From NCBI RefSeq assembly GCF_021496665.1, contig NZ_CP071246.1, forward strand, positions 2,108,001-2,172,000: 64,000 bases of DNA, given 5' to 3'. The first letter of the stretch is position 1, and each line of letters opens with the position of its first letter. This document shows positions 1-64,000 of the stretch, in pieces. Below the pieces are notes generated by a model. It was not told where the DNA came from. It saw only the letters and a list, made by a program, of their open reading frames with translations, and did no database searches. The position numbers and the translations under genes are program-made. This DNA comes from Corynebacterium sp. CNCTC7651 (GTDB lineage Bacteria; Actinomycetota; Actinomycetes; Mycobacteriales; Mycobacteriaceae).

Positions 1-21
1 GAGCACTAGGAGGCTGCCCAA

Positions 22-2376
22 GTGTTCTACAAGTGGGGCCACTTTGCCTACCGCCACCGCAAGATCATCCCCGTGGTGGTGGTGCTCCTGATTATCCTCA
101 TGCAAGTGTTCTTCGGCTCCAAGCTGGGTGAACGCCTGTCGCAGGAAGGGTGGGAGGACCCGCGCGCGGACTCCACCACCGCGGCCGTGATCGAGCAGGA
201 GCAGTTCGGGCGCGACAACTCGGGCGACGTGATTGTGTACGTCACCGCGCCGGGTGGTGTGAATGACCCGGAGGTGTTCCACGCGGCGAATGCACAGATC
301 AGCGGGCTGCGCGAGCAGTTCCCGGAGGAAGTGGCCTCCATCCGCAGCTACTTCGCCAACCCCAATTCTCAGCAGATGAACGCGGACGGCACCGCGGCGT
401 TCGCGGCAATCGGCCTGGCAGGCGACGGAGAGCAGACGCTGAAGGATTTCCGCGCCATCAAGCCGGCGCTGGACGCGATCGAGCTGCCAAACGGCGCAGA
501 GGTGCAGATTGCCGGCGCGACCGCGGTGGCAGACGCGCTGGATAAGGGCATGGCGGACGACATCGCCCGTGCGGAGCGCATCGGCTTAGTCTTCGTGGCC
601 ATCATCTTGCTCTTCGTCTTCGGCGGCGTGGTGGCGGCGGCGATGCCGCTGATTGTGGGCATCCTCTCCATCGTCGGATCCCTGTCGCTCTTGGCCATCC
701 TGGCGCAGTACCAGCAGGTGAACATCTTCTCCCAGTCCATCATCACCCTGCTCGGCCTGGGCCTGGCCATCGATTACGGCTTGTTCATGGTGTCGCGCTT
801 CCGCGAGGAGCTGGACCGCGGGCTGGACACCCGCGAAGCCGTGGCCGTGACCACCACCACGGCGGGCAAAACGGTGTTCTTCTCTGCCCTGATGGTGGGC
901 GTGGCGCTCTCCGGCCTTTTGATGTTCCCGCAGGCGTTCTTGAAGTCCGTGGCCTACGGCGCGATCAGCGCCGTGGTGCTGGCCGCCATCATTTCCGTGA
1001 CCATGCTGCCGGCGCTCTTCGGCATGCTGGGCACAAACATTGACAAGTGGTCGGTGCGGCGGACGTCGCGAAGCGGCAGGCGCCTCGAGGACACCGTGTG
1101 GTACCGCATCCCGGCCTGGGCGATGCGGCACGCCAAGAGCGTTGCGGTGGGCGTGAGCGCGCTGTTGCTGTTGATCACGGTGCCGATGGTGGGCATCACC
1201 TTCGGCGGCATCAACGAGACGTACCTGCCGCCGAGCCAGGAGACCCGCCAGGCGCAGGACGCGTTCAACGAGGAGTTCCCCGCCTTCCGCACCGACCCGA
1301 TCAAGTTCGTGGTCACCGGCGCGGACAGTCAGCAGCTGGTGGACGTGGTGATGCAGACCCGCCAGGTCACCGGCTTGGCGGCACCGCTCGCACCAGTACA
1401 CCCGACCGAGGACGGCACCACGGTACTCTCCGCGCCGCTGGCGGACCGCACGGGAGGCAAGGAGGTTGTGGACCAGCTCCGCGCCATCTCGGTGCCGGAG
1501 GGCGTGTCGACGTACGTTGCAGGCACGCCCGCAATGGAAGTCGAGTCCATCGAAGCCCTGCTGGAGCGGCTGCCGTGGATGGCGCTGTACATGGTCCTGG
1601 CCACGTTCCTGCTGATGGCGCTGGTGTTCGGCTCCCTGATCCTGCCGGCCAAGGCCGTGATCATGAACATCCTGGGCATTGGCGCCACGCTCGGCTTCCT
1701 CACCATGGTGTTTGTGGACGGCGTGGGCTCCGGCCTGCTCAACTTCACCCCGGGCCCGCTGATGAGTCCGGTGCTGGTGCTGATCATCGCGATTCTGTAC
1801 GGCCTCTCCACCGACTACGAAGTCTTCCTGGTCTCGCGCATGGTGGAAGCCCGCAACCAGAGCGCGGACACGGACCGCGCGATCAAAGACGGCACCGCGC
1901 ACACCGGCGGCATCATCACCGCCGCGGCGCTGATCATGATCGTGGTCGCCGCCGCCTTCGCCATGAGCGACATCGTGATGATGAAGTACATCGCCTTCGG
2001 CATGATCTTCTCGCTGGCCCTGGACGCCACAATCATCCGCCTCCTCCTGGTCCCCGCCGTCATGCACCTGCTGCGCGAGGACAACTGGTGGGCACCGGCC
2101 TGGGTTAAGCGCGCGGCGAACGCGCTGGGCGAGAACCAGGCGGCGGCCGTTGGTGCCGCTGGGGGCGCGGGGGTTGGCGAAGTGAACGTCGATAAGCATG
2201 TGCCCGGGGAGCAGCCGATCGGGGAGATGGTTGTGGACACGCAGCCCTACCGCTCCGGCGTGAGTGTGGAGGAGGATGCGTCCTTGGTGCCGTTTAGCCA
2301 GCTCATGCGGGAGTTGGAGCAGCGCCGGACCCGGGAGGCGCTTGAGCAGTTGAAGAAGCCGGAGCTTGAACGTTAG
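22..2376 (+). CDS. cmpL1: MmpL/RND-family mycolate exporter (CmpL1/MmpL3-like)
   Basis: Predicted inner-membrane RND transporter that would flip or export trehalose monomycolate to the periplasm. The 784-residue protein has a first membrane helix at about 15-32, a periplasmic loop, a five-helix block, a second loop, a second helix block from about 520, and a charged cytoplasmic tail. The proton-relay Asp-Tyr pairs of MmpL3 proteins are visible in AIDYGLF (about residue 249) and STDYEVF (about 597). The start is GTG, preceded by AGGAGG at 8-13. Length and the short C-terminal tail fit corynebacterial CmpL1 better than the longer mycobacterial MmpL3. It overlaps the next gene by a few bases, implying translational coupling, and sits beside the pks13 locus as in other corynebacteria. 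The exact paralogue (CmpL1 or another CmpL) is inferred from context. Confidence 0.9.
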   Translation: MFYKWGHFAYRHRKIIPVVVVLLIILMQVFFGSKLGERLSQEGWEDPRADSTTAAVIEQEQFGRDNSGDVIVYVTAPGGVNDPEVFHAANAQISGLREQFPEEVASIRSYFANPNSQQMNADGTAAFAAIGLAGDGEQTLKDFRAIKPALDAIELPNGAEVQIAGATAVADALDKGMADDIARAERIGLVFVAIILLFVFGGVVAAAMPLIVGILSIVGSLSLLAILAQYQQVNIFSQSIITLLGLGLAIDYGLFMVSRFREELDRGLDTREAVAVTTTTAGKTVFFSALMVGVALSGLLMFPQAFLKSVAYGAISAVVLAAIISVTMLPALFGMLGTNIDKWSVRRTSRSGRRLEDTVWYRIPAWAMRHAKSVAVGVSALLLLITVPMVGITFGGINETYLPPSQETRQAQDAFNEEFPAFRTDPIKFVVTGADSQQLVDVVMQTRQVTGLAAPLAPVHPTEDGTTVLSAPLADRTGGKEVVDQLRAISVPEGVSTYVAGTPAMEVESIEALLERLPWMALYMVLATFLLMALVFGSLILPAKAVIMNILGIGATLGFLTMVFVDGVGSGLLNFTPGPLMSPVLVLIIAILYGLSTDYEVFLVSRMVEARNQSADTDRAIKDGTAHTGGIITAAALIMIVVAAAFAMSDIVMMKYIAFGMIFSLALDATIIRLLLVPAVMHLLREDNWWAPAWVKRAANALGENQAAAVGAAGGAGVGEVNVDKHVPGEQPIGEMVVDTQPYRSGVSVEEDASLVPFSQLMRELEQRRTREALEQLKKPELER

Positions 2377-3427
2377 CGGGTGGCGGCAGTGGCTGCGCTG
2401 GCTCGCGCCGGTGGCGCTGCTAGTGCTGCTGCTCATTGTATTCCGCGATAAGCTGCCGTTTTTGGGCGAGGCCTGGGGCGTGCTGCAGAGGGCCACACTC
2501 GGCCCGGTGCTGGCGGCGGTGGTGACGGCATCACTGTCTTTGGCGGCGATGGCCGGCGTGATGCAGATCCTGCTGAACGTGGAGGGGCGCATCACGGGTC
2601 CCGCGCGCACGAACGCGATCACGCTGGCATCCAACGCGTGGTCCACCACTGTGCCGGGCGGGCCGGCGATTTCCGCGTGGCTGACGTTTCGCGTGCACCG
2701 TTCCTGGGGCGCGTCGGTGGGGCTGTGCGGCTGGTTCTTCGTCATCTCCGGCGCGCTGTCCACGGTGTGGATGGGGGTAATCGGCGTCGCCGCAGTTGTG
2801 CTGTTGGGCGCGGAGCTGTCCCTGCTCTCCCTCGGCGGCGCGTTTGTGCTGGCCGTCGGTGCCATCGGCGGGCTGTTCTGGGCCACCCGCCACCCGGCGG
2901 TGCTGAAGCGCTGGGTGGGGTTTGTGCCGGACAAGGTGCGCGTGCGCGTGGAGCAGGTGATCGACCAAGTCGCCGCCATTCGCATGACCGGCGGGCAATT
3001 CGCGGCAGCCGCGGCGCTGTCCCTGCTGAACCGGCTGATGGACCTCTGCACCATGTTCTTCGCGGTCTGGGCCGTCCTGGGCACACCCCCGGGGCTTACA
3101 GCCGGGCTGAATGAGATCACCATCATGGGTGTTGCGCTGGCCTACATCATGACCAAACTCGCCGGCGCCGCCCAGTTCACCCCGGGAGGCCTGGGCACCG
3201 TGGAGCCCGTGGCCGCAGGCATGCTGGTAGCCGGGGGCATGACGCTTGTCGACGCCACCGCAGCAACCGTCATCTACCGCACAATCTCCTTCGCCTTCAT
3301 CACCTTGGTCGGCTGGGTAATCTACGCGGCGGTGTACGCAGGCCGCGGGTACTTGGTAGGAATTCGCCTAGCGGATGCTGAGAGACGGAACTATCCTGCG
3401 GGGCATGAAGGTGCCACCGATAACTGA
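2366..3427 (+). CDS. flippase-like integral membrane protein (YbhN / LPG-synthase TM family)
   Basis: A 353-residue polytopic membrane protein with about eight hydrophobic segments and the family pattern of a Pro/Gly-rich loop (TVPGGPAISAW near residue 94) and FTPGGLGTVEP near residue 271. This matches the lysylphosphatidylglycerol-synthetase transmembrane (UPF0104) family, whose members move or modify lipids. A protein of this type lies beside the MmpL3 gene in relatives, so a role in envelope lipid traffic is likely but its substrate is unknown. The start is TTG inside the end of the MmpL gene, an 11-bp overlap that suggests coupling. A GTG or ATG start further in would cut the first helix. 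Confidence 0.8.
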   Translation: MNVSGWRQWLRWLAPVALLVLLLIVFRDKLPFLGEAWGVLQRATLGPVLAAVVTASLSLAAMAGVMQILLNVEGRITGPARTNAITLASNAWSTTVPGGPAISAWLTFRVHRSWGASVGLCGWFFVISGALSTVWMGVIGVAAVVLLGAELSLLSLGGAFVLAVGAIGGLFWATRHPAVLKRWVGFVPDKVRVRVEQVIDQVAAIRMTGGQFAAAAALSLLNRLMDLCTMFFAVWAVLGTPPGLTAGLNEITIMGVALAYIMTKLAGAAQFTPGGLGTVEPVAAGMLVAGGMTLVDATAATVIYRTISFAFITLVGWVIYAAVYAGRGYLVGIRLADAERRNYPAGHEGATDN

Positions 3428-4862
3428 ACGTAGCGTTGACTGGGAGCCGATTGCGTGTGTGGGCTGGGAGGGGCATCAGCGGGGCGTCGACAAGCTACAA
3501 GCTTCTTTTCCTGAAACAGGCAGAGTGCGGCTGAAGAAGAAGACCTCCAACCTGTTTCGCAAACGGAAAAGCGGCGGCGCGGGGCTTGACGTCAGCGGGC
3601 TCGGCGGGGTGATTGCGGTTGACCCGGTGGCGAAAACCGCTGATGTGCAGGGCATGTGCACCTACGAGGATCTTGTCGACGCAACGTTGCCCTTCGGGCT
3701 CGCGCCACTGGTGGTGCCGCAGTTGAAAACGATTACCCTGGGCGGTGCCGTGAGCGGCATGGGGGTCGAATCGACATCGTTTCGCAACGGGCTACCGCAC
3801 GAATCCGTCATCGAGATGGATGTGCTGATCGGTACCGGCGAAATCGTCACCTGTTCGCGCACCGAGAATGTGGAGTTATTCCGTGCGTTCCCGAACTCGT
3901 ACGGATCGCTCGGCTACGCCGTGCGTCTGACCATCGAGCTGGAAGCCGTGCCCGAGTTCATCGAACTTAACCACGTGCGGTTTTCGGACCTGCGCGACTA
4001 CGAAGCCGCGTTGGCCCGCGCTGCCGAAAGCGGCGAGTGGGACGGCCGGGCGATCTACGGCCTCGACGGCGTGGCGTTTAGCAAGGACGAGCAGTACCTC
4101 GTGCTCGCGTTTCGCGCCGAGTCGGCGCCTGGGGTGTCTGATTACACGCGGCAGCAGATTTACTACCGCTCGATCCAGCACCCACACGGGACGAAGCACG
4201 ACTACCTGACCATCCGCGATTACATCTGGCGCTGGGACACCGATTGGTTCTGGTGCTCGCGCGCACTCGGAGCACAGCACCCCACCGCGCGCAAACTGTG
4301 GCCACGCGAGCTGCGCCGCAGCTCCTTCTACTGGAAATTGGTCGGCTTGGATAAAAAGTACGACTTGGAGTACCGCTTCTTGAAGAAGCCAAAGGGGCTT
4401 GCCCGCACCGAGCGCGTGGTGCAAGACATCGAGGTCACCGACGGCCGGCTCGCCGAGTTCCTAGACTGGTTCTTTGACGCGAGCTCGATTCAGCCGGTGT
4501 GGCTGTGCCCCATCCGGCTGCGCAGCGGCGTTGAGGAGCTGGCCGGAGCGGGTATCGACGCGGCCGAGCCGTGGCCTCTCTACCCCTTGAAGCCGGGCAC
4601 GACGTGGGTCAACGTCGGGTTCTGGTCCGGCGTGCCCGCTGACCACGTCTCGCCCGCGCAGGAACCCGGTGCCTTCAACAAAGTCATTGAGGCGAAAGTC
4701 TCCGATCTTGGCGGGCATAAGTCGCTGTACTCGGAGGCGTTCTACTCTCGCGAGCAGTTCGCAGCGTTATACGGCGGCGAACTTCCCCAGCAGATGAAAC
4801 GCACCTACGACCCGGACGGCAGATTCCCGGGCCTCTACGAAAAGGCGGTGGAGAATGCTTAA
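3405..4862 (+). CDS. FAD-dependent oxidoreductase, tuberculostearate-type reductase (BfaA/TmsA-like)
   Basis: A roughly 485-residue FAD-binding protein of the vanillyl-alcohol-oxidase/DHCR24 type. The FAD_binding_4 domain covers about 45-200, with LGGAVSGMGVEST and the GTGEIVTCS strand; the C-terminal half has the DHCR24-like tail ending GRFPGLYEKA. In mycobacteria and other actinomycetes the partner of an oleate methyltransferase is such a flavoprotein, which reduces the 10-methylene intermediate to 10-methylstearate (tuberculostearate). The next gene is exactly that methyltransferase, overlapping by 8 bp. I chose the ATG at 3405; an in-frame ATG at 3375 would add ten residues. Both starts lie inside the end of the preceding gene. 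Function rests on family plus pairing, not on an active-site proof. Confidence 0.82.
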   Translation: MKVPPITERSVDWEPIACVGWEGHQRGVDKLQASFPETGRVRLKKKTSNLFRKRKSGGAGLDVSGLGGVIAVDPVAKTADVQGMCTYEDLVDATLPFGLAPLVVPQLKTITLGGAVSGMGVESTSFRNGLPHESVIEMDVLIGTGEIVTCSRTENVELFRAFPNSYGSLGYAVRLTIELEAVPEFIELNHVRFSDLRDYEAALARAAESGEWDGRAIYGLDGVAFSKDEQYLVLAFRAESAPGVSDYTRQQIYYRSIQHPHGTKHDYLTIRDYIWRWDTDWFWCSRALGAQHPTARKLWPRELRRSSFYWKLVGLDKKYDLEYRFLKKPKGLARTERVVQDIEVTDGRLAEFLDWFFDASSIQPVWLCPIRLRSGVEELAGAGIDAAEPWPLYPLKPGTTWVNVGFWSGVPADHVSPAQEPGAFNKVIEAKVSDLGGHKSLYSEAFYSREQFAALYGGELPQQMKRTYDPDGRFPGLYEKAVENA

Positions 4863-6159
4863 TTTTGAACCAATGACGGTGGCCGACATCGTCGACACGC
4901 TGTTTCCCTCCAACAATCCGTTCCGGTGGGTCGCCTTCGACGGCACGGCAACCGGCCCCGAGGACGCCGAGCACACGGTCCGCGTGACCAGCCCGGAGGG
5001 GTTGTCTTATATTGTGACCGCGCCCGGCGACGTGGGGCTTGCGCGTGCGTGGGTGACCGGGGGCCTTGTAGTCGAGGGCGAGCACTTGGCGTACCCCTAC
5101 GGCGTTTTCGATAATCTGCGAACACTGTACGACTCGTTTCAGAAGCCGGACGCGGGCGCATTGGTACGCATCATGCGCTCCCTGCGATCTATGGGTGCGA
5201 TCCAGATCCAGCCAATCCCCGAAGCGGAGCAGGCGAGCTGGCTGGAGAGGCGCGTGCGCCAAGGCCTGGCCGTGCATTCCAAGCAGCGCGACGCTGAGGT
5301 GATTTCCTCGCACTACGACGTGGGCAACGACTTTTACGAGCTGTTCCTCGGCGATTCAATGGCGTACACCTGTGCTTACTACCCCACCCCGGACGCGAGC
5401 CTGGACGAGGCGCAGGAGAACAAGTTCCGGCTCGTGTTTGAAAAGCTGCGCCTGAAGCCTGGCGACAGGCACCTCGACGTGGGCTGTGGCTGGGGATCCA
5501 TGGTGCGCTACGCTGCGCGCCAGGGTGTCCATTCGCTCGGCGTCACCCTGTCCAAAGAGCAGGCCGAGTGGGCGCAGTCGAAGATCAAGGAGGAGGGTCT
5601 CGAAGACCTCGCGGAGGTGCGCTTTCTGGATTACCGCGACGTTTCAGAAACCGACTTCGACGCCATCTCGTCCATCGGCCTGCTCGAGCACATCGGTGTG
5701 GGCAACTACGCCAGCTATTTCCAGTTCCTTTCGGACAAGCTGCGCCCGGGCGGTGTCATGGTGAACCACTGCATCACGTACCCGGACAACCACAAGACGG
5801 ACAAAGGCGCGTTTATGAACCGCTACATCTTCCCCGATGGGGAACTGACCGGTTCCGGCACGATTATCAAGATGATGCAGGACAACGGGTTCGAGGTGTT
5901 CCACGAAGAGAACATCCGTCTCGATTACGCGCGCACGCTCCGCGACTGGTGCCTCAACCTCAAAGACAACTGGGACGAAGCAGTCGCGCTCGCCGGCGAA
6001 AACACCGCCAAGCTGTGGGGGATGTACATGGCTGGGTCGCAGTGGGGCTTCGAACACGACGTGGTGGAACTGCACCAGGTGCTGGGCATCAAACTAGATA
6101 GCAACGGCTCACGCGCTGGAACGCCCGAGCGCCGGTGGTGGAACGACTCGGTATTTTAA
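4855..6159 (+). CDS. SAM-dependent fatty-acyl phospholipid methyltransferase (BfaB/UfaA1/TmsB-like)
   Basis: A 434-residue cyclopropane-fatty-acid-synthase family protein. The catalytic domain begins at about residue 145 with SHYDVGNDFYELFLGDSMAY and AYYPTPDASLDEAQENK; the S-adenosylmethionine loop is LDVGCGWGSM at about residue 205. The family methylates the double bond of phospholipid-bound oleate; members of the UfaA1 branch give 10-methylene stearate, which a flavoprotein then reduces. The FAD oxidoreductase immediately upstream (8-bp overlap) makes the 10-methyl branch reading much more likely than a cyclopropane ring. The N-terminal 130 residues are the longer extension seen in UfaA1-type enzymes. 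Confidence 0.85.
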   Translation: MLNFEPMTVADIVDTLFPSNNPFRWVAFDGTATGPEDAEHTVRVTSPEGLSYIVTAPGDVGLARAWVTGGLVVEGEHLAYPYGVFDNLRTLYDSFQKPDAGALVRIMRSLRSMGAIQIQPIPEAEQASWLERRVRQGLAVHSKQRDAEVISSHYDVGNDFYELFLGDSMAYTCAYYPTPDASLDEAQENKFRLVFEKLRLKPGDRHLDVGCGWGSMVRYAARQGVHSLGVTLSKEQAEWAQSKIKEEGLEDLAEVRFLDYRDVSETDFDAISSIGLLEHIGVGNYASYFQFLSDKLRPGGVMVNHCITYPDNHKTDKGAFMNRYIFPDGELTGSGTIIKMMQDNGFEVFHEENIRLDYARTLRDWCLNLKDNWDEAVALAGENTAKLWGMYMAGSQWGFEHDVVELHQVLGIKLDSNGSRAGTPERRWWNDSVF

Positions 6160-6180
6160 AGGGCCGTGCGCTGGCTGTGG

Positions 6181-6399
6181 ATTCTGCGCCGCAGAATTAT
6201 GCGCGGCAGAATTTTGCCACACCGGTCCCATCCGTAACATGCCGCCGGCTCCTTGGGTGGCTCGGCGCCACATGGTAACTACCAGAAGGTCATTAACCGC
6301 CGTCGCCCGAATTGAAACGGTGACGGTTACTCGGTTAATGACCATCTGCAAGCAACACTTTGCTAGCAACACTCTGCAGGTGACCATCTGGTCATGACC
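6181..6399. promoter_or_regulatory. repeat-dense intergenic control region upstream of the DUF3054 gene
   Basis: The 265-bp gap before the DUF3054 gene is crowded with short repeats. ATTCTGC/GCAGAAT arms lie at 6181-6187 and 6191-6197. Two near-palindromes GCAGAATTATGC and GCAGAATTTTGC lie at 6191-6202 and 6206-6217. There is a perfect 12-bp inverted repeat GGTCATTAACCG (6288-6299) with CGGTTAATGACC (6332-6343), a 13-bp direct repeat AGCAACACTTTGC / AGCAACACTCTGC at 6351 and 6365, and a palindrome GGTCATGACC at 6390-6399. The shared GGTCAT/ATGACC half-sites look like an operator cluster for an unknown regulator. No regulator is identified. Confidence 0.4.
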
Positions 6400-6424
6400 G
6401 TTTGCCGAGCCTAGAGTGGTGGGC

Positions 6425-6793
6425 ATGAAGCGAACGATTTCGAAGCCGTCGGCAATCGCCGCGGACTACGTAGCCATTGCCGTCTTCGCGCTGCTGGCGC
6501 GAGCGGCGCACCGAAGCGACGACATGCCGTTCACCTTCACGGGGTGGCTATCCACCCTGTGGCCGTTCGCCCTCGGCGTGACGCTGGGGTGGCTGATCGT
6601 GCGCCAGAACAAGGGCGGCATCATTTGGGCGGTCACCGTGATCACCGGCCTGGTGATCTGGGGCCTGCGCAATCAGGCGGTGCCGCACTGGTCCTTCGTC
6701 ATCGTTGCTACGGTGATGTCCGCGCTGCTGATGCTGGGCTGGCGCGCCATTGCGGGATTCGCCGGCAAGAACGCCGGCAGGCGCGAAAGCTAG
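6425..6793 (+). CDS. DUF3054-family small membrane protein
   Basis: A 122-residue protein with four predicted membrane segments: DYVAIAVFALLARAA with its following Arg/His, WPFALGVTLGWLIV, IIWAVTVITGLVIWGLR and FVIVATVMSALLMLGWRAI. The pattern and the LGWLIV/GLRNQAVPHWSF stretch fit the actinobacterial DUF3054 family, whose function is unknown. The ATG is preceded by GTGGTGGG; an in-frame GTG at 6416 would add three residues. It follows the branched-fatty-acid pair on the same strand after 265 bp of repeat-rich DNA, so it probably has its own promoter. A third small gene has been reported in some tuberculostearate operons; I cannot tell whether this is its counterpart. Confidence 0.75.
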   Translation: MKRTISKPSAIAADYVAIAVFALLARAAHRSDDMPFTFTGWLSTLWPFALGVTLGWLIVRQNKGGIIWAVTVITGLVIWGLRNQAVPHWSFVIVATVMSALLMLGWRAIAGFAGKNAGRRES

Positions 6794-6900
6794 AAGCTGG
6801 AACCCCAGGCGAAGAGCGGGTTGCCGGAGCTCAGCCCGTTGAAGAACCAGATGGTGTTCGAGATGATGTCGCCGAGGATGTCGAGCGTGCTGGAGAGCAT
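6790..6900 (-). CDS. 36-residue hydrophobic small protein, unrecognised
   Basis: A short minus-strand frame of 36 codons opens with ATG at 6900-6898 and ends with TAG at 6792-6790. The N-terminus is MLSSTLDILGDIISN, then TIWFFNGLSSGNPLFAW, then GSSF. It is amphipathic, Ser/Gly/aromatic-rich, with one acidic pair and no Lys or Arg. A GAAAGG ribosome site lies 6 bases upstream of the ATG. It starts 26 bases after the accD3 stop on the same strand, so it would be the last gene of the mycolate operon. Size and composition recall the tiny pore-forming and mycolated peptides of corynebacterial outer membranes (PorA/PorH class), but I see no clear sequence match. Not coding is the alternative. Confidence 0.5.
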   Translation of the reverse strand: MLSSTLDILGDIISNTIWFFNGLSSGNPLFAWGSSF

Positions 6901-6926
6901 GGGGTGCCTTTCGTCAACCTGCCCGC

Positions 6927-8468
6927 TTAGAGCGGTGCGATGGTGTGCTTCTTGGGCAGGTCAAACGCCTGCTTGGTGCGCAGCTGCCGCAGGGCGCGGC
7001 GCAGCGCCAGCCTAGTCTCGGAGGGCTGGATCATCGAATCGATGTACCCGCGCTCCGCGGCGACGTACGGGGATGTCATGTTCTCGTCATAAAAGTCCAT
7101 GAATATCTTCTTCATGGCCTCGCGCTGGACGGGGTCCTCCACCGCGGCAAGCTGCTTGCCCTGCAGCGTGATCGCGGCGGCGGCCGCGCCCATCACGGCA
7201 ATCTGCGCGGTGGGCCACGCAAAGTTCAGGTCGCCGTTCAGGTTCTTCGAGCCCATCACCGCGTATGCGCCGCCGTACGCCTTGCGCACGATCAGGGTCA
7301 CCTTGGGCACGGTGGCCTCCACACCCGCGAACGCGAACTTCGCGCCGCGGTGAATCAGGCCCTGGCGCTCCTGCTCCACGCCGGGCATGTAGCCGGGTGT
7401 ATCCACTACGTAAACGATGGGGATGTTGTACGCGTCGCAGGTGCGGATGAAGCGCGCGCCCTTATCGGCGGCGTCGGCATCGATGCAGCCTGCGAGGTAC
7501 ATCGGGTTGTTGGCGACGAAGCCGACGGGGCGGCCGTCAATGCGCCCGAACGCGCAGATCAGGTTCTCCGCGTAGTTGGCTTGGATTTCCACCAGCTCCT
7601 CATCGTCGCCAAGCTGGACCAGAAGCTCCATCATGTCGTAGCCCGCGTTGGTGTCGTCCGGCAGGAACGTGTCCAGCTCAGCATCATCCAAGTCCTCGTC
7701 CGCCGGCGCCCAGACCTCGGGCAGCGGGTCGAAGGTGGAGGTGGGCAGGTGGTCCAGCAGGTCGCGGACGAAGTCGAAGGCCTCCTCCTCACTGTTCACC
7801 ACCGCGGAGATGTTGCCGGACTGCTCCTGGATGCGTGCGCCGCCAAGCTCGGCGGAGGTGATGTCCTCGCCCGTCACCTCGCGGATCACGTCCGGGCCGG
7901 TGACGTACATCTCGGACTGCCCGTCCACCGCGATGACAAAGTCCGTGGTCACGGGCGCATATACCGCGCCGCCGGCGGACTTGCCCAGCATGATGGAGAT
8001 CTGCGGGGAGCGGCCCGACAGCGGCAGCTGCCGGCGCGCAATCTCGGAGTACATGGCCAGGGACGTCACCGCGTCCTGGATGCGGGCGCCGCCGGAATCC
8101 TGGATGCCGATCACGGGGCAGCCGATCTTGATGGCAAACTCCATCACCTCGACCACCTTGCGGCCGAAAGTCACGCCCACCGAACCGCCGTACACGGTTT
8201 TGTCGTGGGCGTAGATGGCTACCGGGCGACCGTCGATGCGCCCGTAACCCGTAACAACGCCGTCGGAATACACCGCGTTCTCATCGCCCGGAGTACGCGC
8301 CAGGGCGCCGATTTCCACGAAGGTGCCTTCGTCGATAAGCGCGGCAATGCGCTGGCGCGGGGTGGTCAGACCGGCGTCGTCGCGGCGCTTGCGGGAGCGC
8401 TCCGAACCCGGGTCCTGGGCTTTCTCCAGCCGCGCGCGGAGGTCGGCGAGCTTCTCGGCGGTCGTCAT
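6927..8468 (-). CDS. accD3: acyl-CoA carboxylase carboxyltransferase (beta) subunit AccD3
   Basis: A 513-residue biotin-dependent carboxyltransferase. The two crotonase-fold halves are visible: the N-terminal half holds DSGGARIQDAV and GKSAGGAVYAPVTTDF; the C-terminal half holds VDTPGYMPGVEQE, AYGGAYAVMGS and the conserved end ERGYIDSMIQPSETRLALRRALRQL. In corynebacteria AccD3 with AccD2, AccBC and AccE carboxylates the long acyl-CoA that Pks13 condenses with the FadD32-activated chain. It lies 3 bp after pks13 on the same strand, the conserved fadD32-pks13-accD order. ATG start. The assignment is secure from family and context. Confidence 0.95.
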   Translation of the reverse strand: MTTAEKLADLRARLEKAQDPGSERSRKRRDDAGLTTPRQRIAALIDEGTFVEIGALARTPGDENAVYSDGVVTGYGRIDGRPVAIYAHDKTVYGGSVGVTFGRKVVEVMEFAIKIGCPVIGIQDSGGARIQDAVTSLAMYSEIARRQLPLSGRSPQISIMLGKSAGGAVYAPVTTDFVIAVDGQSEMYVTGPDVIREVTGEDITSAELGGARIQEQSGNISAVVNSEEEAFDFVRDLLDHLPTSTFDPLPEVWAPADEDLDDAELDTFLPDDTNAGYDMMELLVQLGDDEELVEIQANYAENLICAFGRIDGRPVGFVANNPMYLAGCIDADAADKGARFIRTCDAYNIPIVYVVDTPGYMPGVEQERQGLIHRGAKFAFAGVEATVPKVTLIVRKAYGGAYAVMGSKNLNGDLNFAWPTAQIAVMGAAAAAITLQGKQLAAVEDPVQREAMKKIFMDFYDENMTSPYVAAERGYIDSMIQPSETRLALRRALRQLRTKQAFDLPKKHTIAPL

Positions 8469-8471
8469 CGG

Positions 8472-11400
8472 TTACACGTCGTCCTTCCCGGCACCGCGTT
8501 CCGGCAGCGCCGCCAGCCACTCATTCATGTGCTTGCCCACGATCCCCACCGCCGGCTCATCCACCACTGCGAGGTGGTCGCCGGGCAGGTGCACAATGGT
8601 CAAGTCCTCGACGATAGCGCCCCAGCCCCCATCCTCGTCAATGTGGGCGTAGTTCGGCTCGAGCGTAATCGCGCCGTCATGCATCCGCTCAGCGCGGAAC
8701 AGCAGCACCGGCACATCCACCTCCGCCCAGCGGGAGAAGTCCAGGTGGTTCAGGATCTGGTTGTCCACGAAGCTGGCGCGCTGGTGCTCCAGGACGCCGG
8801 CCGCCAGCCCGTGCGCGGAAGCGTCCGTGGTAGCCAGGAATTCCTGCAGCATCTCCAGCAGCGCCTCTTCGCCCGCGGTTTCCAGCAGCTCGTAGGGCAC
8901 CTCGAAGTCCAGGCCGTACGTTTCCTTGGCAAACGTTGCGTAGCGGCCCCAGCGCGCCTTGGTCTCCTCCATCGTGCGCGGGATGGGCACGGACGGCTGC
9001 GTTGTATCCAGCAGCGCGATGAACGCCACCTTGTCGTTGCCCAGCTGGTGCGCAACCTCGTACGCTAGGGCGCCGCCGAAGGACCAGCCGGCCAGCACAA
9101 CCTTGCGCCCCGCCGCCAGCTCTTCGATGTCCTTCACGTACGCCGCCGCGCGCTCCTCCAGCGAGCCCTCGAGGCGCTCCACGCCGTACACCGGCACTGC
9201 ATCGTCCAAGCGCCGGGCTAGCGGCGCGTACACTGCGCTCGAACCGCCGGCCGGGTGGAAGGCGAACACCGGGGTGCGGCCGGCATCGCCGTCGCGGAAC
9301 ACGCGGATATTGCCCTCAACCTCGGTCTCCAGCCCCTCGCGCACCAGGTTCGCCAGCGGCTCCAGCGTCCGCGGCTCACGCACCTGCTCCGCGGTGATCT
9401 CGATCCCGCTGCGCTGCGTGAGGTGCTCCGCGAGCTCCTGAGCTTGGCCTTCGCTAATCGACGCAAGCTCGCTGGTCACACCAGCCGCAGCCGCACCCGT
9501 AAACTTCGCCCACGCCCCGAAGACCATGCGTTCCGACGCATCGCGCGGCGCAACACCCACGCCCTGGGCGCCGCCAGCCGGGCCCGGAACAACGCCGGCG
9601 CCGGAGTCCGCACCGGCCTCCTGGGCCTTGGCCACCTCGGACGCCACGTCACGCGTCTCCGAGTTCATTGCCATGGGCTGCACGGCATCTGCGTGGCCGG
9701 CAACGGACTCCTCCACCAGGCGGATCACATCAGCCACCGATGCGTCGCGCAGCGTCTGCACCTGCAGCTGCGGGATCTGGAAATCGTGCTCGATGCGGTT
9801 CTTAATGCGCATGCCCATGAGGGAATCCAGGCCAAGATCAATCAGCGGCAGCTCATCCGGCAGGTCCTCCGCCTCAAAGCCCATGGACTCGGACACAATG
9901 GCCCGCAGGCGCTCGGGCACGGATTCGCCGGAGGTTGGGTCCCAGCGCATTGATGCAAAGTCATCGTCGATAAGCGAAGGCTCCGAAGCCGTGACCTCCG
10001 CAACTCCCGCAACCTGGGTGCGCGCGGTTTCGCCCAGGGAGGACGCGAAGCCCTCGGCGATGCGCTCGGCGCCGTTGTAGACGGTGATGCTCGCGCCGCC
10101 GAGGGAGCGGGCGACAATAGTGGTCACCTCACCATCGGCGGGTAGGTAGCCGTGCTCCTCCGTGGCCACCACGGTTGCGCCCGGGACAACTTCCGCGGCC
10201 GCTGCCTCGATGAGCTGGTACGGGCTGAAGACCGCGTCTGCCGGCGTGGCAAACGCGACCTGGCCGTCCGGCAGCTCAACCTTCGCGCCCAGCAACGTGC
10301 CGCCGTTGGAGGACGGGCGCGCAGGCGTCCACAGGTGGTTGCGCTGGAACGTTACGCCAGGCGCGTTGATGCGCGGCCCCGTGCCGTAGAAACCGGTGAA
10401 GTCCACCGGCATGCCCTGGACGTACAGCTTGGCAGCGAGATCCAGCAGGGTTTCCGCCTCATCCAGCTTGCGCTTGGTGGTGAACAGCAGCTGCGCGTCC
10501 GGCTTGCCTGCGGCGAACGCGGTGTTCATCATGCCCATCAGCGCGACCGGGTTCGGCGTGACCTCCACCAACGTGCTGTGGCCGGCGTTGAACGCGGCCT
10601 GGGTGGCGTCCTGGAAATACACCGGCTGGCGCGTCATGCGCAGGAAGTACTCATCCGTGTGCACGACGGAGCCGGCGGGATACACCTCGCCGCGGTCCAC
10701 GGAGCTGAACAGCGGCACCGTCAGCGGGCGGGCGGTAATGCCGGCGATCTCGGCGGCCAGGTCGCCCATGATCGGGTCCAGGGCGGAGGTGTGCCCCGCG
10801 CCACGCACGTTCAGTTTGCGGGCGAACTTTTCCTGGGCTTCAAGCTTCTCGACGACAGCATCAACCGCCGCAATCGGCCCACCGATGGTGGTCATGCCCG
10901 GGCCGGCGTACACGGCCGGCTCCACACCCTGGGCTTCCGGGTGCTCCTCGATGAACGCCGCGAGGTCGTCGGTGCCCAGCTCCACGACGGCCATCGCGCC
11001 TTCCTGCGGCGTTCCGGCGATCATGGCCTCGCCCTCGCCCATCAGGCGAGCGCGCTGGCAGGCGATCAGCATCGCATCGCGGTCCGTGATGCCGCCGGCG
11101 GCGTAGGCCGCCGCGATTTCGCCCATGGACATGCCCATGGTGGCGGCCGGGGTGATGCCGAACGTGGCCAGCAGGTCCGTCTGCGCGATCTGGATCGCGG
11201 TGATGGTGACCTGGCCGGTCTGGGTGTCATACGTCAGCGCGTCATCCTCGATGATCTCCAGCATGGACCAGCCCGCCTCGAAGCGGACCAGCTCATCCAG
11301 TTCCCGCATGCGCGCGGCGAAGACATCGGAGGTCTCCATAAGTCGCGTGGCCATCTTGCGGTGCTGCGAGCCAAAGCCCGAGTACACGAACACGGGGCCC

Positions 11401-13295
11401 ATGGTGTTCGGCGCATCCGCCACCGCGATGCCGGTGCCGATCTTGCCTTCTGCAACCAGGCGCAACCGCGCCACCGCGTCCTCGACAGTGCTGGCCTGCA
11501 CGACGGCGGCGGAGCGGCCGTGGTTGCGCTTGGCCAGGGAACGGGCCACCGGGACCAGGTCCGCGTCCGGGCGGCCCTCCAGGAAGTCCGCGAGTTCCGC
11601 GGCAGCTGCTTTACGACGGGACGGCAGCAGCCCAGACACCGGCAGCGCCGCCACATCGAGCCCGGCCAGCCGGGTGGTTTCCGCTTTGCTCGTGGCGGCG
11701 GTTGCATCCGCCGCCACGGCCCCGGCGTAGTCTCCCGGCTCAAAGTCCGTGACCACCACGTGCGCGTTTGTGCCGCCGAAGCCAAAGCCGGAGATGCCGG
11801 CGACGCGGCGGCCGGAGTAGCGCGGCCATTCGCGCGGGTCCTGCACTACCTCGATGTGCTCCGCGTCAAAGTCCACGAAGTGGTTGGGTGCGGTGAAGTT
11901 GGCGGAGGCGGGGATGGTGTCGTGCTTCAGCGCCTCGAGCACCTTGATCAGGGCGGCCACGCCGGCGGCGGATTCGGAGTGGCCGATAGAGGATTTGGCA
12001 GAGCCCAGCAGCAGCGGGTTCGCCGCGCCGCGGTTGCGCCCCAGCACGGCGCCGAGCGCGGTGGCCTCAATCGGGTCGCCCAGAATGGTGCCGGTGCCGT
12101 GGGCCTCCACCACGTCAACCTCGGCTGGGTCGATGCCGGCGTCCGCGTAGGCGCGCCGCAACACGTCAATCTGCGCGTCCGGGTTCGGGGCAGTCAGGCC
12201 GTTGGAGTGGCCGTCCGAGTTCGTGGCGGAGCCCTTGATTACAGCCACAATCTCGTCGCCGTCCGCCACCGCATCCGCCACGCGCTTGAGCACCACCATG
12301 CCGGCGGCTTCGGAGCGCACGATGCCGTCCGCGTCATCGGAAAACGCGCGGATGGCGCCGGACGGGGAGATCACGCCCAGCTCAGAGAACATCAGGGACG
12401 CGAACGGGTTGGCCAGGATGTTCACGCCGCCGGCCAGCGCCACGTCGCACTCCCCGTCGCGCAGCGCCCGCACCGCATGGTGCACGCTGACCAGGGAGGA
12501 AGAGCACGCGGTGTCCACGTTCATGGACGGCCCGCGGAAATCAAAGGCGTAAGAAATGCGGTTCGGGATGATGGAGCTCGCCGCGCCGGTCAGTGCGTAG
12601 GGGTGCGCGTTCGCCGGGTCCGCACCCATGAGCATGCCGTAATCGTTCGAGGAGGAGCCCACGAACACGCCCACAGCCTCACCCCGGAGGCGGTCGGCCG
12701 GGATGTGCGCGTCCTCCAACGCCTCCCACGCAACCTCCAGCATGATGCGCTGCTGCGGGTCCATGTTCTGCGCCTCGAGCGGGCTCAGGCCGAAAAACTC
12801 GTTGTCAAAGCTGGCAATATCTTCCAGGTAGCCGCCGTCGGTGGCTTCCTCCGCCATCTTGGTGCGCAGGTACGGATCGCCTGTGTACTCGCTCCAGCGC
12901 CCGGCTGGAAGCGGGCCGGTGGTCACCCGGCCGTCGATAAGCACCTGCCAATACTCGCCCACCGAGGCCGCACCCGGGAAGCGCCCCGCGGCACCCACCA
13001 CGGCAATATCGCGCTGCCCGGGGGAGCTTCCTGCTTCACGACGCTCATAGGTGCGCCCCACAGCCCCCGCGCTGGCCGTCAACGCCTTGGCAAGTGCCTC
13101 GATCGTCGGGTATTGGTACGCGATGGTGGGATCCACCTTGCGGTTCAGCAACGTCTCCAACTCGCCGGAGAGCACCACCGCGTCCCGAGAAGACAGACCG
13201 TAGGACTCAAGCGGCGTGGCGCTGTCCACGACCTCCTGGCCGGTTGTTGCGGCCACCCACCGCGTGAGCCATGCGATCAGATCATTCTCAGTCAT
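8472..13295 (-). CDS. pks13: polyketide synthase Pks13, mycolate condensing enzyme
   Basis: A 1607-residue multidomain synthase performing the final Claisen condensation of mycolic acid synthesis. In order it has an N-terminal acyl-carrier domain (likely pantetheine Ser in YGLSSRDAV near residue 36), a ketosynthase from about 95 to 520 (DTACSSSL, Cys near 262, and EAHGTGT), an acyltransferase (GMSMGEIAAAY near 720), a second acyl-carrier domain (DLGLDSLMGM near 1158) and a thioesterase (LAGWSFGGALAYE near 1403). No reducing domains are present, as expected. It is somewhat shorter than the mycobacterial enzyme of about 1730 residues. I place the start at the ATG 13295 (MTENDLIAWL); an upstream in-frame start would add a poor N-terminus. 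It lies between fadD32 and accD3. Confidence 0.96.
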   Translation of the reverse strand: MTENDLIAWLTRWVAATTGQEVVDSATPLESYGLSSRDAVVLSGELETLLNRKVDPTIAYQYPTIEALAKALTASAGAVGRTYERREAGSSPGQRDIAVVGAAGRFPGAASVGEYWQVLIDGRVTTGPLPAGRWSEYTGDPYLRTKMAEEATDGGYLEDIASFDNEFFGLSPLEAQNMDPQQRIMLEVAWEALEDAHIPADRLRGEAVGVFVGSSSNDYGMLMGADPANAHPYALTGAASSIIPNRISYAFDFRGPSMNVDTACSSSLVSVHHAVRALRDGECDVALAGGVNILANPFASLMFSELGVISPSGAIRAFSDDADGIVRSEAAGMVVLKRVADAVADGDEIVAVIKGSATNSDGHSNGLTAPNPDAQIDVLRRAYADAGIDPAEVDVVEAHGTGTILGDPIEATALGAVLGRNRGAANPLLLGSAKSSIGHSESAAGVAALIKVLEALKHDTIPASANFTAPNHFVDFDAEHIEVVQDPREWPRYSGRRVAGISGFGFGGTNAHVVVTDFEPGDYAGAVAADATAATSKAETTRLAGLDVAALPVSGLLPSRRKAAAAELADFLEGRPDADLVPVARSLAKRNHGRSAAVVQASTVEDAVARLRLVAEGKIGTGIAVADAPNTMGPVFVYSGFGSQHRKMATRLMETSDVFAARMRELDELVRFEAGWSMLEIIEDDALTYDTQTGQVTITAIQIAQTDLLATFGITPAATMGMSMGEIAAAYAAGGITDRDAMLIACQRARLMGEGEAMIAGTPQEGAMAVVELGTDDLAAFIEEHPEAQGVEPAVYAGPGMTTIGGPIAAVDAVVEKLEAQEKFARKLNVRGAGHTSALDPIMGDLAAEIAGITARPLTVPLFSSVDRGEVYPAGSVVHTDEYFLRMTRQPVYFQDATQAAFNAGHSTLVEVTPNPVALMGMMNTAFAAGKPDAQLLFTTKRKLDEAETLLDLAAKLYVQGMPVDFTGFYGTGPRINAPGVTFQRNHLWTPARPSSNGGTLLGAKVELPDGQVAFATPADAVFSPYQLIEAAAAEVVPGATVVATEEHGYLPADGEVTTIVARSLGGASITVYNGAERIAEGFASSLGETARTQVAGVAEVTASEPSLIDDDFASMRWDPTSGESVPERLRAIVSESMGFEAEDLPDELPLIDLGLDSLMGMRIKNRIEHDFQIPQLQVQTLRDASVADVIRLVEESVAGHADAVQPMAMNSETRDVASEVAKAQEAGADSGAGVVPGPAGGAQGVGVAPRDASERMVFGAWAKFTGAAAAGVTSELASISEGQAQELAEHLTQRSGIEITAEQVREPRTLEPLANLVREGLETEVEGNIRVFRDGDAGRTPVFAFHPAGGSSAVYAPLARRLDDAVPVYGVERLEGSLEERAAAYVKDIEELAAGRKVVLAGWSFGGALAYEVAHQLGNDKVAFIALLDTTQPSVPIPRTMEETKARWGRYATFAKETYGLDFEVPYELLETAGEEALLEMLQEFLATTDASAHGLAAGVLEHQRASFVDNQILNHLDFSRWAEVDVPVLLFRAERMHDGAITLEPNYAHIDEDGGWGAIVEDLTIVHLPGDHLAVVDEPAVGIVGKHMNEWLAALPERGAGKDDV

Positions 13296-13339
13296 AGTGG
13301 GAAGCTTATCGCGCTCCCGTGTCCAATTTGTTACCAAGC

Positions 13340-15151
13340 CTAGGCGTGCTCTTCGATGTACCGCTTCGCGTTGACGCGGCGGGCGATCTTGCCGGCGGAG
13401 GAGCGGGTGATGCCGTTCGGCGGGTAAAACTCGATCACGTCCGGGCTGATGCCGTGCTTGGTGGTCACGGCGGCACGGATGGTGTCCTCGGCGGCCTTGT
13501 CGCCGTCCTCGGAAGCGTCGTCCGCACGCTCCACCAGCAGGATCAAGCGCTCCACCTCATCGCCCGGCACGGAGAACGCCGCCACGGAATCCGCGCGGAC
13601 GTGGTCGGAGGACTCCATGACCGTGGCCTCGATGTCCTGCGGGTAATGGTTGCGCCCGGCGATAACCACCAGGTCCTTCAGACGGCCGGTGATGTAGAGG
13701 TGACCGCCCAGAATCGTGCCCAGGTCTCCGGTTGCCATCCAGCCGTCCTGCGGCAGGTTCTCCTGGATGGTCTCGCCGATGGTGTTGTGGAAGGTCTCCT
13801 GCGTCTCCTCTTCGCGGTCCAGGTAGCCGCCGGCCTTGTTCTTGCCGTGGATCCACATCTCGCCGATGCTGCCCTCCGGCAGCTCGTCCTTCGTCTCTGG
13901 GTCCACGATGGCGAAGTGCATCCACTTGACCGGCTGGCCGTTGGAGGCGAACGCCACGCCGTCCTCCTTGGCCACCTCCACGGCCTTGCCTTCGGCAAGC
14001 TGCTCGCGGTCGAAGTACGCGAACTTGGGGCGGTCCTCCGTCTGCGGCGTGGCCACGATCAAGGTCGCCTCCGCCAGGCCGTAGGAGGGCCGCAGCACGT
14101 CGCGGGTCAGGCCGGACGGCGCAAAGGCATCGAGAAAGGTCTCCACAGAGGACTCCGTCACCGGCTCGGAGCCGCAAAGGATGGCTTCGACGCGGGAGAA
14201 GTCATATTCGCTCGGGTCCTCCGGCGTGCCGTAGCGCGCCGCCAGTTCCAGCGCGAAGTTCGGCACCGCGGTGTAGATGTGCATGTCCTCCGGGTCGTCC
14301 TCGCGGCGGTTCAGGCGGTCCAGCCAGCGCTTCGGCTGCTGGATGAAGTCGCGCGGAGAGAAGATTTCGAACTCGTTGCCCAGGATCATCAGCAGCGTTG
14401 CCAGGATGATGCCCATGTCGTGGTGCAGCGGCAGCCAGGACGGGATGCGCATCGGCTGCTTCACGCCAATGCCGGTGTAGATCTGCAGCACGTTGGTCAC
14501 AATGGACTCATTAGTCAGTACCACGCCCGCCGGGTTGCGGGTGGAGCCGGAGGTGTACTGCAGGAACGATGTGTTCTGGGACGTGTCGGTGCCCGGCGCA
14601 ACCTCGATCGGTTGCCAAGAATCCGCCAGCGAATCCGGCAGGGAGTCCACCGCCAGGATGCGCGGGCGTTCCGCGGCCGGCACCTCGGCGAAGTAGTTGC
14701 GCACGGCGGGGGCGCCCTGCTTGTTGGTCAGCACCGTCTTCGCGCCGGAATCACCAAGCACTGCGCGCAGGTGGTGCTCGTGCCCCGGCTCGTTCGGGTC
14801 ATAGAGCGGGATGGGCACCTGGCCCGCGTAGAGCGCACCCATGAAGCCGAAGATGTACTCCGGCGAGTTGCCGGCCAGGATGGCCACGCGATCCCCCGGG
14901 TTGCCCACCTGCGCGAGGCGGGCGGCGATCGCCTTGAAGCGGGTATTTGCTTCTCGACGGCTGCATTCAACCGTCTCCCCGTCCACATCCGTGGAGTAGT
15001 CCCAGAACCGGATGTTCACGTTGTCGGCCTGGCCCGCCTGCACGGCGGCACCGTAGAGCATCTCCGACAGGGCGGGGATGGTGAAGTTCGGCGGCAGCAC
15101 AACATTGCCCTGCTCATCCAGGAATTTTTGGATGATCACTTCAAGATCCAT
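13340..15151 (-). CDS. fadD32: long-chain fatty acid-AMP ligase FadD32
   Basis: A 603-residue acyl-adenylating enzyme that activates the meromycolate chain as acyl-AMP and passes it to the N-terminal carrier domain of Pks13. The adenylate motif YTSGSTRNPAGVVLTNES lies near residue 190, followed by PSYGLAEATLIVATP, then GDLGTILGGHLYITGRLKDL near 475. The C-terminal GKIARR lysine region is present (RSSAGKIARRVN). An AMP-ligase-specific insertion is expected in this class and the length fits. It lies 44 bp upstream of pks13. In C. glutamicum the same gene is called fadD2. ATG start. Confidence 0.95.
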   Translation of the reverse strand: MDLEVIIQKFLDEQGNVVLPPNFTIPALSEMLYGAAVQAGQADNVNIRFWDYSTDVDGETVECSRREANTRFKAIAARLAQVGNPGDRVAILAGNSPEYIFGFMGALYAGQVPIPLYDPNEPGHEHHLRAVLGDSGAKTVLTNKQGAPAVRNYFAEVPAAERPRILAVDSLPDSLADSWQPIEVAPGTDTSQNTSFLQYTSGSTRNPAGVVLTNESIVTNVLQIYTGIGVKQPMRIPSWLPLHHDMGIILATLLMILGNEFEIFSPRDFIQQPKRWLDRLNRREDDPEDMHIYTAVPNFALELAARYGTPEDPSEYDFSRVEAILCGSEPVTESSVETFLDAFAPSGLTRDVLRPSYGLAEATLIVATPQTEDRPKFAYFDREQLAEGKAVEVAKEDGVAFASNGQPVKWMHFAIVDPETKDELPEGSIGEMWIHGKNKAGGYLDREEETQETFHNTIGETIQENLPQDGWMATGDLGTILGGHLYITGRLKDLVVIAGRNHYPQDIEATVMESSDHVRADSVAAFSVPGDEVERLILLVERADDASEDGDKAAEDTIRAAVTTKHGISPDVIEFYPPNGITRSSAGKIARRVNAKRYIEEHA

Positions 15152-15178
15152 GGGTCTCCTTCGAGAGATAGTTTTGTT

Positions 15179-16174
15179 CTACAAAGCATCGATTGTAGAG
15201 CGTGCCCAGTCCACAGTCCATTGCGACGCTGTGGTTCCCGGGATGACGTCCGGGTTCGTGGCGTAGAGCGCATGGTTGCCGTTGGCCAGCAAAAGGTCTG
15301 CGGCGCGGTCGATCGCGTTGCCCACCGCCAGCGGCGCGTCGCACACCGTGTCATTCGGCGCGCAGATTTCAAAGGCACGGTCCGCCACCTCGCCGAACCC
15401 GCCGGGGCGCGGCCCCGTCATGGTCGCACCCGGCGTGGCCAGATCCACCACCCGCTGCAGCGGCAGCATGGTGATCTCCGCGCCTTGGCCGGTCAGCTCC
15501 ACGCCCGGGTTCACACCCACGCCGTTCTCGCGGCGCCCGTCCGCAATCATCACCGCACCCAACAGGCGCTCCGGATCAATCGGGCCCTGGCGGGTACCAA
15601 TCTGGTTTGCCACATCCCCCACAATCACCGCGCCCTGGGAGAACCCGGCGATGATGAACTTGGTTCGCGGGCACAGGTTGGCCACGAACCCCAGCTCACC
15701 CTTCAGTTTTGCCGTGCCTTCCGCACGCGAATCGTCGTACGTCATCTCCGCACGCCCGCGCTCCGTCTGGATGTTGCGGAACTGTGCGGTATACGGGACG
15801 GTGAACACGCGCACGTGGTCGATGCCGTACATCTCCTCGATCGGGCGCGTGATGGACAGCATGAAGCTTGCCGAGTTGGCCTGCGGATTGAACGGGTCAT
15901 CTTCCGGCGAGGATTCCCACGTGCCCGGCACCGAGACAAACTCCACCGCCGGACACCATTCCGGCTCGGTCGGCGTGGTCGGTTCCGGCTGCGCCTGGGT
16001 CTGCGTCTCCGTATTCAGGGGTCCTGGACCGGGATCCGGGCCCGGGCCGGAGCGCCACTGATAGATGCCCAGGCCGATCAGCGCCAGGACAATCAGCACC
16101 GCCGCGACAACAAAGACGTTGCGGGTGCCGGAGCGAGACGCGCGGGATGAACGTGGGGTGCGCTCAGTGCGCAT
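15179..16174 (-). CDS. membrane-anchored cutinase-family esterase (Culp6/Rv3802c-like)
   Basis: A 331-residue protein with an N-terminal membrane anchor (VFVVAAVLIVLALIGLGIY, about residues 25-43), a Pro/Gln/Thr-rich linker, and a cutinase alpha/beta-hydrolase domain. The catalytic Ser is in GFSQGAVIVGD near residue 176, the Asp in CAPNDTVCD near 276 and the His in NGNHALY near 300; the Cys pair around the Asp is also typical. In mycolate bacteria the homologue next to fadD32 is an essential envelope phospholipase/thioesterase linked to mycolate metabolism. It ends 27 bp before the fadD32 start and so probably shares the transcript. Confidence 0.9.
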   Translation of the reverse strand: MRTERTPRSSRASRSGTRNVFVVAAVLIVLALIGLGIYQWRSGPGPDPGPGPLNTETQTQAQPEPTTPTEPEWCPAVEFVSVPGTWESSPEDDPFNPQANSASFMLSITRPIEEMYGIDHVRVFTVPYTAQFRNIQTERGRAEMTYDDSRAEGTAKLKGELGFVANLCPRTKFIIAGFSQGAVIVGDVANQIGTRQGPIDPERLLGAVMIADGRRENGVGVNPGVELTGQGAEITMLPLQRVVDLATPGATMTGPRPGGFGEVADRAFEICAPNDTVCDAPLAVGNAIDRAADLLLANGNHALYATNPDVIPGTTASQWTVDWARSTIDAL

Positions 16175-16187
16175 GAGGCAACGCCTC

Positions 16188-16676
16188 CTAGCAGAGGTTG
16201 GCGCGCGCGGTGTCCGTCAGCAGCTCAGCGAGCGCGGCCGGATCCATGTCGGTCCGACGCTGCTCCACCAGCTGACCCGCCACCGCGTCGCGGGTGATCA
16301 CATCGTTCGAGCACACGCTAAAGCCCGTCGCTGTGAGTTGGTCCTCAACACCCTCCACGTTCAGACCGTGTTCCCTGAGGTCCTCCAGGAAAGCCTCCTC
16401 CGCCGGAGTAAACGCTGTGGCCTGGTTAGGGATCGTTTCCACCTCGCGGGCCGGACGGTCGCCGTCCGCAGGCGGCAGGGCCGCACCACCGGAGGCGCGG
16501 GGGCTGCTCGACGTCGCCGTTTCCGTCGTGGTGGCGGTGGCCGTGCTCGAGGTTGCCGTGGTGGTCGTCGGAGTCACCGTTGCGCCATCGCCGTCCACAG
16601 TCGCGGAACCCCCGCAGGCGGTGAGGCCGAGAAAAGCGAACGTCGATACGCACAGCGCCCCAAGAACGCGGCGCAT
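16188..16676 (-). CDS. secreted lipoprotein with DUF732-like domain
   Basis: A 162-residue exported protein. The N-terminus has a signal peptide and lipobox (FAFLGLTACGG), predicting a lipid-anchored Cys near residue 22, followed by a long Thr/Ala-rich linker (residues about 30-75). The C-terminal 80 residues (AFTPAEEAFLEDL, GFSVCSNDVITRDAV, ending in Cys) fit the small DUF732 fold with two cysteines, found in many mycolate bacteria; its function is not known. It lies between the cutinase gene and the mycolyltransferase, matching a hypothetical secreted protein at this place in C. glutamicum. It overlaps the end of the mycolyltransferase gene by 1 bp, hence co-translation is likely. Confidence 0.8.
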   Translation of the reverse strand: MRRVLGALCVSTFAFLGLTACGGSATVDGDGATVTPTTTTATSSTATATTTETATSSSPRASGGAALPPADGDRPAREVETIPNQATAFTPAEEAFLEDLREHGLNVEGVEDQLTATGFSVCSNDVITRDAVAGQLVEQRRTDMDPAALAELLTDTARANLC

Positions 16677-18631
16677 TAGCGCTTCTCCTCCACCACGACG
16701 CCGTTGACCTGCTTCAGGCGGCCGTTCTGGAAGTCAATGGTCAGGCCGCCAGCCGGGATCGGCTCCAGGTCCGTGACCGGCCAGCCAAGCTTGCCCTGCT
16801 CCCAGCCGTGCTTGCCCCACTCATCGAAGATCGCGCCGTACTGAATTGCCTGCGCACCAGTTGCCGGGGACCAGTAGATGTTGCCCTTCTCAAACTTCTG
16901 GAAGAAGCCGCCGCGGACCGCGATCTCGTTGCTCTTCGGGTAACCGAGCTGGGACGTTGCCGCGCCGAGCTTGCCGTACTTCTCCCCGATCGCGCCGATG
17001 ACCACGTAGTGGGAATCATCCGGGTTGCGGGTGAGGTAGCCGCCCTGGAAGCGCTGGACAAAGCCCTCGCCAACCTTGGTGGCCTCTGCAACCGGGTAGC
17101 CCAGCTTGCCGGTCTCATACCCGTGCTGGCCCCACTCCTTCACCATGTCGCCCGGGATGGCGTACGCGCCAGTCTCCGGGGTCCAGTAAATGGAGCCGTT
17201 CTGGAAGTGCACGAAGCGGCCCTTGCCGTCCGGGGTCTTCGTCTCACCCGTGAGCGGGAAGCCCAGCCAGCCCTGCGCGCCGTTGAGCGCGGAGTACTTG
17301 GCCAGGATCGCGCCGAACAGCGCGTGCGCGCCAGTCTCCGGGGACCAGAAGGCGGTGCCGCCGCGGAAGTCCTGGGCGCGGCCGACGCCGTTGTTGCCCA
17401 CCGGGTACTCATCGTTCACGCAGGTGCCGATGATGCCGGACTGCGTGGTCTCCGCGATCGCGCCGATGGCGGTGCAGGCGGCGCCGCGATCCCCTTCCGG
17501 CACGCTGAGGGCGTTGGCGATGTATGGCCACGCCTGCGCCATCTCGAACTGCCAGTACTCCCAGGAGTGCACGCCGGACGGGCGGAAGCGCACGATCGGC
17601 TTCACCGAGGTGCGGCTGGCGTAATCCACAAACGTCTGGGTGGACAGGCGGGAAATGACCTCGAGGCCCTTGCCGGCCGGGTTCGCCGCGCCCTTGGCAG
17701 TGGAGTCCGCGGTGCCGAAATCATCGCGGCCGGAACCTGCGGAGACGTACACCGTCTTGCCGGCAAGGTTCTCAATGCCCGTCTTCGGGTCGTGGTCAAT
17801 CCAGTCCTGGGAGCCCGGAGGGCCCCACATCGCGTCCGTGTCAAAACCTCCCGCATCCAGCTGCGCGGCCTTGATGGCGGCCGGCATGCCGGTGGTGGTG
17901 GTGTCCAGGTAGCCGGAGAAGGAGCCGACGAAGTCGAACAGGTGTGGGTTGCGCTCCGCCAGGTTGACCGCGGCGGTGCCGCCCATGGAAATGCCCACCA
18001 CGGCGCGGCGGCCGTTGGAACGGAACTCATTGTTCAGGATGGGCACGAGTTCCTTGGTCAGGAACGTCTCCCACTTGTAGTTCTTGCCGTTGTTCGGGCG
18101 CTGCCAGTCCGCGTAGAAGGAGGACTCGCCGCCGACCGGCAGGATCACGTTGACGTTCTTGTCCGCGTAGAACTGCTCGATGTTGGTCTCGATGGTCCAG
18201 CCGTTTTCGTCGTCACGCGCGCGCAGGCCGTCCAGCGCCCAGACCTCCGGGAACTTAGCTGCCTTGTTGGAGTGCCAGTCGCGCGCCAAGAGGATCTGCA
18301 CCTGCATTAGCTGCTCCGGCATTGCCACGGACTTGATGAACACTGCTACACGACGGTTGCCCAGCCACTCAATGCGGTCCACCGACACGCCTTCCGGCAG
18401 GTTCGGGATCTCCGGGTTGCGCTCCACGTCGATCGGGGTGCGCACCGGCGGGTCCGACGGGCGGATGCCATCAGAGATGCCCCGGTTGGAGCTGTTGGAG
18501 GACAGCTGGGACGACAGGTCCTGGGCGTGAGCCGTGGTGGTAACGGCCGGGAGCAGCGACAGCGCCATCGCCGCTGCTGCGGGGAGGGCGAGGGCACGGG
18601 TGGCCTGCTTGGAGAATCGTGGTGCGCGCAT
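16676..18631 (-). CDS. cop1: trehalose corynomycolyltransferase with C-terminal LGFP repeats (Cop1/PS1-type)
   Basis: An antigen-85-family mycolyltransferase transferring mycolates from trehalose monomycolate to arabinogalactan or trehalose. It has a signal peptide (LALPAAAAMALSLLPAV, cleavage near AHA-Q), then the esterase domain with Ser in GISMGGTAAVNL near residue 215, an acidic region in SAGSGRDDFG near 298 and His in GVHSWEYW near 355. Residues from about 380 to 640 carry LGFP repeats (GWLGFPLTGE, KLGYPVAEAT, QLGYPKSNE, KLGWPVTDL) that are thought to bind the cell wall. I chose the ATG at 18631, which has GAGG nine bases upstream; an ATG at 18646 and a GTG at 18649 have poorer ribosome sites. 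About 650 residues, as for PS1. Confidence 0.93.
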   Translation of the reverse strand: MRAPRFSKQATRALALPAAAAMALSLLPAVTTTAHAQDLSSQLSSNSSNRGISDGIRPSDPPVRTPIDVERNPEIPNLPEGVSVDRIEWLGNRRVAVFIKSVAMPEQLMQVQILLARDWHSNKAAKFPEVWALDGLRARDDENGWTIETNIEQFYADKNVNVILPVGGESSFYADWQRPNNGKNYKWETFLTKELVPILNNEFRSNGRRAVVGISMGGTAAVNLAERNPHLFDFVGSFSGYLDTTTTGMPAAIKAAQLDAGGFDTDAMWGPPGSQDWIDHDPKTGIENLAGKTVYVSAGSGRDDFGTADSTAKGAANPAGKGLEVISRLSTQTFVDYASRTSVKPIVRFRPSGVHSWEYWQFEMAQAWPYIANALSVPEGDRGAACTAIGAIAETTQSGIIGTCVNDEYPVGNNGVGRAQDFRGGTAFWSPETGAHALFGAILAKYSALNGAQGWLGFPLTGETKTPDGKGRFVHFQNGSIYWTPETGAYAIPGDMVKEWGQHGYETGKLGYPVAEATKVGEGFVQRFQGGYLTRNPDDSHYVVIGAIGEKYGKLGAATSQLGYPKSNEIAVRGGFFQKFEKGNIYWSPATGAQAIQYGAIFDEWGKHGWEQGKLGWPVTDLEPIPAGGLTIDFQNGRLKQVNGVVVEEKR

Positions 18632-18740
18632 GGAAGTCAGCCTCATCACTCTCGGTCGGGAAACTTTTGGGGGCGGGAGTACCCAAAAGGTTAAGTTTCA
18701 CTTGAGACTTTACATGGCGACACGCCGGTGAGACACAAAC

Positions 18741-18766
18741 AGTCACACCAGTCACACGCGAACTGG
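18741..18766 (+). repeat. core-only relic of the 120-bp intergenic repeat family
   Basis: The gap between the two mycolyltransferase genes carries AGTCACACCAGTCACACGCG followed by AACTGG. This nearly matches the central core of the 120-bp elements at 39194, 46769 and 58023. The core consists of two AGTCACAC units spaced by one base. The flanking 26-bp palindromes are absent here, so this is either a decayed copy or an independent use of the core as a binding site. It ends 2 bp before the stop codon of the downstream-strand cmt gene. Confidence 0.55.
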
Positions 18767-18768
18767 GG

Positions 18769-19779
18769 TTACCAGGCGTTCATGACATCTAGAATGCGAG
18801 GCTTGGTCGCCTCGAGCTGGGAGCCGAACTGATCCCAGTTGTGCAGGCCAGTCGGGGTGAATACCGCAGTGTGCTGCACACCCGTCACCGTGGCCTTGGT
18901 TGCCCAGAGTTTGGTGGTGAAGTTTGCCACCCGCTCCAGCGCAATGCCGGCAGCGCGGTGCTCCGGCAAGTACTTCTCATCCGCCGGGCCCGGGATGCCG
19001 CTGCCAGCGGAGACGTACACATCACGGCCGCGGAGGTTGCCCATGTTCAGGAACGGGTCATTCTCATAGCGGCGCGGGTTGAGCACGGAGCCCCACATGG
19101 CGTTGAGGTTGTACAAGCCGCCGTCGAGAAGCGCGACGCGCAAGCCCGTCTGCGCACCCGGGATGGTGGTGGTGAGGTAGCCGGAGTAGGACAGGACCTG
19201 GCGGAACTGGTCCGGGTGCAGCGCGGCGAGGTTGATCGCGGCGGTGCCGCCCATGGACAGACCGAGGATGGAGTTGTTCCAGCGCGCCACGCCGAAGTGC
19301 TGCTCCAAGTAGACCGGCAGCTCCTTGGTTAGGAAGGTGTCCCACTTGTAGGTGACGGGGTTGTGGAAGTCATACGTCGCCGGCGCGTTCCAGTCGGTGT
19401 AGAAGGAGGACTCTCCGCCCACCGGCATCACTAGGGTGATGTTGTGGTCCACAAACGTGGCGGCCGCGTTGACGTCGCTCAGCCAGGCGTTGGTGGTGTT
19501 CAGCGCGCGCAGGCCGTCCAGCATGTACAGGCCGGCATTGCCGCCGCGCTGCGCGGGCTGAATCTGCACCGGGATGTTGCGGTTCATGGCCGGGGACCAG
19601 ACATCGCAGCGCTGGACCCACCAGCCCACCGGGTCCCACTCGCACAACCCGGTCGCGTCCGGGCGCAGCCAGTCGCGGTTCGCCGCCTGGGCCTGAGGGG
19701 CGGCGACCATGCCGCCGAGCAGGGTGAAGAAGGCGACGATAAGGGCCATCAGGCTACGACGCTTGGACACTGCAGACAT
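18769..19779 (-). CDS. cmt2: trehalose corynomycolyltransferase, antigen-85 family (Cmt)
   Basis: A 336-residue secreted mycolyltransferase without the LGFP extension. The signal peptide is MALIVAFFTLLGGMVAAPQAQA (cleavage near residue 32). The esterase fold follows, with Ser in GLSMGGTAAINL near residue 175, the acidic residue near SAGSGIPGPADE and His in GLHNWDQFG near 312. It is the counterpart of the mycobacterial fbp genes that precede aftB, and likely acylates arabinogalactan and trehalose. The short intergenic region to the PS1-type gene carries a repeat relic. The paralogue number in the symbol is taken from its position in C. glutamicum and is tentative. Confidence 0.9.
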   Translation of the reverse strand: MSAVSKRRSLMALIVAFFTLLGGMVAAPQAQAANRDWLRPDATGLCEWDPVGWWVQRCDVWSPAMNRNIPVQIQPAQRGGNAGLYMLDGLRALNTTNAWLSDVNAAATFVDHNITLVMPVGGESSFYTDWNAPATYDFHNPVTYKWDTFLTKELPVYLEQHFGVARWNNSILGLSMGGTAAINLAALHPDQFRQVLSYSGYLTTTIPGAQTGLRVALLDGGLYNLNAMWGSVLNPRRYENDPFLNMGNLRGRDVYVSAGSGIPGPADEKYLPEHRAAGIALERVANFTTKLWATKATVTGVQHTAVFTPTGLHNWDQFGSQLEATKPRILDVMNAW

Positions 19780-19863
19780 GAAAACCCCTAGGCGCTCTAA
19801 GAAAACACGAATGTTATCGCAACGTTAGCAACAGCGGGAGTGTCGGGCCAGTCGCGTTGAGAA

Positions 19864-21630
19864 TCATCGGGTAGCGCGGGAAGTGTCGCGGTAGGACGAC
19901 GGATCGTCGTCAAGCTGGAGTGTGCGCCCCGGGCCGAGAGCGTAGCGGATGTTGGCGAAGAAGCGCTCCCGGCTCATCGGCTCACGCGAGGTTGCAAGCA
20001 GCTCTGCGATCTCCCCGGAGTGCAGGGCCTTGCGCGCCTGCCTGGTCGCGCGCACATCGAACCAGTCCGGCAGCGAGTCCAGGTCCACGGACGTGTCCGC
20101 CACTTGCCATTCCTCCGGCAGCTGCTTGTCGTGGCCCACGCGCCCGTCCGGGTCGCGCGGCATACGTGCAGCCAGCGGGGTGGCCAGGCCAACGGTATCC
20201 AGCACGCGCACGTCCAGCGGCGCGTTCATGCTGGTCATGCCCAGGTTGATCCAGTACGCGGTGAGCGGGATATCAGTCTCACCTGCGGTGTTGGGCCGGG
20301 AAGTATCAGTGAGGCGCGGGCGGACGTACCAGTCGAACAGCTCCTCATCCTCCATGTCCAGCCCGATGGCAATCTGGGCGGCGTTTTCCTCCTGCGCGTC
20401 CTCCAAGGTCTCCGCAAAGTGGCGCATCATCGGCATCGCCCGGAAATCCTCCGCGTACTGCGGCGGGTTGCCGCGCTCGCGGCCCAGCGCAACCGTCCAA
20501 AAATCGCGCTCGTCCACAATGCCCAGGTCGCCGCTTTCGTACTTGTAATCCTGCGCGTCCACCGGGTTGGAACGCACCACGATCACCGTCGCCCACACCA
20601 CAACCACCGTGGCCAGCGCGGCCAACGCGCGGCTGTACGGCACCGCCATCACCGGCAGCAGCAGCGCGAATAGCGGCAGCAGCAGCATGCGGCCGTGCAT
20701 GAAGTCCCCGCCCACGCGCAGCACGTACAGGATGTGCGCGATGGCGCAGGCCGCGACCAAGAGCACGATTGCTATACGACGTCCCCTAATCCCGCGCGCC
20801 AGCCACACCCCAACCGCGACGGCGATAACCACCGGCAGCCACAGCGCGTAGTAGCCGGCGAAATCCACCATGTATTCCCAGCCCTGCGCCCACTGGGAAT
20901 CTGCGGCGGATTTGGCCACAGCGGTGTGCGGGGTGAGTAGGCCGTAGTAGCCCATGCGGAAGATTTGGTACGCGGCCGGCACGGGAAGCGCGGCGGCGAG
21001 GATGCCCGGCGTCTTACGAGGCGAATACGCGATGAGCATGATGCCGGTCACGCCGCCGTAGAGCGCGAACTCCGGGCGCACCAGCCAGGACAAGCCGCAC
21101 CAGAACGCCAGCAGATACCCCGCGGAGGGCACGGCGCGGCGCGCTGGCGTAGCCCATTCCGTCAGCAGCGCCCACCACGCCGCCAGCCAAAACAGGGCGA
21201 GCCCCCACTCCAGGCCGGACGTGGCAAAATCCCGCGCCGGCGGGAGTGCGAAGTAGATGATGATGCCGAACGGGATGACGGGGCACGCGCGCCGCAGGGC
21301 GTGCTGCCAGAACACGCCGGCAGAGTACGTGGCTAGCGCCGCGCCGAGCACAGTGAAGGTGAGGGCGAGGGCTGTTGCAATGTCCTCCAGCCGACCGTCC
21401 GTAATCCAAGCAACGGCGGTGATCAGGTACTGCCACAGCGTGGAGGTGTTCGCCTCCACGCGCTCGCCGATGTTGAACACCGGGCCGTTGCCGGCCAAGA
21501 GGTTGCGCACGGTGCGCAGGACAATCAGGCCGTCATCCGACATCCAGCGGCGCGTCCAACCACCCCAGAATGCGAAAACGCCCGCGATCACCGTGGCTAC
21601 GGCGAGTGAGGCGCGGGCGTGGCGTTGCAT
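19864..21630 (-). CDS. aftB: terminal beta-(1->2)-arabinofuranosyltransferase AftB
   Basis: A 588-residue GT-C membrane glycosyltransferase adding the terminal beta-1,2 arabinofuranose to arabinogalactan from decaprenyl-phosphoryl-arabinose. The first helix is at 8-24, followed directly by the GT-C acidic motif WMSDDGLIVLR with Asp32-Asp33. About nine more helices run to residue 345, then a C-terminal soluble periplasmic domain containing WYVRPRLTDTSRP. The position between the mycolyltransferase and ubiA matches the Rv3804c-Rv3805c-Rv3806c order. It starts with ATG and is separated from ubiA by 35 bp, so co-transcription with the downstream envelope genes is likely. Confidence 0.93.
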   Translation of the reverse strand: MQRHARASLAVATVIAGVFAFWGGWTRRWMSDDGLIVLRTVRNLLAGNGPVFNIGERVEANTSTLWQYLITAVAWITDGRLEDIATALALTFTVLGAALATYSAGVFWQHALRRACPVIPFGIIIYFALPPARDFATSGLEWGLALFWLAAWWALLTEWATPARRAVPSAGYLLAFWCGLSWLVRPEFALYGGVTGIMLIAYSPRKTPGILAAALPVPAAYQIFRMGYYGLLTPHTAVAKSAADSQWAQGWEYMVDFAGYYALWLPVVIAVAVGVWLARGIRGRRIAIVLLVAACAIAHILYVLRVGGDFMHGRMLLLPLFALLLPVMAVPYSRALAALATVVVVWATVIVVRSNPVDAQDYKYESGDLGIVDERDFWTVALGRERGNPPQYAEDFRAMPMMRHFAETLEDAQEENAAQIAIGLDMEDEELFDWYVRPRLTDTSRPNTAGETDIPLTAYWINLGMTSMNAPLDVRVLDTVGLATPLAARMPRDPDGRVGHDKQLPEEWQVADTSVDLDSLPDWFDVRATRQARKALHSGEIAELLATSREPMSRERFFANIRYALGPGRTLQLDDDPSSYRDTSRATR

Positions 21631-21665
21631 TGTGGGGAGTTTACTTTGTTGACGGCTGCGAGGAA

Positions 21666-22721
21666 CTACCAGCCCATCGCCGGGGCGACGTAGACCGCCA
21701 TGACGATGCAGAAGATCCAGGCGAGGGCGAGCAGCTGCAGGACGCGGTCCTCCAGCGCGATCTCGTCCGGAGCGCCGCCGCGGCCGCCGTCCACCTCAGC
21801 CGCGTAGCGCAGGATGGCGATGACAAACGGCACCATGGAGATCTGGTACCAGATGGCGGCGGCACCCGTGACCTCCGCGGAGAGTTCGAAGCCCCACAGT
21901 GCGTAGCAGAGCACCACGGCGGTGGCGGACAGCGTCCACACAAAACGCAGGTACGTGGGAGTGTAACCTTCCAGCGCCTTGCGGATCTTGGCTCCGGTTT
22001 CCTGCGCCAGAATGAGTTCCGCGTAGCGCTTGCCGGAGGCCATGAAGAGGGAACCGAACGCGGCGACCAGCAGGAACCACTGGGACAGGACGATGCCGGC
22101 TGCCACACCGCCGGCCATGGTGCGCAGCATGAAGCCGGAGGACACCAGCGCGATATCGATCACGGGGATGTGCTTCCAACCGAAGCAGTAGCCCAGCTGC
22201 AGCAAGATATAGATGCCAATGACCATTGCCAGTGCGGAGCCATCCGTCGCAAGGAACGACAACCCAATGGCCAGCGCGATCAGGATCGCGGCCATGGCGT
22301 AGGCCAGGTTGATCGGCAGCATGCCAGAGGCGATCGGGCGGTAACGCTTGGTGGGGTGCTGGCGGTCCGACTCCACATCGCGCGCATCATTGATCAGATA
22401 GATCGAGGAGGCGCCGAAGCAGAACACAATGAACGCGATTGCGATGTCCACCAGCGTGCGGCCGGTGAACGCGTCCAAGCCGGCCGCGAGCGGGGCGGCC
22501 AAAACCAGGACGTTCTTCACCCACTGCTTCGGGCGCAGGCCCTTGATCATCGCGTCCGGCAGGTTCTTCGGCGGGTTCTTCTTCCGCTGGTAGTCCACGC
22601 CTTCAGTGTGCGGCTCCGGCTTCAGAAACGGCTCATGCTCCGGGTGCCGGTCATGGTTTCGCGCCGCGTCTCCGATTTGTCCAGCGCCGGCTGCGTGTCC
22701 TGCGTGTACTGGCTCGCTCAC
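21666..22721 (-). CDS. ubiA: decaprenyl-phosphate phosphoribosyltransferase UbiA
   Basis: A 351-residue integral membrane prenyltransferase homologue of Rv3806c. It makes 5-phosphoribosyl-decaprenol phosphate, precursor of the arabinose donor. After a hydrophilic N-terminal 60 residues come GLRPKQWVKNVLV, the first Asp-rich motif NDARDVESDRQHPTKRYRPI (residues 111-130), and about eight more helices. The second motif region is less obvious by eye but length and helices fit. The start codon abuts the stop of the upstream PAP2 gene, showing tight coupling within the decaprenyl-phosphate-arabinose branch. Some N-terminal extension may be dispensable. Confidence 0.93.
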   Translation of the reverse strand: MSEPVHAGHAAGAGQIGDAARNHDRHPEHEPFLKPEPHTEGVDYQRKKNPPKNLPDAMIKGLRPKQWVKNVLVLAAPLAAGLDAFTGRTLVDIAIAFIVFCFGASSIYLINDARDVESDRQHPTKRYRPIASGMLPINLAYAMAAILIALAIGLSFLATDGSALAMVIGIYILLQLGYCFGWKHIPVIDIALVSSGFMLRTMAGGVAAGIVLSQWFLLVAAFGSLFMASGKRYAELILAQETGAKIRKALEGYTPTYLRFVWTLSATAVVLCYALWGFELSAEVTGAAAIWYQISMVPFVIAILRYAAEVDGGRGGAPDEIALEDRVLQLLALAWIFCIVMAVYVAPAMGW

Positions 22722-23222
22722 CTAGATCCGCCTTTCCGCCTTGATGACACCTTGTGCCACGGCTGCGCCGAGCGCGGCACCGGCCAGGGTGTCAGTGGGG
22801 TAATGCACGCCGAGCACGTTACGCGAAAGCATCATCACCGGCACGAGAGCAAACGGCCACTTGGAGCCTGTGATGTCCGCCAAGTGCACCGCGGCGGCAC
22901 CGGTGTTGGTGGCGTGCGAGGACGGGAAAGACAGCTTGGAGGGCGTTTTCACGCCAATGGTGATGCGCGCATCGTGCGGGCGGGGGCGGCGCACAATGCG
23001 CTTCAGCACCACGCTCACCGCGTGGGCCGTGAACGTGCCCACGCCAAGCGCAATCCACTTCCGGCGACGCTTTTCATCCACCGCGGCACCAGCCGCAGCC
23101 ACGGCCATCCAGCCCAAGTCGTGCTCGCCGAAGTGGCTCAAACCCCGGGCAACCTTGGCCACGGCGGGCGAATACGCCACCTCCTGCAACTCAACCAGGA
23201 GGTCTGCTTCTTTACTGCTCAT
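22722..23222 (-). CDS. PAP2-family decaprenyl-phosphoryl phosphoribose phosphatase (Rv3807c-like)
   Basis: A 166-residue membrane phosphatase with the three PAP2 motifs: KRIVRRPRPH (about 88), PSSHATNTGA (about 115) and SRNVLGVHYPTDTLAG (about 145). Between glfT2 and ubiA its mycobacterial counterpart is proposed to remove the 5-phosphate from phosphoribosyl-decaprenol, the step after UbiA. It overlaps the end of glfT2 by 11 bp and abuts ubiA, so these three genes are co-translated. The specific substrate is inferred from context. Confidence 0.9.
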   Translation of the reverse strand: MSSKEADLLVELQEVAYSPAVAKVARGLSHFGEHDLGWMAVAAAGAAVDEKRRRKWIALGVGTFTAHAVSVVLKRIVRRPRPHDARITIGVKTPSKLSFPSSHATNTGAAAVHLADITGSKWPFALVPVMMLSRNVLGVHYPTDTLAGAALGAAVAQGVIKAERRI

Positions 23223-25158
23223 CGAAGATCTTCCCCCAGTTCTCGTGGCTGGTCAGCTCCGGCATCGCAGCGCGGTAGGTCTCGCGCAACTGCGGCCAGT
23301 GCTCCTTGATCTCGGCGTGGAGCTTCTTGGTTTGCTCCAAGAGATCGTCCGCAAGCGCCTTGTCCCGCTTGCGGAAGGCAACGCCGGTGCCGCCCGCGGT
23401 GGAGACCGTCGCGGAATCCACGCGCGCAAGGGTGAACCAGCGGGCCTCATCCGCCGTGAGGTTGAGCTGCGGCGCGTCCCAGTGCGCGCGGTCCTCCGCC
23501 TTGCGCTGGTGCAACAGCGCCTTCGCCGCCCACGGCAGCTTCTTGATCTTGGCCAGGCGGCCGCCGATGTTGCGGGTGGGCACGCCCGGCGCGCCGGTGG
23601 GCGCCGGCAGGTCCGCTGCGGAATCCACCACCTGCGCGTCCGTGTAGTCCTTGCGGATTGCCTGCACCTTCGGAAGCGCGGATTCCAGGATGTCGAAGAG
23701 CTGGTCCGGCCCCTTCAGGAAGTCCTGCATCGCCTCCACTTGGATGGCCATAGTGGAGTACTCCATGCACATGATGTGCTTGTGGGTGGACTTCATCATG
23801 TTGCGCAGCATGGCCTCCGGGTTCTCCGGGCCGTACAGCGAGGCGACGATGAGGCGGTTGCGCATGTGGAAGTACGCCTGCCAGTCAATCGCGTCGTCCT
23901 TGTCCGCCCAGGCCATGTGCCAAATGGCAACACCCGGCCAGGTGACGGTGGGGAAACCGGCAGCCTTGGAGCGCAGCGCGTACTCGTTGTCGTCCCACTT
24001 AATAAATAGCGGCAGCGGCAGGCCCATGCGCTCCGCAACAACGCGCGGGAAGAGGTTCATCCACCAGCCGTTGTAGTCCACGTCGATGCGGCGGTGCAGG
24101 GCACGCGACGTGGTCTTGCGCGGGTCCATCTGCTCTTCCTTGGTGCCCACGTAGCCCAGCGGGTATTTGGCAAAGTCATGGTCGTACACCGCGTGTTCCG
24201 CCGCGCGGAACATGAAGATGTCCTTGTCCACGGCCTCGCCGGTGGTGCGCAGCTGGGAGCGATCCTGCAGGTTGAGCATCTGCCCGCCCACCAGGATCGG
24301 CTGCTTGGCGTAGCGCGCCGCCTGCACCGCACGGACGATGGAGTCCGGCTCAATCGCAATGTCGTCGTCCATGTACAGGATGAACGGGGCGTCCGTGTTA
24401 TTCAGTGCCTCATACATAATGCGGCTGTAACCGCCGGAGCCGCCGAGGTTGCCCTGCGGGAAGATCCGCAGCTTGCCGCCCAGCGCGGCCTCCGCTTCCG
24501 CAAAATCAGGCTCGTCCGCCGGGTGCTGGTTTCCCTGGTCCGGCATGAGGACATTGCTTATCGACGACAGCACTTCCCCATCTTCAGCCAACGCATGCAA
24601 CGCGTTGACGGCGTCGCGCGGACGGTTGAAGGTGGGAATGCCAACGGCCACCTGCTTGGGCTGGGGCGGTACAACTGTTCCGTCGTCAAGCACCTGCTCC
24701 TTCGGCTCCTGCGGGGAGCACCACGCGGCGCGGGAGATGCGGGCGTCCGTCTCCGCGGTGATGTCGAACCAGAGCCAGCCGCCGTCCTCGAAATTGCGCA
24801 GCTCCAGCGGGATCTCGATGTGCTGGTCGCGCGCCTCGAAGTTGCCCACGGCGATGCGGGTGCCGTCGTGCTTCGAGCGGTAGACCGAGATAGTGGCGGT
24901 GCCCTCCACATCCATCGCCAAGATCACGCGGTCCAGCTGGGACCATCGGCGCCAGTAGCTGGCGGGGAAGGCGTTGAAGTACGTCTCGAAGCTGACCTCG
25001 TTTCCCGCGGGCACCGTGAAGCTGGTGCGGTCCGCCCAGGTCAGGCGCTGCTTATTGAACTCGGGCTCGATGAGGTAGAGCATGCGCACATCGTGCGGCT
25101 CGCCCTTCTTCGGCATGAGCACACGCGCGAGAACGTCGACTGCGATAGGTGTATCCAC
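23212..25158 (-). CDS. glfT2: UDP-galactofuranosyltransferase GlfT2
   Basis: A 648-residue processive galactan polymerase of family GT2. The metal-binding triad is YMDDDIAIEP near residue 261, preceded by VAVGIPTFNRP and LGGSGGYSRIMYEAL, and the WHMAW catalytic-loop sequence near 405. The N-terminal beta domain (about 1-160) and helical C-terminus match the long GlfT2 type, not GlfT1. It uses UDP-galactofuranose made by Glf, encoded at 41723-42916. Start GTG at 25158; the first gene of the minus-strand arabinogalactan set, with its promoter probably in the 86 bp before the TetR gene. Confidence 0.95.
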   Translation of the reverse strand: MDTPIAVDVLARVLMPKKGEPHDVRMLYLIEPEFNKQRLTWADRTSFTVPAGNEVSFETYFNAFPASYWRRWSQLDRVILAMDVEGTATISVYRSKHDGTRIAVGNFEARDQHIEIPLELRNFEDGGWLWFDITAETDARISRAAWCSPQEPKEQVLDDGTVVPPQPKQVAVGIPTFNRPRDAVNALHALAEDGEVLSSISNVLMPDQGNQHPADEPDFAEAEAALGGKLRIFPQGNLGGSGGYSRIMYEALNNTDAPFILYMDDDIAIEPDSIVRAVQAARYAKQPILVGGQMLNLQDRSQLRTTGEAVDKDIFMFRAAEHAVYDHDFAKYPLGYVGTKEEQMDPRKTTSRALHRRIDVDYNGWWMNLFPRVVAERMGLPLPLFIKWDDNEYALRSKAAGFPTVTWPGVAIWHMAWADKDDAIDWQAYFHMRNRLIVASLYGPENPEAMLRNMMKSTHKHIMCMEYSTMAIQVEAMQDFLKGPDQLFDILESALPKVQAIRKDYTDAQVVDSAADLPAPTGAPGVPTRNIGGRLAKIKKLPWAAKALLHQRKAEDRAHWDAPQLNLTADEARWFTLARVDSATVSTAGGTGVAFRKRDKALADDLLEQTKKLHAEIKEHWPQLRETYRAAMPELTSHENWGKIFDEQ

Positions 25159-25244
25159 AGCTCTTTAGGGTAACTGCTGCGTTATGGATTCCTGTTCCGG
25201 CTCGCGGGCGGGGCGGGTCGGGATGGGGTCGCGGTTCGTACTGT

Positions 25245-25813
25245 CTAACTGGAGAAGAGGAGGCGCAGGCCCTCGCGGAGATCGGCCAGAATGCGCTCGG
25301 CCTCGGATTCTGGGACACGCAGGTTGTCCAGCGTCAAACCGTTGATCAACGCCGTAACGAGTCGCGCCACCTCAACTGCTCGTCATTGCCAAGCGCCGCG
25401 ACCACACTGTTCTGAAAATCCTCGAGGACCTCGGTGTAAAGCTTCGTGATCCATTCTCGGGTGGCCGAAGCTGAGCCGTACGTTACCCAGATCGCGGCGT
25501 CTTCGGACCGCACGCCGCCGATGGGGAGGAGCTCTGCGAGCCTGGCCACCCAGGTCTCGAGCACGCTGTCCTTTTCGGGGACAGCTTCGACACGCCTCTC
25601 TTGCCGCTGGATGGAGCGTATGAATGCGTGCGCAAGCAGGGTGTCTTTGTTCGGGGCGTGGTACTGCACCGAGCCGGCGGCGAACCCGGATTCTTTCGCT
25701 ACCTCCCGCACGCTCACGGCGTCGAGGCCGCGCGACGCAATGATGCGGATGGTCGCATCGGCGATGGTCGCGGCAGATTCCGAGAACTGGTGGTCAAGAG
25801 AATAGTCGTTCAT
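25245..25813 (-). pseudogene. TetR-family regulator with a C-terminal frameshift
   Basis: From ATG 25813 the frame gives MNDYSLDHQFSESAATIADA, then a TetR helix-turn-helix (IRIIASRGLDAVSVREVAKE, SVQYHAPNKDTLLAH). At about 25377 it passes into a short tail LRWRDSLRR and stops at 25346. In the +1 frame from the same point the expected TetR ending continues: VARLVTALINGLTLDNLRV, PESEAERILADLREGLRLL, then a stop at 25245. One base added after the codons for DEQL would restore a protein of about 189 residues. It is divergent from the GAP-family gene and flanked by a palindromic operator, so it probably repressed that gene and itself. Either a real recent lesion or a sequence error. Confidence 0.75.
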
Positions 25814-25834
25814 GGTTGCACACCAGTCTAGTTT

Positions 25835-25870
25835 CTCGTACGTTCGTAAGGCGTAATACGTTCGTACGAG
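25835..25870. promoter_or_regulatory. TetR-type operator between the divergent TetR and GAP genes
   Basis: CTCGTACG at 25835-25842 and CGTACGAG at 25863-25870 form a perfect 8-bp inverted repeat, extended imperfectly inward, and CGTTCGTA occurs twice inside it. It lies 21 bp upstream of the TetR start codon and immediately upstream of the opposite gene, the usual place for a TetR operator. Binding by this TetR protein is inferred. Confidence 0.6.
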
Positions 25871-25886
25871 AGAATCGGAGCGACCT

Positions 25887-26576
25887 ATAGGTTCGGTCAT
25901 CCCCGTTATCGGCTTAGCGCTGCTCGACAGCCTGAGCCTGGGCACCCTTGTCATTCCCCTTGCACTCATCGTCCATTGGCGCAGCGTCCGCGTACCGGCG
26001 CTGACCGCGTACCTGGTCACGGTTGCCGGGGTGTACTTCGTTCTTGGGCTTGGACTACTCCTCGGTTTTGCGGGCCTGGGCACTGCGCTAGACCGGCTCA
26101 CGAAGACTGATGTCTTCCCGTGGATCACGTTGATATTGGGCGCGGCCCTCGCCATCTTCGGCATCTTCAGCCCTAACCCCAAAAAGCCCGAACCCGGGCA
26201 GCTGCCGAAACGGGCAGCTGGAGCGACAAACAGCGTGCCGAGCATGGTGGCCATCGGCCTCGGAGCCTCCCTCACTGAGGCGGCGACCATGCTCCCCTAC
26301 CTCGCCGCAATGGGCATCATCGGCAGTTGGGACATCCCGACCGCGGCGAAGGTGGGAGCTGTTGGCATGTACTGCCTCATCATGATCGCACCCACGATCA
26401 TTCTGGCCACCCTGGCACTCGTCTTCGGGCAGCGGTTCTTCCCGAAGCTCGAGCGCATCATCCCCCGCCTCGAGTACGAGGCGAAAGTGACGCTTCTCTG
26501 GATCGCCGCCATCGTCGGCATCTACATGGTGGCAAACAGCGTGGCGACGATCCGCGGCGACCTCCCCGCCTCGTAG
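25887..26576 (+). pseudogene. GAP-family (Sap-like) membrane transporter lacking a recognisable start codon
   Basis: The frame open from 25857 encodes a six-helix membrane protein beginning GSVIPVIGLALLDSLSLGTL and ending NSVATIRGDLPAS. It fits the GAP/Sap family (sulfolipid-addressing type) implicated in small-molecule or glycolipid export. There is no ATG, GTG or TTG before the first helix: the codon where a Met is expected (25887) reads ATA, six bases after a GGAG ribosome site at 25877. The first usable start, GTG at 26031, lies inside the second helix and would remove a quarter of the protein. With the frameshifted TetR neighbour this suggests a decaying pair, or two base errors. About 229 residues if intact. 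Confidence 0.65.
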
Positions 26577-26784
26577 TGAGGACTGTTTTCGCGCGGCGGC
26601 TGCAGTGCGCTCGCCCCCCCGGGGCCGTTACGGTAGCTACCCCTCACCTGCTCGAGGGGAAATCCTCTAACGCATTGAAAACCGTATACATATGGCTACC
26701 CCTCACACCGAGACCACTCGCGAACCGCTCGCCCCGACGGGGGTTGCTTGCCCGACAGCAGCGCCGTGTCGTATGCTAGTTCCG

Positions 26785-26803
26785 TTAGCTTAGGCACACC
26801 TAA
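26785..26803 (+). promoter_or_regulatory. DtxR-type iron box before the siderophore-binding protein gene
   Basis: TTAGCTTAGGCACACCTAA matches the 19-bp corynebacterial DtxR operator consensus (TTAGGTTAGSCTAACCTAA) at all but a few positions. It lies 38 bp upstream of the TTG start and just downstream of a TATGCT -10 hexamer at 26772-26777, so iron-loaded DtxR would block transcription. The placement before an iron-siderophore gene supports it. Confidence 0.75.
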
Positions 26804-26840
26804 CTCAGGGTGCTTTCGTTCCAGACCGAAAGGGCGAACC

Positions 26841-27788
26841 TTGAAACGCACTTCCCCACTGCCGCTCCGGCGGCTGACAGCTACCCTCGCTGCGGCTGCG
26901 CTGCTTCTCACCGGCTGCTCCAACGAGTCCGCAGACTTCAGCCAACACACCGACGCGGCGGGGTCGAACGACCGTATTGTCACGCTGGGGCTTGGCGACG
27001 TGGACACCGTCCTCGCGCTGGGGGAGCAACCAGTCGGCTACGCCACCTGGGAGGCAGAGGGCTCGGGCGATCCGTCCGGCCTCGGACCGTGGGCCAAAGA
27101 CAAGCTCACCGTCGAGCCGAACCCGATCCGCAACACCACCACCGAGTTCAGCACTGATACCGCTGAGCAGGTCGCAGCGCTCGATCCGACCAAGATCATC
27201 GCGGTCAACAGCGGTTTCGACAGCGACAAGCAGGCCCTGTTGCAGCAGATTGCGCCGGCGACCTTCCATTCCGACCAACACGAAGACTGGCAGGTGCCGT
27301 GGGACGAGCAGATCAAGGAGATCGCGGCGGCGTTAGGCAAGGAAGCGGAGGGCGACAAGCTCATCGCAGAATCCGAGCAGGCTTTCGCGGACTTCCGGCG
27401 GGCGCATCCGGAGCTGCAGGGCAAGACCGCGGTCATCGGAATGCCCTACGACGGCAAGCTCGGCGTGTACACAGCGGGCGACGGCCGCGGCTCCTTCATT
27501 GAGAAGCTCGGGTTTACCATCCCGGACAAGTTCAACGGTGACGGATCCAGCTTCTTCATCGATTGGTCCCCGGAAAACTACTCCGACTTCAACGATGTGG
27601 ACTACGTGTTCATCCTGGATTATTACGGCGCGATCGACGCGCTGAAAAAAGATGCCTCGTTTGCGAACCTCGACGTAAACACGCGCGGCGGCGTGCACTG
27701 GCTCGACACCGACACCGCAAACGCGATGAGTATGCCCAACCCGCTGACCATCCCGTACGCGATCACACAGATTGACCAGGAGCTCTAG
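26841..27788 (+). CDS. iron-siderophore ABC transporter substrate-binding lipoprotein
   Basis: A 315-residue FecB/FepB-type binding protein (class III, TroA-like fold). The signal peptide and lipobox read AAAALLLTGCSNE, giving a lipid-anchored Cys near residue 24. Two lobes follow, with DRIVTLGLGDVDTVLALGEQ and LDPTKIIAVNSGFD. The start is TTG at 26841 with AAGGG six bases upstream; no better start fits the signal peptide. A DtxR box lies upstream. The gene converges on the ABC-transporter genes of the opposite strand with a 6-bp gap, so the uptake system is split over two converging transcripts, each with its own iron box. The siderophore is unknown. Confidence 0.9.
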   Translation: MKRTSPLPLRRLTATLAAAALLLTGCSNESADFSQHTDAAGSNDRIVTLGLGDVDTVLALGEQPVGYATWEAEGSGDPSGLGPWAKDKLTVEPNPIRNTTTEFSTDTAEQVAALDPTKIIAVNSGFDSDKQALLQQIAPATFHSDQHEDWQVPWDEQIKEIAAALGKEAEGDKLIAESEQAFADFRRAHPELQGKTAVIGMPYDGKLGVYTAGDGRGSFIEKLGFTIPDKFNGDGSSFFIDWSPENYSDFNDVDYVFILDYYGAIDALKKDASFANLDVNTRGGVHWLDTDTANAMSMPNPLTIPYAITQIDQEL

Positions 27789-27794
27789 AGCGCG

Positions 27795-28562
27795 CTAGCG
27801 GGGCACGATCAGCGGCCCTCCTGCCACCGGGTCTTCGGCGACCACGGCAGGCAGAGAGAATACGTCGGCAAGCAACTGCTCCGACACAACCTCGGCGGGT
27901 GTACCCGCCGCTTGCACCTCGCCGCCTTTCATCACGACTAACTGGTCGGAAAAACGCGCCGCGAGGTTCAAATCGTGCAGTACCATGACCACGGTGCGCC
28001 CCATGTCATCGGCGAGACGGCGAATGAGTGCAAGCAGCTCGACGGAGTGGGAAAGGTCCAGATACGTGGTCGGCTCGTCCAAAAGCACGAGCGGGGTGTC
28101 TTGGGCGAGAACCATCGCGATCCACGCGCGCTGCCGCTGCCCGCCGGAGAGCCGCTCGAGCGGGCGCTCCGCAAACTCGGCCACCTGGGTCAGCTCCATC
28201 ACTTCGTCCACCGTCGCGCGGTCTTTCTCCGAGCTCTGGCGCAGCCACGTCTGGTGCGGGTGGCGCCCGCGCCCGACCAGGTCCCGCACCGTCAGCCCGT
28301 CCGGCGCTACGGGGGTTTGTGGCAGCACCGCGAGCGTGCGGGCGATCTCGCGGCGTTTCATCTCCGCAGTGTTTCGGCCGTCCAAGACAACCTCGCCATG
28401 CTCGCGCGGGATCAGGCCAGCGACCGCACGCAACAACGTTGATTTGCCGCAGCCGTTCGGTCCGACGATGGTGGTGACGCCGCCGCGCGGGACGTCAAGG
28501 GCGAGCCCGTCGATGATCGTTGCCGCACCGTAGCTGACAGTGAGATCACGCACGTGAAGCAT
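27795..28562 (-). CDS. iron-siderophore ABC transporter ATP-binding protein (FecE/FhuC-type)
   Basis: A 255-residue ABC ATPase with Walker A GPNGCGKSTLL near residue 34, the Q-loop VLPQTPVAPDGLT, signature LSGGQRQRAW near 139, Walker B PLVLLDEPTTYLD near 160 and the switch His in VMVLHDLN. The highest similarity by eye is to siderophore importers of the FecE/FhuC/FepC group. Its ATG overlaps the stop of the upstream permease by 1 bp. It is the last gene of a four-gene minus-strand operon under the iron box at 31504. Confidence 0.93.
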   Translation of the reverse strand: MLHVRDLTVSYGAATIIDGLALDVPRGGVTTIVGPNGCGKSTLLRAVAGLIPREHGEVVLDGRNTAEMKRREIARTLAVLPQTPVAPDGLTVRDLVGRGRHPHQTWLRQSSEKDRATVDEVMELTQVAEFAERPLERLSGGQRQRAWIAMVLAQDTPLVLLDEPTTYLDLSHSVELLALIRRLADDMGRTVVMVLHDLNLAARFSDQLVVMKGGEVQAAGTPAEVVSEQLLADVFSLPAVVAEDPVAGGPLIVPR

Positions 28563-29560
28563 TACAAGGTCACCTTTCTGGACGCGCGCATCAGCGCATA
28601 GAGCAGAGCCGCCCCACCGAACGCCGACGTGGCCACGCCTACCGGCAAGTCACCCGGCACAACGGTGCGCACCGCGAGGTCCGCACCAGCGACGATTAGC
28701 GCGCCGGCAACCATCGCGGTGCCGAGTGGGGGCGTGGGGGTATGCGCTAGTCGACGGCCCACGTGCGGCGCCACAAACGCCACAAAAGCAATCGGACCTG
28801 AAGCCGCCACCGCCGTCGATGTCAACGCCACGGCAAGCACCATGAGCACAAGCTGGGTGCGCCGCGGATCAACACCCAGTCCCGCGGCCATGTCGGCGCC
28901 GAGAGATAGGGCTTCGAGCTGGAACGCCGCCCAGCGCAGCAGCGGCACAACCAACGCAACCGCCACCAGCACAGCAGCGGCGTCACCCCATCCCGAGGAT
29001 CCGACCGAGCCGGTCACCCACGCCTGAGCTTTGCCCACATCGCGGTAGTCGGCGCGGACGAGGAGGAACGAGTTGTACGCCACCGCCAGGGCATTGAGGA
29101 TGATGCCAGCGAAGATGAGCTGGAACGATCCCAGACCGCCCCCGCGGCTGAGCCACCACATCGCCACGGAGACCGCGATCCCGCCGACAAACGCACTCAG
29201 CGGCACCCCGAGCGCGCTGAGCAGCACCCCGGTGCCGCCACCCGCGAGCAGTGCCGTGAGTGCGAACGCCGACGCACCTGAAACAACGCCCAGGATGTCT
29301 GGGCTGGCCAGCGGGTTACCAGTGATCGTCTGAAAGATCGCGCCCGCGAATCCGAGCGCGGCCCCCACCGCCAGCGCCGTGGCAACACGCGGCAAGCGCC
29401 ACTCGACGACCACCGTGCGGGCCATGCCGGTGGACTGTCCGGTAAGGGCGGCGAGGACGTCATGAGGCCCAAGCCCGAATTCCCCCACCATGATGCCCCC
29501 GAGCGCAACGGCGAGCCCGCACGCCGCGAGCACGACATTGACTACAAACGTGCGGGTCAC
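28562..29560 (-). CDS. iron-siderophore ABC transporter permease, FecCD family
   Basis: A 332-residue membrane permease with about ten helices. Family landmarks are VEWRLPRVATALAVGAALGF, GNPLASPDILGVVSGASAF, the coupling region GPIAFVAFVAPHVGRRLA and the PGDLPVGVATSAFGG tail. It pairs with the next-upstream permease, overlapped by 4 bp, to form the heterodimeric channel. The ABC ATPase follows. Confidence 0.93.
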   Translation of the reverse strand: MTRTFVVNVVLAACGLAVALGGIMVGEFGLGPHDVLAALTGQSTGMARTVVVEWRLPRVATALAVGAALGFAGAIFQTITGNPLASPDILGVVSGASAFALTALLAGGGTGVLLSALGVPLSAFVGGIAVSVAMWWLSRGGGLGSFQLIFAGIILNALAVAYNSFLLVRADYRDVGKAQAWVTGSVGSSGWGDAAAVLVAVALVVPLLRWAAFQLEALSLGADMAAGLGVDPRRTQLVLMVLAVALTSTAVAASGPIAFVAFVAPHVGRRLAHTPTPPLGTAMVAGALIVAGADLAVRTVVPGDLPVGVATSAFGGAALLYALMRASRKVTL

Positions 29561-30576
29561 AGCTTCGCCCCTTTCCGCAGCAGGTACAAGGCGAACGGGG
29601 CGCCGACGAAGGCGAGGGTGATGCCAACTTGCAGCTCACCAGGGCGGGCGATGACTCGGCCGGCGACATCCGCAAGGAGCAGCAGCGTCGCACCGGCAAG
29701 CGCGGAGCACGGCAGCACCAGCCGGTAATCTGGCCCAGTCAGGGAGCGAACGATATGCGGCACTACCAAGCCGACAAACCCGATCGGGCCCGCCCCCGCC
29801 ACAGCTGCACCGGCAAGCAGGGCGACCAGCAGGATCCCCACCGCGCGTGCAGCTGCGACGTTGACGCCGAGGGAGTGCGCGACGTCATCGCCCAAGTTCA
29901 CCATGTTTACCCGGTTCGCCGTGGCGAACGCGGCGACCAGGCCGACCAGGATGACCGGGGCGACGGTGGCGACAACGTGCATGTCCCGGCCCGCTACGGA
30001 GCCCGCCGTCCAAAACCTCATGTCATTGAGGCTTTGAGTGTTTGTGAGCACGATTCCGCTGGTCAGCGCGGAACATACCGCACCGAGTGCGGACCCGCCG
30101 AGCACCACCGTGATCGGGGTGGAGCCGCGGCTTCGCGCGCTCAGTGCGAATACGAGCGCTACCGCCGATGTCGCGCCGAGGAAACCGACCACCACCGCGA
30201 CCAGCACCGGTAGCGAGCCGAACACGGCAGTTGCCGCAGCCACTGCAAGCGCCGCCCCTGGGGCGATGCCCAACAGGTTTGTGTCCGCCAGCGGGTTGCG
30301 TGTGTGCCCCTGGAGCAGGGCTCCCGCTGTGCCTAGCGCCGAGCCGGCGAGCAGGCCCAGCAGCGTGCGTGGAACCCGTAGATGGGCAACCACGTGCGCC
30401 TCCTCGCTGACCTGCTCAGATTTGGTGTGGAATGCGAGGGCAAGCCCGTCACGCACAGCGTTGACGCTTTCTGCCACGCTCATCTCCCGCGCGCCGACGG
30501 CGAGCGAGAGCAACGCTGCGGCGACAGCCGAAATCCCGAGCACAACGACGAATACCGCGTGTTTAGTCGCACTCAT
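29557..30576 (-). CDS. iron-siderophore ABC transporter permease, FecCD family (second subunit)
   Basis: A 339-residue FecCD permease with about ten helices. Landmarks are LRVPRTLLGLLAGSALGTAG, GNPLADTNLLGIAPGAAL, GPIGFVGLVVPHIVRSLTG and the end GELQVGITLAFVGAPFALYL. The order of two FecCD permeases followed by the ATPase is the usual one for catecholate or hydroxamate uptake in corynebacteria. It begins 6 bp after the siderophore-interacting protein gene stop. Confidence 0.93.
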   Translation of the reverse strand: MSATKHAVFVVVLGISAVAAALLSLAVGAREMSVAESVNAVRDGLALAFHTKSEQVSEEAHVVAHLRVPRTLLGLLAGSALGTAGALLQGHTRNPLADTNLLGIAPGAALAVAAATAVFGSLPVLVAVVVGFLGATSAVALVFALSARSRGSTPITVVLGGSALGAVCSALTSGIVLTNTQSLNDMRFWTAGSVAGRDMHVVATVAPVILVGLVAAFATANRVNMVNLGDDVAHSLGVNVAAARAVGILLVALLAGAAVAGAGPIGFVGLVVPHIVRSLTGPDYRLVLPCSALAGATLLLLADVAGRVIARPGELQVGITLAFVGAPFALYLLRKGAKL

Positions 30577-30582
30577 GGTCTG

Positions 30583-31491
30583 TCACCGCCAGTACCCCAT
30601 GAACGAGACGTGTTGGCGCGGCAACCCTGCCTCATTTACCAACAGGCGGCGCATTGCTTTCACCGAAGTGTTCTTGCCGGCGATCCAGTAGTAGGTGTGG
30701 CCGGACGCGCCCGCCCCACCGTTGATGGGCTCCCCGCTTCCTGAATACGTCGGGGTTTCCCAGACATTGTCTCGGTCTCGCTGATCCTCTTCGTCGTTAT
30801 CAGGCTCATCGGCGGTGGGACCTACTGGGGCTCGCAGCAGCTCAATGTCCTGTTTGAGCTGCGTGTAAAGCATGTCCCCATGCCCGGCTTCGGGCTCGGT
30901 GCGGAAGTGCCAACGGACGTCAACGTGGGCAGGCGCATCGATTTGGAGTGCGTTGCCCACCGGCACCTCAATGTCGGCGGAACCGGCGAGGTCTTCGGGC
31001 CAGTCCTCCAGTACTCGGGAGATCGCCGGAAGAGCGGTTTCATCGCCGTACAGTCGAGCGGCCGCGGCGGTGCCAGGAGCGAATTCGATGCCGACGCCGG
31101 ACGCGTCATCGCGGGTCGGCCCGATGATCCACAGCTTCTGCCCGGGCAGTGCGCTTTCCGCCCACGCGGAGGCCGGCCCAGCGTTGTGGCTGTGCAGCAC
31201 GAAATCCACATCGAGTTCGTCCGGGTTACCGTCGTTGCGCCTGAGGTCGCGAATGGAGTAGGTACGGAGATGCCCGCGCGCTTGTTCCGGCATCGCGCGC
31301 CAGAGGTCCCACCACCCCTCGGCCGGCAAATCGACAAGCCCTGCCTCCGACGGGATGATGAGTTTGATCCGCAGGTCCATGATGGGCACAGCGGGGCCCA
31401 TTGCGTCGACACCAGTGAACGTCACACGTTGAAAACTCGGTGCGATGCGCTCGCTGCGAACGACTTTTGCAAGGAAGGGCCGGAAGCTCAC
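30583..31491 (-). CDS. siderophore-interacting protein, FAD/NAD(P)H ferric reductase
   Basis: A 302-residue protein of the ViuB/YqjH family that releases iron from imported ferric siderophores by flavin-dependent reduction. The N-terminal FAD-binding barrel has RTYSIRDLR (about 95-103) and AGPASAWAESALPGQ; the C-terminal SIP domain ends HTYYWIAGKNTSVKAMRRLL and FMGYWR. An acidic insertion of about 25 residues (near 225-250, DEPDNDEEDQRDRD) is longer than usual. It is the first gene of the minus-strand iron operon, with a DtxR box 13 bp upstream. ATG start. Confidence 0.92.
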   Translation of the reverse strand: MSFRPFLAKVVRSERIAPSFQRVTFTGVDAMGPAVPIMDLRIKLIIPSEAGLVDLPAEGWWDLWRAMPEQARGHLRTYSIRDLRRNDGNPDELDVDFVLHSHNAGPASAWAESALPGQKLWIIGPTRDDASGVGIEFAPGTAAAARLYGDETALPAISRVLEDWPEDLAGSADIEVPVGNALQIDAPAHVDVRWHFRTEPEAGHGDMLYTQLKQDIELLRAPVGPTADEPDNDEEDQRDRDNVWETPTYSGSGEPINGGAGASGHTYYWIAGKNTSVKAMRRLLVNEAGLPRQHVSFMGYWR

Positions 31492-31503
31492 TACACGAAC
31501 TAT

Positions 31504-31522
31504 ATAGGATTGCCTACCCTAA
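31504..31522 (-). promoter_or_regulatory. DtxR-type iron box before the siderophore uptake operon
   Basis: On the minus strand TTAGGGTAGGCAATCCTAT matches the 19-bp DtxR consensus at most positions and is centred about 20 bp before the start of the siderophore-interacting protein gene. Together with the box at 26785 it places both converging iron transcripts under the same regulator. Confidence 0.7.
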
Positions 31523-31928
31523 CACAAGTGTGGGGCTTGTTGATCAGCAAAGGCTCTTACTGCTGCCACATCATGCTCGGAGCCGCCAGCGCCTTGCGGT
31601 CGCGCGCGATAATGAGGCGGTCCAACGCACTTCAGCCGCGAGTGCAGCCGCACTGAGGGTGGTTCAGCAGGCGAGCCGTGAAAGCGCTTATCAGATTCGC
31701 TCCCTTGCTCACCTACGTTCGATACGTTAGAAGGTGTCATCTCCCCCAGATCTTTTCAACGTTAGCAATGGCGAAAGGTGCCCCGGCCGCAGTTCATAAC
31801 CCCTGATCCCACACAGAAGACCACCAGAACATCCAACTCACAAGGTTCAGCAACAGCAGAACCCACGCGCCCATCCAGCGCCGCCCTCCCCCGCCTCCCA
31901 GCTAGTGAGTTAAAACACGTAACTTGCA
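31523..31928. other. intergenic stretch with relic of an antiporter C-terminus
   Basis: About 400 bp with no convincing gene. On the minus strand at 31564-31626 a 22-codon frame reads LDRLIIARDRKALAAPSMM then WQQ and stop; it resembles the C-terminus LDRLMIARERDAL of the Na+/H+ antiporter encoded at 39815-41419. The two loci share TCGCGCGCGATNATGAGGCG over a 23-bp stretch (31601-31623 and 39870-39892) with one mismatch. A TGA lies just upstream in the frame, and the other frame continues AAALAAEV, suggesting a frameshifted remnant. The rest (31650-31928) shows nothing I can assign. The area begins the accessory island. Confidence 0.4.
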
Positions 31929-32786
31929 GTGTCTGCCCAGGAATATTCAACCTTTCGTCGACGGGAGTTTTCCCCGATCACTTCTTCAATTTCAGGGCCA
32001 TGCGGTAGCCGTGCAGCGGAAGCGGAAAACGCTACGCACACCTACGACCCCAACGGGAAGCGTCAGAACCCGACCATCACCTTCTTCTCCGGCGACGCGT
32101 CCAAGAACGACTACATCGTGGCGAACCAGATCACCATCCGGAATCTGGACAAGGAGCGGCGGTTTGACGTTGTGCTGTATGTCAACGGGATGCCGTTAGG
32201 GATCATCGAATTGAAACAGTCCGGTTCCACGGCCACCGTCGAGAATGCGTTCAACCAGCTCCGAACCTACGTTGAAGAATTCCCGATGGCGTTCCGCTTC
32301 GCCAACTTTGTGGTCGCTTCCGACGGCATCGATGCCATCTACGGCACGTCGTTCACCCCGCGCGAGCACATGAGCACATGGCGTGTCGACGATGACGGAG
32401 AACCATTTGAACAGGCTCCCCTCGTCGTCGTTGACGGCGAGCAGATGACCGAATTCGACATGCTCATGTGGGGCTTGTTCAATGTCGAGCGTTTCGGCCA
32501 GATCTTCGTGGATTTCACCGCGTTCGATGAAATGGACGGGGAGCTGCGTATGCGTGTGGCTAAACCACACCAGTACTTCGCTGTGACGATTGAACACTCG
32601 GTATTGGCCCCGAGGCGTAACGCAGGTTCGCCATCCCGACGGCCGGATCGAGCGGAAAGATACAGATGGGCGGATCGAAGAGGAGGAAGTAGCAGAGATT
32701 TGGGGAAGGTTGATTTCTCTACTTCACGCAACCAACCCATACGACGAAGCCATCAACCGGCCTGCCACTATCGCTTATCTGCGTGA
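31929..32786 (+). pseudogene. truncated type I restriction endonuclease subunit HsdR remnant
   Basis: Homology to the N-terminal nuclease domain of HsdR runs from about 32030 to 32590. It includes NDYIVANQITIRNLDKERRF, the PD-(D/E)xK core FDVVLYVNGMPLGIIELKQSG with the Asp and the Glu-x-Lys, ENAFNQLRTYVEEFP, and MLMWGLFNVERFGQIFVDF. It reaches KPHQYFAVT, where the helicase motor should begin, then runs into unrelated sequence. The true N-terminus is not visible either, and no hsdM or hsdS lies nearby. The residual frame has a GTG at 31929 and continues to 32786. This is a dead fragment of a restriction system left in the island. Confidence 0.75.
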
Positions 32787-32985
32787 AGTAACAAGCCGGC
32801 TAATCCGAACTCTGAATGAGCATATTCTCCACCTACACGGCTCATCCCACCTTTTATGTGGCCAATTTTGGTCGGATCCTCCAAACTTCTACCTGTTTAG
32901 TGATGTGGGCGACGCTGAAGAAATTGACGGTGCACTCCTCGGAAACGAGCATTTAGCTACGGCCCAAGCGCCCCAATCGGGATGA
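32590..32985 (+). CDS. unrecognised open frame after the HsdR remnant
   Basis: A 131-codon frame whose middle (RIERKDTDGRIEEEEVAEIW, GRLISLLHATNPYDEAINRP, TSRLIRTLNEHILHLHG) has the composition of real protein: charged helices and a loop. Its start overlaps the HsdR remnant and its end overlaps the convergent ATPase gene by 29 bp. I do not recognise a family. It may be another truncated piece of a mobile or defence gene, out of frame with the HsdR part. No ribosome site is evident. Confidence 0.3.
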   Translation: MNTRYWPRGVTQVRHPDGRIERKDTDGRIEEEEVAEIWGRLISLLHATNPYDEAINRPATIAYLREVTSRLIRTLNEHILHLHGSSHLLCGQFWSDPPNFYLFSDVGDAEEIDGALLGNEHLATAQAPQSG

Positions 32986-34177
32986 CGGCTACACCATCGT
33001 TTCGTCGAATGGCAGGGCCACCAGAGGTGATTACCACCAACGCCGGATCGTCCTCTAGCTGGCCAGCGAACCGTTTCAGAGTGTCGGCGGCGTGATCGAT
33101 TACCTCGGGACTGTACCCGAGCTTCACCTCGACGAGCACGTCCCGACCGCCGACGTTCGCGACCGCGTCTACCTCTAATTTCGTGTTTAGACGGGCGTGG
33201 TAGACCGTTCTGCCCGTAAGAGCCCGCAGTTCGTGCACCACGAGGGACTCAAAGAGTTGGCCGAAATAGGCGGGATCGCGCAGCAGGTGCTCCGGACCGC
33301 GGTCGAGTGCAGCCATGGCGAAGGAGGGGTCAGCGAGATGGCGCTTTGGTGCTTTCCGCAGCGTCGCCTTCGAGCGCAGGTGCGTGAACCAAGCAGGCTG
33401 ATCTACGGAGACAAAAATGCTCGCCAGTGCGCCAAGATAGTCCCGTGTTGTTTCCCGTGAGGTATCGGAATCTGTGGCGATGGTTTGCAGCTCTAGCTCT
33501 GTGCCAATGCCGCGAGCAAGCGAACGGATCATCCGCCTTACGCGCTCCGAGTCACGCTTCACCCCTCCGACAGTGTGGATGTCCACGTCGGCGACGGTTT
33601 GGATGTAATCCCGGACGTTGTCCAGGGCGTTGCCAAGCGGAAGCCCAACGTTGTACGGCAATCCGCCCCGGCACACCCTTTCAGCGAGTTCCGGCAGTGT
33701 CAGTGCGGGCGCAGAGAACGGCAACGGGTCACCAGCGACCACCGCGGCAAGAGAAACCGACCCGTCGGATTCCCCTGTCTCAAACAAGGTCATCGTCGAC
33801 ATCGTCATGCGGGCGAACCGGCCAGCGCCCGAGTGGCTCGTCACGTCCGCCCCGGGTGCCGTGGAACCGGTGAAAATGAACTGCCCTTTCGCCCGGCGCT
33901 CATCAATCGAGTGCCGCGCGAAATCCCAGAGACGCGGTTGCAGCTGCCATTCATCGATCAGGCGCGGCGTCGCGCCCTCCAACAACAGCCGCGGGTCCGT
34001 GTCCATGGCAAGTACGACACCGGGATCCGTCTCCACGTTGAGGAAACTCGCAGCTTGCCGCTTCGCCGTTTCTGTCTTCCCGCAGCCTTTCGGCCCCTGA
34101 ATCAGTACCCCGCCCTGACGACGGAGCGCCCTTTCCAATTCGCCATCCGCGAGACGCGGTAAATACCCGTCAGCCAT
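32957..34177 (-). CDS. P-loop ATPase with AAA_14 and DUF4143 domains
   Basis: A 406-residue protein. The N-terminal AAA_14 domain has Walker A GPKGCGKTETAKR at about 28-40, the family motif RLIDEWQLQPRLWDF near 92 and the sensor FTGSTAPG near 120. The DUF4143 C-terminal half has LPLGNALDNVRDYIQTVADV, FGQLFESLVVHELRAL, and a nuclease-like strand pattern EVDAVANVGGRDVLVEVKLG near 345 (Asp and Glu-x-Lys). Such proteins are common, sporadic and of uncertain function; some are thought to act in defence or toxin-like roles. ATG at 34177. The 23-bp repeat array lies directly upstream. Base composition and neighbours mark it as accessory. Confidence 0.85.
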   Translation of the reverse strand: MADGYLPRLADGELERALRRQGGVLIQGPKGCGKTETAKRQAASFLNVETDPGVVLAMDTDPRLLLEGATPRLIDEWQLQPRLWDFARHSIDERRAKGQFIFTGSTAPGADVTSHSGAGRFARMTMSTMTLFETGESDGSVSLAAVVAGDPLPFSAPALTLPELAERVCRGGLPYNVGLPLGNALDNVRDYIQTVADVDIHTVGGVKRDSERVRRMIRSLARGIGTELELQTIATDSDTSRETTRDYLGALASIFVSVDQPAWFTHLRSKATLRKAPKRHLADPSFAMAALDRGPEHLLRDPAYFGQLFESLVVHELRALTGRTVYHARLNTKLEVDAVANVGGRDVLVEVKLGYSPEVIDHAADTLKRFAGQLEDDPALVVITSGGPAIRRNDGVAVIPIGALGP

Positions 34178-34209
34178 GGGTCCTCATCGTAGCAGCTAGT
34201 GGGTCTGGG

Positions 34210-34301
34210 TTGGCGTTTTGAAAGCCATCTGCTTGGCGTTTTGAAAACGGTTTGCTTGGCGTTTTAAAAACGAGTTGTTTGGCGTTTGGGAAATCAGCTT
34301 A
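34210..34301 (+). repeat. array of four 23-bp direct repeats between divergent ATPase genes
   Basis: The unit TTGGCGTTTTGAAA plus nine variable bases begins at 34210, 34233, 34256 and 34279, an exact 23-bp period. The third copy has TTTTAAAA and the fourth has TTTGGGAAA. A period near two helical turns puts every copy on the same DNA face, as in iterons or cooperative operators. The array begins 33 bp upstream of the DUF4143 ATPase start. It is contiguous with no spacers, so it is not CRISPR. Confidence 0.85.
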
Positions 34302-34369
34302 GGGCGGAGAGTGAGGAAAATGTCGTCGGACTACTTCGGCAGAGAAAGCGGGCCAGTTGCGGACCGCAA

Positions 34370-34406
34370 GATTGTAAAAATAGTAAAGATTGTAAGAGAT
34401 AGTAAA
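34370..34406 (+). repeat. AT-rich tandem duplication before the second ATPase
   Basis: GATTGTAAAAATAGTAAA (34370-34387) is followed by GATTGTAAGAGATAGTAAA (34388-34406). These lie a few bases upstream of the plus-strand ATPase gene in otherwise GC-rich DNA. Such AT-rich tandem DNA may be a promoter, an unwinding element or an operator. Confidence 0.6.
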
Positions 34407-34428
34407 GATGCGGGAAGGAACGGAAATT

Positions 34429-35622
34429 GTGACAGCTATCGGCCGACGACCAAGGAATCCCTTTACCTCGACGCTTGGACGAACTCCACCGGTAGTAGTC
34501 GGGCGCGAGCGATATGTTCAGGAATTTTCCAACGCGTTGTATGACGGCCCCGGAGCGCACGAACGCATCTCAATTGTGACCGGACCACGCGGCATCGGCA
34601 AGACCGTGTTACTCAACGAGTTGGAAGACTCTGCCAGATCCCAATCGTGGCACGTTGTCTCGGAAACGACGACGCAGGGGTTCACCGCTCGAATCCGAGA
34701 TGCAATCTTGCGCCTCATTGTCCGCAACTTTGACGTACCAAGCCGCAGACTCATCGGTTTCACTCTCCCCTTCAACACGGGAGCAACGTGGGAACACACG
34801 GCAACGCACCAACCCGCTCCGACTCTTCGCTCTGTACTGGAGGATTTTTTCGAGCTTCAAGAGACGCGCGACCGCGAACGTCGGCAAGATCCCACTGGCC
34901 TGCTTATCACGCTTGATGAACTGCATTATGCGCATATGCAGGACATCGTGGAGTTCGGAACAACCATCCAGCACATGGTTCGCGATGGGCGCGAAATCGC
35001 TGTAGCTATGGCTGGCATCCCGAGCGCGGTGAAACCGTTACTTGCGGCTAACGAGGGGAAGAACCCAGTTACGTTTTTGCGCCGCGCGAACCGCATAGAA
35101 ATTGGCCTTATCTCAGAGAATGAGGTTGCCCGCGCCTTGCGAGAGCCAGTTGAGGCTGCTGGGTGGTCGTGGACAGAAGACGCGCTCAGCGCTGCATGCG
35201 AAGCAACCGGCGGATACCCGTTTATGATCCAGCTTGTCGGGCAATACTCGTTCAGGAACTCGGATGGCGATGAGATCGCCATCGACGCCGTCGAAAAAGG
35301 CGTGGGAGATGCCCGCCGTCGCCTCGGCGAACTTGTCCACGAACCGTCACTCGCTGATCTCTCCCAGGTCGATCGGACTTTTCTCGTCGCAATGTCCCAC
35401 GATGATGGGCCATCGCGCATCGGGGATGTGGCTGAGCGCCTCGGTGTGGACGCCCAGTACGCCGGTAAGTACCGGCGCCGCCTCATCGACGCGGAAATGA
35501 TCCAACCGGCAGGCTACGGGTTCATCGACTTCGAGCTTCCCTACATGCGCGAGTACTTACGTTCCCACCCCGCATCGGACGCAATGGAGCAATTTTCGAT
35601 GTGGCCCGAGGACGAATCCTAG
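34429..35622 (+). CDS. AAA+ ATPase with C-terminal winged helix (AAA_16/ORC-like)
   Basis: A protein of about 397 residues. It has Walker A GPRGIGKTVLLNELE near residue 44, Walker B LLITLDELHYAH near 150, a sensor-like AVAMAGIPSAV near 185, and a lid domain with GGYPFMIQLVGQYS. The last 70 residues form a winged helix (SRIGDVAERLGVDAQYAGKY). The layout is that of archaeal-type AAA_16/Orc1-like ATPases found scattered in bacteria. I prefer the GTG at 34429, which has AAGGA about eight bases upstream; an ATG at 34408 adds seven residues with a weaker site. It is divergent from the DUF4143 ATPase across the repeat arrays. Function unknown. Confidence 0.8.
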   Translation: MTAIGRRPRNPFTSTLGRTPPVVVGRERYVQEFSNALYDGPGAHERISIVTGPRGIGKTVLLNELEDSARSQSWHVVSETTTQGFTARIRDAILRLIVRNFDVPSRRLIGFTLPFNTGATWEHTATHQPAPTLRSVLEDFFELQETRDRERRQDPTGLLITLDELHYAHMQDIVEFGTTIQHMVRDGREIAVAMAGIPSAVKPLLAANEGKNPVTFLRRANRIEIGLISENEVARALREPVEAAGWSWTEDALSAACEATGGYPFMIQLVGQYSFRNSDGDEIAIDAVEKGVGDARRRLGELVHEPSLADLSQVDRTFLVAMSHDDGPSRIGDVAERLGVDAQYAGKYRRRLIDAEMIQPAGYGFIDFELPYMREYLRSHPASDAMEQFSMWPEDES

Positions 35623-35626
35623 TGAC

Positions 35627-36265
35627 CTAGACAGCGACCTCGAACGGCGCCTCGGTGGCCTCGCGGACGGACTCGACGGTTTCGCCCGGCGCGACCTCGA
35701 TGAGGGTGAGGCCTTTCTTTTCATCCACCTCGAACACGGCGAGGTTGGTGATGATCAGGTTCACGCACTTCGCGCCCGTGAGCGGGAGGCGACACTCCGC
35801 GAGGACCTTGGAATCGCCCTTCTTGGTGGTGTGCTCCATCATCAGAATGACCTTCTTCGCGCCGTGAACCAGGTCCATCGCGCCGCCCATGCCCTTGACC
35901 ATCTTGCCCGGAATCATCCAGTTGGCCAGGTCGCCGAACTGGGAAACTTCCATGGCGCCCAGGACGGCGACGTCGATCGCGCGGGAGCGGATCATGCCGA
36001 AGCTGGTAGACGAGGAGAAGAACGAGCCGCCCGGTGCGACCGTGATGGTCTCCTTGCCGGCGTTGATCAGCTCCGGATCAACCGCATCGTCCTTCGGGTA
36101 CGGGCCAACGCCCAGGATGCCGTTCTCAGAGTGCAGCACAACCTCCAGGCCTTCCGGGAGGTAGCCCGGGATGAGCGTGGGCATGCCGATGCCCAGGTTC
36201 ACGTACTGCCCGTTCTCCAGCTCCTGCGCGGCACGCGCCGCCATTTCCTGCCGTGACCACGCCAT
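35627..36265 (-). CDS. pcaJ: 3-oxoadipate CoA-transferase subunit B
   Basis: A 212-residue CoA-transferase beta subunit that moves CoA from succinyl-CoA to beta-ketoadipate. The catalytic Glu sits in [12 protein letters not shown] near residue 46, after [35 protein letters not shown] and the [13 protein letters not shown] strand are family-typical. It shares a 1-bp overlap with the upstream pcaI gene. The closest alternative is an acetoacetate CoA-transferase (ScoB), but neighbouring pcaR and a beta-ketoadipyl thiolase favour the pca assignment. Confidence 0.88.
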
Positions 36266-37008
36266 TACTCGCTCACCGTCCTGAACTCGATACCGGTTTC
36301 CTGCGGGCCGACCTCAACGACCCTGTCCACGTAGATGCCCGGCAGGTTGACCTCCGCCGCCGGGATTTCGTCCACAACTTCCTCCGCCTGGACGATGGTG
36401 ATCTTCCCGCACACCGCGGCGTCCGGGTTGAAGTTCTGCGCCGTCTTGGAAAAGACCAGGTTGCCAAAGCGGTCCGCCTTCGCCGCGTGCACGAACGCGT
36501 AGTCCGGCGTCAGCGCCTCCTCCATCACGTACTGCTCGCCGTTGAACTCGCGCAGCTCCTTCGGCTTGGAGTACTCCGCGATGGTGCCGTCCGGGTTGTA
36601 GCGGGTGGGGATCTCGCCGGTGGCCAGCGGGGTACCCACGCCGGCCTTGGTGTAGAACGCCGGGATGCCGGCGCCGCCTGCACGCATGCGCTCGGCCAGG
36701 GTGCCCTGCGGCGTGAACTCCACCGTCAGCTCACCCTCCAGGTACTGGCGCGCGTACTCCTTGTTGGTGCCCAGGTAGGAACCGATGGAGCGCGAAATGC
36801 GCTTATCCGCCAGCAACAGGCCGAGGCCGAAGCCGTCCGTGCCCAGGTTGTTGGAAATGATCGTCAGGTCGCCCGCACCCTGCGCGCGCAGCGCCTCAAT
36901 GAGCTTGGCCGGGATGCCCACCAGCCCGAATCCGCCGACGGCGATGGAGGCGCCGTCCTGGATATCGGCCACCGCCTCCTCAGCCGAAGAAACCACCTTA
37001 TTAATCAT
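36265..37008 (-). CDS. pcaI: 3-oxoadipate CoA-transferase subunit A
   Basis: A 247-residue CoA-transferase alpha subunit with the N-terminal [15 protein letters not shown], the GNNLG-like [13 protein letters not shown], and [15 protein letters not shown] near residue 110. It forms the heterotetramer with PcaJ for the penultimate step of the beta-ketoadipate pathway. It is divergent from the IclR-type regulator, the arrangement pcaJI / pcaR-pcaF known from C. glutamicum. ATG start at 37008. Confidence 0.88.
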
Positions 37009-37026
37009 GTGACCACCCTAACAGTT

Positions 37027-37060
37027 GTTCGTATTCTGCACAAGGGTTCACATAACGAAC
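37027..37060. promoter_or_regulatory. possible IclR-type operator in the pcaI/pcaR gap
   Basis: GTTCGT at 37027-37032 and ACGAAC at 37055-37060 are a perfect 6-bp inverted repeat with centres 28 bp apart, in the 105-bp gap between the divergent pcaI and pcaR genes. A PcaR-like IclR protein would be expected to bind here. The match to any known PcaR site is not established. Confidence 0.35.
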
Positions 37061-37113
37061 TTGATGCAGTTATGATTACACTCACACTTACGCAGACGCG
37101 GAAAGGAGGCCCC

Positions 37114-37902
37114 GTGACACCCAAGCAGCCAGAGTCAAACGTGCAGCTCGTGCAGAGCCTGAGCCGCGGATTGGCCGTCATCCGCGCCTTCGACCAGGAC
37201 CACCCGCGGCAAACCCTGGCCCAGGTGGCGGAGGTCACCGGCCTAGCCCGCGCGACCACCCGCCGTTTCCTACACACGCTGGTCGCGGAGGGCTACGCCG
37301 CAACCGACGGCTCCGAGTTCTGGCTCACCCCCCATGTGCTCACGCTGGGCTACTCCTACCTCTCCAGCCTCGGGCTTCCCGCGATCGCGCAGCCGCACCT
37401 GGAATCCGCCTCCCACCTGTTGGGCGAGTCCTGCTCCGCGGCGGTGCTCGACGGCGAGGACGTGGTCTACGTCGCCCGCTCCGCCGCGAACCGCATCATG
37501 CGCGAAAACATCACCATCGGCACCCGCTTCCCTGCCTACGCCGCCGCACTCGGCCGGGTCCTGCTCGCCGGGCTTCCCCCGGAGGAGCTAGAGCACAGCT
37601 TATCGACGACACATTTCACGCCCCTCACCCCAAAAACCATCACCGACCCGGCCAAACTGCGCGAGGTTTTGGCGGAGGTGGCGGAGCAAGGCTGGTGCAT
37701 CGTGGACCAGGAGCTTGAGGCCGGCCTGCGATCCGTGGCCTGCCCCGTGCTGGATGAGCGCGGCGAGGTAGTGGCCGCGGTGAACGTGTCCACGCAGGTG
37801 GCGGCGTACACGTATGAGGAAATCGTCGAAAAGCTATTGCCCTCCCTGCAAGCCACGGCGCGCGCGATTTCCCGCGACGTACGTACAGCAGCCCTGAATT
37901 AG
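37114..37902 (+). CDS. pcaR: IclR-family regulator of the beta-ketoadipate genes
   Basis: A 262-residue IclR protein. The N-terminal winged helix (QSLSRGLAVIRAFDQDHPRQ, TGLARATTRRFLHTL) is followed by the effector domain with SCSAAVLDGEDVVYVARSA and GEVVAAVNVSTQVAAYTYEE. It lies between pcaIJ and the thiolase gene, and in C. glutamicum the equivalent PcaR controls them. The GTG at 37114 has AAAGGAGG five bases upstream; an ATG at 37072 would add fourteen residues without a good site. Confidence 0.88.
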   Translation: MTPKQPESNVQLVQSLSRGLAVIRAFDQDHPRQTLAQVAEVTGLARATTRRFLHTLVAEGYAATDGSEFWLTPHVLTLGYSYLSSLGLPAIAQPHLESASHLLGESCSAAVLDGEDVVYVARSAANRIMRENITIGTRFPAYAAALGRVLLAGLPPEELEHSLSTTHFTPLTPKTITDPAKLREVLAEVAEQGWCIVDQELEAGLRSVACPVLDERGEVVAAVNVSTQVAAYTYEEIVEKLLPSLQATARAISRDVRTAALN

Positions 37903-37915
37903 AAGGAGAAACCCC

Positions 37916-39093
37916 ATGACTGACATTGTGATTTGCAACCCCAAGCGCACCCCGGTTGGCCGCTACGGCGGCGCCTTCGTGGGCGTGCCGGTGCAGGACC
38001 TGGCCGCGACCGTGGTCAACGCCGTGATCGAGGAGTCCGGCATTGATACCGCGCTTATCGACGACGTAATTTTCGGCCAGGCGGGCCCCAACGGCGCGGC
38101 ACCGGCGCTGGGCCGCATCGTGTCACTGGATGCGGAGCTTGGTGAGGGCGGCGTGTCCGTGCCGGGCATGCAGCTGGATCGCCGCTGCGGCTCCGGCCTG
38201 CAGGCTGTGGCGACTGCCGCGGCGCACATTGCTGCAGGTGCCGCCGACGTGATCATCGCGGGTGGTGCGGAGTCCATGTCCAACACCGAGTACAGCGTGG
38301 ACGGCAAGGTTGTGGACCGCCTGCAGGAGGGCCGCGAGAAGGCCGGCGGCAAGCACCACCCGATCCCGGGCGGCATGATCGAGACCGCCGAGAACCTGCG
38401 CGAGGAGTACTCCATTGCTCGCGAGCGCCAAGACAAGCTGGCCGCGGAATCCCACGCGCGGGCTGCCGCCGCAACTGAGAAGGGCGATTTCGCCGACGAA
38501 ATCGTGCCGGTCAGCGTGCCGCAGCGCAAAGGCGACCCGGTGATCGTGGACAAGGACGAGCACATCCGCCCCGGCACTACCGAGGAGCAGCTGGCGAAGC
38601 TGCGTCCGGTGATGAAGATCAAGGGCGCGAGCGTGACCGCCGGCAACGCGTCCGGCCAGAACGACGGTGCCGCAGCCATGATCGTGACCACCCGCGAGAA
38701 GGCCGAAGAGCTCGGTCTGACCCCGATGGCCGTGCTCCGCGGCTGGGCCGTGGCCGGCGTCGCGCCGGAGACCATGGGCATCGGCCCGGTGGCCGCGACC
38801 GAGAAGGTGTTCAAGCGCCTCGGCCTGACGTTCGACGACATCGACTTGATCGAGCTCAACGAGGCTTTCGCCGCCCAGGCCCTGGCCGTGCTGGATGCGT
38901 GGGGTATGAGGACGACCCGCGCGTCAACCCCGTCGGCTCCGGTATCTCGCTTGGCCACCCCGTTGGTGCAACCGGTGCCCGCATGCTGGTCACCGCCTCC
39001 CACCAGCTGGCCCGCACTGACGCGAAGCGTGCCCTGGTGACCATGTGCATCGGCGGCGGCCAGGGCATGGCTGCTGTTATCGAGAAGCCGTAG
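37916..39093 (+). pseudogene. pcaF: beta-ketoadipyl-CoA thiolase with a frameshift near the C-terminus
   Basis: The first frame encodes a thiolase: the acyl-binding Cys is in LDRRCGSGLQAV near residue 90, and NEAFAAQALAVLDAWG is near 327. At about 38903 the frame changes: it runs out through RTTRASTPSAPVSRLATP to a stop at 39040. The +1 frame carries the missing end YEDDPRVNPVGSGISLGHPV and VTMCIGGGQGMAAVIEKP to 39093, including the catalytic His (GHPVGA) and Cys (CIGGG). A single missing base in TGGGGTATGAG explains it. Without these residues the enzyme would be inactive. Genuine pseudogene or sequencing error cannot be told from the sequence. Intact length would be about 392 residues. Confidence 0.85.
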
Positions 39094-39193
39094 GGGGCTG
39101 GCTGGTTGGGGGCAGGCAGGCTGGTTGGGGGCTGGGGGGCAGGCGCTGACTGTTGCACCCGCACCTAGGCTGTTTACCTGCCCTCAATCTTGC

Positions 39194-39313
39194 TGAGGCC
39201 TACAGGGGTGTAGGCCTCAAGATTTTTGAGTCACACCAGTCACACATAACCTGGAGTTTTGCGGTAGGCCTCAGCGCGAATGTTCGTTGAGGCCTACAGC
39301 GCTGTAGGCCTCA
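39194..39313 (+). repeat. 120-bp palindromic repeat element, copy 1
   Basis: Two 26-bp palindromes of form TGAGGCCTACA-NNNN-TGTAGGCCTCA begin 94 bp apart (39194-39219 and 39288-39313). Between them lies the core AGTCACACCAGTCACAC (39229-39245) and a half-site GTAGGCCTCA at 39264. The left hairpin is followed by AAGATTTTTG and may end pcaF transcription. The 302-bp gap 39094-39395 also holds a G-rich stretch before the element and, after it, a GTTGAGAGC...GGGTGCAGCTGTCA tail (39328-39354) shared with copy 3. No ORF is visible. Confidence 0.9.
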
Positions 39314-39395
39314 GTATTCTGCACCCGGTTGAGAGCAGCCGGGTGCAGCTGTCAAGGCTGGGCCGGGCGGCAACCGCACACCTACACTGGCGGGC

Positions 39396-39818
39396 ATGGA
39401 TCAATTCGGCATCCCCAACAACACTGGAAACACCGGCGGGAACCCGGGGCGCGACTTCGCGCTTGGTGCGCTCTTCATCATCATCGCGGTGGCATCGTTT
39501 GTGTTCCTTGAGGGGGCCACGGCGGTGTTCATTGGTATTGCGGGCGCAATCGCAGGTGCGGTTGCGATCATCCGCGGAATCCAGAATCCAGCCGAGCCGG
39601 GGCCGGATCCGCTGCAGCTGGAAAACGAGGCAGTCACCGGCGACCTTGGCGCCGAGGGGTTTGACTGGGATGCGCACTACAAGCGGGATTTCGGGCAGCC
39701 CGGTGAGCAGGCTGGCTTCGGCGAGCCCGGGCAGCCCGGTGATCAGGCTGGCTTCGGCGAGCCCGGGCGGCCAGGTGAGCAGGGGGACTACGGCCAGCCG
39801 GGGCAACCCCGCAGCTAA
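39396..39818 (+). CDS. small membrane protein with Gly/Pro/Gln-rich repeat tail
   Basis: A 140-residue protein of unknown function. After a Gly/Asn-rich start (DQFGIPNNTGNTGGNPG) come two membrane segments, ALGALFIIIAVASFVFLEGA and AVFIGIAGAIAGAVAIIRGI. A hydrophilic tail then repeats the unit GQPGEQAGFGEP: FGQPGEQAGFGEP, GQPGDQAGFGEP, GRPGEQGDYGQP. The repeats are near-identical in DNA, so copy number may vary between strains. It overlaps the convergent antiporter gene by 4 bp. ATG start; no family recognised. Confidence 0.75.
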   Translation: MDQFGIPNNTGNTGGNPGRDFALGALFIIIAVASFVFLEGATAVFIGIAGAIAGAVAIIRGIQNPAEPGPDPLQLENEAVTGDLGAEGFDWDAHYKRDFGQPGEQAGFGEPGQPGDQAGFGEPGRPGEQGDYGQPGQPRS

Positions 39819-41419
39819 GCGTCGGGGTGCGGATCGCTCAAGGTGCGCGGCGACGCCAGCGCGTCTCGTTCGCGCGCGATCATGAGGCGGTCTAGGTCCG
39901 CAAGCACAGCGTCAACATCGGCGGGGTTGTAGCGGCGCTCGCGTCGGGCGCGCTGCAACTCGTTGGTCGCGGCCTGCAGCGCAATGTGCTGCATCTCGCT
40001 GGCGGCAGCCCGGGCGCGCTCGAACGCCTCGCGGCGTTCGCGGGCGCCCTCGGGGTCAACCTGTCGTCGATTAGCAAGTGCCTCCAGCCATTCCTGCACC
40101 ATGTCGTAGGACTCGGGGGCGAGCTCCGGCCCGCGCTCCTGGACGGCCTTGCGGGCGGCGGCGTAGGCGCGGTCGTTCAGCTCGGCGTTAACGCGGTCGC
40201 CGCGGGCATCGGGGCCATTCTCCAGGTCAAGCTGGCGGACAAGCCACGGCAGAAGCAGGCCGGGAATCACCATGGTGAAGGTAAGCACGGACAGTGCGAT
40301 CACGCTGAGCTCATGGTGGTAGGCCATGGTGCCGGCCGGGATGGAGAGCACCAGCGCGAGCGTGACCAGGCCGCGCATGCCGGCCCACGCCATGAGCAGC
40401 ACCTCCTGGAGGCGCAGCGGGGCGACGTTGGTCTTGCCCTGCTTCTGGTGCACGCGGCACATCACCCACATCCAGGCGAAACGCACCGCGAAGGCCACCA
40501 GGGAAAGCACGAAGCCTATCCAGACGGCTTCCCAGAAGTTGGTGCCGGCATCGTCGATAGCGTCGCGCACGCTCATGCCGATCAGGCCGAAAGCGAGGCC
40601 GGTGAAGAGCAGCTCCACCGTCTCCCAGAAGGAGTGGCCGCTCAGGCGGTCCTCCGCAGTCAGCGAGGCGCGGGAGCTCATCTCCACCGCCGCGATCACA
40701 ATCGCGATCACGCCGGACGCATGAATCTCCTCCGCCGCCGCGTAAATGGCGAACGGCAGCACCCAGGTGAACGCGGTGCGGATCACGCTATCCGGCACGT
40801 GGTCCATGAACCACGCCGCAAGCCTGCCGACGACTAAACCGATCACCACCGCGACTACCGCGGCGTACACAAACTTCAGCAGACCGGCGCCGAAATCGAT
40901 CTCATCCCCCGCGAGCAGGGCGGCGAGGGCGACATTGAAAGCGACGATGGAGGCGGCGTCGTTAAACAAGCCCTCCGTCTGCAGCGTGCCGGTGATGCGC
41001 CGCGGGATGCCGGCCGGGCCCGCCACCGCGTCCACCGCTACCGGGTCGGGCGGGGCGATTGCCGACGCAAGCACCATCGCACCTGCAAGACCAATGCCCG
41101 GCATCAGCCACATGGCGGTGCCCGTCAGCGCTGCGATGGTGAGAAACACCAGCACCACGGACATGGACAGCACCACGTTGAGCTGGGAGCGGATCATGCC
41201 CCACGACGTTCTCCTTGCCAGCGACCACAGCAGCGGCGGCAGGAAGATCGGCAGGATCAGGTGCGTATCCAGGCTCACCGTCTGAATCCCGGGGATGAAC
41301 AGCACGGGGGCCACTGCGATGGTCAAAAGCGCCGGCCACGGCAGGCCCGTGCGTTCACCGATTGCGGCGACGAGGACGGTGGCGAGCAATAAGCCGATGA
41401 TGGCAAGGAAAACTGTCAC
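39815..41419 (-). CDS. Na+/H+ antiporter, CPA1/NhaP family
   Basis: A 534-residue cation:proton antiporter with about twelve helices and a cytoplasmic tail. The transport-site helix is TEGLFNDAASIVAFNVALAA (Asn-Asp pair) near residue 158, and SAIAPPDPVAVDAV precedes it. AWAGMRGLVTLALVLSIPAG lies near 345. The tail is a charged coiled segment (ARRERRYNPADVDAVLADLD). The start is probably the GTG at 41419 (VTVFLAIIGLLLA); the open frame continues upstream over the glutaredoxin-like gene region but with a non-coding composition. It exports sodium or other cations for pH and salt homeostasis. Confidence 0.85.
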   Translation of the reverse strand: MTVFLAIIGLLLATVLVAAIGERTGLPWPALLTIAVAPVLFIPGIQTVSLDTHLILPIFLPPLLWSLARRTSWGMIRSQLNVVLSMSVVLVFLTIAALTGTAMWLMPGIGLAGAMVLASAIAPPDPVAVDAVAGPAGIPRRITGTLQTEGLFNDAASIVAFNVALAALLAGDEIDFGAGLLKFVYAAVVAVVIGLVVGRLAAWFMDHVPDSVIRTAFTWVLPFAIYAAAEEIHASGVIAIVIAAVEMSSRASLTAEDRLSGHSFWETVELLFTGLAFGLIGMSVRDAIDDAGTNFWEAVWIGFVLSLVAFAVRFAWMWVMCRVHQKQGKTNVAPLRLQEVLLMAWAGMRGLVTLALVLSIPAGTMAYHHELSVIALSVLTFTMVIPGLLLPWLVRQLDLENGPDARGDRVNAELNDRAYAAARKAVQERGPELAPESYDMVQEWLEALANRRQVDPEGARERREAFERARAAASEMQHIALQAATNELQRARRERRYNPADVDAVLADLDRLMIARERDALASPRTLSDPHPDA

Positions 41420-41447
41420 GCAGGGCAGTGTACGTCGCGCGCCCCAA

Positions 41448-41722
41448 CTACACCTGGTCGAAGAACTCCACGTGCTGGCCGCCGATGACCTTGGACGGCA
41501 CGCCGATCTTGCCCGCTGCCTTGATCTCCGCGTATCCGTCGAGCGCGTCGCGGTAGGCAAGGAAGCGCTTCAGGTTCCGGATGTCCGTGACATCCAGCAT
41601 CTCAGCCCCGCCGAACTGCTCCGGGTCCGCAGCGTATTGCGCAATCACGCCCGCGCAGTCGGGGCACTGGTGGTGCACGAAGATTTCCACGCGCGCTGTC
41701 TCCGCCGCGTTACCCATCGCCA

Positions 41723-41723
<1 letters not shown>
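41448..41723 (-). CDS. glutaredoxin-like small protein
   Basis: A 91-residue protein with a thioredoxin-fold start VEIFVHHQCPDCAGVIAQYA whose CPDC active site sits near residue 20. The remainder, LDVTDIRNLKRFLAYRD and KIGVPSKVIGGQHVEFF, shows the cis-Pro region expected of glutaredoxins. It overlaps the end of glf by 1 bp, so it is translated with that gene. A redox role is likely; a link to the flavoenzyme Glf is speculation. Confidence 0.75.
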
Positions 41724-42973
<1,250 letters not shown>

Positions 42974-43053
42974 TCAACTCTTACTTGAAACTTGAGGTTG
43001 CGGTAAGCTGCGTTTCAATTCACTGTTGTCACATGTGCCCCAGGAGATGAACC

Positions 43054-45063
43054 GTGCAACAACGACGACGCCTCAACCCAGCGGCACCGGCCGCCAAGCA
43101 CCCGCTGCTGGCCGCCGTTGTGGCCGCAATATTGACCGTGGCCGTGGTGGCAGCCGCGATGGTGACCAACGGCCGGATTCTGCAGGTGCAGAACGTCGGC
43201 CCCGCGAACATCGAGGTGAACATCGAGGTCTACAGCGACACCGACTCCTTCGCAGCCGGCGCGGACATCACCGTCGATGACGCAGCCATTCGCACCCAGG
43301 GCGGCGGCGAAGAGCATGTCCGCCGCGTGGTGAAGGAATTCACGCGGGACCGCGAGTTCTCCATCGTCGGCCTGACCTGGAAGGGCGACCGCGACATCGC
43401 CGCGTACGTGCGCGCCGAGCGCCCGGACGGCTCCTGGTCCGAGTGGTACGCGATGGATCCGGTGGACCCGCCGGCCGGCTCCGACACTTTCGGCACCGAG
43501 CCGATCTACGTCGAGCCGACCCGCCGCGTGCAGGTTTCCACCGGCAACGTGGACATGCTTGAAGGCGGCCGCGCGATCTCCGACGCACCCAACACCGCCC
43601 TGGACCTCAACGCTGTATTCCTGGACGGCGGCACCGGCATGGTCACGGGCGACATCAACCCGGTCGCAGACTCCTACACCCGCGGCATGCCCAAGGTGAT
43701 CACCCGCGCGCAGTGGGGCGCGGGTGCATCGCGCAACCCGACGTACACCGAGCCGGTGACGGCAGCGACCGTCCACCACACCGCGGGCTCCAACAACTAC
43801 ACCGAGGCGCAGGCCCCGGGCATCGTGCGAGGCATTTGGCACTACCACGCCATCACCAACAACTGGGGCGACATGGGCTACAACGCGCTGGTGGACAAAT
43901 ACGGCAACATCTACGAAGGCCGCGCCGGCGGCCTGGACCGCGCGGTACAGGGCGCCCACGTCGGCGCGTTCAACTCCAACACCTGGGGCGTCTCCGTCCT
44001 GGGCAACTACATGAACCAGGCACCGTCAGAACAGGCCATCGACGCACTCGGCGAGATCATCGGTTGGAAGGCCGCCGTCGCCGGCTTCGACCCGCTCGGC
44101 TACAGCTACCACGTCGCAGAAGGCAACTTCCGCGGCTCCCGTTTCAGCGCCGGCCAGGGCAAGCTGTTCCCCAACATCAACGCGCACCGGGACTTCCACT
44201 ACAACGACTGCCCGGGTGATGTGCTCTACGCGCGGATGCCGGACATTCGTCGTAAAGCAGCAGTGAAGTACAACGCCTTGCGCGCGGACCGCGCGTTTGG
44301 CACCCAGGGCTGGCTGGACCAGCTGCTGAACCCGAACCGGGCGGATCGGAACCAGCAGACCCCGGCCACGCAGCCTGGGCAGCAGCAGCCGGCCGGGCAG
44401 GCGCAGACGCAGCAGCCGGTGCGCACGGAACGCACGGTGACCAACTCCATCACCACCCCGGACGGCACCACCACAACGGTGACCAAGGAGACCACGCAGA
44501 CCAGCCCGGCAACAGAGGGCCAGGCAGCGACGGTGAACACCCAGCTGTTCTCCGAGCTCTCCAGCGGCGACAGCCTGGCTATCGCCACCGTAGTGGGCAC
44601 CGTCGCCGGTGTTGCGCTGGTCTACGCCTTCCAGCAGGGCATGTTCGACGACGCGATCAAGAACGTCGGCGGCACCGAGCTCCTCGCCGGCGTGACGGTG
44701 AAGGACCTCACCCCGTACATCTCTCCAGTGCTCAAGGTTGTGGATTCCAGCTCTGACTCGGATGTCTGGATGCAGCTGGAGCCCATCCTGGGCAAGATCG
44801 CCGGCGCAATGACCGGCCCGGGCGGCACCCAGATGGCGTTCTATGCCAACGGCATCGGCGTGCGCGATACCAAGGGGCAGATTTTCGCCCTCGTCGGCGA
44901 GATTGCGAACGCCTGGCTGCAGCAGGGTCTGGACGCCGGCCCGCTGGGCCTGCCGATCTCCGCGCAGACCAGCGTGAACGCGGATCAGATCCGCATGGAC
45001 TTCGAGGGCGGCGCGATCGTCTTCACCCCATCCACCAAGACGATCAACATCATCACCCGCTAA
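43054..45063 (+). CDS. secreted N-acetylmuramoyl-L-alanine amidase (PGRP type) with LGFP-like C-terminus
   Basis: A 669-residue exported protein. The membrane/signal segment HPLLAAVVAAILTVAVVAAAM covers about 16-36. The amidase_2/PGRP domain covers about 220-410, with ATVHHTAGSNNYTEAQAPGI, GDMGYNALVDKYGNIYEGRA and NINAHRDFHYNDCPGD supplying zinc ligands. A Gln/Thr-rich linker (425-490) follows, then a second hydrophobic segment (LAIATVVGTVAGVALVYAF). The end (GLDAGPLGLPISAQTSVNAD, MDFEGGAIVFTPSTKTI) is an LGFP-type wall-binding repeat. Start GTG with AGGAGA six bases before. It probably cleaves the peptide from the glycan of the wall; the homologue sits beside glf in C. glutamicum. Confidence 0.88.
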   Translation: MQQRRRLNPAAPAAKHPLLAAVVAAILTVAVVAAAMVTNGRILQVQNVGPANIEVNIEVYSDTDSFAAGADITVDDAAIRTQGGGEEHVRRVVKEFTRDREFSIVGLTWKGDRDIAAYVRAERPDGSWSEWYAMDPVDPPAGSDTFGTEPIYVEPTRRVQVSTGNVDMLEGGRAISDAPNTALDLNAVFLDGGTGMVTGDINPVADSYTRGMPKVITRAQWGAGASRNPTYTEPVTAATVHHTAGSNNYTEAQAPGIVRGIWHYHAITNNWGDMGYNALVDKYGNIYEGRAGGLDRAVQGAHVGAFNSNTWGVSVLGNYMNQAPSEQAIDALGEIIGWKAAVAGFDPLGYSYHVAEGNFRGSRFSAGQGKLFPNINAHRDFHYNDCPGDVLYARMPDIRRKAAVKYNALRADRAFGTQGWLDQLLNPNRADRNQQTPATQPGQQQPAGQAQTQQPVRTERTVTNSITTPDGTTTTVTKETTQTSPATEGQAATVNTQLFSELSSGDSLAIATVVGTVAGVALVYAFQQGMFDDAIKNVGGTELLAGVTVKDLTPYISPVLKVVDSSSDSDVWMQLEPILGKIAGAMTGPGGTQMAFYANGIGVRDTKGQIFALVGEIANAWLQQGLDAGPLGLPISAQTSVNADQIRMDFEGGAIVFTPSTKTINIITR

Positions 45064-45066
45064 TCA

Positions 45067-45105
45067 CACCTGGTTATTACACCTGGTTATTACACCTGGT
45101 TGTAG
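45067..45105 (+). repeat. 13-bp tandem repeat, three units, at the glpK 3' end
   Basis: CACCTGGTTATTA occurs at 45067-45079 and again at 45080-45092, with a third, partly diverged unit from 45093. The third and second units contain the last codons and stop of glpK on the minus strand; the extra units lie in the 26-bp gap before the convergent amidase stop. It looks like slippage of the terminal codons. Confidence 0.8.
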
Positions 45106-46631
45106 CTCCTCGCGACGGCATCTTCCCACCGCGCGAGGAGCTTCTCGCGTTCCGGCGCACCCATCGTTGCGGTGAAGGTGGTTGTGGGGCCGAGGCTTAA
45201 GGGAGCGTCGATAAGCAAAGCCCCAATGCCCGCCGCCGAAGCCGCGCCCATCACCGTCGTCTCCACATTGTCCGGGCGCACGACATCCAGGCCGAGGATG
45301 TCCGCCTGCATCTGCATAAGCAGGGAGTTCGCGGTCATCCCGCCGTCCACCTTCAGCGTCGCGGGCGCGCCACCCATCGCCGCAACCACCTCATACGTTT
45401 GCAGGCACGTCGCCTCCAGCGCCGCGCGGGCAATGTGCCGCTTATCCACGAACCTAGTCAGCCCACAAATAATCCCCCGCGCATCCGGCCGCCACCGCGG
45501 CGCGAAGAGCCCCGAGAACGCCGGCACGATTGTTACGCCGCCGGAATCCGGCACCTGCGCGGCCAGCTCCTCCGTCTCTTCCGCGGAGTTGAGCATGCCA
45601 AGCTGATCCCGCAGCCACTGGATCAACGAACCGCCGACCGCCACCGAACCCTCCAGCGCGTACACCGGCGGCTGCCCCTCGATCTGGTACGCGACGGTGG
45701 TGAGCATGCCGTCCTCGCTGAACCGCGGTTGTGTGCCCGTGTTCAGCAGCATGAACAGGCCGGTGCCGTACGTCATCTTCGCGTCGTGCTCATTTAGCCC
45801 GTGCTGCCCGAACAGCGCCGCCTGCTGATCCCCGAGCACGCCCGTGATGGGCACCCCTCCCAGCGGGCCGCGGCTGCGCACCTGGGCAAAAGTGCCTATC
45901 GACGGTTTAATTTCCGGCAACATTTGCCTTGGCACCCTGATCGCCTCGCAGAGCTCGTCGCTCCACTCCAGCGTGGTGAGGTCCATGAGGAGCGTGCGAC
46001 TGGCGTTAGTCACGTCGGTGAGGTGCAGCGCGTTTTCGGTGTCGCGTGCGCCGCCCGTGAGGTTCCACATCAACCACGTGTCCATCGTGCCGGCGAGCAG
46101 TTCGCCGCGCTCCGCGCGCTCGCGGGCCCCTTCCACGTTGTCCAGGATCCAAGCCCACTTCGGCCCCGACGGGTAAGAGTTGTGCAGCAACCCGGTTTGG
46201 CGAAGGTATTTTGCCTGGTCGGCTGGGTGGTCGGCTGGGTGGTCGGCGTGGGGCGCCGGGTTGGCCTGGTCGGCCGCGCCGTCAGCCGCCGCGCTCGGGT
46301 TGGTGCGCGTGTCCTGCCACACGATTGCGTTGTAGATTGGCCGGCCGGTCGCCCGCTCCCAGATCACCGCGGTTTCGCGCTGGTTAGTGATGCCCAGCGC
46401 ACTGATGTCCTCGTCCGCGATGTCCTGTTTTGCCAGTGCCTCCACGATCGCGCGGCGCGTGTTGCGCCAGATCTCCATTGCGTCGTGTTCCACCCAACCC
46501 TCGCGCGGCATGATCTGGGCGTGCTCGTACTGCGCCTGCGACACCACCTGGCCCCGAGTGTCAGCAATGATCACCCTGGTAGATGTCGTGCCCTGGTCAA
46601 TCGCGGCGATGTACGTGGCGCTGTTCGGCAT
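45090..46631 (-). CDS. glpK: glycerol kinase
   Basis: A 513-residue FGGY kinase. ATP/glycerol motifs are [20 protein letters not shown] at the N-terminus, IVWQDTRT near 105, [12 protein letters not shown] near 270, [17 protein letters not shown] near 305 and the FGGY signature region near 365 ([16 protein letters not shown]). It phosphorylates glycerol at C3. An Ala/His/Pro/Asp-rich stretch after the DTRT motif ([20 protein letters not shown]) replaces the usual charged segment. It is coded by tandem GGTCGGCTGGGT-like DNA, an insertion peculiar to this gene. The ATG at 46631 ([12 protein letters not shown]) fits the family N-terminus. Confidence 0.93.
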
Positions 46632-46768
46632 ACGGGGCAGTGTACGGGGTGGGTTTGTCCAGCTTGGGAATGACTGGGGTTCACCTGTGGGCTGGGGGTG
46701 GTGCGCGGCGAGGCAGTTGGCGAGACAATGCGCAGCAACTTGGGCATCAACTTGGGCATGAGATTCGC

Positions 46769-46888
46769 TGAGGCCTACAGGGCTGTAGGCCTCAAGCAAA
46801 GTGAGTCACACCAGTCACACGCGACCTGCGGTTTTGGGGTAGGCCGCCAAGAGGAAATTCGCTGAGGCCTACACCCCTATAGGCCTCA
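46769..46888 (+). repeat. 120-bp palindromic repeat element, copy 2
   Basis: Palindromes at 46769-46794 and 46863-46888 have the same 94-bp offset as the other copies. The core AGTCACACCAGTCACACGCG lies at 46804. The right palindrome reads TGAGGCCTACA-CCCC-TATAGGCCTCA, and the internal half-site is decayed (GTAGGCCGCC). The 384-bp gap 46632-47015 holds this element, a T/G-rich stretch before it, and the promoter of the downstream gene after it. No other gene is visible. Confidence 0.9.
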
Positions 46889-47015
46889 ACGAAAGTGGGC
46901 AACCCACTAGCGCGCCCGGAAGTTATCCACACCCCGGAATCCACCGAGCACACTTATCCACAGACCAGACATCCCACCCTTGCGCACGCGACGAATCCTC
47001 TGCACTATATCCGCT

Positions 47016-47879
47016 ATGAACAATCAATCGACGCGAGAAGCAAAACGTACCCAGGAGATCGAATTGATCAAGCGGGTAGCTGGAGAAGCCAAGAAGTCCA
47101 TAGTCACCGGCCCAGCAGCCGCGAGGTTATTAACTTTGAGCACCTATTCATGGGTTACGCAGGTAGACCTTATCTTGAACAATCGGGGCCACACTTGGGG
47201 CAAGAAGCGGACATACACGGATCGCAGGTATCACGGCGCGTCTATCGATGCGTATCAAATATCGTCCACCGCTGGCATTTCCCATACCTGTCTACTTCGA
47301 TGTCTTTTCGACAGTTTTAGGTACCACGGCCGTCTCGAAGCGCTCGTACAGATTGAATCTGCACGCTGGAAATGGTCGAACCTGACCGTCGACGAGTTGC
47401 TGAAGCACACCGATGTCCTCCCTCGAGCGAAAGGCCTGCGCGAATTTCGAAGCCTTATCGAGTTCTCAGGCGCTACCAGTCAAAGCCCGCTGGAAACCTT
47501 GGCACGCGAGACTATCCTCACTGCAATCGAGAAGGGAGAGCTCCCTGAGGTTCACACGGTTGAGTTCCAGATCCCTTTTTGGATCAAAACCCGGGACGGC
47601 ACCATGCAGATCGCACGGGTGGACGTATTGATCAACGGCTATCTCGTGTTGGAGTTGGATGGCTTGATCAAATCTGACGGCACGTTCGGAGACCCGGACA
47701 CTATCACCCGCGAAGAACGCCATCGCGAGATGGAGTTGCAGAATCAGGGGCTCCTGGTCAGGCGGGCGGGGTGGACAAACGGCAGAGGTGAGGCGTTGCT
47801 CAATCTCATCCGCACCACCCTCGCCAACAATCCCGCACCGGCGGTGCTCCCCGTCCGTGCTGAGCCTTCCGCCGCCTAG
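47016..47879 (+). CDS. solitary DUF559-like (restriction-endonuclease-fold) protein
   Basis: A 287-residue protein, probably a member of the actinobacterial family with an N-terminal AbiEi-like helical part and a C-terminal DUF559/Vsr-like nuclease fold. The N-terminal half has AAARLLTLSTYSWVTQVDLI and SSTAGISHTCLLRCLFDSF. The C-terminal half has PLETLARETILTAIEKGELP, a strand with Asp (QIARVDVLINGYLVLELDGL), and REERHREMELQNQGLLVRRA, the pattern of Vsr-type endonucleases. An ATG at 47016 is preceded only by a TATAT -10-like box, suggesting a leaderless message. No partner gene is present. Function is unknown. Confidence 0.65.
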   Translation: MNNQSTREAKRTQEIELIKRVAGEAKKSIVTGPAAARLLTLSTYSWVTQVDLILNNRGHTWGKKRTYTDRRYHGASIDAYQISSTAGISHTCLLRCLFDSFRYHGRLEALVQIESARWKWSNLTVDELLKHTDVLPRAKGLREFRSLIEFSGATSQSPLETLARETILTAIEKGELPEVHTVEFQIPFWIKTRDGTMQIARVDVLINGYLVLELDGLIKSDGTFGDPDTITREERHREMELQNQGLLVRRAGWTNGRGEALLNLIRTTLANNPAPAVLPVRAEPSAA

Positions 47880-47940
47880 GGGCACTTTGCTTGACGACGT
47901 TCACCCAGCCTGCGCCAGCAAGAAACCCCGCCCCAGCTAC

Positions 47941-48762
47941 CTAAAACCAGTGCTCGAGCACTGCGGCGACGCCGTCTTCGTCGTTGGTCACCGTGACGTA
48001 ATCGGCCGCATCCTGCACTAACGGCGCGGCGTTCGCCATGGCCACGCCCATGCCAGACCAGGCGAGCATCTCAAGGTCGTTGGGCATGTCGCCGAACGCC
48101 ACCACGTCGGAAGGGTCCACGCCGTACTGCGCTGCCAGCACGGACACGCCGGTCGCCTTGTTCACACCCGGGCAGGAAAACTCAAGCAGGCCCTCATCCA
48201 TGGAGTAGGTCACGTGGGCATCGTCAGGGTTAATCACCGGCGCGACCAGCTCAAACATCTCCGCGGACGTCATCTCCATGCACCGCACCAGCAGTTTCGC
48301 GGCCGGCACGGCGATCAGCTCCTCCACGCTCACCACACCGAAACGAGCGTCCCACGCGTCCGGGTTGTATTCGCGGGTGATCAGGAAGCACTCCTCCTCC
48401 GGGTCAAGCGCGCTGGAACCCACACGCTCCACACCGTAACCGTGCGGAATCCCGGCAAACGCCTCCTCGACGGCATCGACCACACCGCGCATCGCTTCCG
48501 TCGACAGTTCAAAAGCTCGAAGCACGGTGTCGGACGCCGGGTCATACACCACCGCCCCGTTCGCGCACACGCACACCGGCGCGAACGGCAGCTGATCCAG
48601 CACCGGCATCAGCCAGCGGTGCGGGCGACCGGTGGCCAGCCCAAAGTGCACGCCGCGACGCACCGCACGCGCCACCACGTCACGCAGGCGCGGGCTCACA
48701 CGCCCCTGCGAATTCAGGAACGTGCCGTCAATGTCGCTGATGATCAGCTTGGGAGCGCCCAT
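47941..48762 (-). CDS. HAD-superfamily (Cof-type) phosphatase
   Basis: A 273-residue hydrolase with motif I LIISDIDGTFLNSQG (nucleophile Asp near residue 9), motif II LATGRPHRW, a C2B cap in the middle and motif IV VVAFGDMPNDLEMLAWSGMG near 220, typical of the Cof/YidA branch acting on sugar or nucleotide phosphates. The substrate is unknown. Its ATG overlaps the stop of the acyltransferase gene by 1 bp, so it follows serS and plsC in one operon. Confidence 0.88.
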   Translation of the reverse strand: MGAPKLIISDIDGTFLNSQGRVSPRLRDVVARAVRRGVHFGLATGRPHRWLMPVLDQLPFAPVCVCANGAVVYDPASDTVLRAFELSTEAMRGVVDAVEEAFAGIPHGYGVERVGSSALDPEEECFLITREYNPDAWDARFGVVSVEELIAVPAAKLLVRCMEMTSAEMFELVAPVINPDDAHVTYSMDEGLLEFSCPGVNKATGVSVLAAQYGVDPSDVVAFGDMPNDLEMLAWSGMGVAMANAAPLVQDAADYVTVTNDEDGVAAVLEHWF

Positions 48763-49640
48763 CAGGAGCCTCCCTTTGATTTTCGACGTTTATTTCCAGC
48801 CCGCTTCTCCGCCTTGGCCGCCTTCTTCGCAGCCCGCGCCTCGCGCTCCCGCGCGTAGATCTCTTCAGCTTCCTCGATGGAAGGAGCCGTGCCGCCGAGG
48901 GAGGCCGGCATCCACGCCTCCCCGCCTTCGATGCCGACGAGGTTCCGGGATTCGTCGAGAAGCAGTTGCATCGCAGCCTTCAAGCGTTCGGTGTCCGCTT
49001 CCGCATCCCCGGTGAGCGCGACCGGCTCGCCGTAGCGCACAATCACCGGCACGCCCCGGAGCTGTTTGGGCAGGTCCTTGGTCCAGATGCGCTGGGATCC
49101 CCAGATCATCACGCACGGGATCAGCGGCACGCCGGCCGCGTGCGCGATGCGCGCGGCACCGGTCTTGAACTTCGCCAGCTCAAAGGAGCGCGAGATGGTT
49201 GCCTCGGGGAAAATGCCCACCAGCCTGCCGCGCCGCAGCTCAGCCACAGCTGCGTCGATGGCGCCGGCACCGCGGGCGCGGTCCACCGGCACGTGCCCCA
49301 TCTTCTGCATGATGCCGCCCAGCACCGGGATGCCGAAGACGCTTTGCTTCGCCATGAAACGCACCAGCCGGTTGCCGTGAATGTGCGGCCCGGCGCCCAT
49401 CAGGACAAAGTCGTAGTACCCGGTGTGGTTGCCAGCCAGCAATGCACCGCCGCGTTGGGGGATGTGCTCGAGGCCGTGCAAAGTGACGTCGATACGCGTG
49501 AAGCCCAGCAGACGCCGCGCAACGCCCACGGCGCCCTGGTAGAAGCGCTCCTTGGATTCCACCGGGTGATCAGCCGGCGAGGTGTAGGAGGCGGGGAGCT
49601 GCAGCCCGCGCCGCCGCCCTAGCCCGGCGCGTTCACTCAC
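48762..49640 (-). CDS. 1-acylglycerol-3-phosphate O-acyltransferase family protein (PlsC)
   Basis: A 292-residue lysophosphatidate-acyltransferase-like protein with the acyl-acceptor motif GNHTGYYDF (HX4D, near residue 76) and the second block [20 protein letters not shown] near 157. [11 protein letters not shown] follows. The last 40 residues are a basic Ala/Lys-rich tail. It would acylate lysophosphatidic acid or a related lipid at the membrane. Start GTG; it overlaps the end of serS by 4 bp. Confidence 0.85.
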
Positions 49641-50887
49641 GGCACCAGCACGTCCTTGCCCACCCAGGGGCGCAGCGCCTCAGGCACGACGACGGAGCCG
49701 TCTGCCTGCTGGTGGTTCTCCAGGATCGCGACCAGCCAGCGGGTGGTGGCCAGGGTGCCGTTCAGGGTGGCGGCGGTCTGGGTCTTGCCGTCCGCGTCGC
49801 GGTAGCGGGTGTTCAGTCGGCGGGCCTGGAACGTGGTGCAGTTGGAGGTGGAGGTGAGCTCGCGGTAGGTATTCTGCGACGGCACCCACGCCTCCGTGTC
49901 AAACTTGCGGGCGGCGGAAGAGCCGAGGTCACCTGCGGCGACGTCGATGATGCGGTACGGCACCTCCACCAAGGCCAGCATCTCGCGCTCCAGCGAGAGC
50001 AGGCGCTGGTGCATCTCCTCTGCTTCCTCCGGCTTGCAGTAGACAAACATTTCCAGTTTGTCGAACTGGTGGACACGCAGGATGCCCTTCGTGTCCTTGC
50101 CGTAGGAGCCCGCTTCACGACGGAAGCAGCTCGACCACCCCGCATACAGCAGCGGCCCGTCGGAGAGGTCAATAATCTCGTCGCGGTGGTAGCCAGCAAG
50201 CGCCACCTCGGAGGTGCCTACCAGGTACATCTCGTCGCGCTCGAGGTAGTAAATCTCCTCGTCGTGCTCATCCAGGAAGCCGGTGCCGGCCATCACGTCC
50301 GGGCGCACCAGCACCGGCGGGACCATGACCTTGAAACCGGCCTCGCGCGCCTTTTGCGCGGCGAGCATGAGCATGCCCAGCTGCATCCAGGCGCCGTCGC
50401 CCACCAGGTAGTAGAAGCGCGCGCCGCCCACCTTAGCGCCGCGGGCCATGTCGATGATGCCCAGGCCCTCGCCCAGGTCAAGGTGGTCCTTGACCTCGAA
50501 ATCGAACTCCGGGACCTCGCCCACGTGCTCCAGCACCACGAAGTCTTCCTCGCCGCCCGCGGGAGCGCCGACGATCGGGTTCGGGATGGCGACCTGGAGG
50601 CGCGCAACCTCCGCCTCCGCCTGCTTCTGCGTGTCCGCTGCCTTGACGCGGGCCTTCAGCTCGTTCGATCCCTCGAGCAGCGCGGGGCGCTCCTCCGGGG
50701 AGGCCTGGCCGATCTTCTTGCCAAAGGCCTTCTGCTCGCCGCGCAGCTCATCCGCCACCTGGATGGCTGCGCGCCGCGCCTCATCGGCGGCGAGCAGCTG
50801 GTCCACCAGCTGCGGATCCTCGCCGCGGGCCACCTGGGACTCGCGGACGGCATCGGGGTTTTCGCGCACACTCTTAAGATCGATCAC
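49637..50887 (-). CDS. serS: seryl-tRNA synthetase
   Basis: A 416-residue class II aminoacyl-tRNA synthetase. The N-terminal arm is the long antiparallel coiled coil (about 30-100). The catalytic domain has motif 2 with [20 protein letters not shown] near 255, [10 protein letters not shown], and motif 3 in [19 protein letters not shown] near 380. Charges tRNA-Ser with serine. It is divergent from the GntR regulator gene and begins the serS-plsC-HAD operon, the same order as in C. glutamicum. Confidence 0.96.
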
Positions 50888-50966
50888 GCCTACAAACTCT
50901 ACAGGGTCGCACCCACCCGGTCAGGAGCTGTGGACTGGTCATAACCACCGGCGTAAGCTGGAGTGC

Positions 50967-51704
50967 ATGATCACCGACGGCCCCGTTCCCAAGCACGCGC
51001 AGCTGCGCGAGATCTTGGAGCGGACAATCGCCGAGGAACTCTCGCCCGGCGACCCGCTCCCGGGCGAGCGCGCCTTGGAGGAGGAGTACGGGGTCTCCCG
51101 CATCACGGTGCGCCGCGCGATCGGCGACTTGGTCAACGCCGGCAAACTGCGCCGCGTGCGCGGAAAAGGCACCTTTGTCGCCCCGTCGCCGGTGGTCAGC
51201 CGCCTGCACTTGGCCAGCTTTTCGGAGGAAATGCGCCACCAGCGGGTGGAAGCATCCTCCCGCGTACTGCTTGCCGGCATTGATCACGCCCCGCCGGAGG
51301 CCACGGAGTTCTTCGGCACAGCGCCGGACACGCAGCACATCCACCTCCGCCGCCTACGCTTGGGCGACGGCGAGCCCTACGCGGTGGATGATGCCTGGTA
51401 CAACGCCACACTGGTCCCTACGCTCCTGGACCACGACGTGGAGCAATCCATCTACACCCTTCTGGAGCGCGAGTACGGGTTCGGTATCACGGAGGCGGAC
51501 CAGACCGTCTCCGCCGTCACCGCCGGCGCGCAGAATGCCCAGCTGCTGGAGGTCGCGCCCGCTACCCCCCTGCTCCACGTCGTGCGCCACGGCCGCAGCG
51601 GCGCCTTGCACCTGGAGTACTGCTCTTCCGTCTACCGCACGGACCGGTACACGCTGCGCACCCGCGTGGTGCGTGAACTGGAGCAACCGGGGCCCACAGG
51701 GTGA
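50967..51704 (+). CDS. farR: GntR-family regulator with UTRA domain (FarR-like)
   Basis: A 245-residue HutC-subfamily regulator. The N-terminal winged helix (GDPLPGERALEEEYGVSRIT, RRAIGDLVNAGKLRRVRGKG) covers about 10-72. A UTRA ligand domain follows, with VSRLHLASFSEEM, LRLGDGEPYAVDDAWYNATL and LEYCSSVYRTDRYTLRTRVV. In C. glutamicum the GntR gene divergent from serS is farR, an acyl-responsive regulator; that identity is from position and family. ATG at 50967. Confidence 0.8.
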   Translation: MITDGPVPKHAQLREILERTIAEELSPGDPLPGERALEEEYGVSRITVRRAIGDLVNAGKLRRVRGKGTFVAPSPVVSRLHLASFSEEMRHQRVEASSRVLLAGIDHAPPEATEFFGTAPDTQHIHLRRLRLGDGEPYAVDDAWYNATLVPTLLDHDVEQSIYTLLEREYGFGITEADQTVSAVTAGAQNAQLLEVAPATPLLHVVRHGRSGALHLEYCSSVYRTDRYTLRTRVVRELEQPGPTG

Positions 51705-51722
51705 TGGGTTAGGCTAGCCGTC

Positions 51723-52823
51723 ATGGTTTCTCCCGGACGTAGCCGCACCACCGCCACGCGCGCCTTCTTGGTCTCCGCGCTGGCGGGCGCCGTTGGCATC
51801 GGATCCTACGGTTTCGTTGCGGAGCGCACCGGGGACGCGGGCGGAGTGGAAACGCAGGCGCAGGCCACCACGACGGCTGCGGGGGAAACGGGTGAAACGG
51901 AGACGTCGGAAAGCATGGCCCCCGTGACCTTCACAAGCGCGGACCAGGGCTCCTGCCTGACGTGGGAGGTGGGGCCGGACGGTTCGATCTCCGGTTTTGA
52001 GCAGGCGGATTGCGCGGGCCCGCACCGTTTTGAGGTGTCGCTGCGCGAGGACCTGGGCACCTACCCCACCAGCGAGTTCGGCCCCACTGCGCCCATGCCC
52101 AGCCAGACGCGCCAGGCGCAGCTGCGCGAGGAGCTGTGCGGCGCCGCGACGCTGCGCTACCTGGACGGGGTGTACGACCCGACGGGGCGCTACTCCATCG
52201 CGCCGATCCTGCCGCCTGCTGCCGCGTGGGAGAAGGGCGACCGCACCATGCTCTGCGGCCTGCAGGAGACAGACCGCAGCGGCGAGCCGATCCTGACCAC
52301 CGGGCGCGTCGCCGACCAAGACCAGGCCCGCGTGTTCGAGCCGGGCCAGTGCGTGGCGGTGGATCAGACGAACTCACTGACCGTGGTGGATTGCGCGGAC
52401 CCGCACCAGTTGGAGATCACCGCCAAAGTGGCCATGGGGGACGTGTTCCCGGACCACACCCCGGCGGTTGAGGAGCAGGACGGCCACCTGGGCAACGTCT
52501 GCACCGCGGCCGCGCAGGACTACCTCGGCGGCGAGGAGAACCTCTACCGCATCACCCTGCAACCTTTCTGGACGACGCAAAAACCCGAGGCGTGGGACGG
52601 CGGCTCCCGTTCCGTCAACTGCGCGCTGGTGTTCTCGCGCCCTGAGGGGCAGTTCGCGGAGCTCACCGGCAGCGCACGCGAGGGCAGGGAGCACTTGCTT
52701 ATCGACGGCGCACCCCCAGCCGAAAAGCCCGACCGCCGGCCGCTTCGCTCCGATGCCGGTGCCGGGGCGCCGGGCGAGGCGACCGGCGCAGATGCGGGTG
52801 CTGGTGACGCGGTGGCGCAGTGA
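51723..52823 (+). CDS. secreted or membrane-anchored septum-formation-family protein
   Basis: A 366-residue protein with an N-terminal membrane/signal segment (ATRAFLVSALAGAVGIGSYG), a Thr/Glu-rich linker and two related domains. Domain one has GSCLTWEVG, QADCAGPHRFEVS and LCGAATLRYLDGVY; domain two has GQCVAVDQTNSLTVVDCADP HQLEITAKV and VCTAAAQDYLGG. The repeated Cys-X-HxxE pattern is that of the Septum_form family (cell-division-associated, little studied). A Pro/Ala-rich tail ends it. ATG 18 bp after farR, so they may share a transcript. Confidence 0.8.
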   Translation: MVSPGRSRTTATRAFLVSALAGAVGIGSYGFVAERTGDAGGVETQAQATTTAAGETGETETSESMAPVTFTSADQGSCLTWEVGPDGSISGFEQADCAGPHRFEVSLREDLGTYPTSEFGPTAPMPSQTRQAQLREELCGAATLRYLDGVYDPTGRYSIAPILPPAAAWEKGDRTMLCGLQETDRSGEPILTTGRVADQDQARVFEPGQCVAVDQTNSLTVVDCADPHQLEITAKVAMGDVFPDHTPAVEEQDGHLGNVCTAAAQDYLGGEENLYRITLQPFWTTQKPEAWDGGSRSVNCALVFSRPEGQFAELTGSAREGREHLLIDGAPPAEKPDRRPLRSDAGAGAPGEATGADAGAGDAVAQ

Positions 52824-53170
52824 TGACACCCGTCACCCACGCCGAGTTCGAGGCCATGATCAACGACGCCCTGGACACCATCCCCGACGAATTTGCCCAC
52901 CATATGACCAACATGGTGGTGCTGGCGCGGGATTTCAACGCAGACAACCCGGAACTGCTGGGCTTGTTCGAGGGTGTGCCGCTGACGGAGCAGTACTCCA
53001 ACCACAGCGGGTTCCTCCCCGATGCTGTGTTCATTTACAAAAACGCGCTGGAAGCGATCTGCGCCGACGAGGAGGAGTTACGCCACGAGGTCAAAGTGAC
53101 CGTGCTGCATGAGGTGGGGCACTACTTTGGCCTTGAGGAGCACGAACTTCACGAGCTCGGCTGGGGCTAG
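52823..53170 (+). CDS. small zinc metallopeptidase-family protein
   Basis: A 115-residue protein of the minimal zincin family (DUF1025/Zincin_1). The zinc site is TVLHEVGHYFGLEEHEL (HExxH and a following Glu) near residue 95. VFIYKNALEAICADEEELR leads into it. The ATG overlaps the stop of the preceding gene (ATGA-type), indicating coupling. Substrate unknown. Confidence 0.85.
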   Translation: MTPVTHAEFEAMINDALDTIPDEFAHHMTNMVVLARDFNADNPELLGLFEGVPLTEQYSNHSGFLPDAVFIYKNALEAICADEEELRHEVKVTVLHEVGHYFGLEEHELHELGWG

Positions 53171-53225
53171 CGCGGCCCACGGGTCTGGCGCAGCCGGCGC
53201 GGCCGACGGGTCTGGCGCGGAGCGG

Positions 53226-53846
53226 CTAGCCCTCCGGCAGCGGGTAATCGGCCCACTGGACCACGCGCCAGTCGCCGAACTCGCCAACCGGGTCGATGAC
53301 CAGGTACGTGCAGTTGGCCAGGTGGGACTGTTCCGCGTACTCCGGCGTGACCGTTGTGGCGTTAGCGGCGAACGCGCGGATCGCCCCGCCGTGGGACACC
53401 ACCACGGTGTTGCCCTCTTCCTGCGCGAAGGGCGCGATCGCCCCGCGGTAGCGGGCGAGGAAGAGTTCCAAGGACTCGCCCTCCTCAATCGCCGCAGCTA
53501 GGTCGCGGCGGTAGAACCCGCGGAACGAGGAGAAGTAGCCTTCGTGCGCCTCGCGGGAATTCTGCATTTCCCAGCGGCCGGCATTGACCTCGTGCAGGCC
53601 AGGCACCGCAGGGATGTCCGCGAAGTCGCTCGGCGTGTCCGGCCCGAACGCCAAGGCGGCGGTCTCGCGGGCGCGCAGCGCTTCGGAGGAAATGACTCGG
53701 TCAACGGCGTAGCGCGAACGGATCTCGTCGCCGGCAGCGCGGGCTTGCTCCTGCCCCAATTCCGTCAGCGCGGCGCCCGGCAGCTGGGTGTCCAAGAGGC
53801 GATCCACGTTGGAGGTGGTCTGGCCGTGTCGCAGCAAAATCAGCAT
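53226..53846 (-). CDS. histidine phosphatase family protein (phosphoglycerate-mutase-like)
   Basis: A 206-residue enzyme with the phospho-His motif MLILLRHGQTTSNVDR at the N-terminus, the catalytic acidic residue near LHEVNAGRWEM, and the second His in VVSHGGAIRAFAA near 153. It is more likely a phosphatase than a glycolytic mutase. It lies 11 bp downstream of pheA on the same strand, a gene order found in C. glutamicum. Confidence 0.85.
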   Translation of the reverse strand: MLILLRHGQTTSNVDRLLDTQLPGAALTELGQEQARAAGDEIRSRYAVDRVISSEALRARETAALAFGPDTPSDFADIPAVPGLHEVNAGRWEMQNSREAHEGYFSSFRGFYRRDLAAAIEEGESLELFLARYRGAIAPFAQEEGNTVVVSHGGAIRAFAANATTVTPEYAEQSHLANCTYLVIDPVGEFGDWRVVQWADYPLPEG

Positions 53847-53857
53847 GGTCTTCCTAC

Positions 53858-54790
53858 CTACTTCCCTTCCCGTGCGCGGCGCACCCAGGCGTCGGCGGCC
53901 GCGATGCGTTCGTGGGCCAACCCCGCGCCCGCGTCATCCGTGCCTAACCCGGAGCCCGCGGCACCAGTCCACCGCGGCCAGGACCCGAGGAAGCGCACCC
54001 AGCTCGCCCGCAGGTAGACACCGCGCAGCGCCTCGGCCACGGGGGCGTCATCCACATGTCCAACAAGCTCCACAAAGAAGTTGTACGTGTTCGGCTCTTG
54101 GCGCGTGGGGCGGGACTCAATACGGGAGAGATCTACACCCCGATAGGCAAATTCCTGCAGGATGGCCACCAGCGTGCCCGGCTCGTTGGGTGTCTGGAAC
54201 ACCAGCGCCGTCCGGTCGCGCCCCGTGCGCGCGGGCGGCTGCGCCTCCGGCCCGGCCAGCACAAACCGCGTGCGCGCCGTATCCATGTCCGCCACGCCGT
54301 GGGCGTGCACCTCCAGGCCGAACAAGTCCGCCGCCCGCTCGGGCGCGGCGGCCACGTCAGCCTGGCCCTCCGCCACCATGCGCGCGGCAGCAGCGTTCGA
54401 GGACGCGGAGACGAACTCCACGCCCGGCATGTGTTCTGCCACCCAGCCTTTGACCTGCTGGTATGCCACGGGGTGGGTGGCTAGCGTGTGAACGTCGGCA
54501 AGCGAAGTGCCCGGGCGCGTCATGATGGCAAACGCGATCTCCAGCTCAGTCTCGCCCGCAATCTGCACGCCCGGCTCCACCAACGCGTCCGAGGTGGAGG
54601 TCACGGCGCCGTCCACAGAATTCTCGATGGCCACCACCGCGTAGTCCGCCTCACCCGCGCGCACAGCGGCGAGCGCAGCAGCAGGCGAATCTGCCGGCAC
54701 GTACTCCGGCTCGGGCAGGTCGAAGCGGCGCGCGGCTTCCTCCGTGAAGGTGCCGGCTGGGCCAAGGTAGGCAATGCGGGTCACCTGCAT
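53858..54790 (-). CDS. pheA: prephenate dehydratase
   Basis: A 310-residue enzyme of phenylalanine synthesis converting prephenate to phenylpyruvate. The PDT domain starts TRIAYLGPAGTFTEEAARRF, with VVAIENSVDGAVTSTSDAL near 55 and the TRFVLAGPEA end near 185. The ACT regulatory domain (210-290) carries NEPGTLVAILQEFAYRGVDL and ESRPTRQEPNTYNFFVEL. The C-terminal tail is Ala-rich and longer than needed. The ATG at 54790 overlaps the stop of the DUF2891 gene. Confidence 0.95.
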   Translation of the reverse strand: MQVTRIAYLGPAGTFTEEAARRFDLPEPEYVPADSPAAALAAVRAGEADYAVVAIENSVDGAVTSTSDALVEPGVQIAGETELEIAFAIMTRPGTSLADVHTLATHPVAYQQVKGWVAEHMPGVEFVSASSNAAAARMVAEGQADVAAAPERAADLFGLEVHAHGVADMDTARTRFVLAGPEAQPPARTGRDRTALVFQTPNEPGTLVAILQEFAYRGVDLSRIESRPTRQEPNTYNFFVELVGHVDDAPVAEALRGVYLRASWVRFLGSWPRWTGAAGSGLGTDDAGAGLAHERIAAADAWVRRAREGK

Positions 54791-55803
54791 CAACCTATCG
54801 CAGTTTCGGCCAGCAGGGCGTAGGTAATCAACCAGTGCGTAGCCATGAAGTTGTCGCCGCCCAGTTGCCCGCGCGCGGACGCCACCAGCGCGTCCGTCCC
54901 CTCCGGCGTGCCCAACAGCCGCAGCATCCAGGCGCGCGTGAGCGCCAGCCCGTGCAGGTGTGCGAGCTTGCCGTCGCGTGCGTCCGGCACGTGCGGGGCC
55001 TGGGTGTAGAAAGCTTCTGCTTCACGACGCTCCCCCCAAAACGCCTCCTCCCATGCGGCGAAGTCGCCAGGTTCGAGCACCCGCTGCATGAGCACGGCCT
55101 CCCCGAGGCCGTTGGACACGAAGTCGTGCGCGCTGAGCTCCCACGCAAACGGGTAGGCGCGGTCCGCGCCGAACCACTCGCGCGCGGTCGCCTCAATCTG
55201 GGCGCGCAGCTGGGCTCCGGGCGAGCCCGTACCGGCCAGCGAGCCCGTACCGGCTGGCAGCGCGTCGTGCATCAGGAACAGCGCCAGCGCGGAATTGTCG
55301 TGCACGCCGTGGCGCACGGGCATCGGCTGGGCGCGAAGCCACGCTGCCGCATTCGCCACAATCTGCGCCTCCAAGGGCACGAGCGCCTCCGCCCACGCGG
55401 CAGCGCGCGGCTCTACTTTCGCCATGTCCCGGCACGCCTTGCCCAGGTGCAGCGCCCAGGCCCAGCCGTAAGGCCGTTCATAGAGCGGGTGGTCGCGCAG
55501 GTAGGCGGCTTCGGTGAAGATGTTGGTTGGGGTTAAGCGGGCGTCGATAAGCACAAGAAGCTCCTCGCGCATTTCCCCCAATTCCCATGCGAGCAGCTTC
55601 ACGCCGCTGGCCAGCATGTGCACGCTAGAGTGCCAGTCGAAGCTGCCCCAGAACGCGGGGTGGAGTGCGCGCGGGGTGCAGTCGGTGTCGGCGGGGCCGG
55701 CGCTGACGTGGTGCATGGCTGCGGGGTATTCGCGGCCGACGACGGCGCAGATGGTGCGCGCCCAGTCCCGGGCCGTCGCGTCGGAGATTGCGGTGCCTGT
55801 CAC
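54790..55803 (-). CDS. DUF2891 family protein
   Basis: A 337-residue soluble protein of the DUF2891 family, recognised by TPRALHPAFWGSFDWHSSVH near residue 50, ERPYGWAWALHLGKA near 130 and FMATHWLITYALLAE at the end. Its alpha-helical layout resembles alpha/alpha-barrel enzymes, but no function has been established. It shares its stop region with the pheA start, so both are co-transcribed. Start GTG. Confidence 0.8.
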   Translation of the reverse strand: MTGTAISDATARDWARTICAVVGREYPAAMHHVSAGPADTDCTPRALHPAFWGSFDWHSSVHMLASGVKLLAWELGEMREELLVLIDARLTPTNIFTEAAYLRDHPLYERPYGWAWALHLGKACRDMAKVEPRAAAWAEALVPLEAQIVANAAAWLRAQPMPVRHGVHDNSALALFLMHDALPAGTGSLAGTGSPGAQLRAQIEATAREWFGADRAYPFAWELSAHDFVSNGLGEAVLMQRVLEPGDFAAWEEAFWGERREAEAFYTQAPHVPDARDGKLAHLHGLALTRAWMLRLLGTPEGTDALVASARGQLGGDNFMATHWLITYALLAETAIG

Positions 55804-55820
55804 GGCGCTAAAGTTACCGC

Positions 55821-56525
55821 ATGCGCGAACGCTCTCGGCTGGTCACGGAAGTGTGGCTTGTCCTCATCATCACCTTCGGCACCTCCGGGCTGCGCGCCGC
55901 GCTGCGCTTGGTGGACTCCCTGCTCAAGGCCCCACTCAACCAGCAGAGCACCACGCTTATCGACGCTTCCTCGAACATCCACTGGCTCGACCTCGCCCTC
56001 CAAGCCACCTCGGCGCTCACGTTAATCGGGTGGGGCGGGCTGGCGTGGTACCTGCTTGGGTGGCGGTGGCAATGGCCCAGGTGGCGCGACCTCGCTCACG
56101 GGGCCGGATTCGCCGCGATGATCGGCTTGCCGGGGCTGGCGCTGTATGTGGCGGGTGTGCACCTGGGTTTGTCCAAGGTGGTGGTGCCGGCGACGGAGGC
56201 TGTGCAGATTCCGACCTCGCTCTTGTGGGCGTTTGCCAACGGCTTCGGTGAAGAGGTTGTGGTGGTGATGTACTTGGTCACAAGGTTAGGCCAGCTGGGG
56301 TGGAAACCGTGGCAAGCGATCGCGGCGTCTTCGGCGCTGCGCGGGTCCTACCACCTGTACCAGGGGGTCTCGGCCGGGTTCGGCAACATCGTGATGGGCG
56401 TGGTGTTTGCCTGGTACTTCCACCGCACCGGCCGCGTCTGGCCGCTGGTGCTGGCCCACTTCCTCATCGACGCGGTGGCTTACATCGCCTACCCGTTGCT
56501 CGACCTATCTTTCCTGGGGATCTAG
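55821..56525 (+). CDS. CPBP/Abi-family intramembrane metalloprotease-like protein
   Basis: A 234-residue polytopic membrane protein. The family motif appears as GFGEEVVVVMYLVTRLGQLG near residue 150, with the Glu-Glu pair but without the Arg that follows it in classical EExxxR proteases. SALRGSYHLYQG supplies the first His and LAHFLIDAVAYIAYPLLDL the second. Actinobacterial members of this subfamily often show the same EE-V-rich form. Divergent from DUF2891; it lies just before the LCP gene. Confidence 0.8.
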   Translation: MRERSRLVTEVWLVLIITFGTSGLRAALRLVDSLLKAPLNQQSTTLIDASSNIHWLDLALQATSALTLIGWGGLAWYLLGWRWQWPRWRDLAHGAGFAAMIGLPGLALYVAGVHLGLSKVVVPATEAVQIPTSLLWAFANGFGEEVVVVMYLVTRLGQLGWKPWQAIAASSALRGSYHLYQGVSAGFGNIVMGVVFAWYFHRTGRVWPLVLAHFLIDAVAYIAYPLLDLSFLGI

Positions 56526-56547
56526 CGCGGGGATTTACACTATCCCC

Positions 56548-57933
56548 ATGCCAACCACGCCGCACTCCAACGATCCCCGCGACAACCTGGGCGATTACGT
56601 GCTGGGCAAAGATGGCAAGCCCATCGTTGACCGCTACGGCCGCCCGGTGCGCCGCCGGCCGGCCTCTGGAGGGCCCGCCGGTGATGCGACCCGGCGGGTC
56701 GAGCGGCCGGAGCGGGTCGAGCGGCCGCGCCAGGAGTACCAACCGCGCCGCGCACCCGAGTACACGCGGGTAGAGCGTGCGGACTACCCGGAGCGCCCGC
56801 GGCAAGAGCGCCCGCGCCAGCAGTACGAGCCGCGCCGTGTGCCGGAGTACACGCGCCAGGAACGCCCGCAGCAGCGCCCGCCACAGCAGGTCCCTCCACA
56901 GCGAACTCAGCAGCGCCCGCCACAGCAGGTCCCGCAGCAGCCACGCCGCGCGCGCCGGCAGGTGCAGCAGCCCGAACAACCGGTGATCAGCCGGCAAACA
57001 CGGGCGGGGTCGGAGCCGAGGGTTGAAAGGAGGCGTCGTAAAGCAAAAGCCCCTGGATGCAGCACGATTCTTGCCATCCTCCTAGTGCTGGCGATCGCGG
57101 GCACCCTGCTTGCCGATGCCCGCATGGACCGCGTCCAAGCCCTCCCCGAAGAGCGTATTGCCAATACGGCGGGGACGAACTGGCTGCTCGTGGGGTCGGA
57201 CTCGCGCGTGGGCTTAAGCGAGGAGGAGATTGAGCGGCTGGGCACGGGCGGCGATATTGGGTCTACGCGTACGGACACCATCATGCTTCTGCACCTGCCG
57301 CTGACCGGGAAAGCGACGCTGATATCGATCCCACGCGACTCCTACGTGGCGGTGCCGGGCTATGGGTACGACAAGGTCAACGCTGCATACGCGTACGGCG
57401 GGCCGCAGCTTCTCGCCGCGACGGTGGAGCAGGCGACGGGCCTGCGCGTGGACCGTTACGCGGAGATCGGCATGGGCGGGCTCGCGCGCGTAACCGACGC
57501 GGTGGGCGGCGTGGAGATTTGCGTTGCCGAGCCTATCGACGATCCCTTAGCCAACCTCAACGTCCAACCAGGCTGCCAGAAGATGGACGGCGCGACCGGG
57601 CTTGGGTACGTGCGCACCCGCGCGACAGCGCAAGGCGACCTGGACCGCGTGGCACGGCAGCGAGAGTTTTTGGGCGCGCTGGTGGCTAGGACGCTGTCGC
57701 CGGCCGTGCTACTGAATCCCTTCCGACTGATTCCGCTGGCGTGGACAGTGCCGACGTTGTTTGTGGTGGGCCAGGGCGACCATGTGTGGAACCTGGCGCG
57801 GATTCCGCTGGCCATGCGCGGCGGGCTTGAGACCGTGACCATCCCCATCGGCGACTTCATGGACACCGAGGTGGGCAACGTGGTGATCTGGGACGAGTAC
57901 GCGGCCGAGGAGCTGTTCAGCTCGCTGAGGTAG
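56548..57933 (+). CDS. lcpB: LytR-CpsA-Psr family protein (LcpB-like)
   Basis: A 461-residue membrane-anchored phosphotransferase of the LCP family that ligates arabinogalactan or other polymers to peptidoglycan. The N-terminal 165 residues form a low-complexity Arg/Gln/Pro-rich cytoplasmic region, followed by one helix (TILAILLVLAIAGTLLAD). The LCP domain has NWLLVGSDSRVGL, GDIGSTRTDTIMLLHL, STLISIPRDSYVAVPG-type strand and DRVARQREFLGALVART with the catalytic Asp/Arg positions. The position matches lcpB of C. glutamicum; LcpA is usually elsewhere. ATG at 56548. Confidence 0.85.
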   Translation: MPTTPHSNDPRDNLGDYVLGKDGKPIVDRYGRPVRRRPASGGPAGDATRRVERPERVERPRQEYQPRRAPEYTRVERADYPERPRQERPRQQYEPRRVPEYTRQERPQQRPPQQVPPQRTQQRPPQQVPQQPRRARRQVQQPEQPVISRQTRAGSEPRVERRRRKAKAPGCSTILAILLVLAIAGTLLADARMDRVQALPEERIANTAGTNWLLVGSDSRVGLSEEEIERLGTGGDIGSTRTDTIMLLHLPLTGKATLISIPRDSYVAVPGYGYDKVNAAYAYGGPQLLAATVEQATGLRVDRYAEIGMGGLARVTDAVGGVEICVAEPIDDPLANLNVQPGCQKMDGATGLGYVRTRATAQGDLDRVARQREFLGALVARTLSPAVLLNPFRLIPLAWTVPTLFVVGQGDHVWNLARIPLAMRGGLETVTIPIGDFMDTEVGNVVIWDEYAAEELFSSLR

Positions 57934-58022
57934 TTGGGGGTTGGGGTTCGGGGCTGGGGCTCCCGTGCCGGCGGACAGACCTCTGCGCTGGGTTTCTTGG
58001 GGGTCGCAGCGCCAGATTCCAC

Positions 58023-58142
58023 TGAGGCCTACAGCGCTGTAGGCCTCAAGAATTTCGAGTCACACCAGTTACACCCGACCTGGGCTTTTCCGGTAGGCCT
58101 CAGGGCCGGTTCACGCTGAGGCCTACAGGGCTGTAGGCCTCA
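58023..58142 (+). repeat. 120-bp palindromic repeat element, copy 3
   Basis: Palindromes at 58023-58048 (perfect, TGAGGCCTACA-GCGC-TGTAGGCCTCA) and 58117-58142, again 94 bp apart. The core is AGTCACACCAGTTACACCCG at 58058, and the half-site GTAGGCCTCAG is present at 58093. A GTTGAGAGCTGCAGGGTGCA tail (58155-58174) is shared with copy 1. The 357-bp gap 57934-58290 also holds a G-rich stretch before the element and the terminator at 58212. Confidence 0.9.
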
Positions 58143-58211
58143 AAGGCTGGTGCCCGTTGAGAGCTGCAGGGTGCAGCTGTCAGCGCCCCGCTGCAGGGCC
58201 AAGACATCAGT

Positions 58212-58243
58212 AAAAGAGGCCTACCCGGAGGTGGACCTCTTTT
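58212..58243. terminator. bidirectional terminator between lcpB and the AGCS symporter
   Basis: AAAAGAGG at 58212-58219 pairs with CCTCTTTT at 58236-58243, with an inner ACC/GGT pairing, and a T-rich stretch follows on either strand. It lies between two convergent genes, as expected for a shared terminator. Confidence 0.75.
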
Positions 58244-58290
58244 GTTTTACCTAGTCAGACCCAGTCAGACAGCCGGTGGCGCCGTCCGGC

Positions 58291-59925
58291 CTACGGCACT
58301 GCGGTGCTGCCGCCGATGGTGCCGGCCGGGCCAGCGCCCGGGTCCTGGCGGTGCGTCTCGGTCGTGCGAGTGGTCTGGGTGGTTGTGGTCGTGACCACGG
58401 AGCCCTCGACACCCGGCCAAGTGCCAGCCTCGATCATCTCGCGCTTGCGCTCCACCCAGAAGTCGGCGTTCTTGATGCCCAGGGCCTCAGGGTCGAACTG
58501 CGGGTCCAAACCGGCCTTCTTCTGGCGGCTGTAGTCGCGCATCGCCTTGAGCGCGGGGACCTGGAGGAACAGGATGGCCACAATATTGAGCCACGCGGTG
58601 GCGCCCACGCCGATGTCGCCGAGAGCCCAGGCGGTGCCCGGGGTGGTGGTAGCGCCGATGAAGACGGAGATAACGATGAGCACGCGGAGGATCCAGATGA
58701 TGGCGCGGCGGGTACCCTCGTTCTTCACCCAGCGGTTGAGGTAGGTGAAGTTCACCTCGGCCAGGTAGTAGTACGCCAGCACGGTGGTGAAGGCGAAGAA
58801 CATGATCGCCAGCGCGACGAAGCTCGGGCCGAGGCCGCCGGCCAGGGTGTTCAGGCCCTCCTGGACAAAGCCGGGGCCGACCGGGATGGCCTCGCCGACG
58901 GACCCGTTGTAGATGAGGGCACCGTCGGTGGACTGGCCCTCGTGGACGCGGTACATGTCGGTGGAGATGATGATGAACGCAGTAGCGGAGCAGACGAACA
59001 GGGTGTCAATGTACACGGCGAACGCCTGGACGAGGCCCTGCTTGGCTGGGTGGGAAACCTCGGCGGCTGCGGCGTGCTGCGGGCCAGTGCCTTGGCCGGC
59101 CTCGTTGGAGTAGATGCCGCGCTTGACACCCCACATGATGGCGGCGCCAATCATGCCGCCGAACATCTCGTCGCGGCCGAACGCGGAGGAGAAGATGAGG
59201 CCGAAAACATGCGGGATCTCAGAGGCGTTGACAATTAGGACGATGATCGCAATCACGATGTAGGCCACGGCCATGAACGGCACGACCAGGGAAGCGAAGT
59301 TGGCGATGCGCTTGATGCCGCCGATGATGATCAGGCCGAGCAGCACTGCCATGATGGCGGCGGAGATCCACACGTTGACGCCCCACGCATTCTCCACGGC
59401 TGCAGCCACACCGTTGGCCTGGATGCCCGGGAGGAAGTAGGAGGTGGCCAGGATCATGCAGATGGCGAAGAAGACGGCGTAGGCCAGCGCGAAACCGCGG
59501 GCACCGGTGTGCGCGTACGCCTTCTCGATGAAGTAGGCGGGGCCGCCGCGGTACTCGCCGGTATCGCGGTCCTTCTCCTTGTAGATCTGTGCCAGGGTGC
59601 ACTCGATGAAGGAGGTGGCGGCGCCGAGGAACGCCACGATCCACATCCAGAACACCGCGCCCGGGCCGCCGAACGCGATCGCGGTGGCCACGCCGGCGAT
59701 GTTGCCCACGCCGACACGGTTGGCCAGGGAGATCATGAGGGACTGGAAGGAGGAGATGCCCGCCTCGGACTTCTCGCCCCGGCTGAGCTGCTTGATCATG
59801 TCCGGCAGACCGCGGACCTGAACGAACATGGTGACAGCGGTGAAATACACACCCGCACCGAGGCACAGGAACACCAGTGCCGGGGACCAGATGATCCCGT
59901 CGAGAGTACTAATTATCGCTTCCAC
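58291..59925 (-). CDS. alanine/glycine:cation symporter (AGCS family)
   Basis: A 544-residue sodium-coupled amino-acid symporter with about eleven helices. Family blocks are SLANRVGVGNIAGVATAIAF near residue 70, GPGAVFWMWIVAFLGAATSF, RGGPAYFIEKAY near 125, and GRDEMFGGMIGAAIMWGVKR with GIYSNEAGQGTGPQHAAAAE near 275. The C-terminal 40 residues are a Thr-rich hydrophilic tail. Divergent from the YjiH transporter gene. ATG at 59925. Confidence 0.92.
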   Translation of the reverse strand: MEAIISTLDGIIWSPALVFLCLGAGVYFTAVTMFVQVRGLPDMIKQLSRGEKSEAGISSFQSLMISLANRVGVGNIAGVATAIAFGGPGAVFWMWIVAFLGAATSFIECTLAQIYKEKDRDTGEYRGGPAYFIEKAYAHTGARGFALAYAVFFAICMILATSYFLPGIQANGVAAAVENAWGVNVWISAAIMAVLLGLIIIGGIKRIANFASLVVPFMAVAYIVIAIIVLIVNASEIPHVFGLIFSSAFGRDEMFGGMIGAAIMWGVKRGIYSNEAGQGTGPQHAAAAEVSHPAKQGLVQAFAVYIDTLFVCSATAFIIISTDMYRVHEGQSTDGALIYNGSVGEAIPVGPGFVQEGLNTLAGGLGPSFVALAIMFFAFTTVLAYYYLAEVNFTYLNRWVKNEGTRRAIIWILRVLIVISVFIGATTTPGTAWALGDIGVGATAWLNIVAILFLQVPALKAMRDYSRQKKAGLDPQFDPEALGIKNADFWVERKREMIEAGTWPGVEGSVVTTTTTQTTRTTETHRQDPGAGPAGTIGGSTAVP

Positions 59926-60023
59926 AACGCGCTCCTTTGGGTTAACAGAGAGAAACCGCCAAGTTGCATGTGAATTTAGGCGATAAAACTGTGCTGCGCG
60001 TCACTTTCACACAAATTACTTTG

Positions 60024-60037
60024 TCTGGGATCCCAGA
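60024..60037. promoter_or_regulatory. 14-bp perfect palindrome in the AGCS/YjiH promoter gap
   Basis: TCTGGGATCCCAGA is a perfect palindrome in the middle of the 193-bp gap between the divergent symporter and YjiH genes, a typical operator position. The regulator is unknown. Confidence 0.45.
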
Positions 60038-60065
60038 TTGGTGGCGCTCACATTGGCTACCCACG

Positions 60066-60081
60066 GTGACTTGTGTCACGT
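60066..60081 (+). promoter_or_regulatory. GlxR/CRP-like binding site before the YjiH gene
   Basis: GGTGACTTGTGTCACG has the GTGA-N6-TCAC pattern of corynebacterial GlxR (cAMP receptor) sites, consensus TGTGA-N6-TCACA, and lies 38 bp upstream of the YjiH ATG. It suggests carbon-status control of the transporters. Confidence 0.5.
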
Positions 60082-60118
60082 ACAACTAGTGCAAACTTCC
60101 ATTCCGAAAGGAGCGAGC

Positions 60119-61549
60119 ATGGACCAAACAACTCCGGGTGTCAGCCGCAAGTGGCCCCAGTCGTACCCCCCTGCGTACGACGTCAAGAACATCCCGGCAC
60201 CCCACGAGGCGTACGACGGCACCCTGAATGAAGCGGAGACGGACCCGCAAGCCCCAGTTCATGCACCGAACGTGTGGCGCTTCTTCCTGTATTCCGGCAT
60301 CGGCATCTTCGCGTTCTTCGTCCCGTTCACGTGGAATGAGAAGAACACGATCCTGCTGGACCACATTGTCACCTTCATCACCAAGACGCTGGGCACCGGC
60401 ACGCAGTACTTGGCACTGGTCGCCATCATCGCTGGCACGGTGTACCAGTTCGTCTCCGGCCGCTGGAAGGCGGATTTCGCGCGCATGATTTTCGCCGGTC
60501 TGTCGGTGCTGGCAGTGGTGTTCTGCGCCATGCTCGTCTTTGGCTTCGGCCCGGCCTTCCTGCACAACCCGGACATCGGCCCGTTCATCCTGAACAAGCT
60601 GGTTATCTCGGTGGGCTTGCTCATCCCGGTCGGCGCGATCTTCCTGGGTCTACTGGTGGGCTTTGGCTTGATGGAGTTCATCGGCGTGATGGTGCAGCCG
60701 ATCATGCGCCCGGTCTTCCACACCCCGGGCAAGTCCGCGGTGGATGCGGTGGCATCCTTCCTCGGCTCCTACTCGCTGGGCCTGCTGATCACGGACCGCA
60801 TGTACAAGTCGGGCCACTACAACGGGCGCGAGGCTGCAATCATTGCTTCCGGCTTTTCGACGGTCTCCGCAACCTTCATGGTCATCGTTGCCAAAACGCT
60901 GGACATGATGGGGCACTGGACCACGTACTTCTGGGCCACCTTCGTCATCACCTACATCGTCACCGCGATCACCGTGCGGATCCCACCGATTTCCCGCATC
61001 TCTGAGGATTACTACCCGGGCGCGCAGCCGCACCCGGAGGCCCAGATCACCGGTAACCGTTTCGCTGCGGCGTGGAACGAGGCGAAGCGTGAGCTGGCCA
61101 AGGCAGACAGCCTGGGCAAGGTGCTGTGGGTGAACTTCCGCGACGGCCTCACCATGGCCGTACAGGTGATTCCGGGCATCATGTCCGTCGGTGTGATCGG
61201 CCTCGCTCTTGCCACCTACACCCCGGTGTTCAAGGCGCTCGGCGTGGTGTTCTACCCGCTGGTGTGGGCGCTTCGCCTGCCGGATCCGTGGGCGACCTCC
61301 GGCGCGCTGGCCACCGGCCTGGCGGAGATGTTCCTGCCGGCCACTCTGGTCGCGGGATCGGACAGCATGGTGCTGAAATTCACCGTCGCGGTGGTGTGCG
61401 TGAGCCAGATCTTCTTCTTCTCCGCAATGGTGCCAGCGGTGCTGGCCACGGACATCCCGCTGAACATCGGCCAGATGGTGCTGATCTGGTTCATCCGCGT
61501 GGTGCTCACCGTGCTAATCACTGTGCCGGTGGCGCACTTGGTGTTCTAG
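60119..61549 (+). CDS. YjiH-family membrane transporter (nucleoside-recognition gate domain)
   Basis: A 476-residue polytopic membrane protein of the YjiH family. It has about eleven helices, the GIGIFAFFVPFTWNEKNTIL opening, the gate-like block FLGSYSLGLLITDRMYKSGH with NGREAAIIASGFSTVSATFM near residue 240, and WALRLPDPWATSGALATGLA near 385. The substrate is not established. The gene lies next to hutG, and in other bacteria YjiH-type genes occur beside histidine-use genes, so a histidine or imidazole substrate is possible. The ATG has GAAAGGAG seven bases upstream. Confidence 0.88.
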   Translation: MDQTTPGVSRKWPQSYPPAYDVKNIPAPHEAYDGTLNEAETDPQAPVHAPNVWRFFLYSGIGIFAFFVPFTWNEKNTILLDHIVTFITKTLGTGTQYLALVAIIAGTVYQFVSGRWKADFARMIFAGLSVLAVVFCAMLVFGFGPAFLHNPDIGPFILNKLVISVGLLIPVGAIFLGLLVGFGLMEFIGVMVQPIMRPVFHTPGKSAVDAVASFLGSYSLGLLITDRMYKSGHYNGREAAIIASGFSTVSATFMVIVAKTLDMMGHWTTYFWATFVITYIVTAITVRIPPISRISEDYYPGAQPHPEAQITGNRFAAAWNEAKRELAKADSLGKVLWVNFRDGLTMAVQVIPGIMSVGVIGLALATYTPVFKALGVVFYPLVWALRLPDPWATSGALATGLAEMFLPATLVAGSDSMVLKFTVAVVCVSQIFFFSAMVPAVLATDIPLNIGQMVLIWFIRVVLTVLITVPVAHLVF

Positions 61550-61589
61550 GCCGCCGCTGCCCCGCAAGGCAGCACAGGCCGCCCAGCCG

Positions 61590-62549
61590 CTACTCCCCTA
61601 CGGCCGCCGCGTGGGCGCTGACGATGTCATCGATCAGCCGCGCGGCGGCCTTCGCCGTGCGCGCATCCACGTCATACTCGGGGTTGAGCTCCACCACATC
61701 GACCAACGCCACGCGCCCGGTCGCGGCAACGGCCTCCACCATGGCGCGTACCAGGGCAAACTCAACCCCGAATCCAGCCGGGGCGGACACCCCCGGCGCC
61801 ACCGAGGCTGGCAGCACGTCCAAGTCGATGCTGAGGTGAATCGGTAGGTCACCTGCCACCGCCTCCACTGCGCGGGTGGCAGCCTCGGCGAGGGTCATGG
61901 TGGCAAGGTCGGTGTCCTCGACCGTGGTCACGCCAAGCTCTGCGGCGGTGTCGAAGAGCACCTTCGTGTTGTTGGGGCGGGAGATGCCGAACACGGAGTA
62001 GTCGAACGCCTCGCGCCCCACTAGCTCCGCGATTTGCCTGAACGGGGTGCCGGAGGTGGGACGGGAGGCGGAGCGCAAGTCGAAGTGCGCGTCGAAGTTG
62101 ATTATCTGCATCGAGCCGAGCGCCTCGTAAGCGCCGCGGTGGGTGGCGAAAGAGGTTTCGTGACCGCCGCCGAGCACGACCGTGATTCCCTCTGTCCCTT
62201 GCGCAGCGACGAGGTCGCGCACCCGGTCGGACAATTCGCGCTGGGCGCTCTCGAGGTTGTCTTCCTGGGTGGTCACCGTACCGGCGTCGATAAGCAGCCT
62301 GCGCTCGTGGACGGCGAGGGAGCCGAGTGCGGCGCGCAACGCCTCGGGGCCGTCCGCGGCACCCTGGCGGCCGCCGTTGCGCTCCACGCCCTCATCGGAG
62401 GCGAAGCCGAGCAGGTGCACTGCCCCCTCGGTCGGCTCGGAGGCGGTGTCCACCACGCTATGCCAGCGGGCGTGCTCGGGGCCGGGACCGTCATCGCGGC
62501 CGGACCACGGGGAGGCGGGGGTGAAAAGCGGTGCAGATACGGTATTCAT
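61590..62549 (-). CDS. hutG: formimidoylglutamase (ureohydrolase/arginase family)
   Basis: A 319-residue manganese hydrolase of the arginase fold. The metal sites are GGGHETSFATHRG near residue 130, INFDAHFDLRSASRPTSGTP near 150, and SIDLDVLPASVAPGVSAPAG near 245. In this hut cluster it cleaves formimidoyl-glutamate to glutamate and formamide. The ATG at 62549 (MNTVSAPLFTP) leaves only 31 bp to the divergent hutR start, so promoters overlap. Agmatinase is the main alternative; context decides. Confidence 0.9.
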   Translation of the reverse strand: MNTVSAPLFTPASPWSGRDDGPGPEHARWHSVVDTASEPTEGAVHLLGFASDEGVERNGGRQGAADGPEALRAALGSLAVHERRLLIDAGTVTTQEDNLESAQRELSDRVRDLVAAQGTEGITVVLGGGHETSFATHRGAYEALGSMQIINFDAHFDLRSASRPTSGTPFRQIAELVGREAFDYSVFGISRPNNTKVLFDTAAELGVTTVEDTDLATMTLAEAATRAVEAVAGDLPIHLSIDLDVLPASVAPGVSAPAGFGVEFALVRAMVEAVAATGRVALVDVVELNPEYDVDARTAKAAARLIDDIVSAHAAAVGE

Positions 62550-62580
62550 GCGTCCCGAGCCTAGCCCCGTGGGCATACTG

Positions 62581-63321
62581 ATGGCGATGAACAAGCCCCA
62601 GGTCCCCGCTGCGCATAACGTCTTGCGCATTTTGGCCCTGCTATCCACCACGGACGCGCCGATTTCCGCCACCCGCATCCAGCGCGAACTGGGGTTGCCC
62701 CGCTCCACCACCTACCACCTGCTGCGGGAGCTGGAGGATTCCGGCTTCGTGGTCCACCTGAGCTCGTCCAGCACATACGGTCTGGGGCTTGCGTCGTACC
62801 GCATGGCGCAGGCGTACACCACGCAGCAGCCGCTGGTGCGCCTGGCCACCAAGCCGCTTGCGCGGATCGCGGAGCTTGCCGGGGGCTCGTCGCACTTGTC
62901 GCGCCTGGCTGGGTCCGAGATCGTCTACCTGCACGAGGTGCGTGCGCCTGGCGCGGTATCGCTGATCACGGAGGTGGGCGTTCGTTTGCCGTCGCTGGCC
63001 ACCGCGTCGGGCCGCATCATGCTGGCGCAGCTGCCCGAGACGGAGCTGCGCGCCGTGTTCAACGCCTCGGGCGAGCGCCGCCGCTACAGCGAAGTAAAGG
63101 AACAGCTGGCCGCGTATCGACGCCAGGGGTTTGCCGACGAGCACGAAGAAATCTCTCCCGGCCAGGAATCTCTCGCCGTAGCTGTGCTCGACCACTTGTC
63201 GCGCCCGGCAGCGGCGTTGGCCGTAACATTCGCCGTGGGGAGCGCGAACCGAGAACAGCTGGTAGCAGCGCTTTCTGCCGCTGCCGCGCACCTGCGCACC
63301 CAATTCTTCGGCACCGTGTGA
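62581..63321 (+). CDS. hutR: IclR-family regulator of histidine utilisation (HutR)
   Basis: A 246-residue IclR protein: the winged helix (NVLRILALLSTTDAPISATR, LGLPRSTTYHLLRELEDSGF) at 12-68, then the effector domain with LVRLATKPLARIAELAGGSS, AGSEIVYLHEVRAPGAVSLI and SRPAAALAVTFAVGSANREQ. It lies between hutG and hutH, the place of HutR in C. resistens. The message is probably leaderless: CATACTG directly precedes the ATG. An ATG two codons later is possible. Confidence 0.88.
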   Translation: MAMNKPQVPAAHNVLRILALLSTTDAPISATRIQRELGLPRSTTYHLLRELEDSGFVVHLSSSSTYGLGLASYRMAQAYTTQQPLVRLATKPLARIAELAGGSSHLSRLAGSEIVYLHEVRAPGAVSLITEVGVRLPSLATASGRIMLAQLPETELRAVFNASGERRRYSEVKEQLAAYRRQGFADEHEEISPGQESLAVAVLDHLSRPAAALAVTFAVGSANREQLVAALSAAAAHLRTQFFGTV

Positions 63322-63354
63322 TTGCCGCCACTTGGATGATCTAGTATCGCGCCC

Positions 63355-64000
63355 ATGACACGTACTGTTTCTGTCGGAATCGGGGCTATGTCAATCGAGG
63401 ACGTTGTGGCCGTTGCACGCCACGGCGCCAAGGTCGCGCTCGACCCGGAGGCATTGGAAGAGATCGCCGCCACGCGCACCCGCATCGAGGAGCTGGCGGC
63501 GGATCCAACTCCCGTCTACGGCGTCTCCACCGGCTTCGGCGCCCTTGCCCGCCGCCATATCCCGGAGGATCTGCGCGCACAGCTTCAGCGCTCCCTGGTG
63601 CGCTCCCACGCCGCCGGTTCCGGCGCCGAGGTGGAAGAGGAAGTTATCCGCGCCCTCATGTTGCTTCGCCTATCCACCCTCTGCACCGGCCGCACGGGCG
63701 TGCGCCCCGTCGTGGCCGAGACCTACGCAGCCGTCCTGAACGCCGGCATCACCCCGGTGGTCTACGAGCACGGCTCTCTGGGTTGCTCCGGCGATCTCGC
63801 ACCTCTCGCGCACTGCGCGCTCGCGCTCCTCGGCGAAGGCGAGTGCCGCGTCCGCGGCGGGGAGATCGTGCCCTCAGGGCAGGCGCTTGCCGACGCAGGC
63901 ATTGCACCCCTCGTCTTGAAGGAAAAGGAGGGGTTGGCGCTGATCAACGGCACGGACGGCATGCTGGGCATGCTTTGCCTGGCCATCACGGATTTGAAAG
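63355..64000 (+). CDS. hutH: histidine ammonia-lyase, 5' part (runs off the window)
   Basis: The first 215 codons of a lyase converting histidine to urocanate. Visible motifs are TPVYGVSTGFGALARRHIP near residue 55, the LVRSHAAGSG block near 82, and the cofactor loop HGSLGCSGDLAPLAH near 145, then GLALINGTDGMLGML near 200. The self-formed MIO cofactor normally comes from Ala-Ser-Gly; here it reads Cys-Ser-Gly. A TAGTAT -10 box at 63342-63347 lies seven bases before the ATG, so the message is probably leaderless. The 3' end is outside the window. Confidence 0.93.
   Translation, partial: MTRTVSVGIGAMSIEDVVAVARHGAKVALDPEALEEIAATRTRIEELAADPTPVYGVSTGFGALARRHIPEDLRAQLQRSLVRSHAAGSGAEVEEEVIRALMLLRLSTLCTGRTGVRPVVAETYAAVLNAGITPVVYEHGSLGCSGDLAPLAHCALALLGEGECRVRGGEIVPSGQALADAGIAPLVLKEKEGLALINGTDGMLGMLCLAITDLK

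Follow-up and report, generated by a model that had tools for sequence, protein, structure and literature searches.

A dispersed palindromic repeat of Corynebacterium and its likely nuclease-like partner gene

Three intergenic regions of the window, a 64,000-nucleotide stretch of the Corynebacterium sp. CNCTC7651 genome, carry a repeat of constant length, and the question is what kind of unit this is and what maintains it. The original prediction described three 120-bp copies with palindrome starts 94 bp apart, and all three were recovered on the forward strand. Copy 1 (39194-39313) is composed of a palindrome (39194-39219), a repeat/core region (39228-39262), a single half-site (39263-39273), and a second palindrome (39288-39313). 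Copy 2 (46769-46888) is located directly 5' of a gene treated below as the likely partner of the repeat, and holds the core 16-mer GCGACCTGCGGTTTTG at 46821-46836. Copy 3 (58023-58142) is found between a convergent pair of genes, one of the LytR_cpsA_psr family (56407-57933, plus strand) and one of the sodium:alanine symporter family (58291-59925, minus strand). Some details needed adjustment. Both 26-bp palindromes are present in each copy, but the right palindrome of copy 2, TATAGGCCTCA, contains one mismatch. The general layout of a core with two AGTCACAC units was confirmed, except that the second unit reads AGTTACAC in copy 3. The third half-site exists as described but differs in sequence (GTAGGCCTCAG in copies 1 and 3, GTAGGCCGCC in copy 2).

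A genome search yielded nine copies of the unit in the single 2,453,109-bp contig, of which the window makes up bases 2108001-2172000, so the idea of a family stands and the family is larger than the three copies first seen. The palindrome starts were 94 bp apart in 9/9 copies, and no copy contained an indel. The palindrome half-sites were identical across the nine copies except for one substitution, and the single half-site (B2) had a mean identity of 94%, whereas the mean pairwise identity was 49-50% in the two linkers and 28-37% in the flanks. Near-identical arms without indels beside diverged linkers indicate that arms and spacing are constrained while the linkers drift, in agreement with the fixed-length mobile or selected unit originally proposed. 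All 18 palindromes in the genome with at most one mismatch belong to the nine pairs; two weaker matches (two and three mismatches) lie outside them. In the window, 23 half-site matches (≤2 mismatches) were counted against a shuffle mean of 11.4, and 0/100 shuffles reached 23; this density is not due to chance. Seven of the nine copies are located within one 341-kb stretch. Visual inspection of the flanks of all nine revealed no shared target-site duplication, as the original prediction had also noted, and in this the unit is unlike a DDE-type MITE. Copy number is low (nine in this genome), and neither excision, insertion nor cleavage was observed. We rejected a candidate ACC/GGT apical stem in the core, since by eye it was broken without compensation in three copies of this genome (L004, L006, and L009).

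Diverged relatives of the unit occur in the genus. They share a common core, GCGACCTGNGGTTTT and variants, flanked by palindromes with genome-specific arms. A covariance model of the nine copies matched 14/242 Corynebacterium genomes (E≤0.01), a lower bound set by strict filters; in the relatives found this way the arms differ and the stretch between the palindromes is recognisably shared. The match in G165 resembles, by eye, a chance match to coding sequence. With a 22-base pattern of the core, 39 matches were obtained in 22/242 genomes, compared with four when the pattern was reversed. Of the 30 loci read, 20 had the core between the arms of an inverted repeat (≥8 bp) and 10 did not, a figure that has no control set. 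The core is centred in the inverted repeat to within two bases in many elements and is not central in several (this element listing omits rows with three mismatches that lack a repeat of at least 9 bp, as well as weak rows from four named loci). Some genomes contain tandem arrays of palindrome plus core. Rigid phasing of every array on double-stranded DNA was dropped as a reading because array periods span 69-104 bp, and variation among elements in the loop between the arms led us to drop readings as an invertible promoter or as a target of site-specific recombination. Searches with the exact palindrome or blastn found nothing outside the species, and no matches were obtained in exact-palindrome scans of genome and viral contigs or by blastn of plasmids and phages. 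A scan of relatives for close palindrome pairs missed the elements because loops were limited to 2-8 bases. Convergent gaps held 19 of 38 elements, compared with 28/123 gene pairs with gaps of at least 100 bp (p = 0.002, Fisher's test on crude gene calls, relatedness ignored). The genes flanking elements were varied: among 62 proteins scanned, nearly all of them from genes next to elements, at most three fell in any Pfam family and at most four under any NCBIfam model. The regulon reading was dropped because the neighbours of the elements share no family.

Positions are retained between species while arms switch. Judged by the HAD-hydrolase protein beside copy 2, the nearest named relatives are C. 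stercoris (90% identity) and C. glaucum (82%). The nine loci of the present genome were set against nine element loci of G222, which carries C. stercoris sequence (162 bases at 100% identity). Five loci of the present genome (L001, L004, L005, L006, and L007) occupy gaps orthologous to those of a C. stercoris element, the L005/L182 pair being supported by one flank only; the remaining four had no match among the nine G222 loci compared. At the orthologous gaps the arms read TGACAGCTCCA in C. stercoris and TGAGGCCTACA in the present genome. A degenerate palindrome, TTGAGAGC..GCTGTCA, adjoins copy 1 (39329-39354, plus strand) and copy 3 (58157-58182, plus strand) and is present in weaker form at L003. 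It is similar to the C. stercoris arms, and we take it to be what is left of an older arm of that type. Half-sites of two arm types were seen by eye side by side at two loci of relatives, L254 and L257. The comparison of occupied with empty sites, as originally suggested, revealed both among relatives; the copy 3 gap is short and element-free in C. senegalense and C. bouchesdurhonense.

The original prediction saw no transposase. This held for the RAYT type (Y1, PF01797), which was absent from 20/20 genomes at E≤0.001, with control matches in 5/14 named genomes, but it missed the likely partner gene directly 3' of copy 2. The 20 genomes comprised all 14 positive with the covariance model and six without such a match, one of which (G101) later showed palindromes. 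By the RAYT-gene test this is therefore not a REPIN/RAYT system, though it may work like one. The likely partner gene (47016-47879, plus strand) is unannotated, encodes 287 amino acids, and starts 127 bp from copy 2. It is flanked on one side by a HAD-hydrolase gene and on the other by an FGGY-kinase (glpK-like) gene, each on the strand opposite to it. When the surroundings of the HAD gene were retrieved for 28 named Corynebacterium loci, 11 of them carried the likely partner gene there, and a palindromic element, of various arm types, lies 5' of it in 11/11; at L041/L042 gene and element are inverted as one. In nine gene-less loci the HAD and kinase neighbours are nearly adjacent (about 10-57 bp), and none of the six gene-less loci read contained an element. 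The window protein shares 42-70% identity with its counterparts in ten relatives, and similarity is mostly higher for the neighbour proteins. Homologues occur in 147/242 Corynebacterium genomes (E≤1e-8), and reach at least 200 bits in 39/242. These stronger homologues were found in 12/14 covariance-model-positive genomes vs. 27/228 others (p = 4e-9), and in 14/22 core-pattern genomes vs. 25/220 others (p = 1e-7), relatedness being ignored in both tests. Outside the genus the protein family is rare: 7/298 genomes of the order matched (E≤1e-10), and four of the seven are Corynebacterium. A protein search returned 86 sequences including the query, and all 11 rows that give a source name are labelled hypothetical protein.

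In 26/30 homologue loci an inverted repeat (≥11 bp) was present upstream (within 340 bp around and upstream of the homologue match start), compared with 4/30 downstream and 7/210 control windows. With strands guessed from stop codons the upstream result was 23/30 vs. 10/210. These 30 loci are partly the same that built the search alignment; 21 have the HAD and FGGY-kinase genes nearby and two more the HAD gene, so that 21-23 of them represent one orthologous locus in related species and are not independent. The other seven are located elsewhere in their genomes, and the upstream repeat was present in 7/7. Four of the 30 loci lacked the repeat (L188, L200, L203, and L204). Inspection by eye shows imperfect palindromes at L188, L200, and L204. 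Another 21 homologue loci from 11 genomes, most of them weaker, had the repeat upstream in eight cases and downstream in seven (control windows 6/147). It was upstream in 1/8 distant homologues, and the two other homologues of the present genome (73 and 52 bits) had no upstream repeat.

The pairing of repeat and gene is well supported. Dispersed arm types, counted only if copies exist away from the gene, recurred beside a homologue of the same genome in 12/15 cases (12 genomes). A lower-scoring paralogue carries the matching arms in G123, G188, and G225, and does so for one or two of the arm types of G019 and of G186. The G066 array, 3.1 kb away from a gene copy, came to light only on a second inspection of longer stretches. 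Three arm types had no adjoining homologue in the stretches examined (CTGCGCACT in G019, CATTTTCGTGC in G138, and TGAGGTCTACA in G140). The 10-mer CGAGGTCTAC was uninformative, with eight loci matched elsewhere, and was left out of the count. In a cross-genome control, near-variant arms also matched loci of other genomes, as in G066 and G112, both TGAGGTCGACC. A reverse test started from the gene-adjacent arm ATCGTCTAGC. With gene-adjacent copies included, its palindrome occurred 14, 10, 5, 15, and 6 times in G155, G157, G069, G037, and G123, which carry this arm at the gene, and twice in G048, where the gene-adjacent arm is a variant. Four genomes with other arms contained none, and the reversed pattern gave none. 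There were three in G002 and two in G101, where the gene-adjacent arm is ATCTGCTAG; these copies look as relics of an earlier specificity would. Of 57 ATCGTCTAGC palindromes, 34 form 17 pairs within 1 kb, 17/17 of them spaced 94-96 bp, and the other 23 are exact palindromes without a partner. The 94-96 bp spacing is common to the present genome and its relatives despite different arms and loop lengths.

Arm sequence and the N-terminal part of the protein vary together. For 23 gene-adjacent elements (253 pairs), the correlation of arm similarity with protein identity was r = 0.59 in the N-terminal part and r = 0.47 in the C-terminal part. Partial correlation was 0.41 for the N-terminal part given the C-terminal part (permutation p = 0.0005) and 0.02 for the converse; the p-values are optimistic because the genomes are related. 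Arms were assigned by eye for this comparison, which excluded the unclear or single-arm forms L203 and L206-L212. Between L184 and L189, which have different arms, the C-terminal part is 95% identical and the N-terminal part 64%. The 12 positions separating the ATCGTCTAG group from the ATCTGCTAG group all fall in residues 1-104, seven of them in 57-74, and this was unchanged without the truncated L205.

The fold of the partner protein is predicted to be AbiEi-like (model 12-152) followed by a nuclease-type catalytic domain (model 155-274) of the Vsr/EDxHD or PD-(D/E)XK type, as in Vsr and homing endonucleases. The AbiEi match covers AbiEi residues 55-195 and not its start, a region other than the AbiEi DNA-binding domain. 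Residues E160, D203, E213, D215, and K219 are invariant in 11/11 proteins and are candidate active-site residues. A search with Foldseek alone matched no PDB entry at E≤0.001.

These data lead us to a reading to which we give a probability of about 0.5: a repeat and the nuclease-like gene form a pair, the 120-bp units being scattered copies of that repeat, and the pair follows a REPIN/RAYT-like logic carried out by an unrelated enzyme. We infer that the elements are mobile and that the protein cleaves DNA. Recognition of the half-site (11-13 bp) would fall to the N-terminal domain, and nicking or cutting of DNA at or near the conserved core to the conserved C-terminal Vsr/homing-endonuclease-like domain. 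Repair would then copy elements into other gaps, preferably at sites already holding the core, and upon a change of N-terminal specificity the dispersed copies would be rewritten in place to the new arms. As a small repeat that is not autonomous, the unit would depend on a single dedicated enzyme acting in trans. Copying by repair and rewriting of arms at existing cores would explain persistent positions with changing arms, the absence of target duplications, and the formation of arrays. The preference for convergent gaps fits insertions being tolerated where no promoter is disturbed. A broader proposal is more tentative: this may be a second, independently evolved partnership of enzyme and repeat, in which a fast-changing N-terminal reader and a conserved cutter maintain and rewrite the elements, the core keeping the addresses and changes of the reader converting the arms, which would produce species "dialects" at the same places.

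The main rival is that the protein is a DNA-binding autoregulator like the AbiEi antitoxins, with the upstream element as its operator and the dispersed copies as regulon sites or decoys. The position 5' of the gene and the AbiEi-like predicted fold of the N-terminal part agree with this, and AbiEi and Rv2827c bind inverted repeats in their own promoters (available text of PMC7319586). However, the nuclease domain would be left unexplained, tandem arrays of many units exist, the dispersed copies adjoin varied genes without a common family, and the 19/38 elements in convergent gaps have no promoter to control, which speaks against an operator role for many copies. We consider this explanation unlikely, although autoregulation of the adjacent gene could coexist with spread of the element. 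Somewhat less probable still is a site serving the host chromosome, the protein being an architectural or segregation factor and the palindromes centromere- or nucleoid-like sites. Strict spacing with zero indels, palindromes 94-96 bp apart across species with differing arms and loop lengths, and positions persisting between species would all be expected of such sites, but gene and elements are patchy (homologues of at least 200 bits in 39/242 genomes), relatives have empty gaps, array periods vary, and seven of nine copies cluster in 341 kb.

A type III antitoxin array sits upstream of its toxin gene, and the element might in the same way be a repeat RNA inhibiting the nuclease-like protein encoded downstream. 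Hairpins do lie directly 5' of that gene, as arrays in some genomes, and the copy-1 strand folds far better than its shuffles (z = -6.4 to -7.7), but this strong folding is already given by the palindromes. Dispersed copies are distant from the gene, and the arms are nearly invariant within a genome though base-pair covariation alone would permit variation. Rfam gave no match in the window at its curated score, the best weak match around copy 1 (E = 0.11) being far under its cut-off, and so lent no support to the structured-RNA reading of the original prediction; we regard an RNA of this kind as improbable. Least probable are passive hairpins or terminators spread by ordinary recombination and placed beside the gene by accident. 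The preference for convergent gaps and the T-rich stretch that follows the left hairpin of copy 1 agree with it, and a terminator role, as originally suggested, is possible for single copies, but it leaves the conserved core, the paired gene, and the switching of arms unexplained. This reading is already disfavoured, since same-genome arm matching in 12/15, upstream repeats in 26/30 vs. 7/210, and co-variation with the N-terminal domain are not expected by accident. Taken overall, the original interpretation is partly supported.

REPINs consist of inverted palindromic units at a fixed distance with conserved ends and a less conserved spacer, form tandem clusters, and fall in groups tied to specific enzymes (available text of PMC3116915). 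The elements of the present genome are likewise inverted palindrome doublets at fixed spacing, but they number about ten compared with hundreds, no Y1 HUH transposase was found in the 20 genomes searched, and here it is the core between the palindromes that is conserved across species while the palindromes change. REP repeats have a GTAG tetranucleotide at one end (available text of PMC3733652); the corynebacterial elements have no consistent GTAG foot, arm types ATCGTCTAGC, GAGGTCGACC, and TTCCAGGTGTCGAGCCGT lacking GTAG and the arms of the present genome containing it internally. CGTC-tagged REPs, including the Neisserial dRS3, are short palindromes, often dimers, some with conserved spacers, and with no dedicated transposase known, according to the available part of the same source, where the words Corynebacterium and Actinobacteria do not occur in the main text (PMC3733652). 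Corynebacterial elements are also short palindromes, but the arms of the present genome carry no CGTC tag and there is a likely dedicated partner gene. Compared with the I-Bth0305I-type Vsr (EDxHD) homing endonucleases, the partner protein differs by its AbiEi-like N-terminal domain, its gene is tied to dispersed non-coding palindromes and not to an intron or a single coding target, and its cleavage activity is putative. It differs from the antitoxins AbiEi and Rv2827c by the fused nuclease domain, and from the AbiE type IV toxin-antitoxin system in that no AbiEii (DUF1814) toxin gene follows at the window locus, where the neighbours are the HAD-hydrolase and FGGY-kinase genes.

REP-like repeats have been described in bacteria that possess RAYT transposases, and the present family bears on how repeats persist and change specificity. 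Here, in genomes where no RAYT gene was detected, the one-enzyme-one-repeat pairing is seen with a nuclease-like protein that is uncharacterised and unrelated to RAYTs; the pairing offers a likely DNA target for a protein that databases label hypothetical. Recognition, movement, and dialect switching can be tested directly, since there are close relatives whose main differences lie in the N-terminal part and the repeat. No description of the core, the repeat family or the repeat-gene pairing was found in open-access PMC papers; an earlier survey of stem-loops lists C. diphtheriae clusters in one of its tables (available part of PMC2267715).

Two further homologues of the likely partner gene, which encodes a predicted AbiEi-like and Vsr-like nuclease protein (window 47016-47879, forward strand), were found in the same genome. 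Both were weaker matches (L221 at 1967588, 73 bits, and L231 at 2367723, 52 bits), and no palindromes of the element family were present within 1.5 kb of either homologue. In G066, one of the 242 Corynebacterium genomes compared, there were three homologues (L242, L243, and L244) with near-equal scores, located close to contig ends. The sequence preceding one of these reads like an IS3-type transposase, and an array of approximately 13 palindromes in 72-bp steps lay 3.1 kb away from another.

Among the element and homologue loci, mostly from relatives, repeats of the form GTCCAAAAAGTCACCAGACTC adjoined the palindromes on the upstream sides of L183, L186, L189, and L256; by reading, these repeats appear to be IS-end-like. 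The left half of the element was present in L259, whereas in L256 it was replaced by GTCCAAAAAGTCACCAGACTC-type sequence, as if the L256 element had been the landing site of an insertion sequence.

In the genome's own elements, the 4-base centres of all palindromes (18/18) contained G and C only (GGGG, CCCC, GCGC, GGGC, and CGGG). An additional lone half-site, TGTAGGCCTCA, was located 26 nt before the element at L002, outside the 120-bp unit. Just past copy 3 (window 58023-58142) is a terminator-like hairpin (AGAGGCCTACC..GGTGGACCTCTTTTGTTTT, window 58214-58243), with an arm similar to the element arm (2 mismatches).

Elsewhere in the window, two divergent ORFs (32957-35622), both with AAA ATPase domains and one also with DUF4143, displayed low third-position GC; this pair is perhaps a foreign insert. 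Large ORFs at 6900-25200 look, from their gene order, like a putative mycolate/arabinogalactan cluster.
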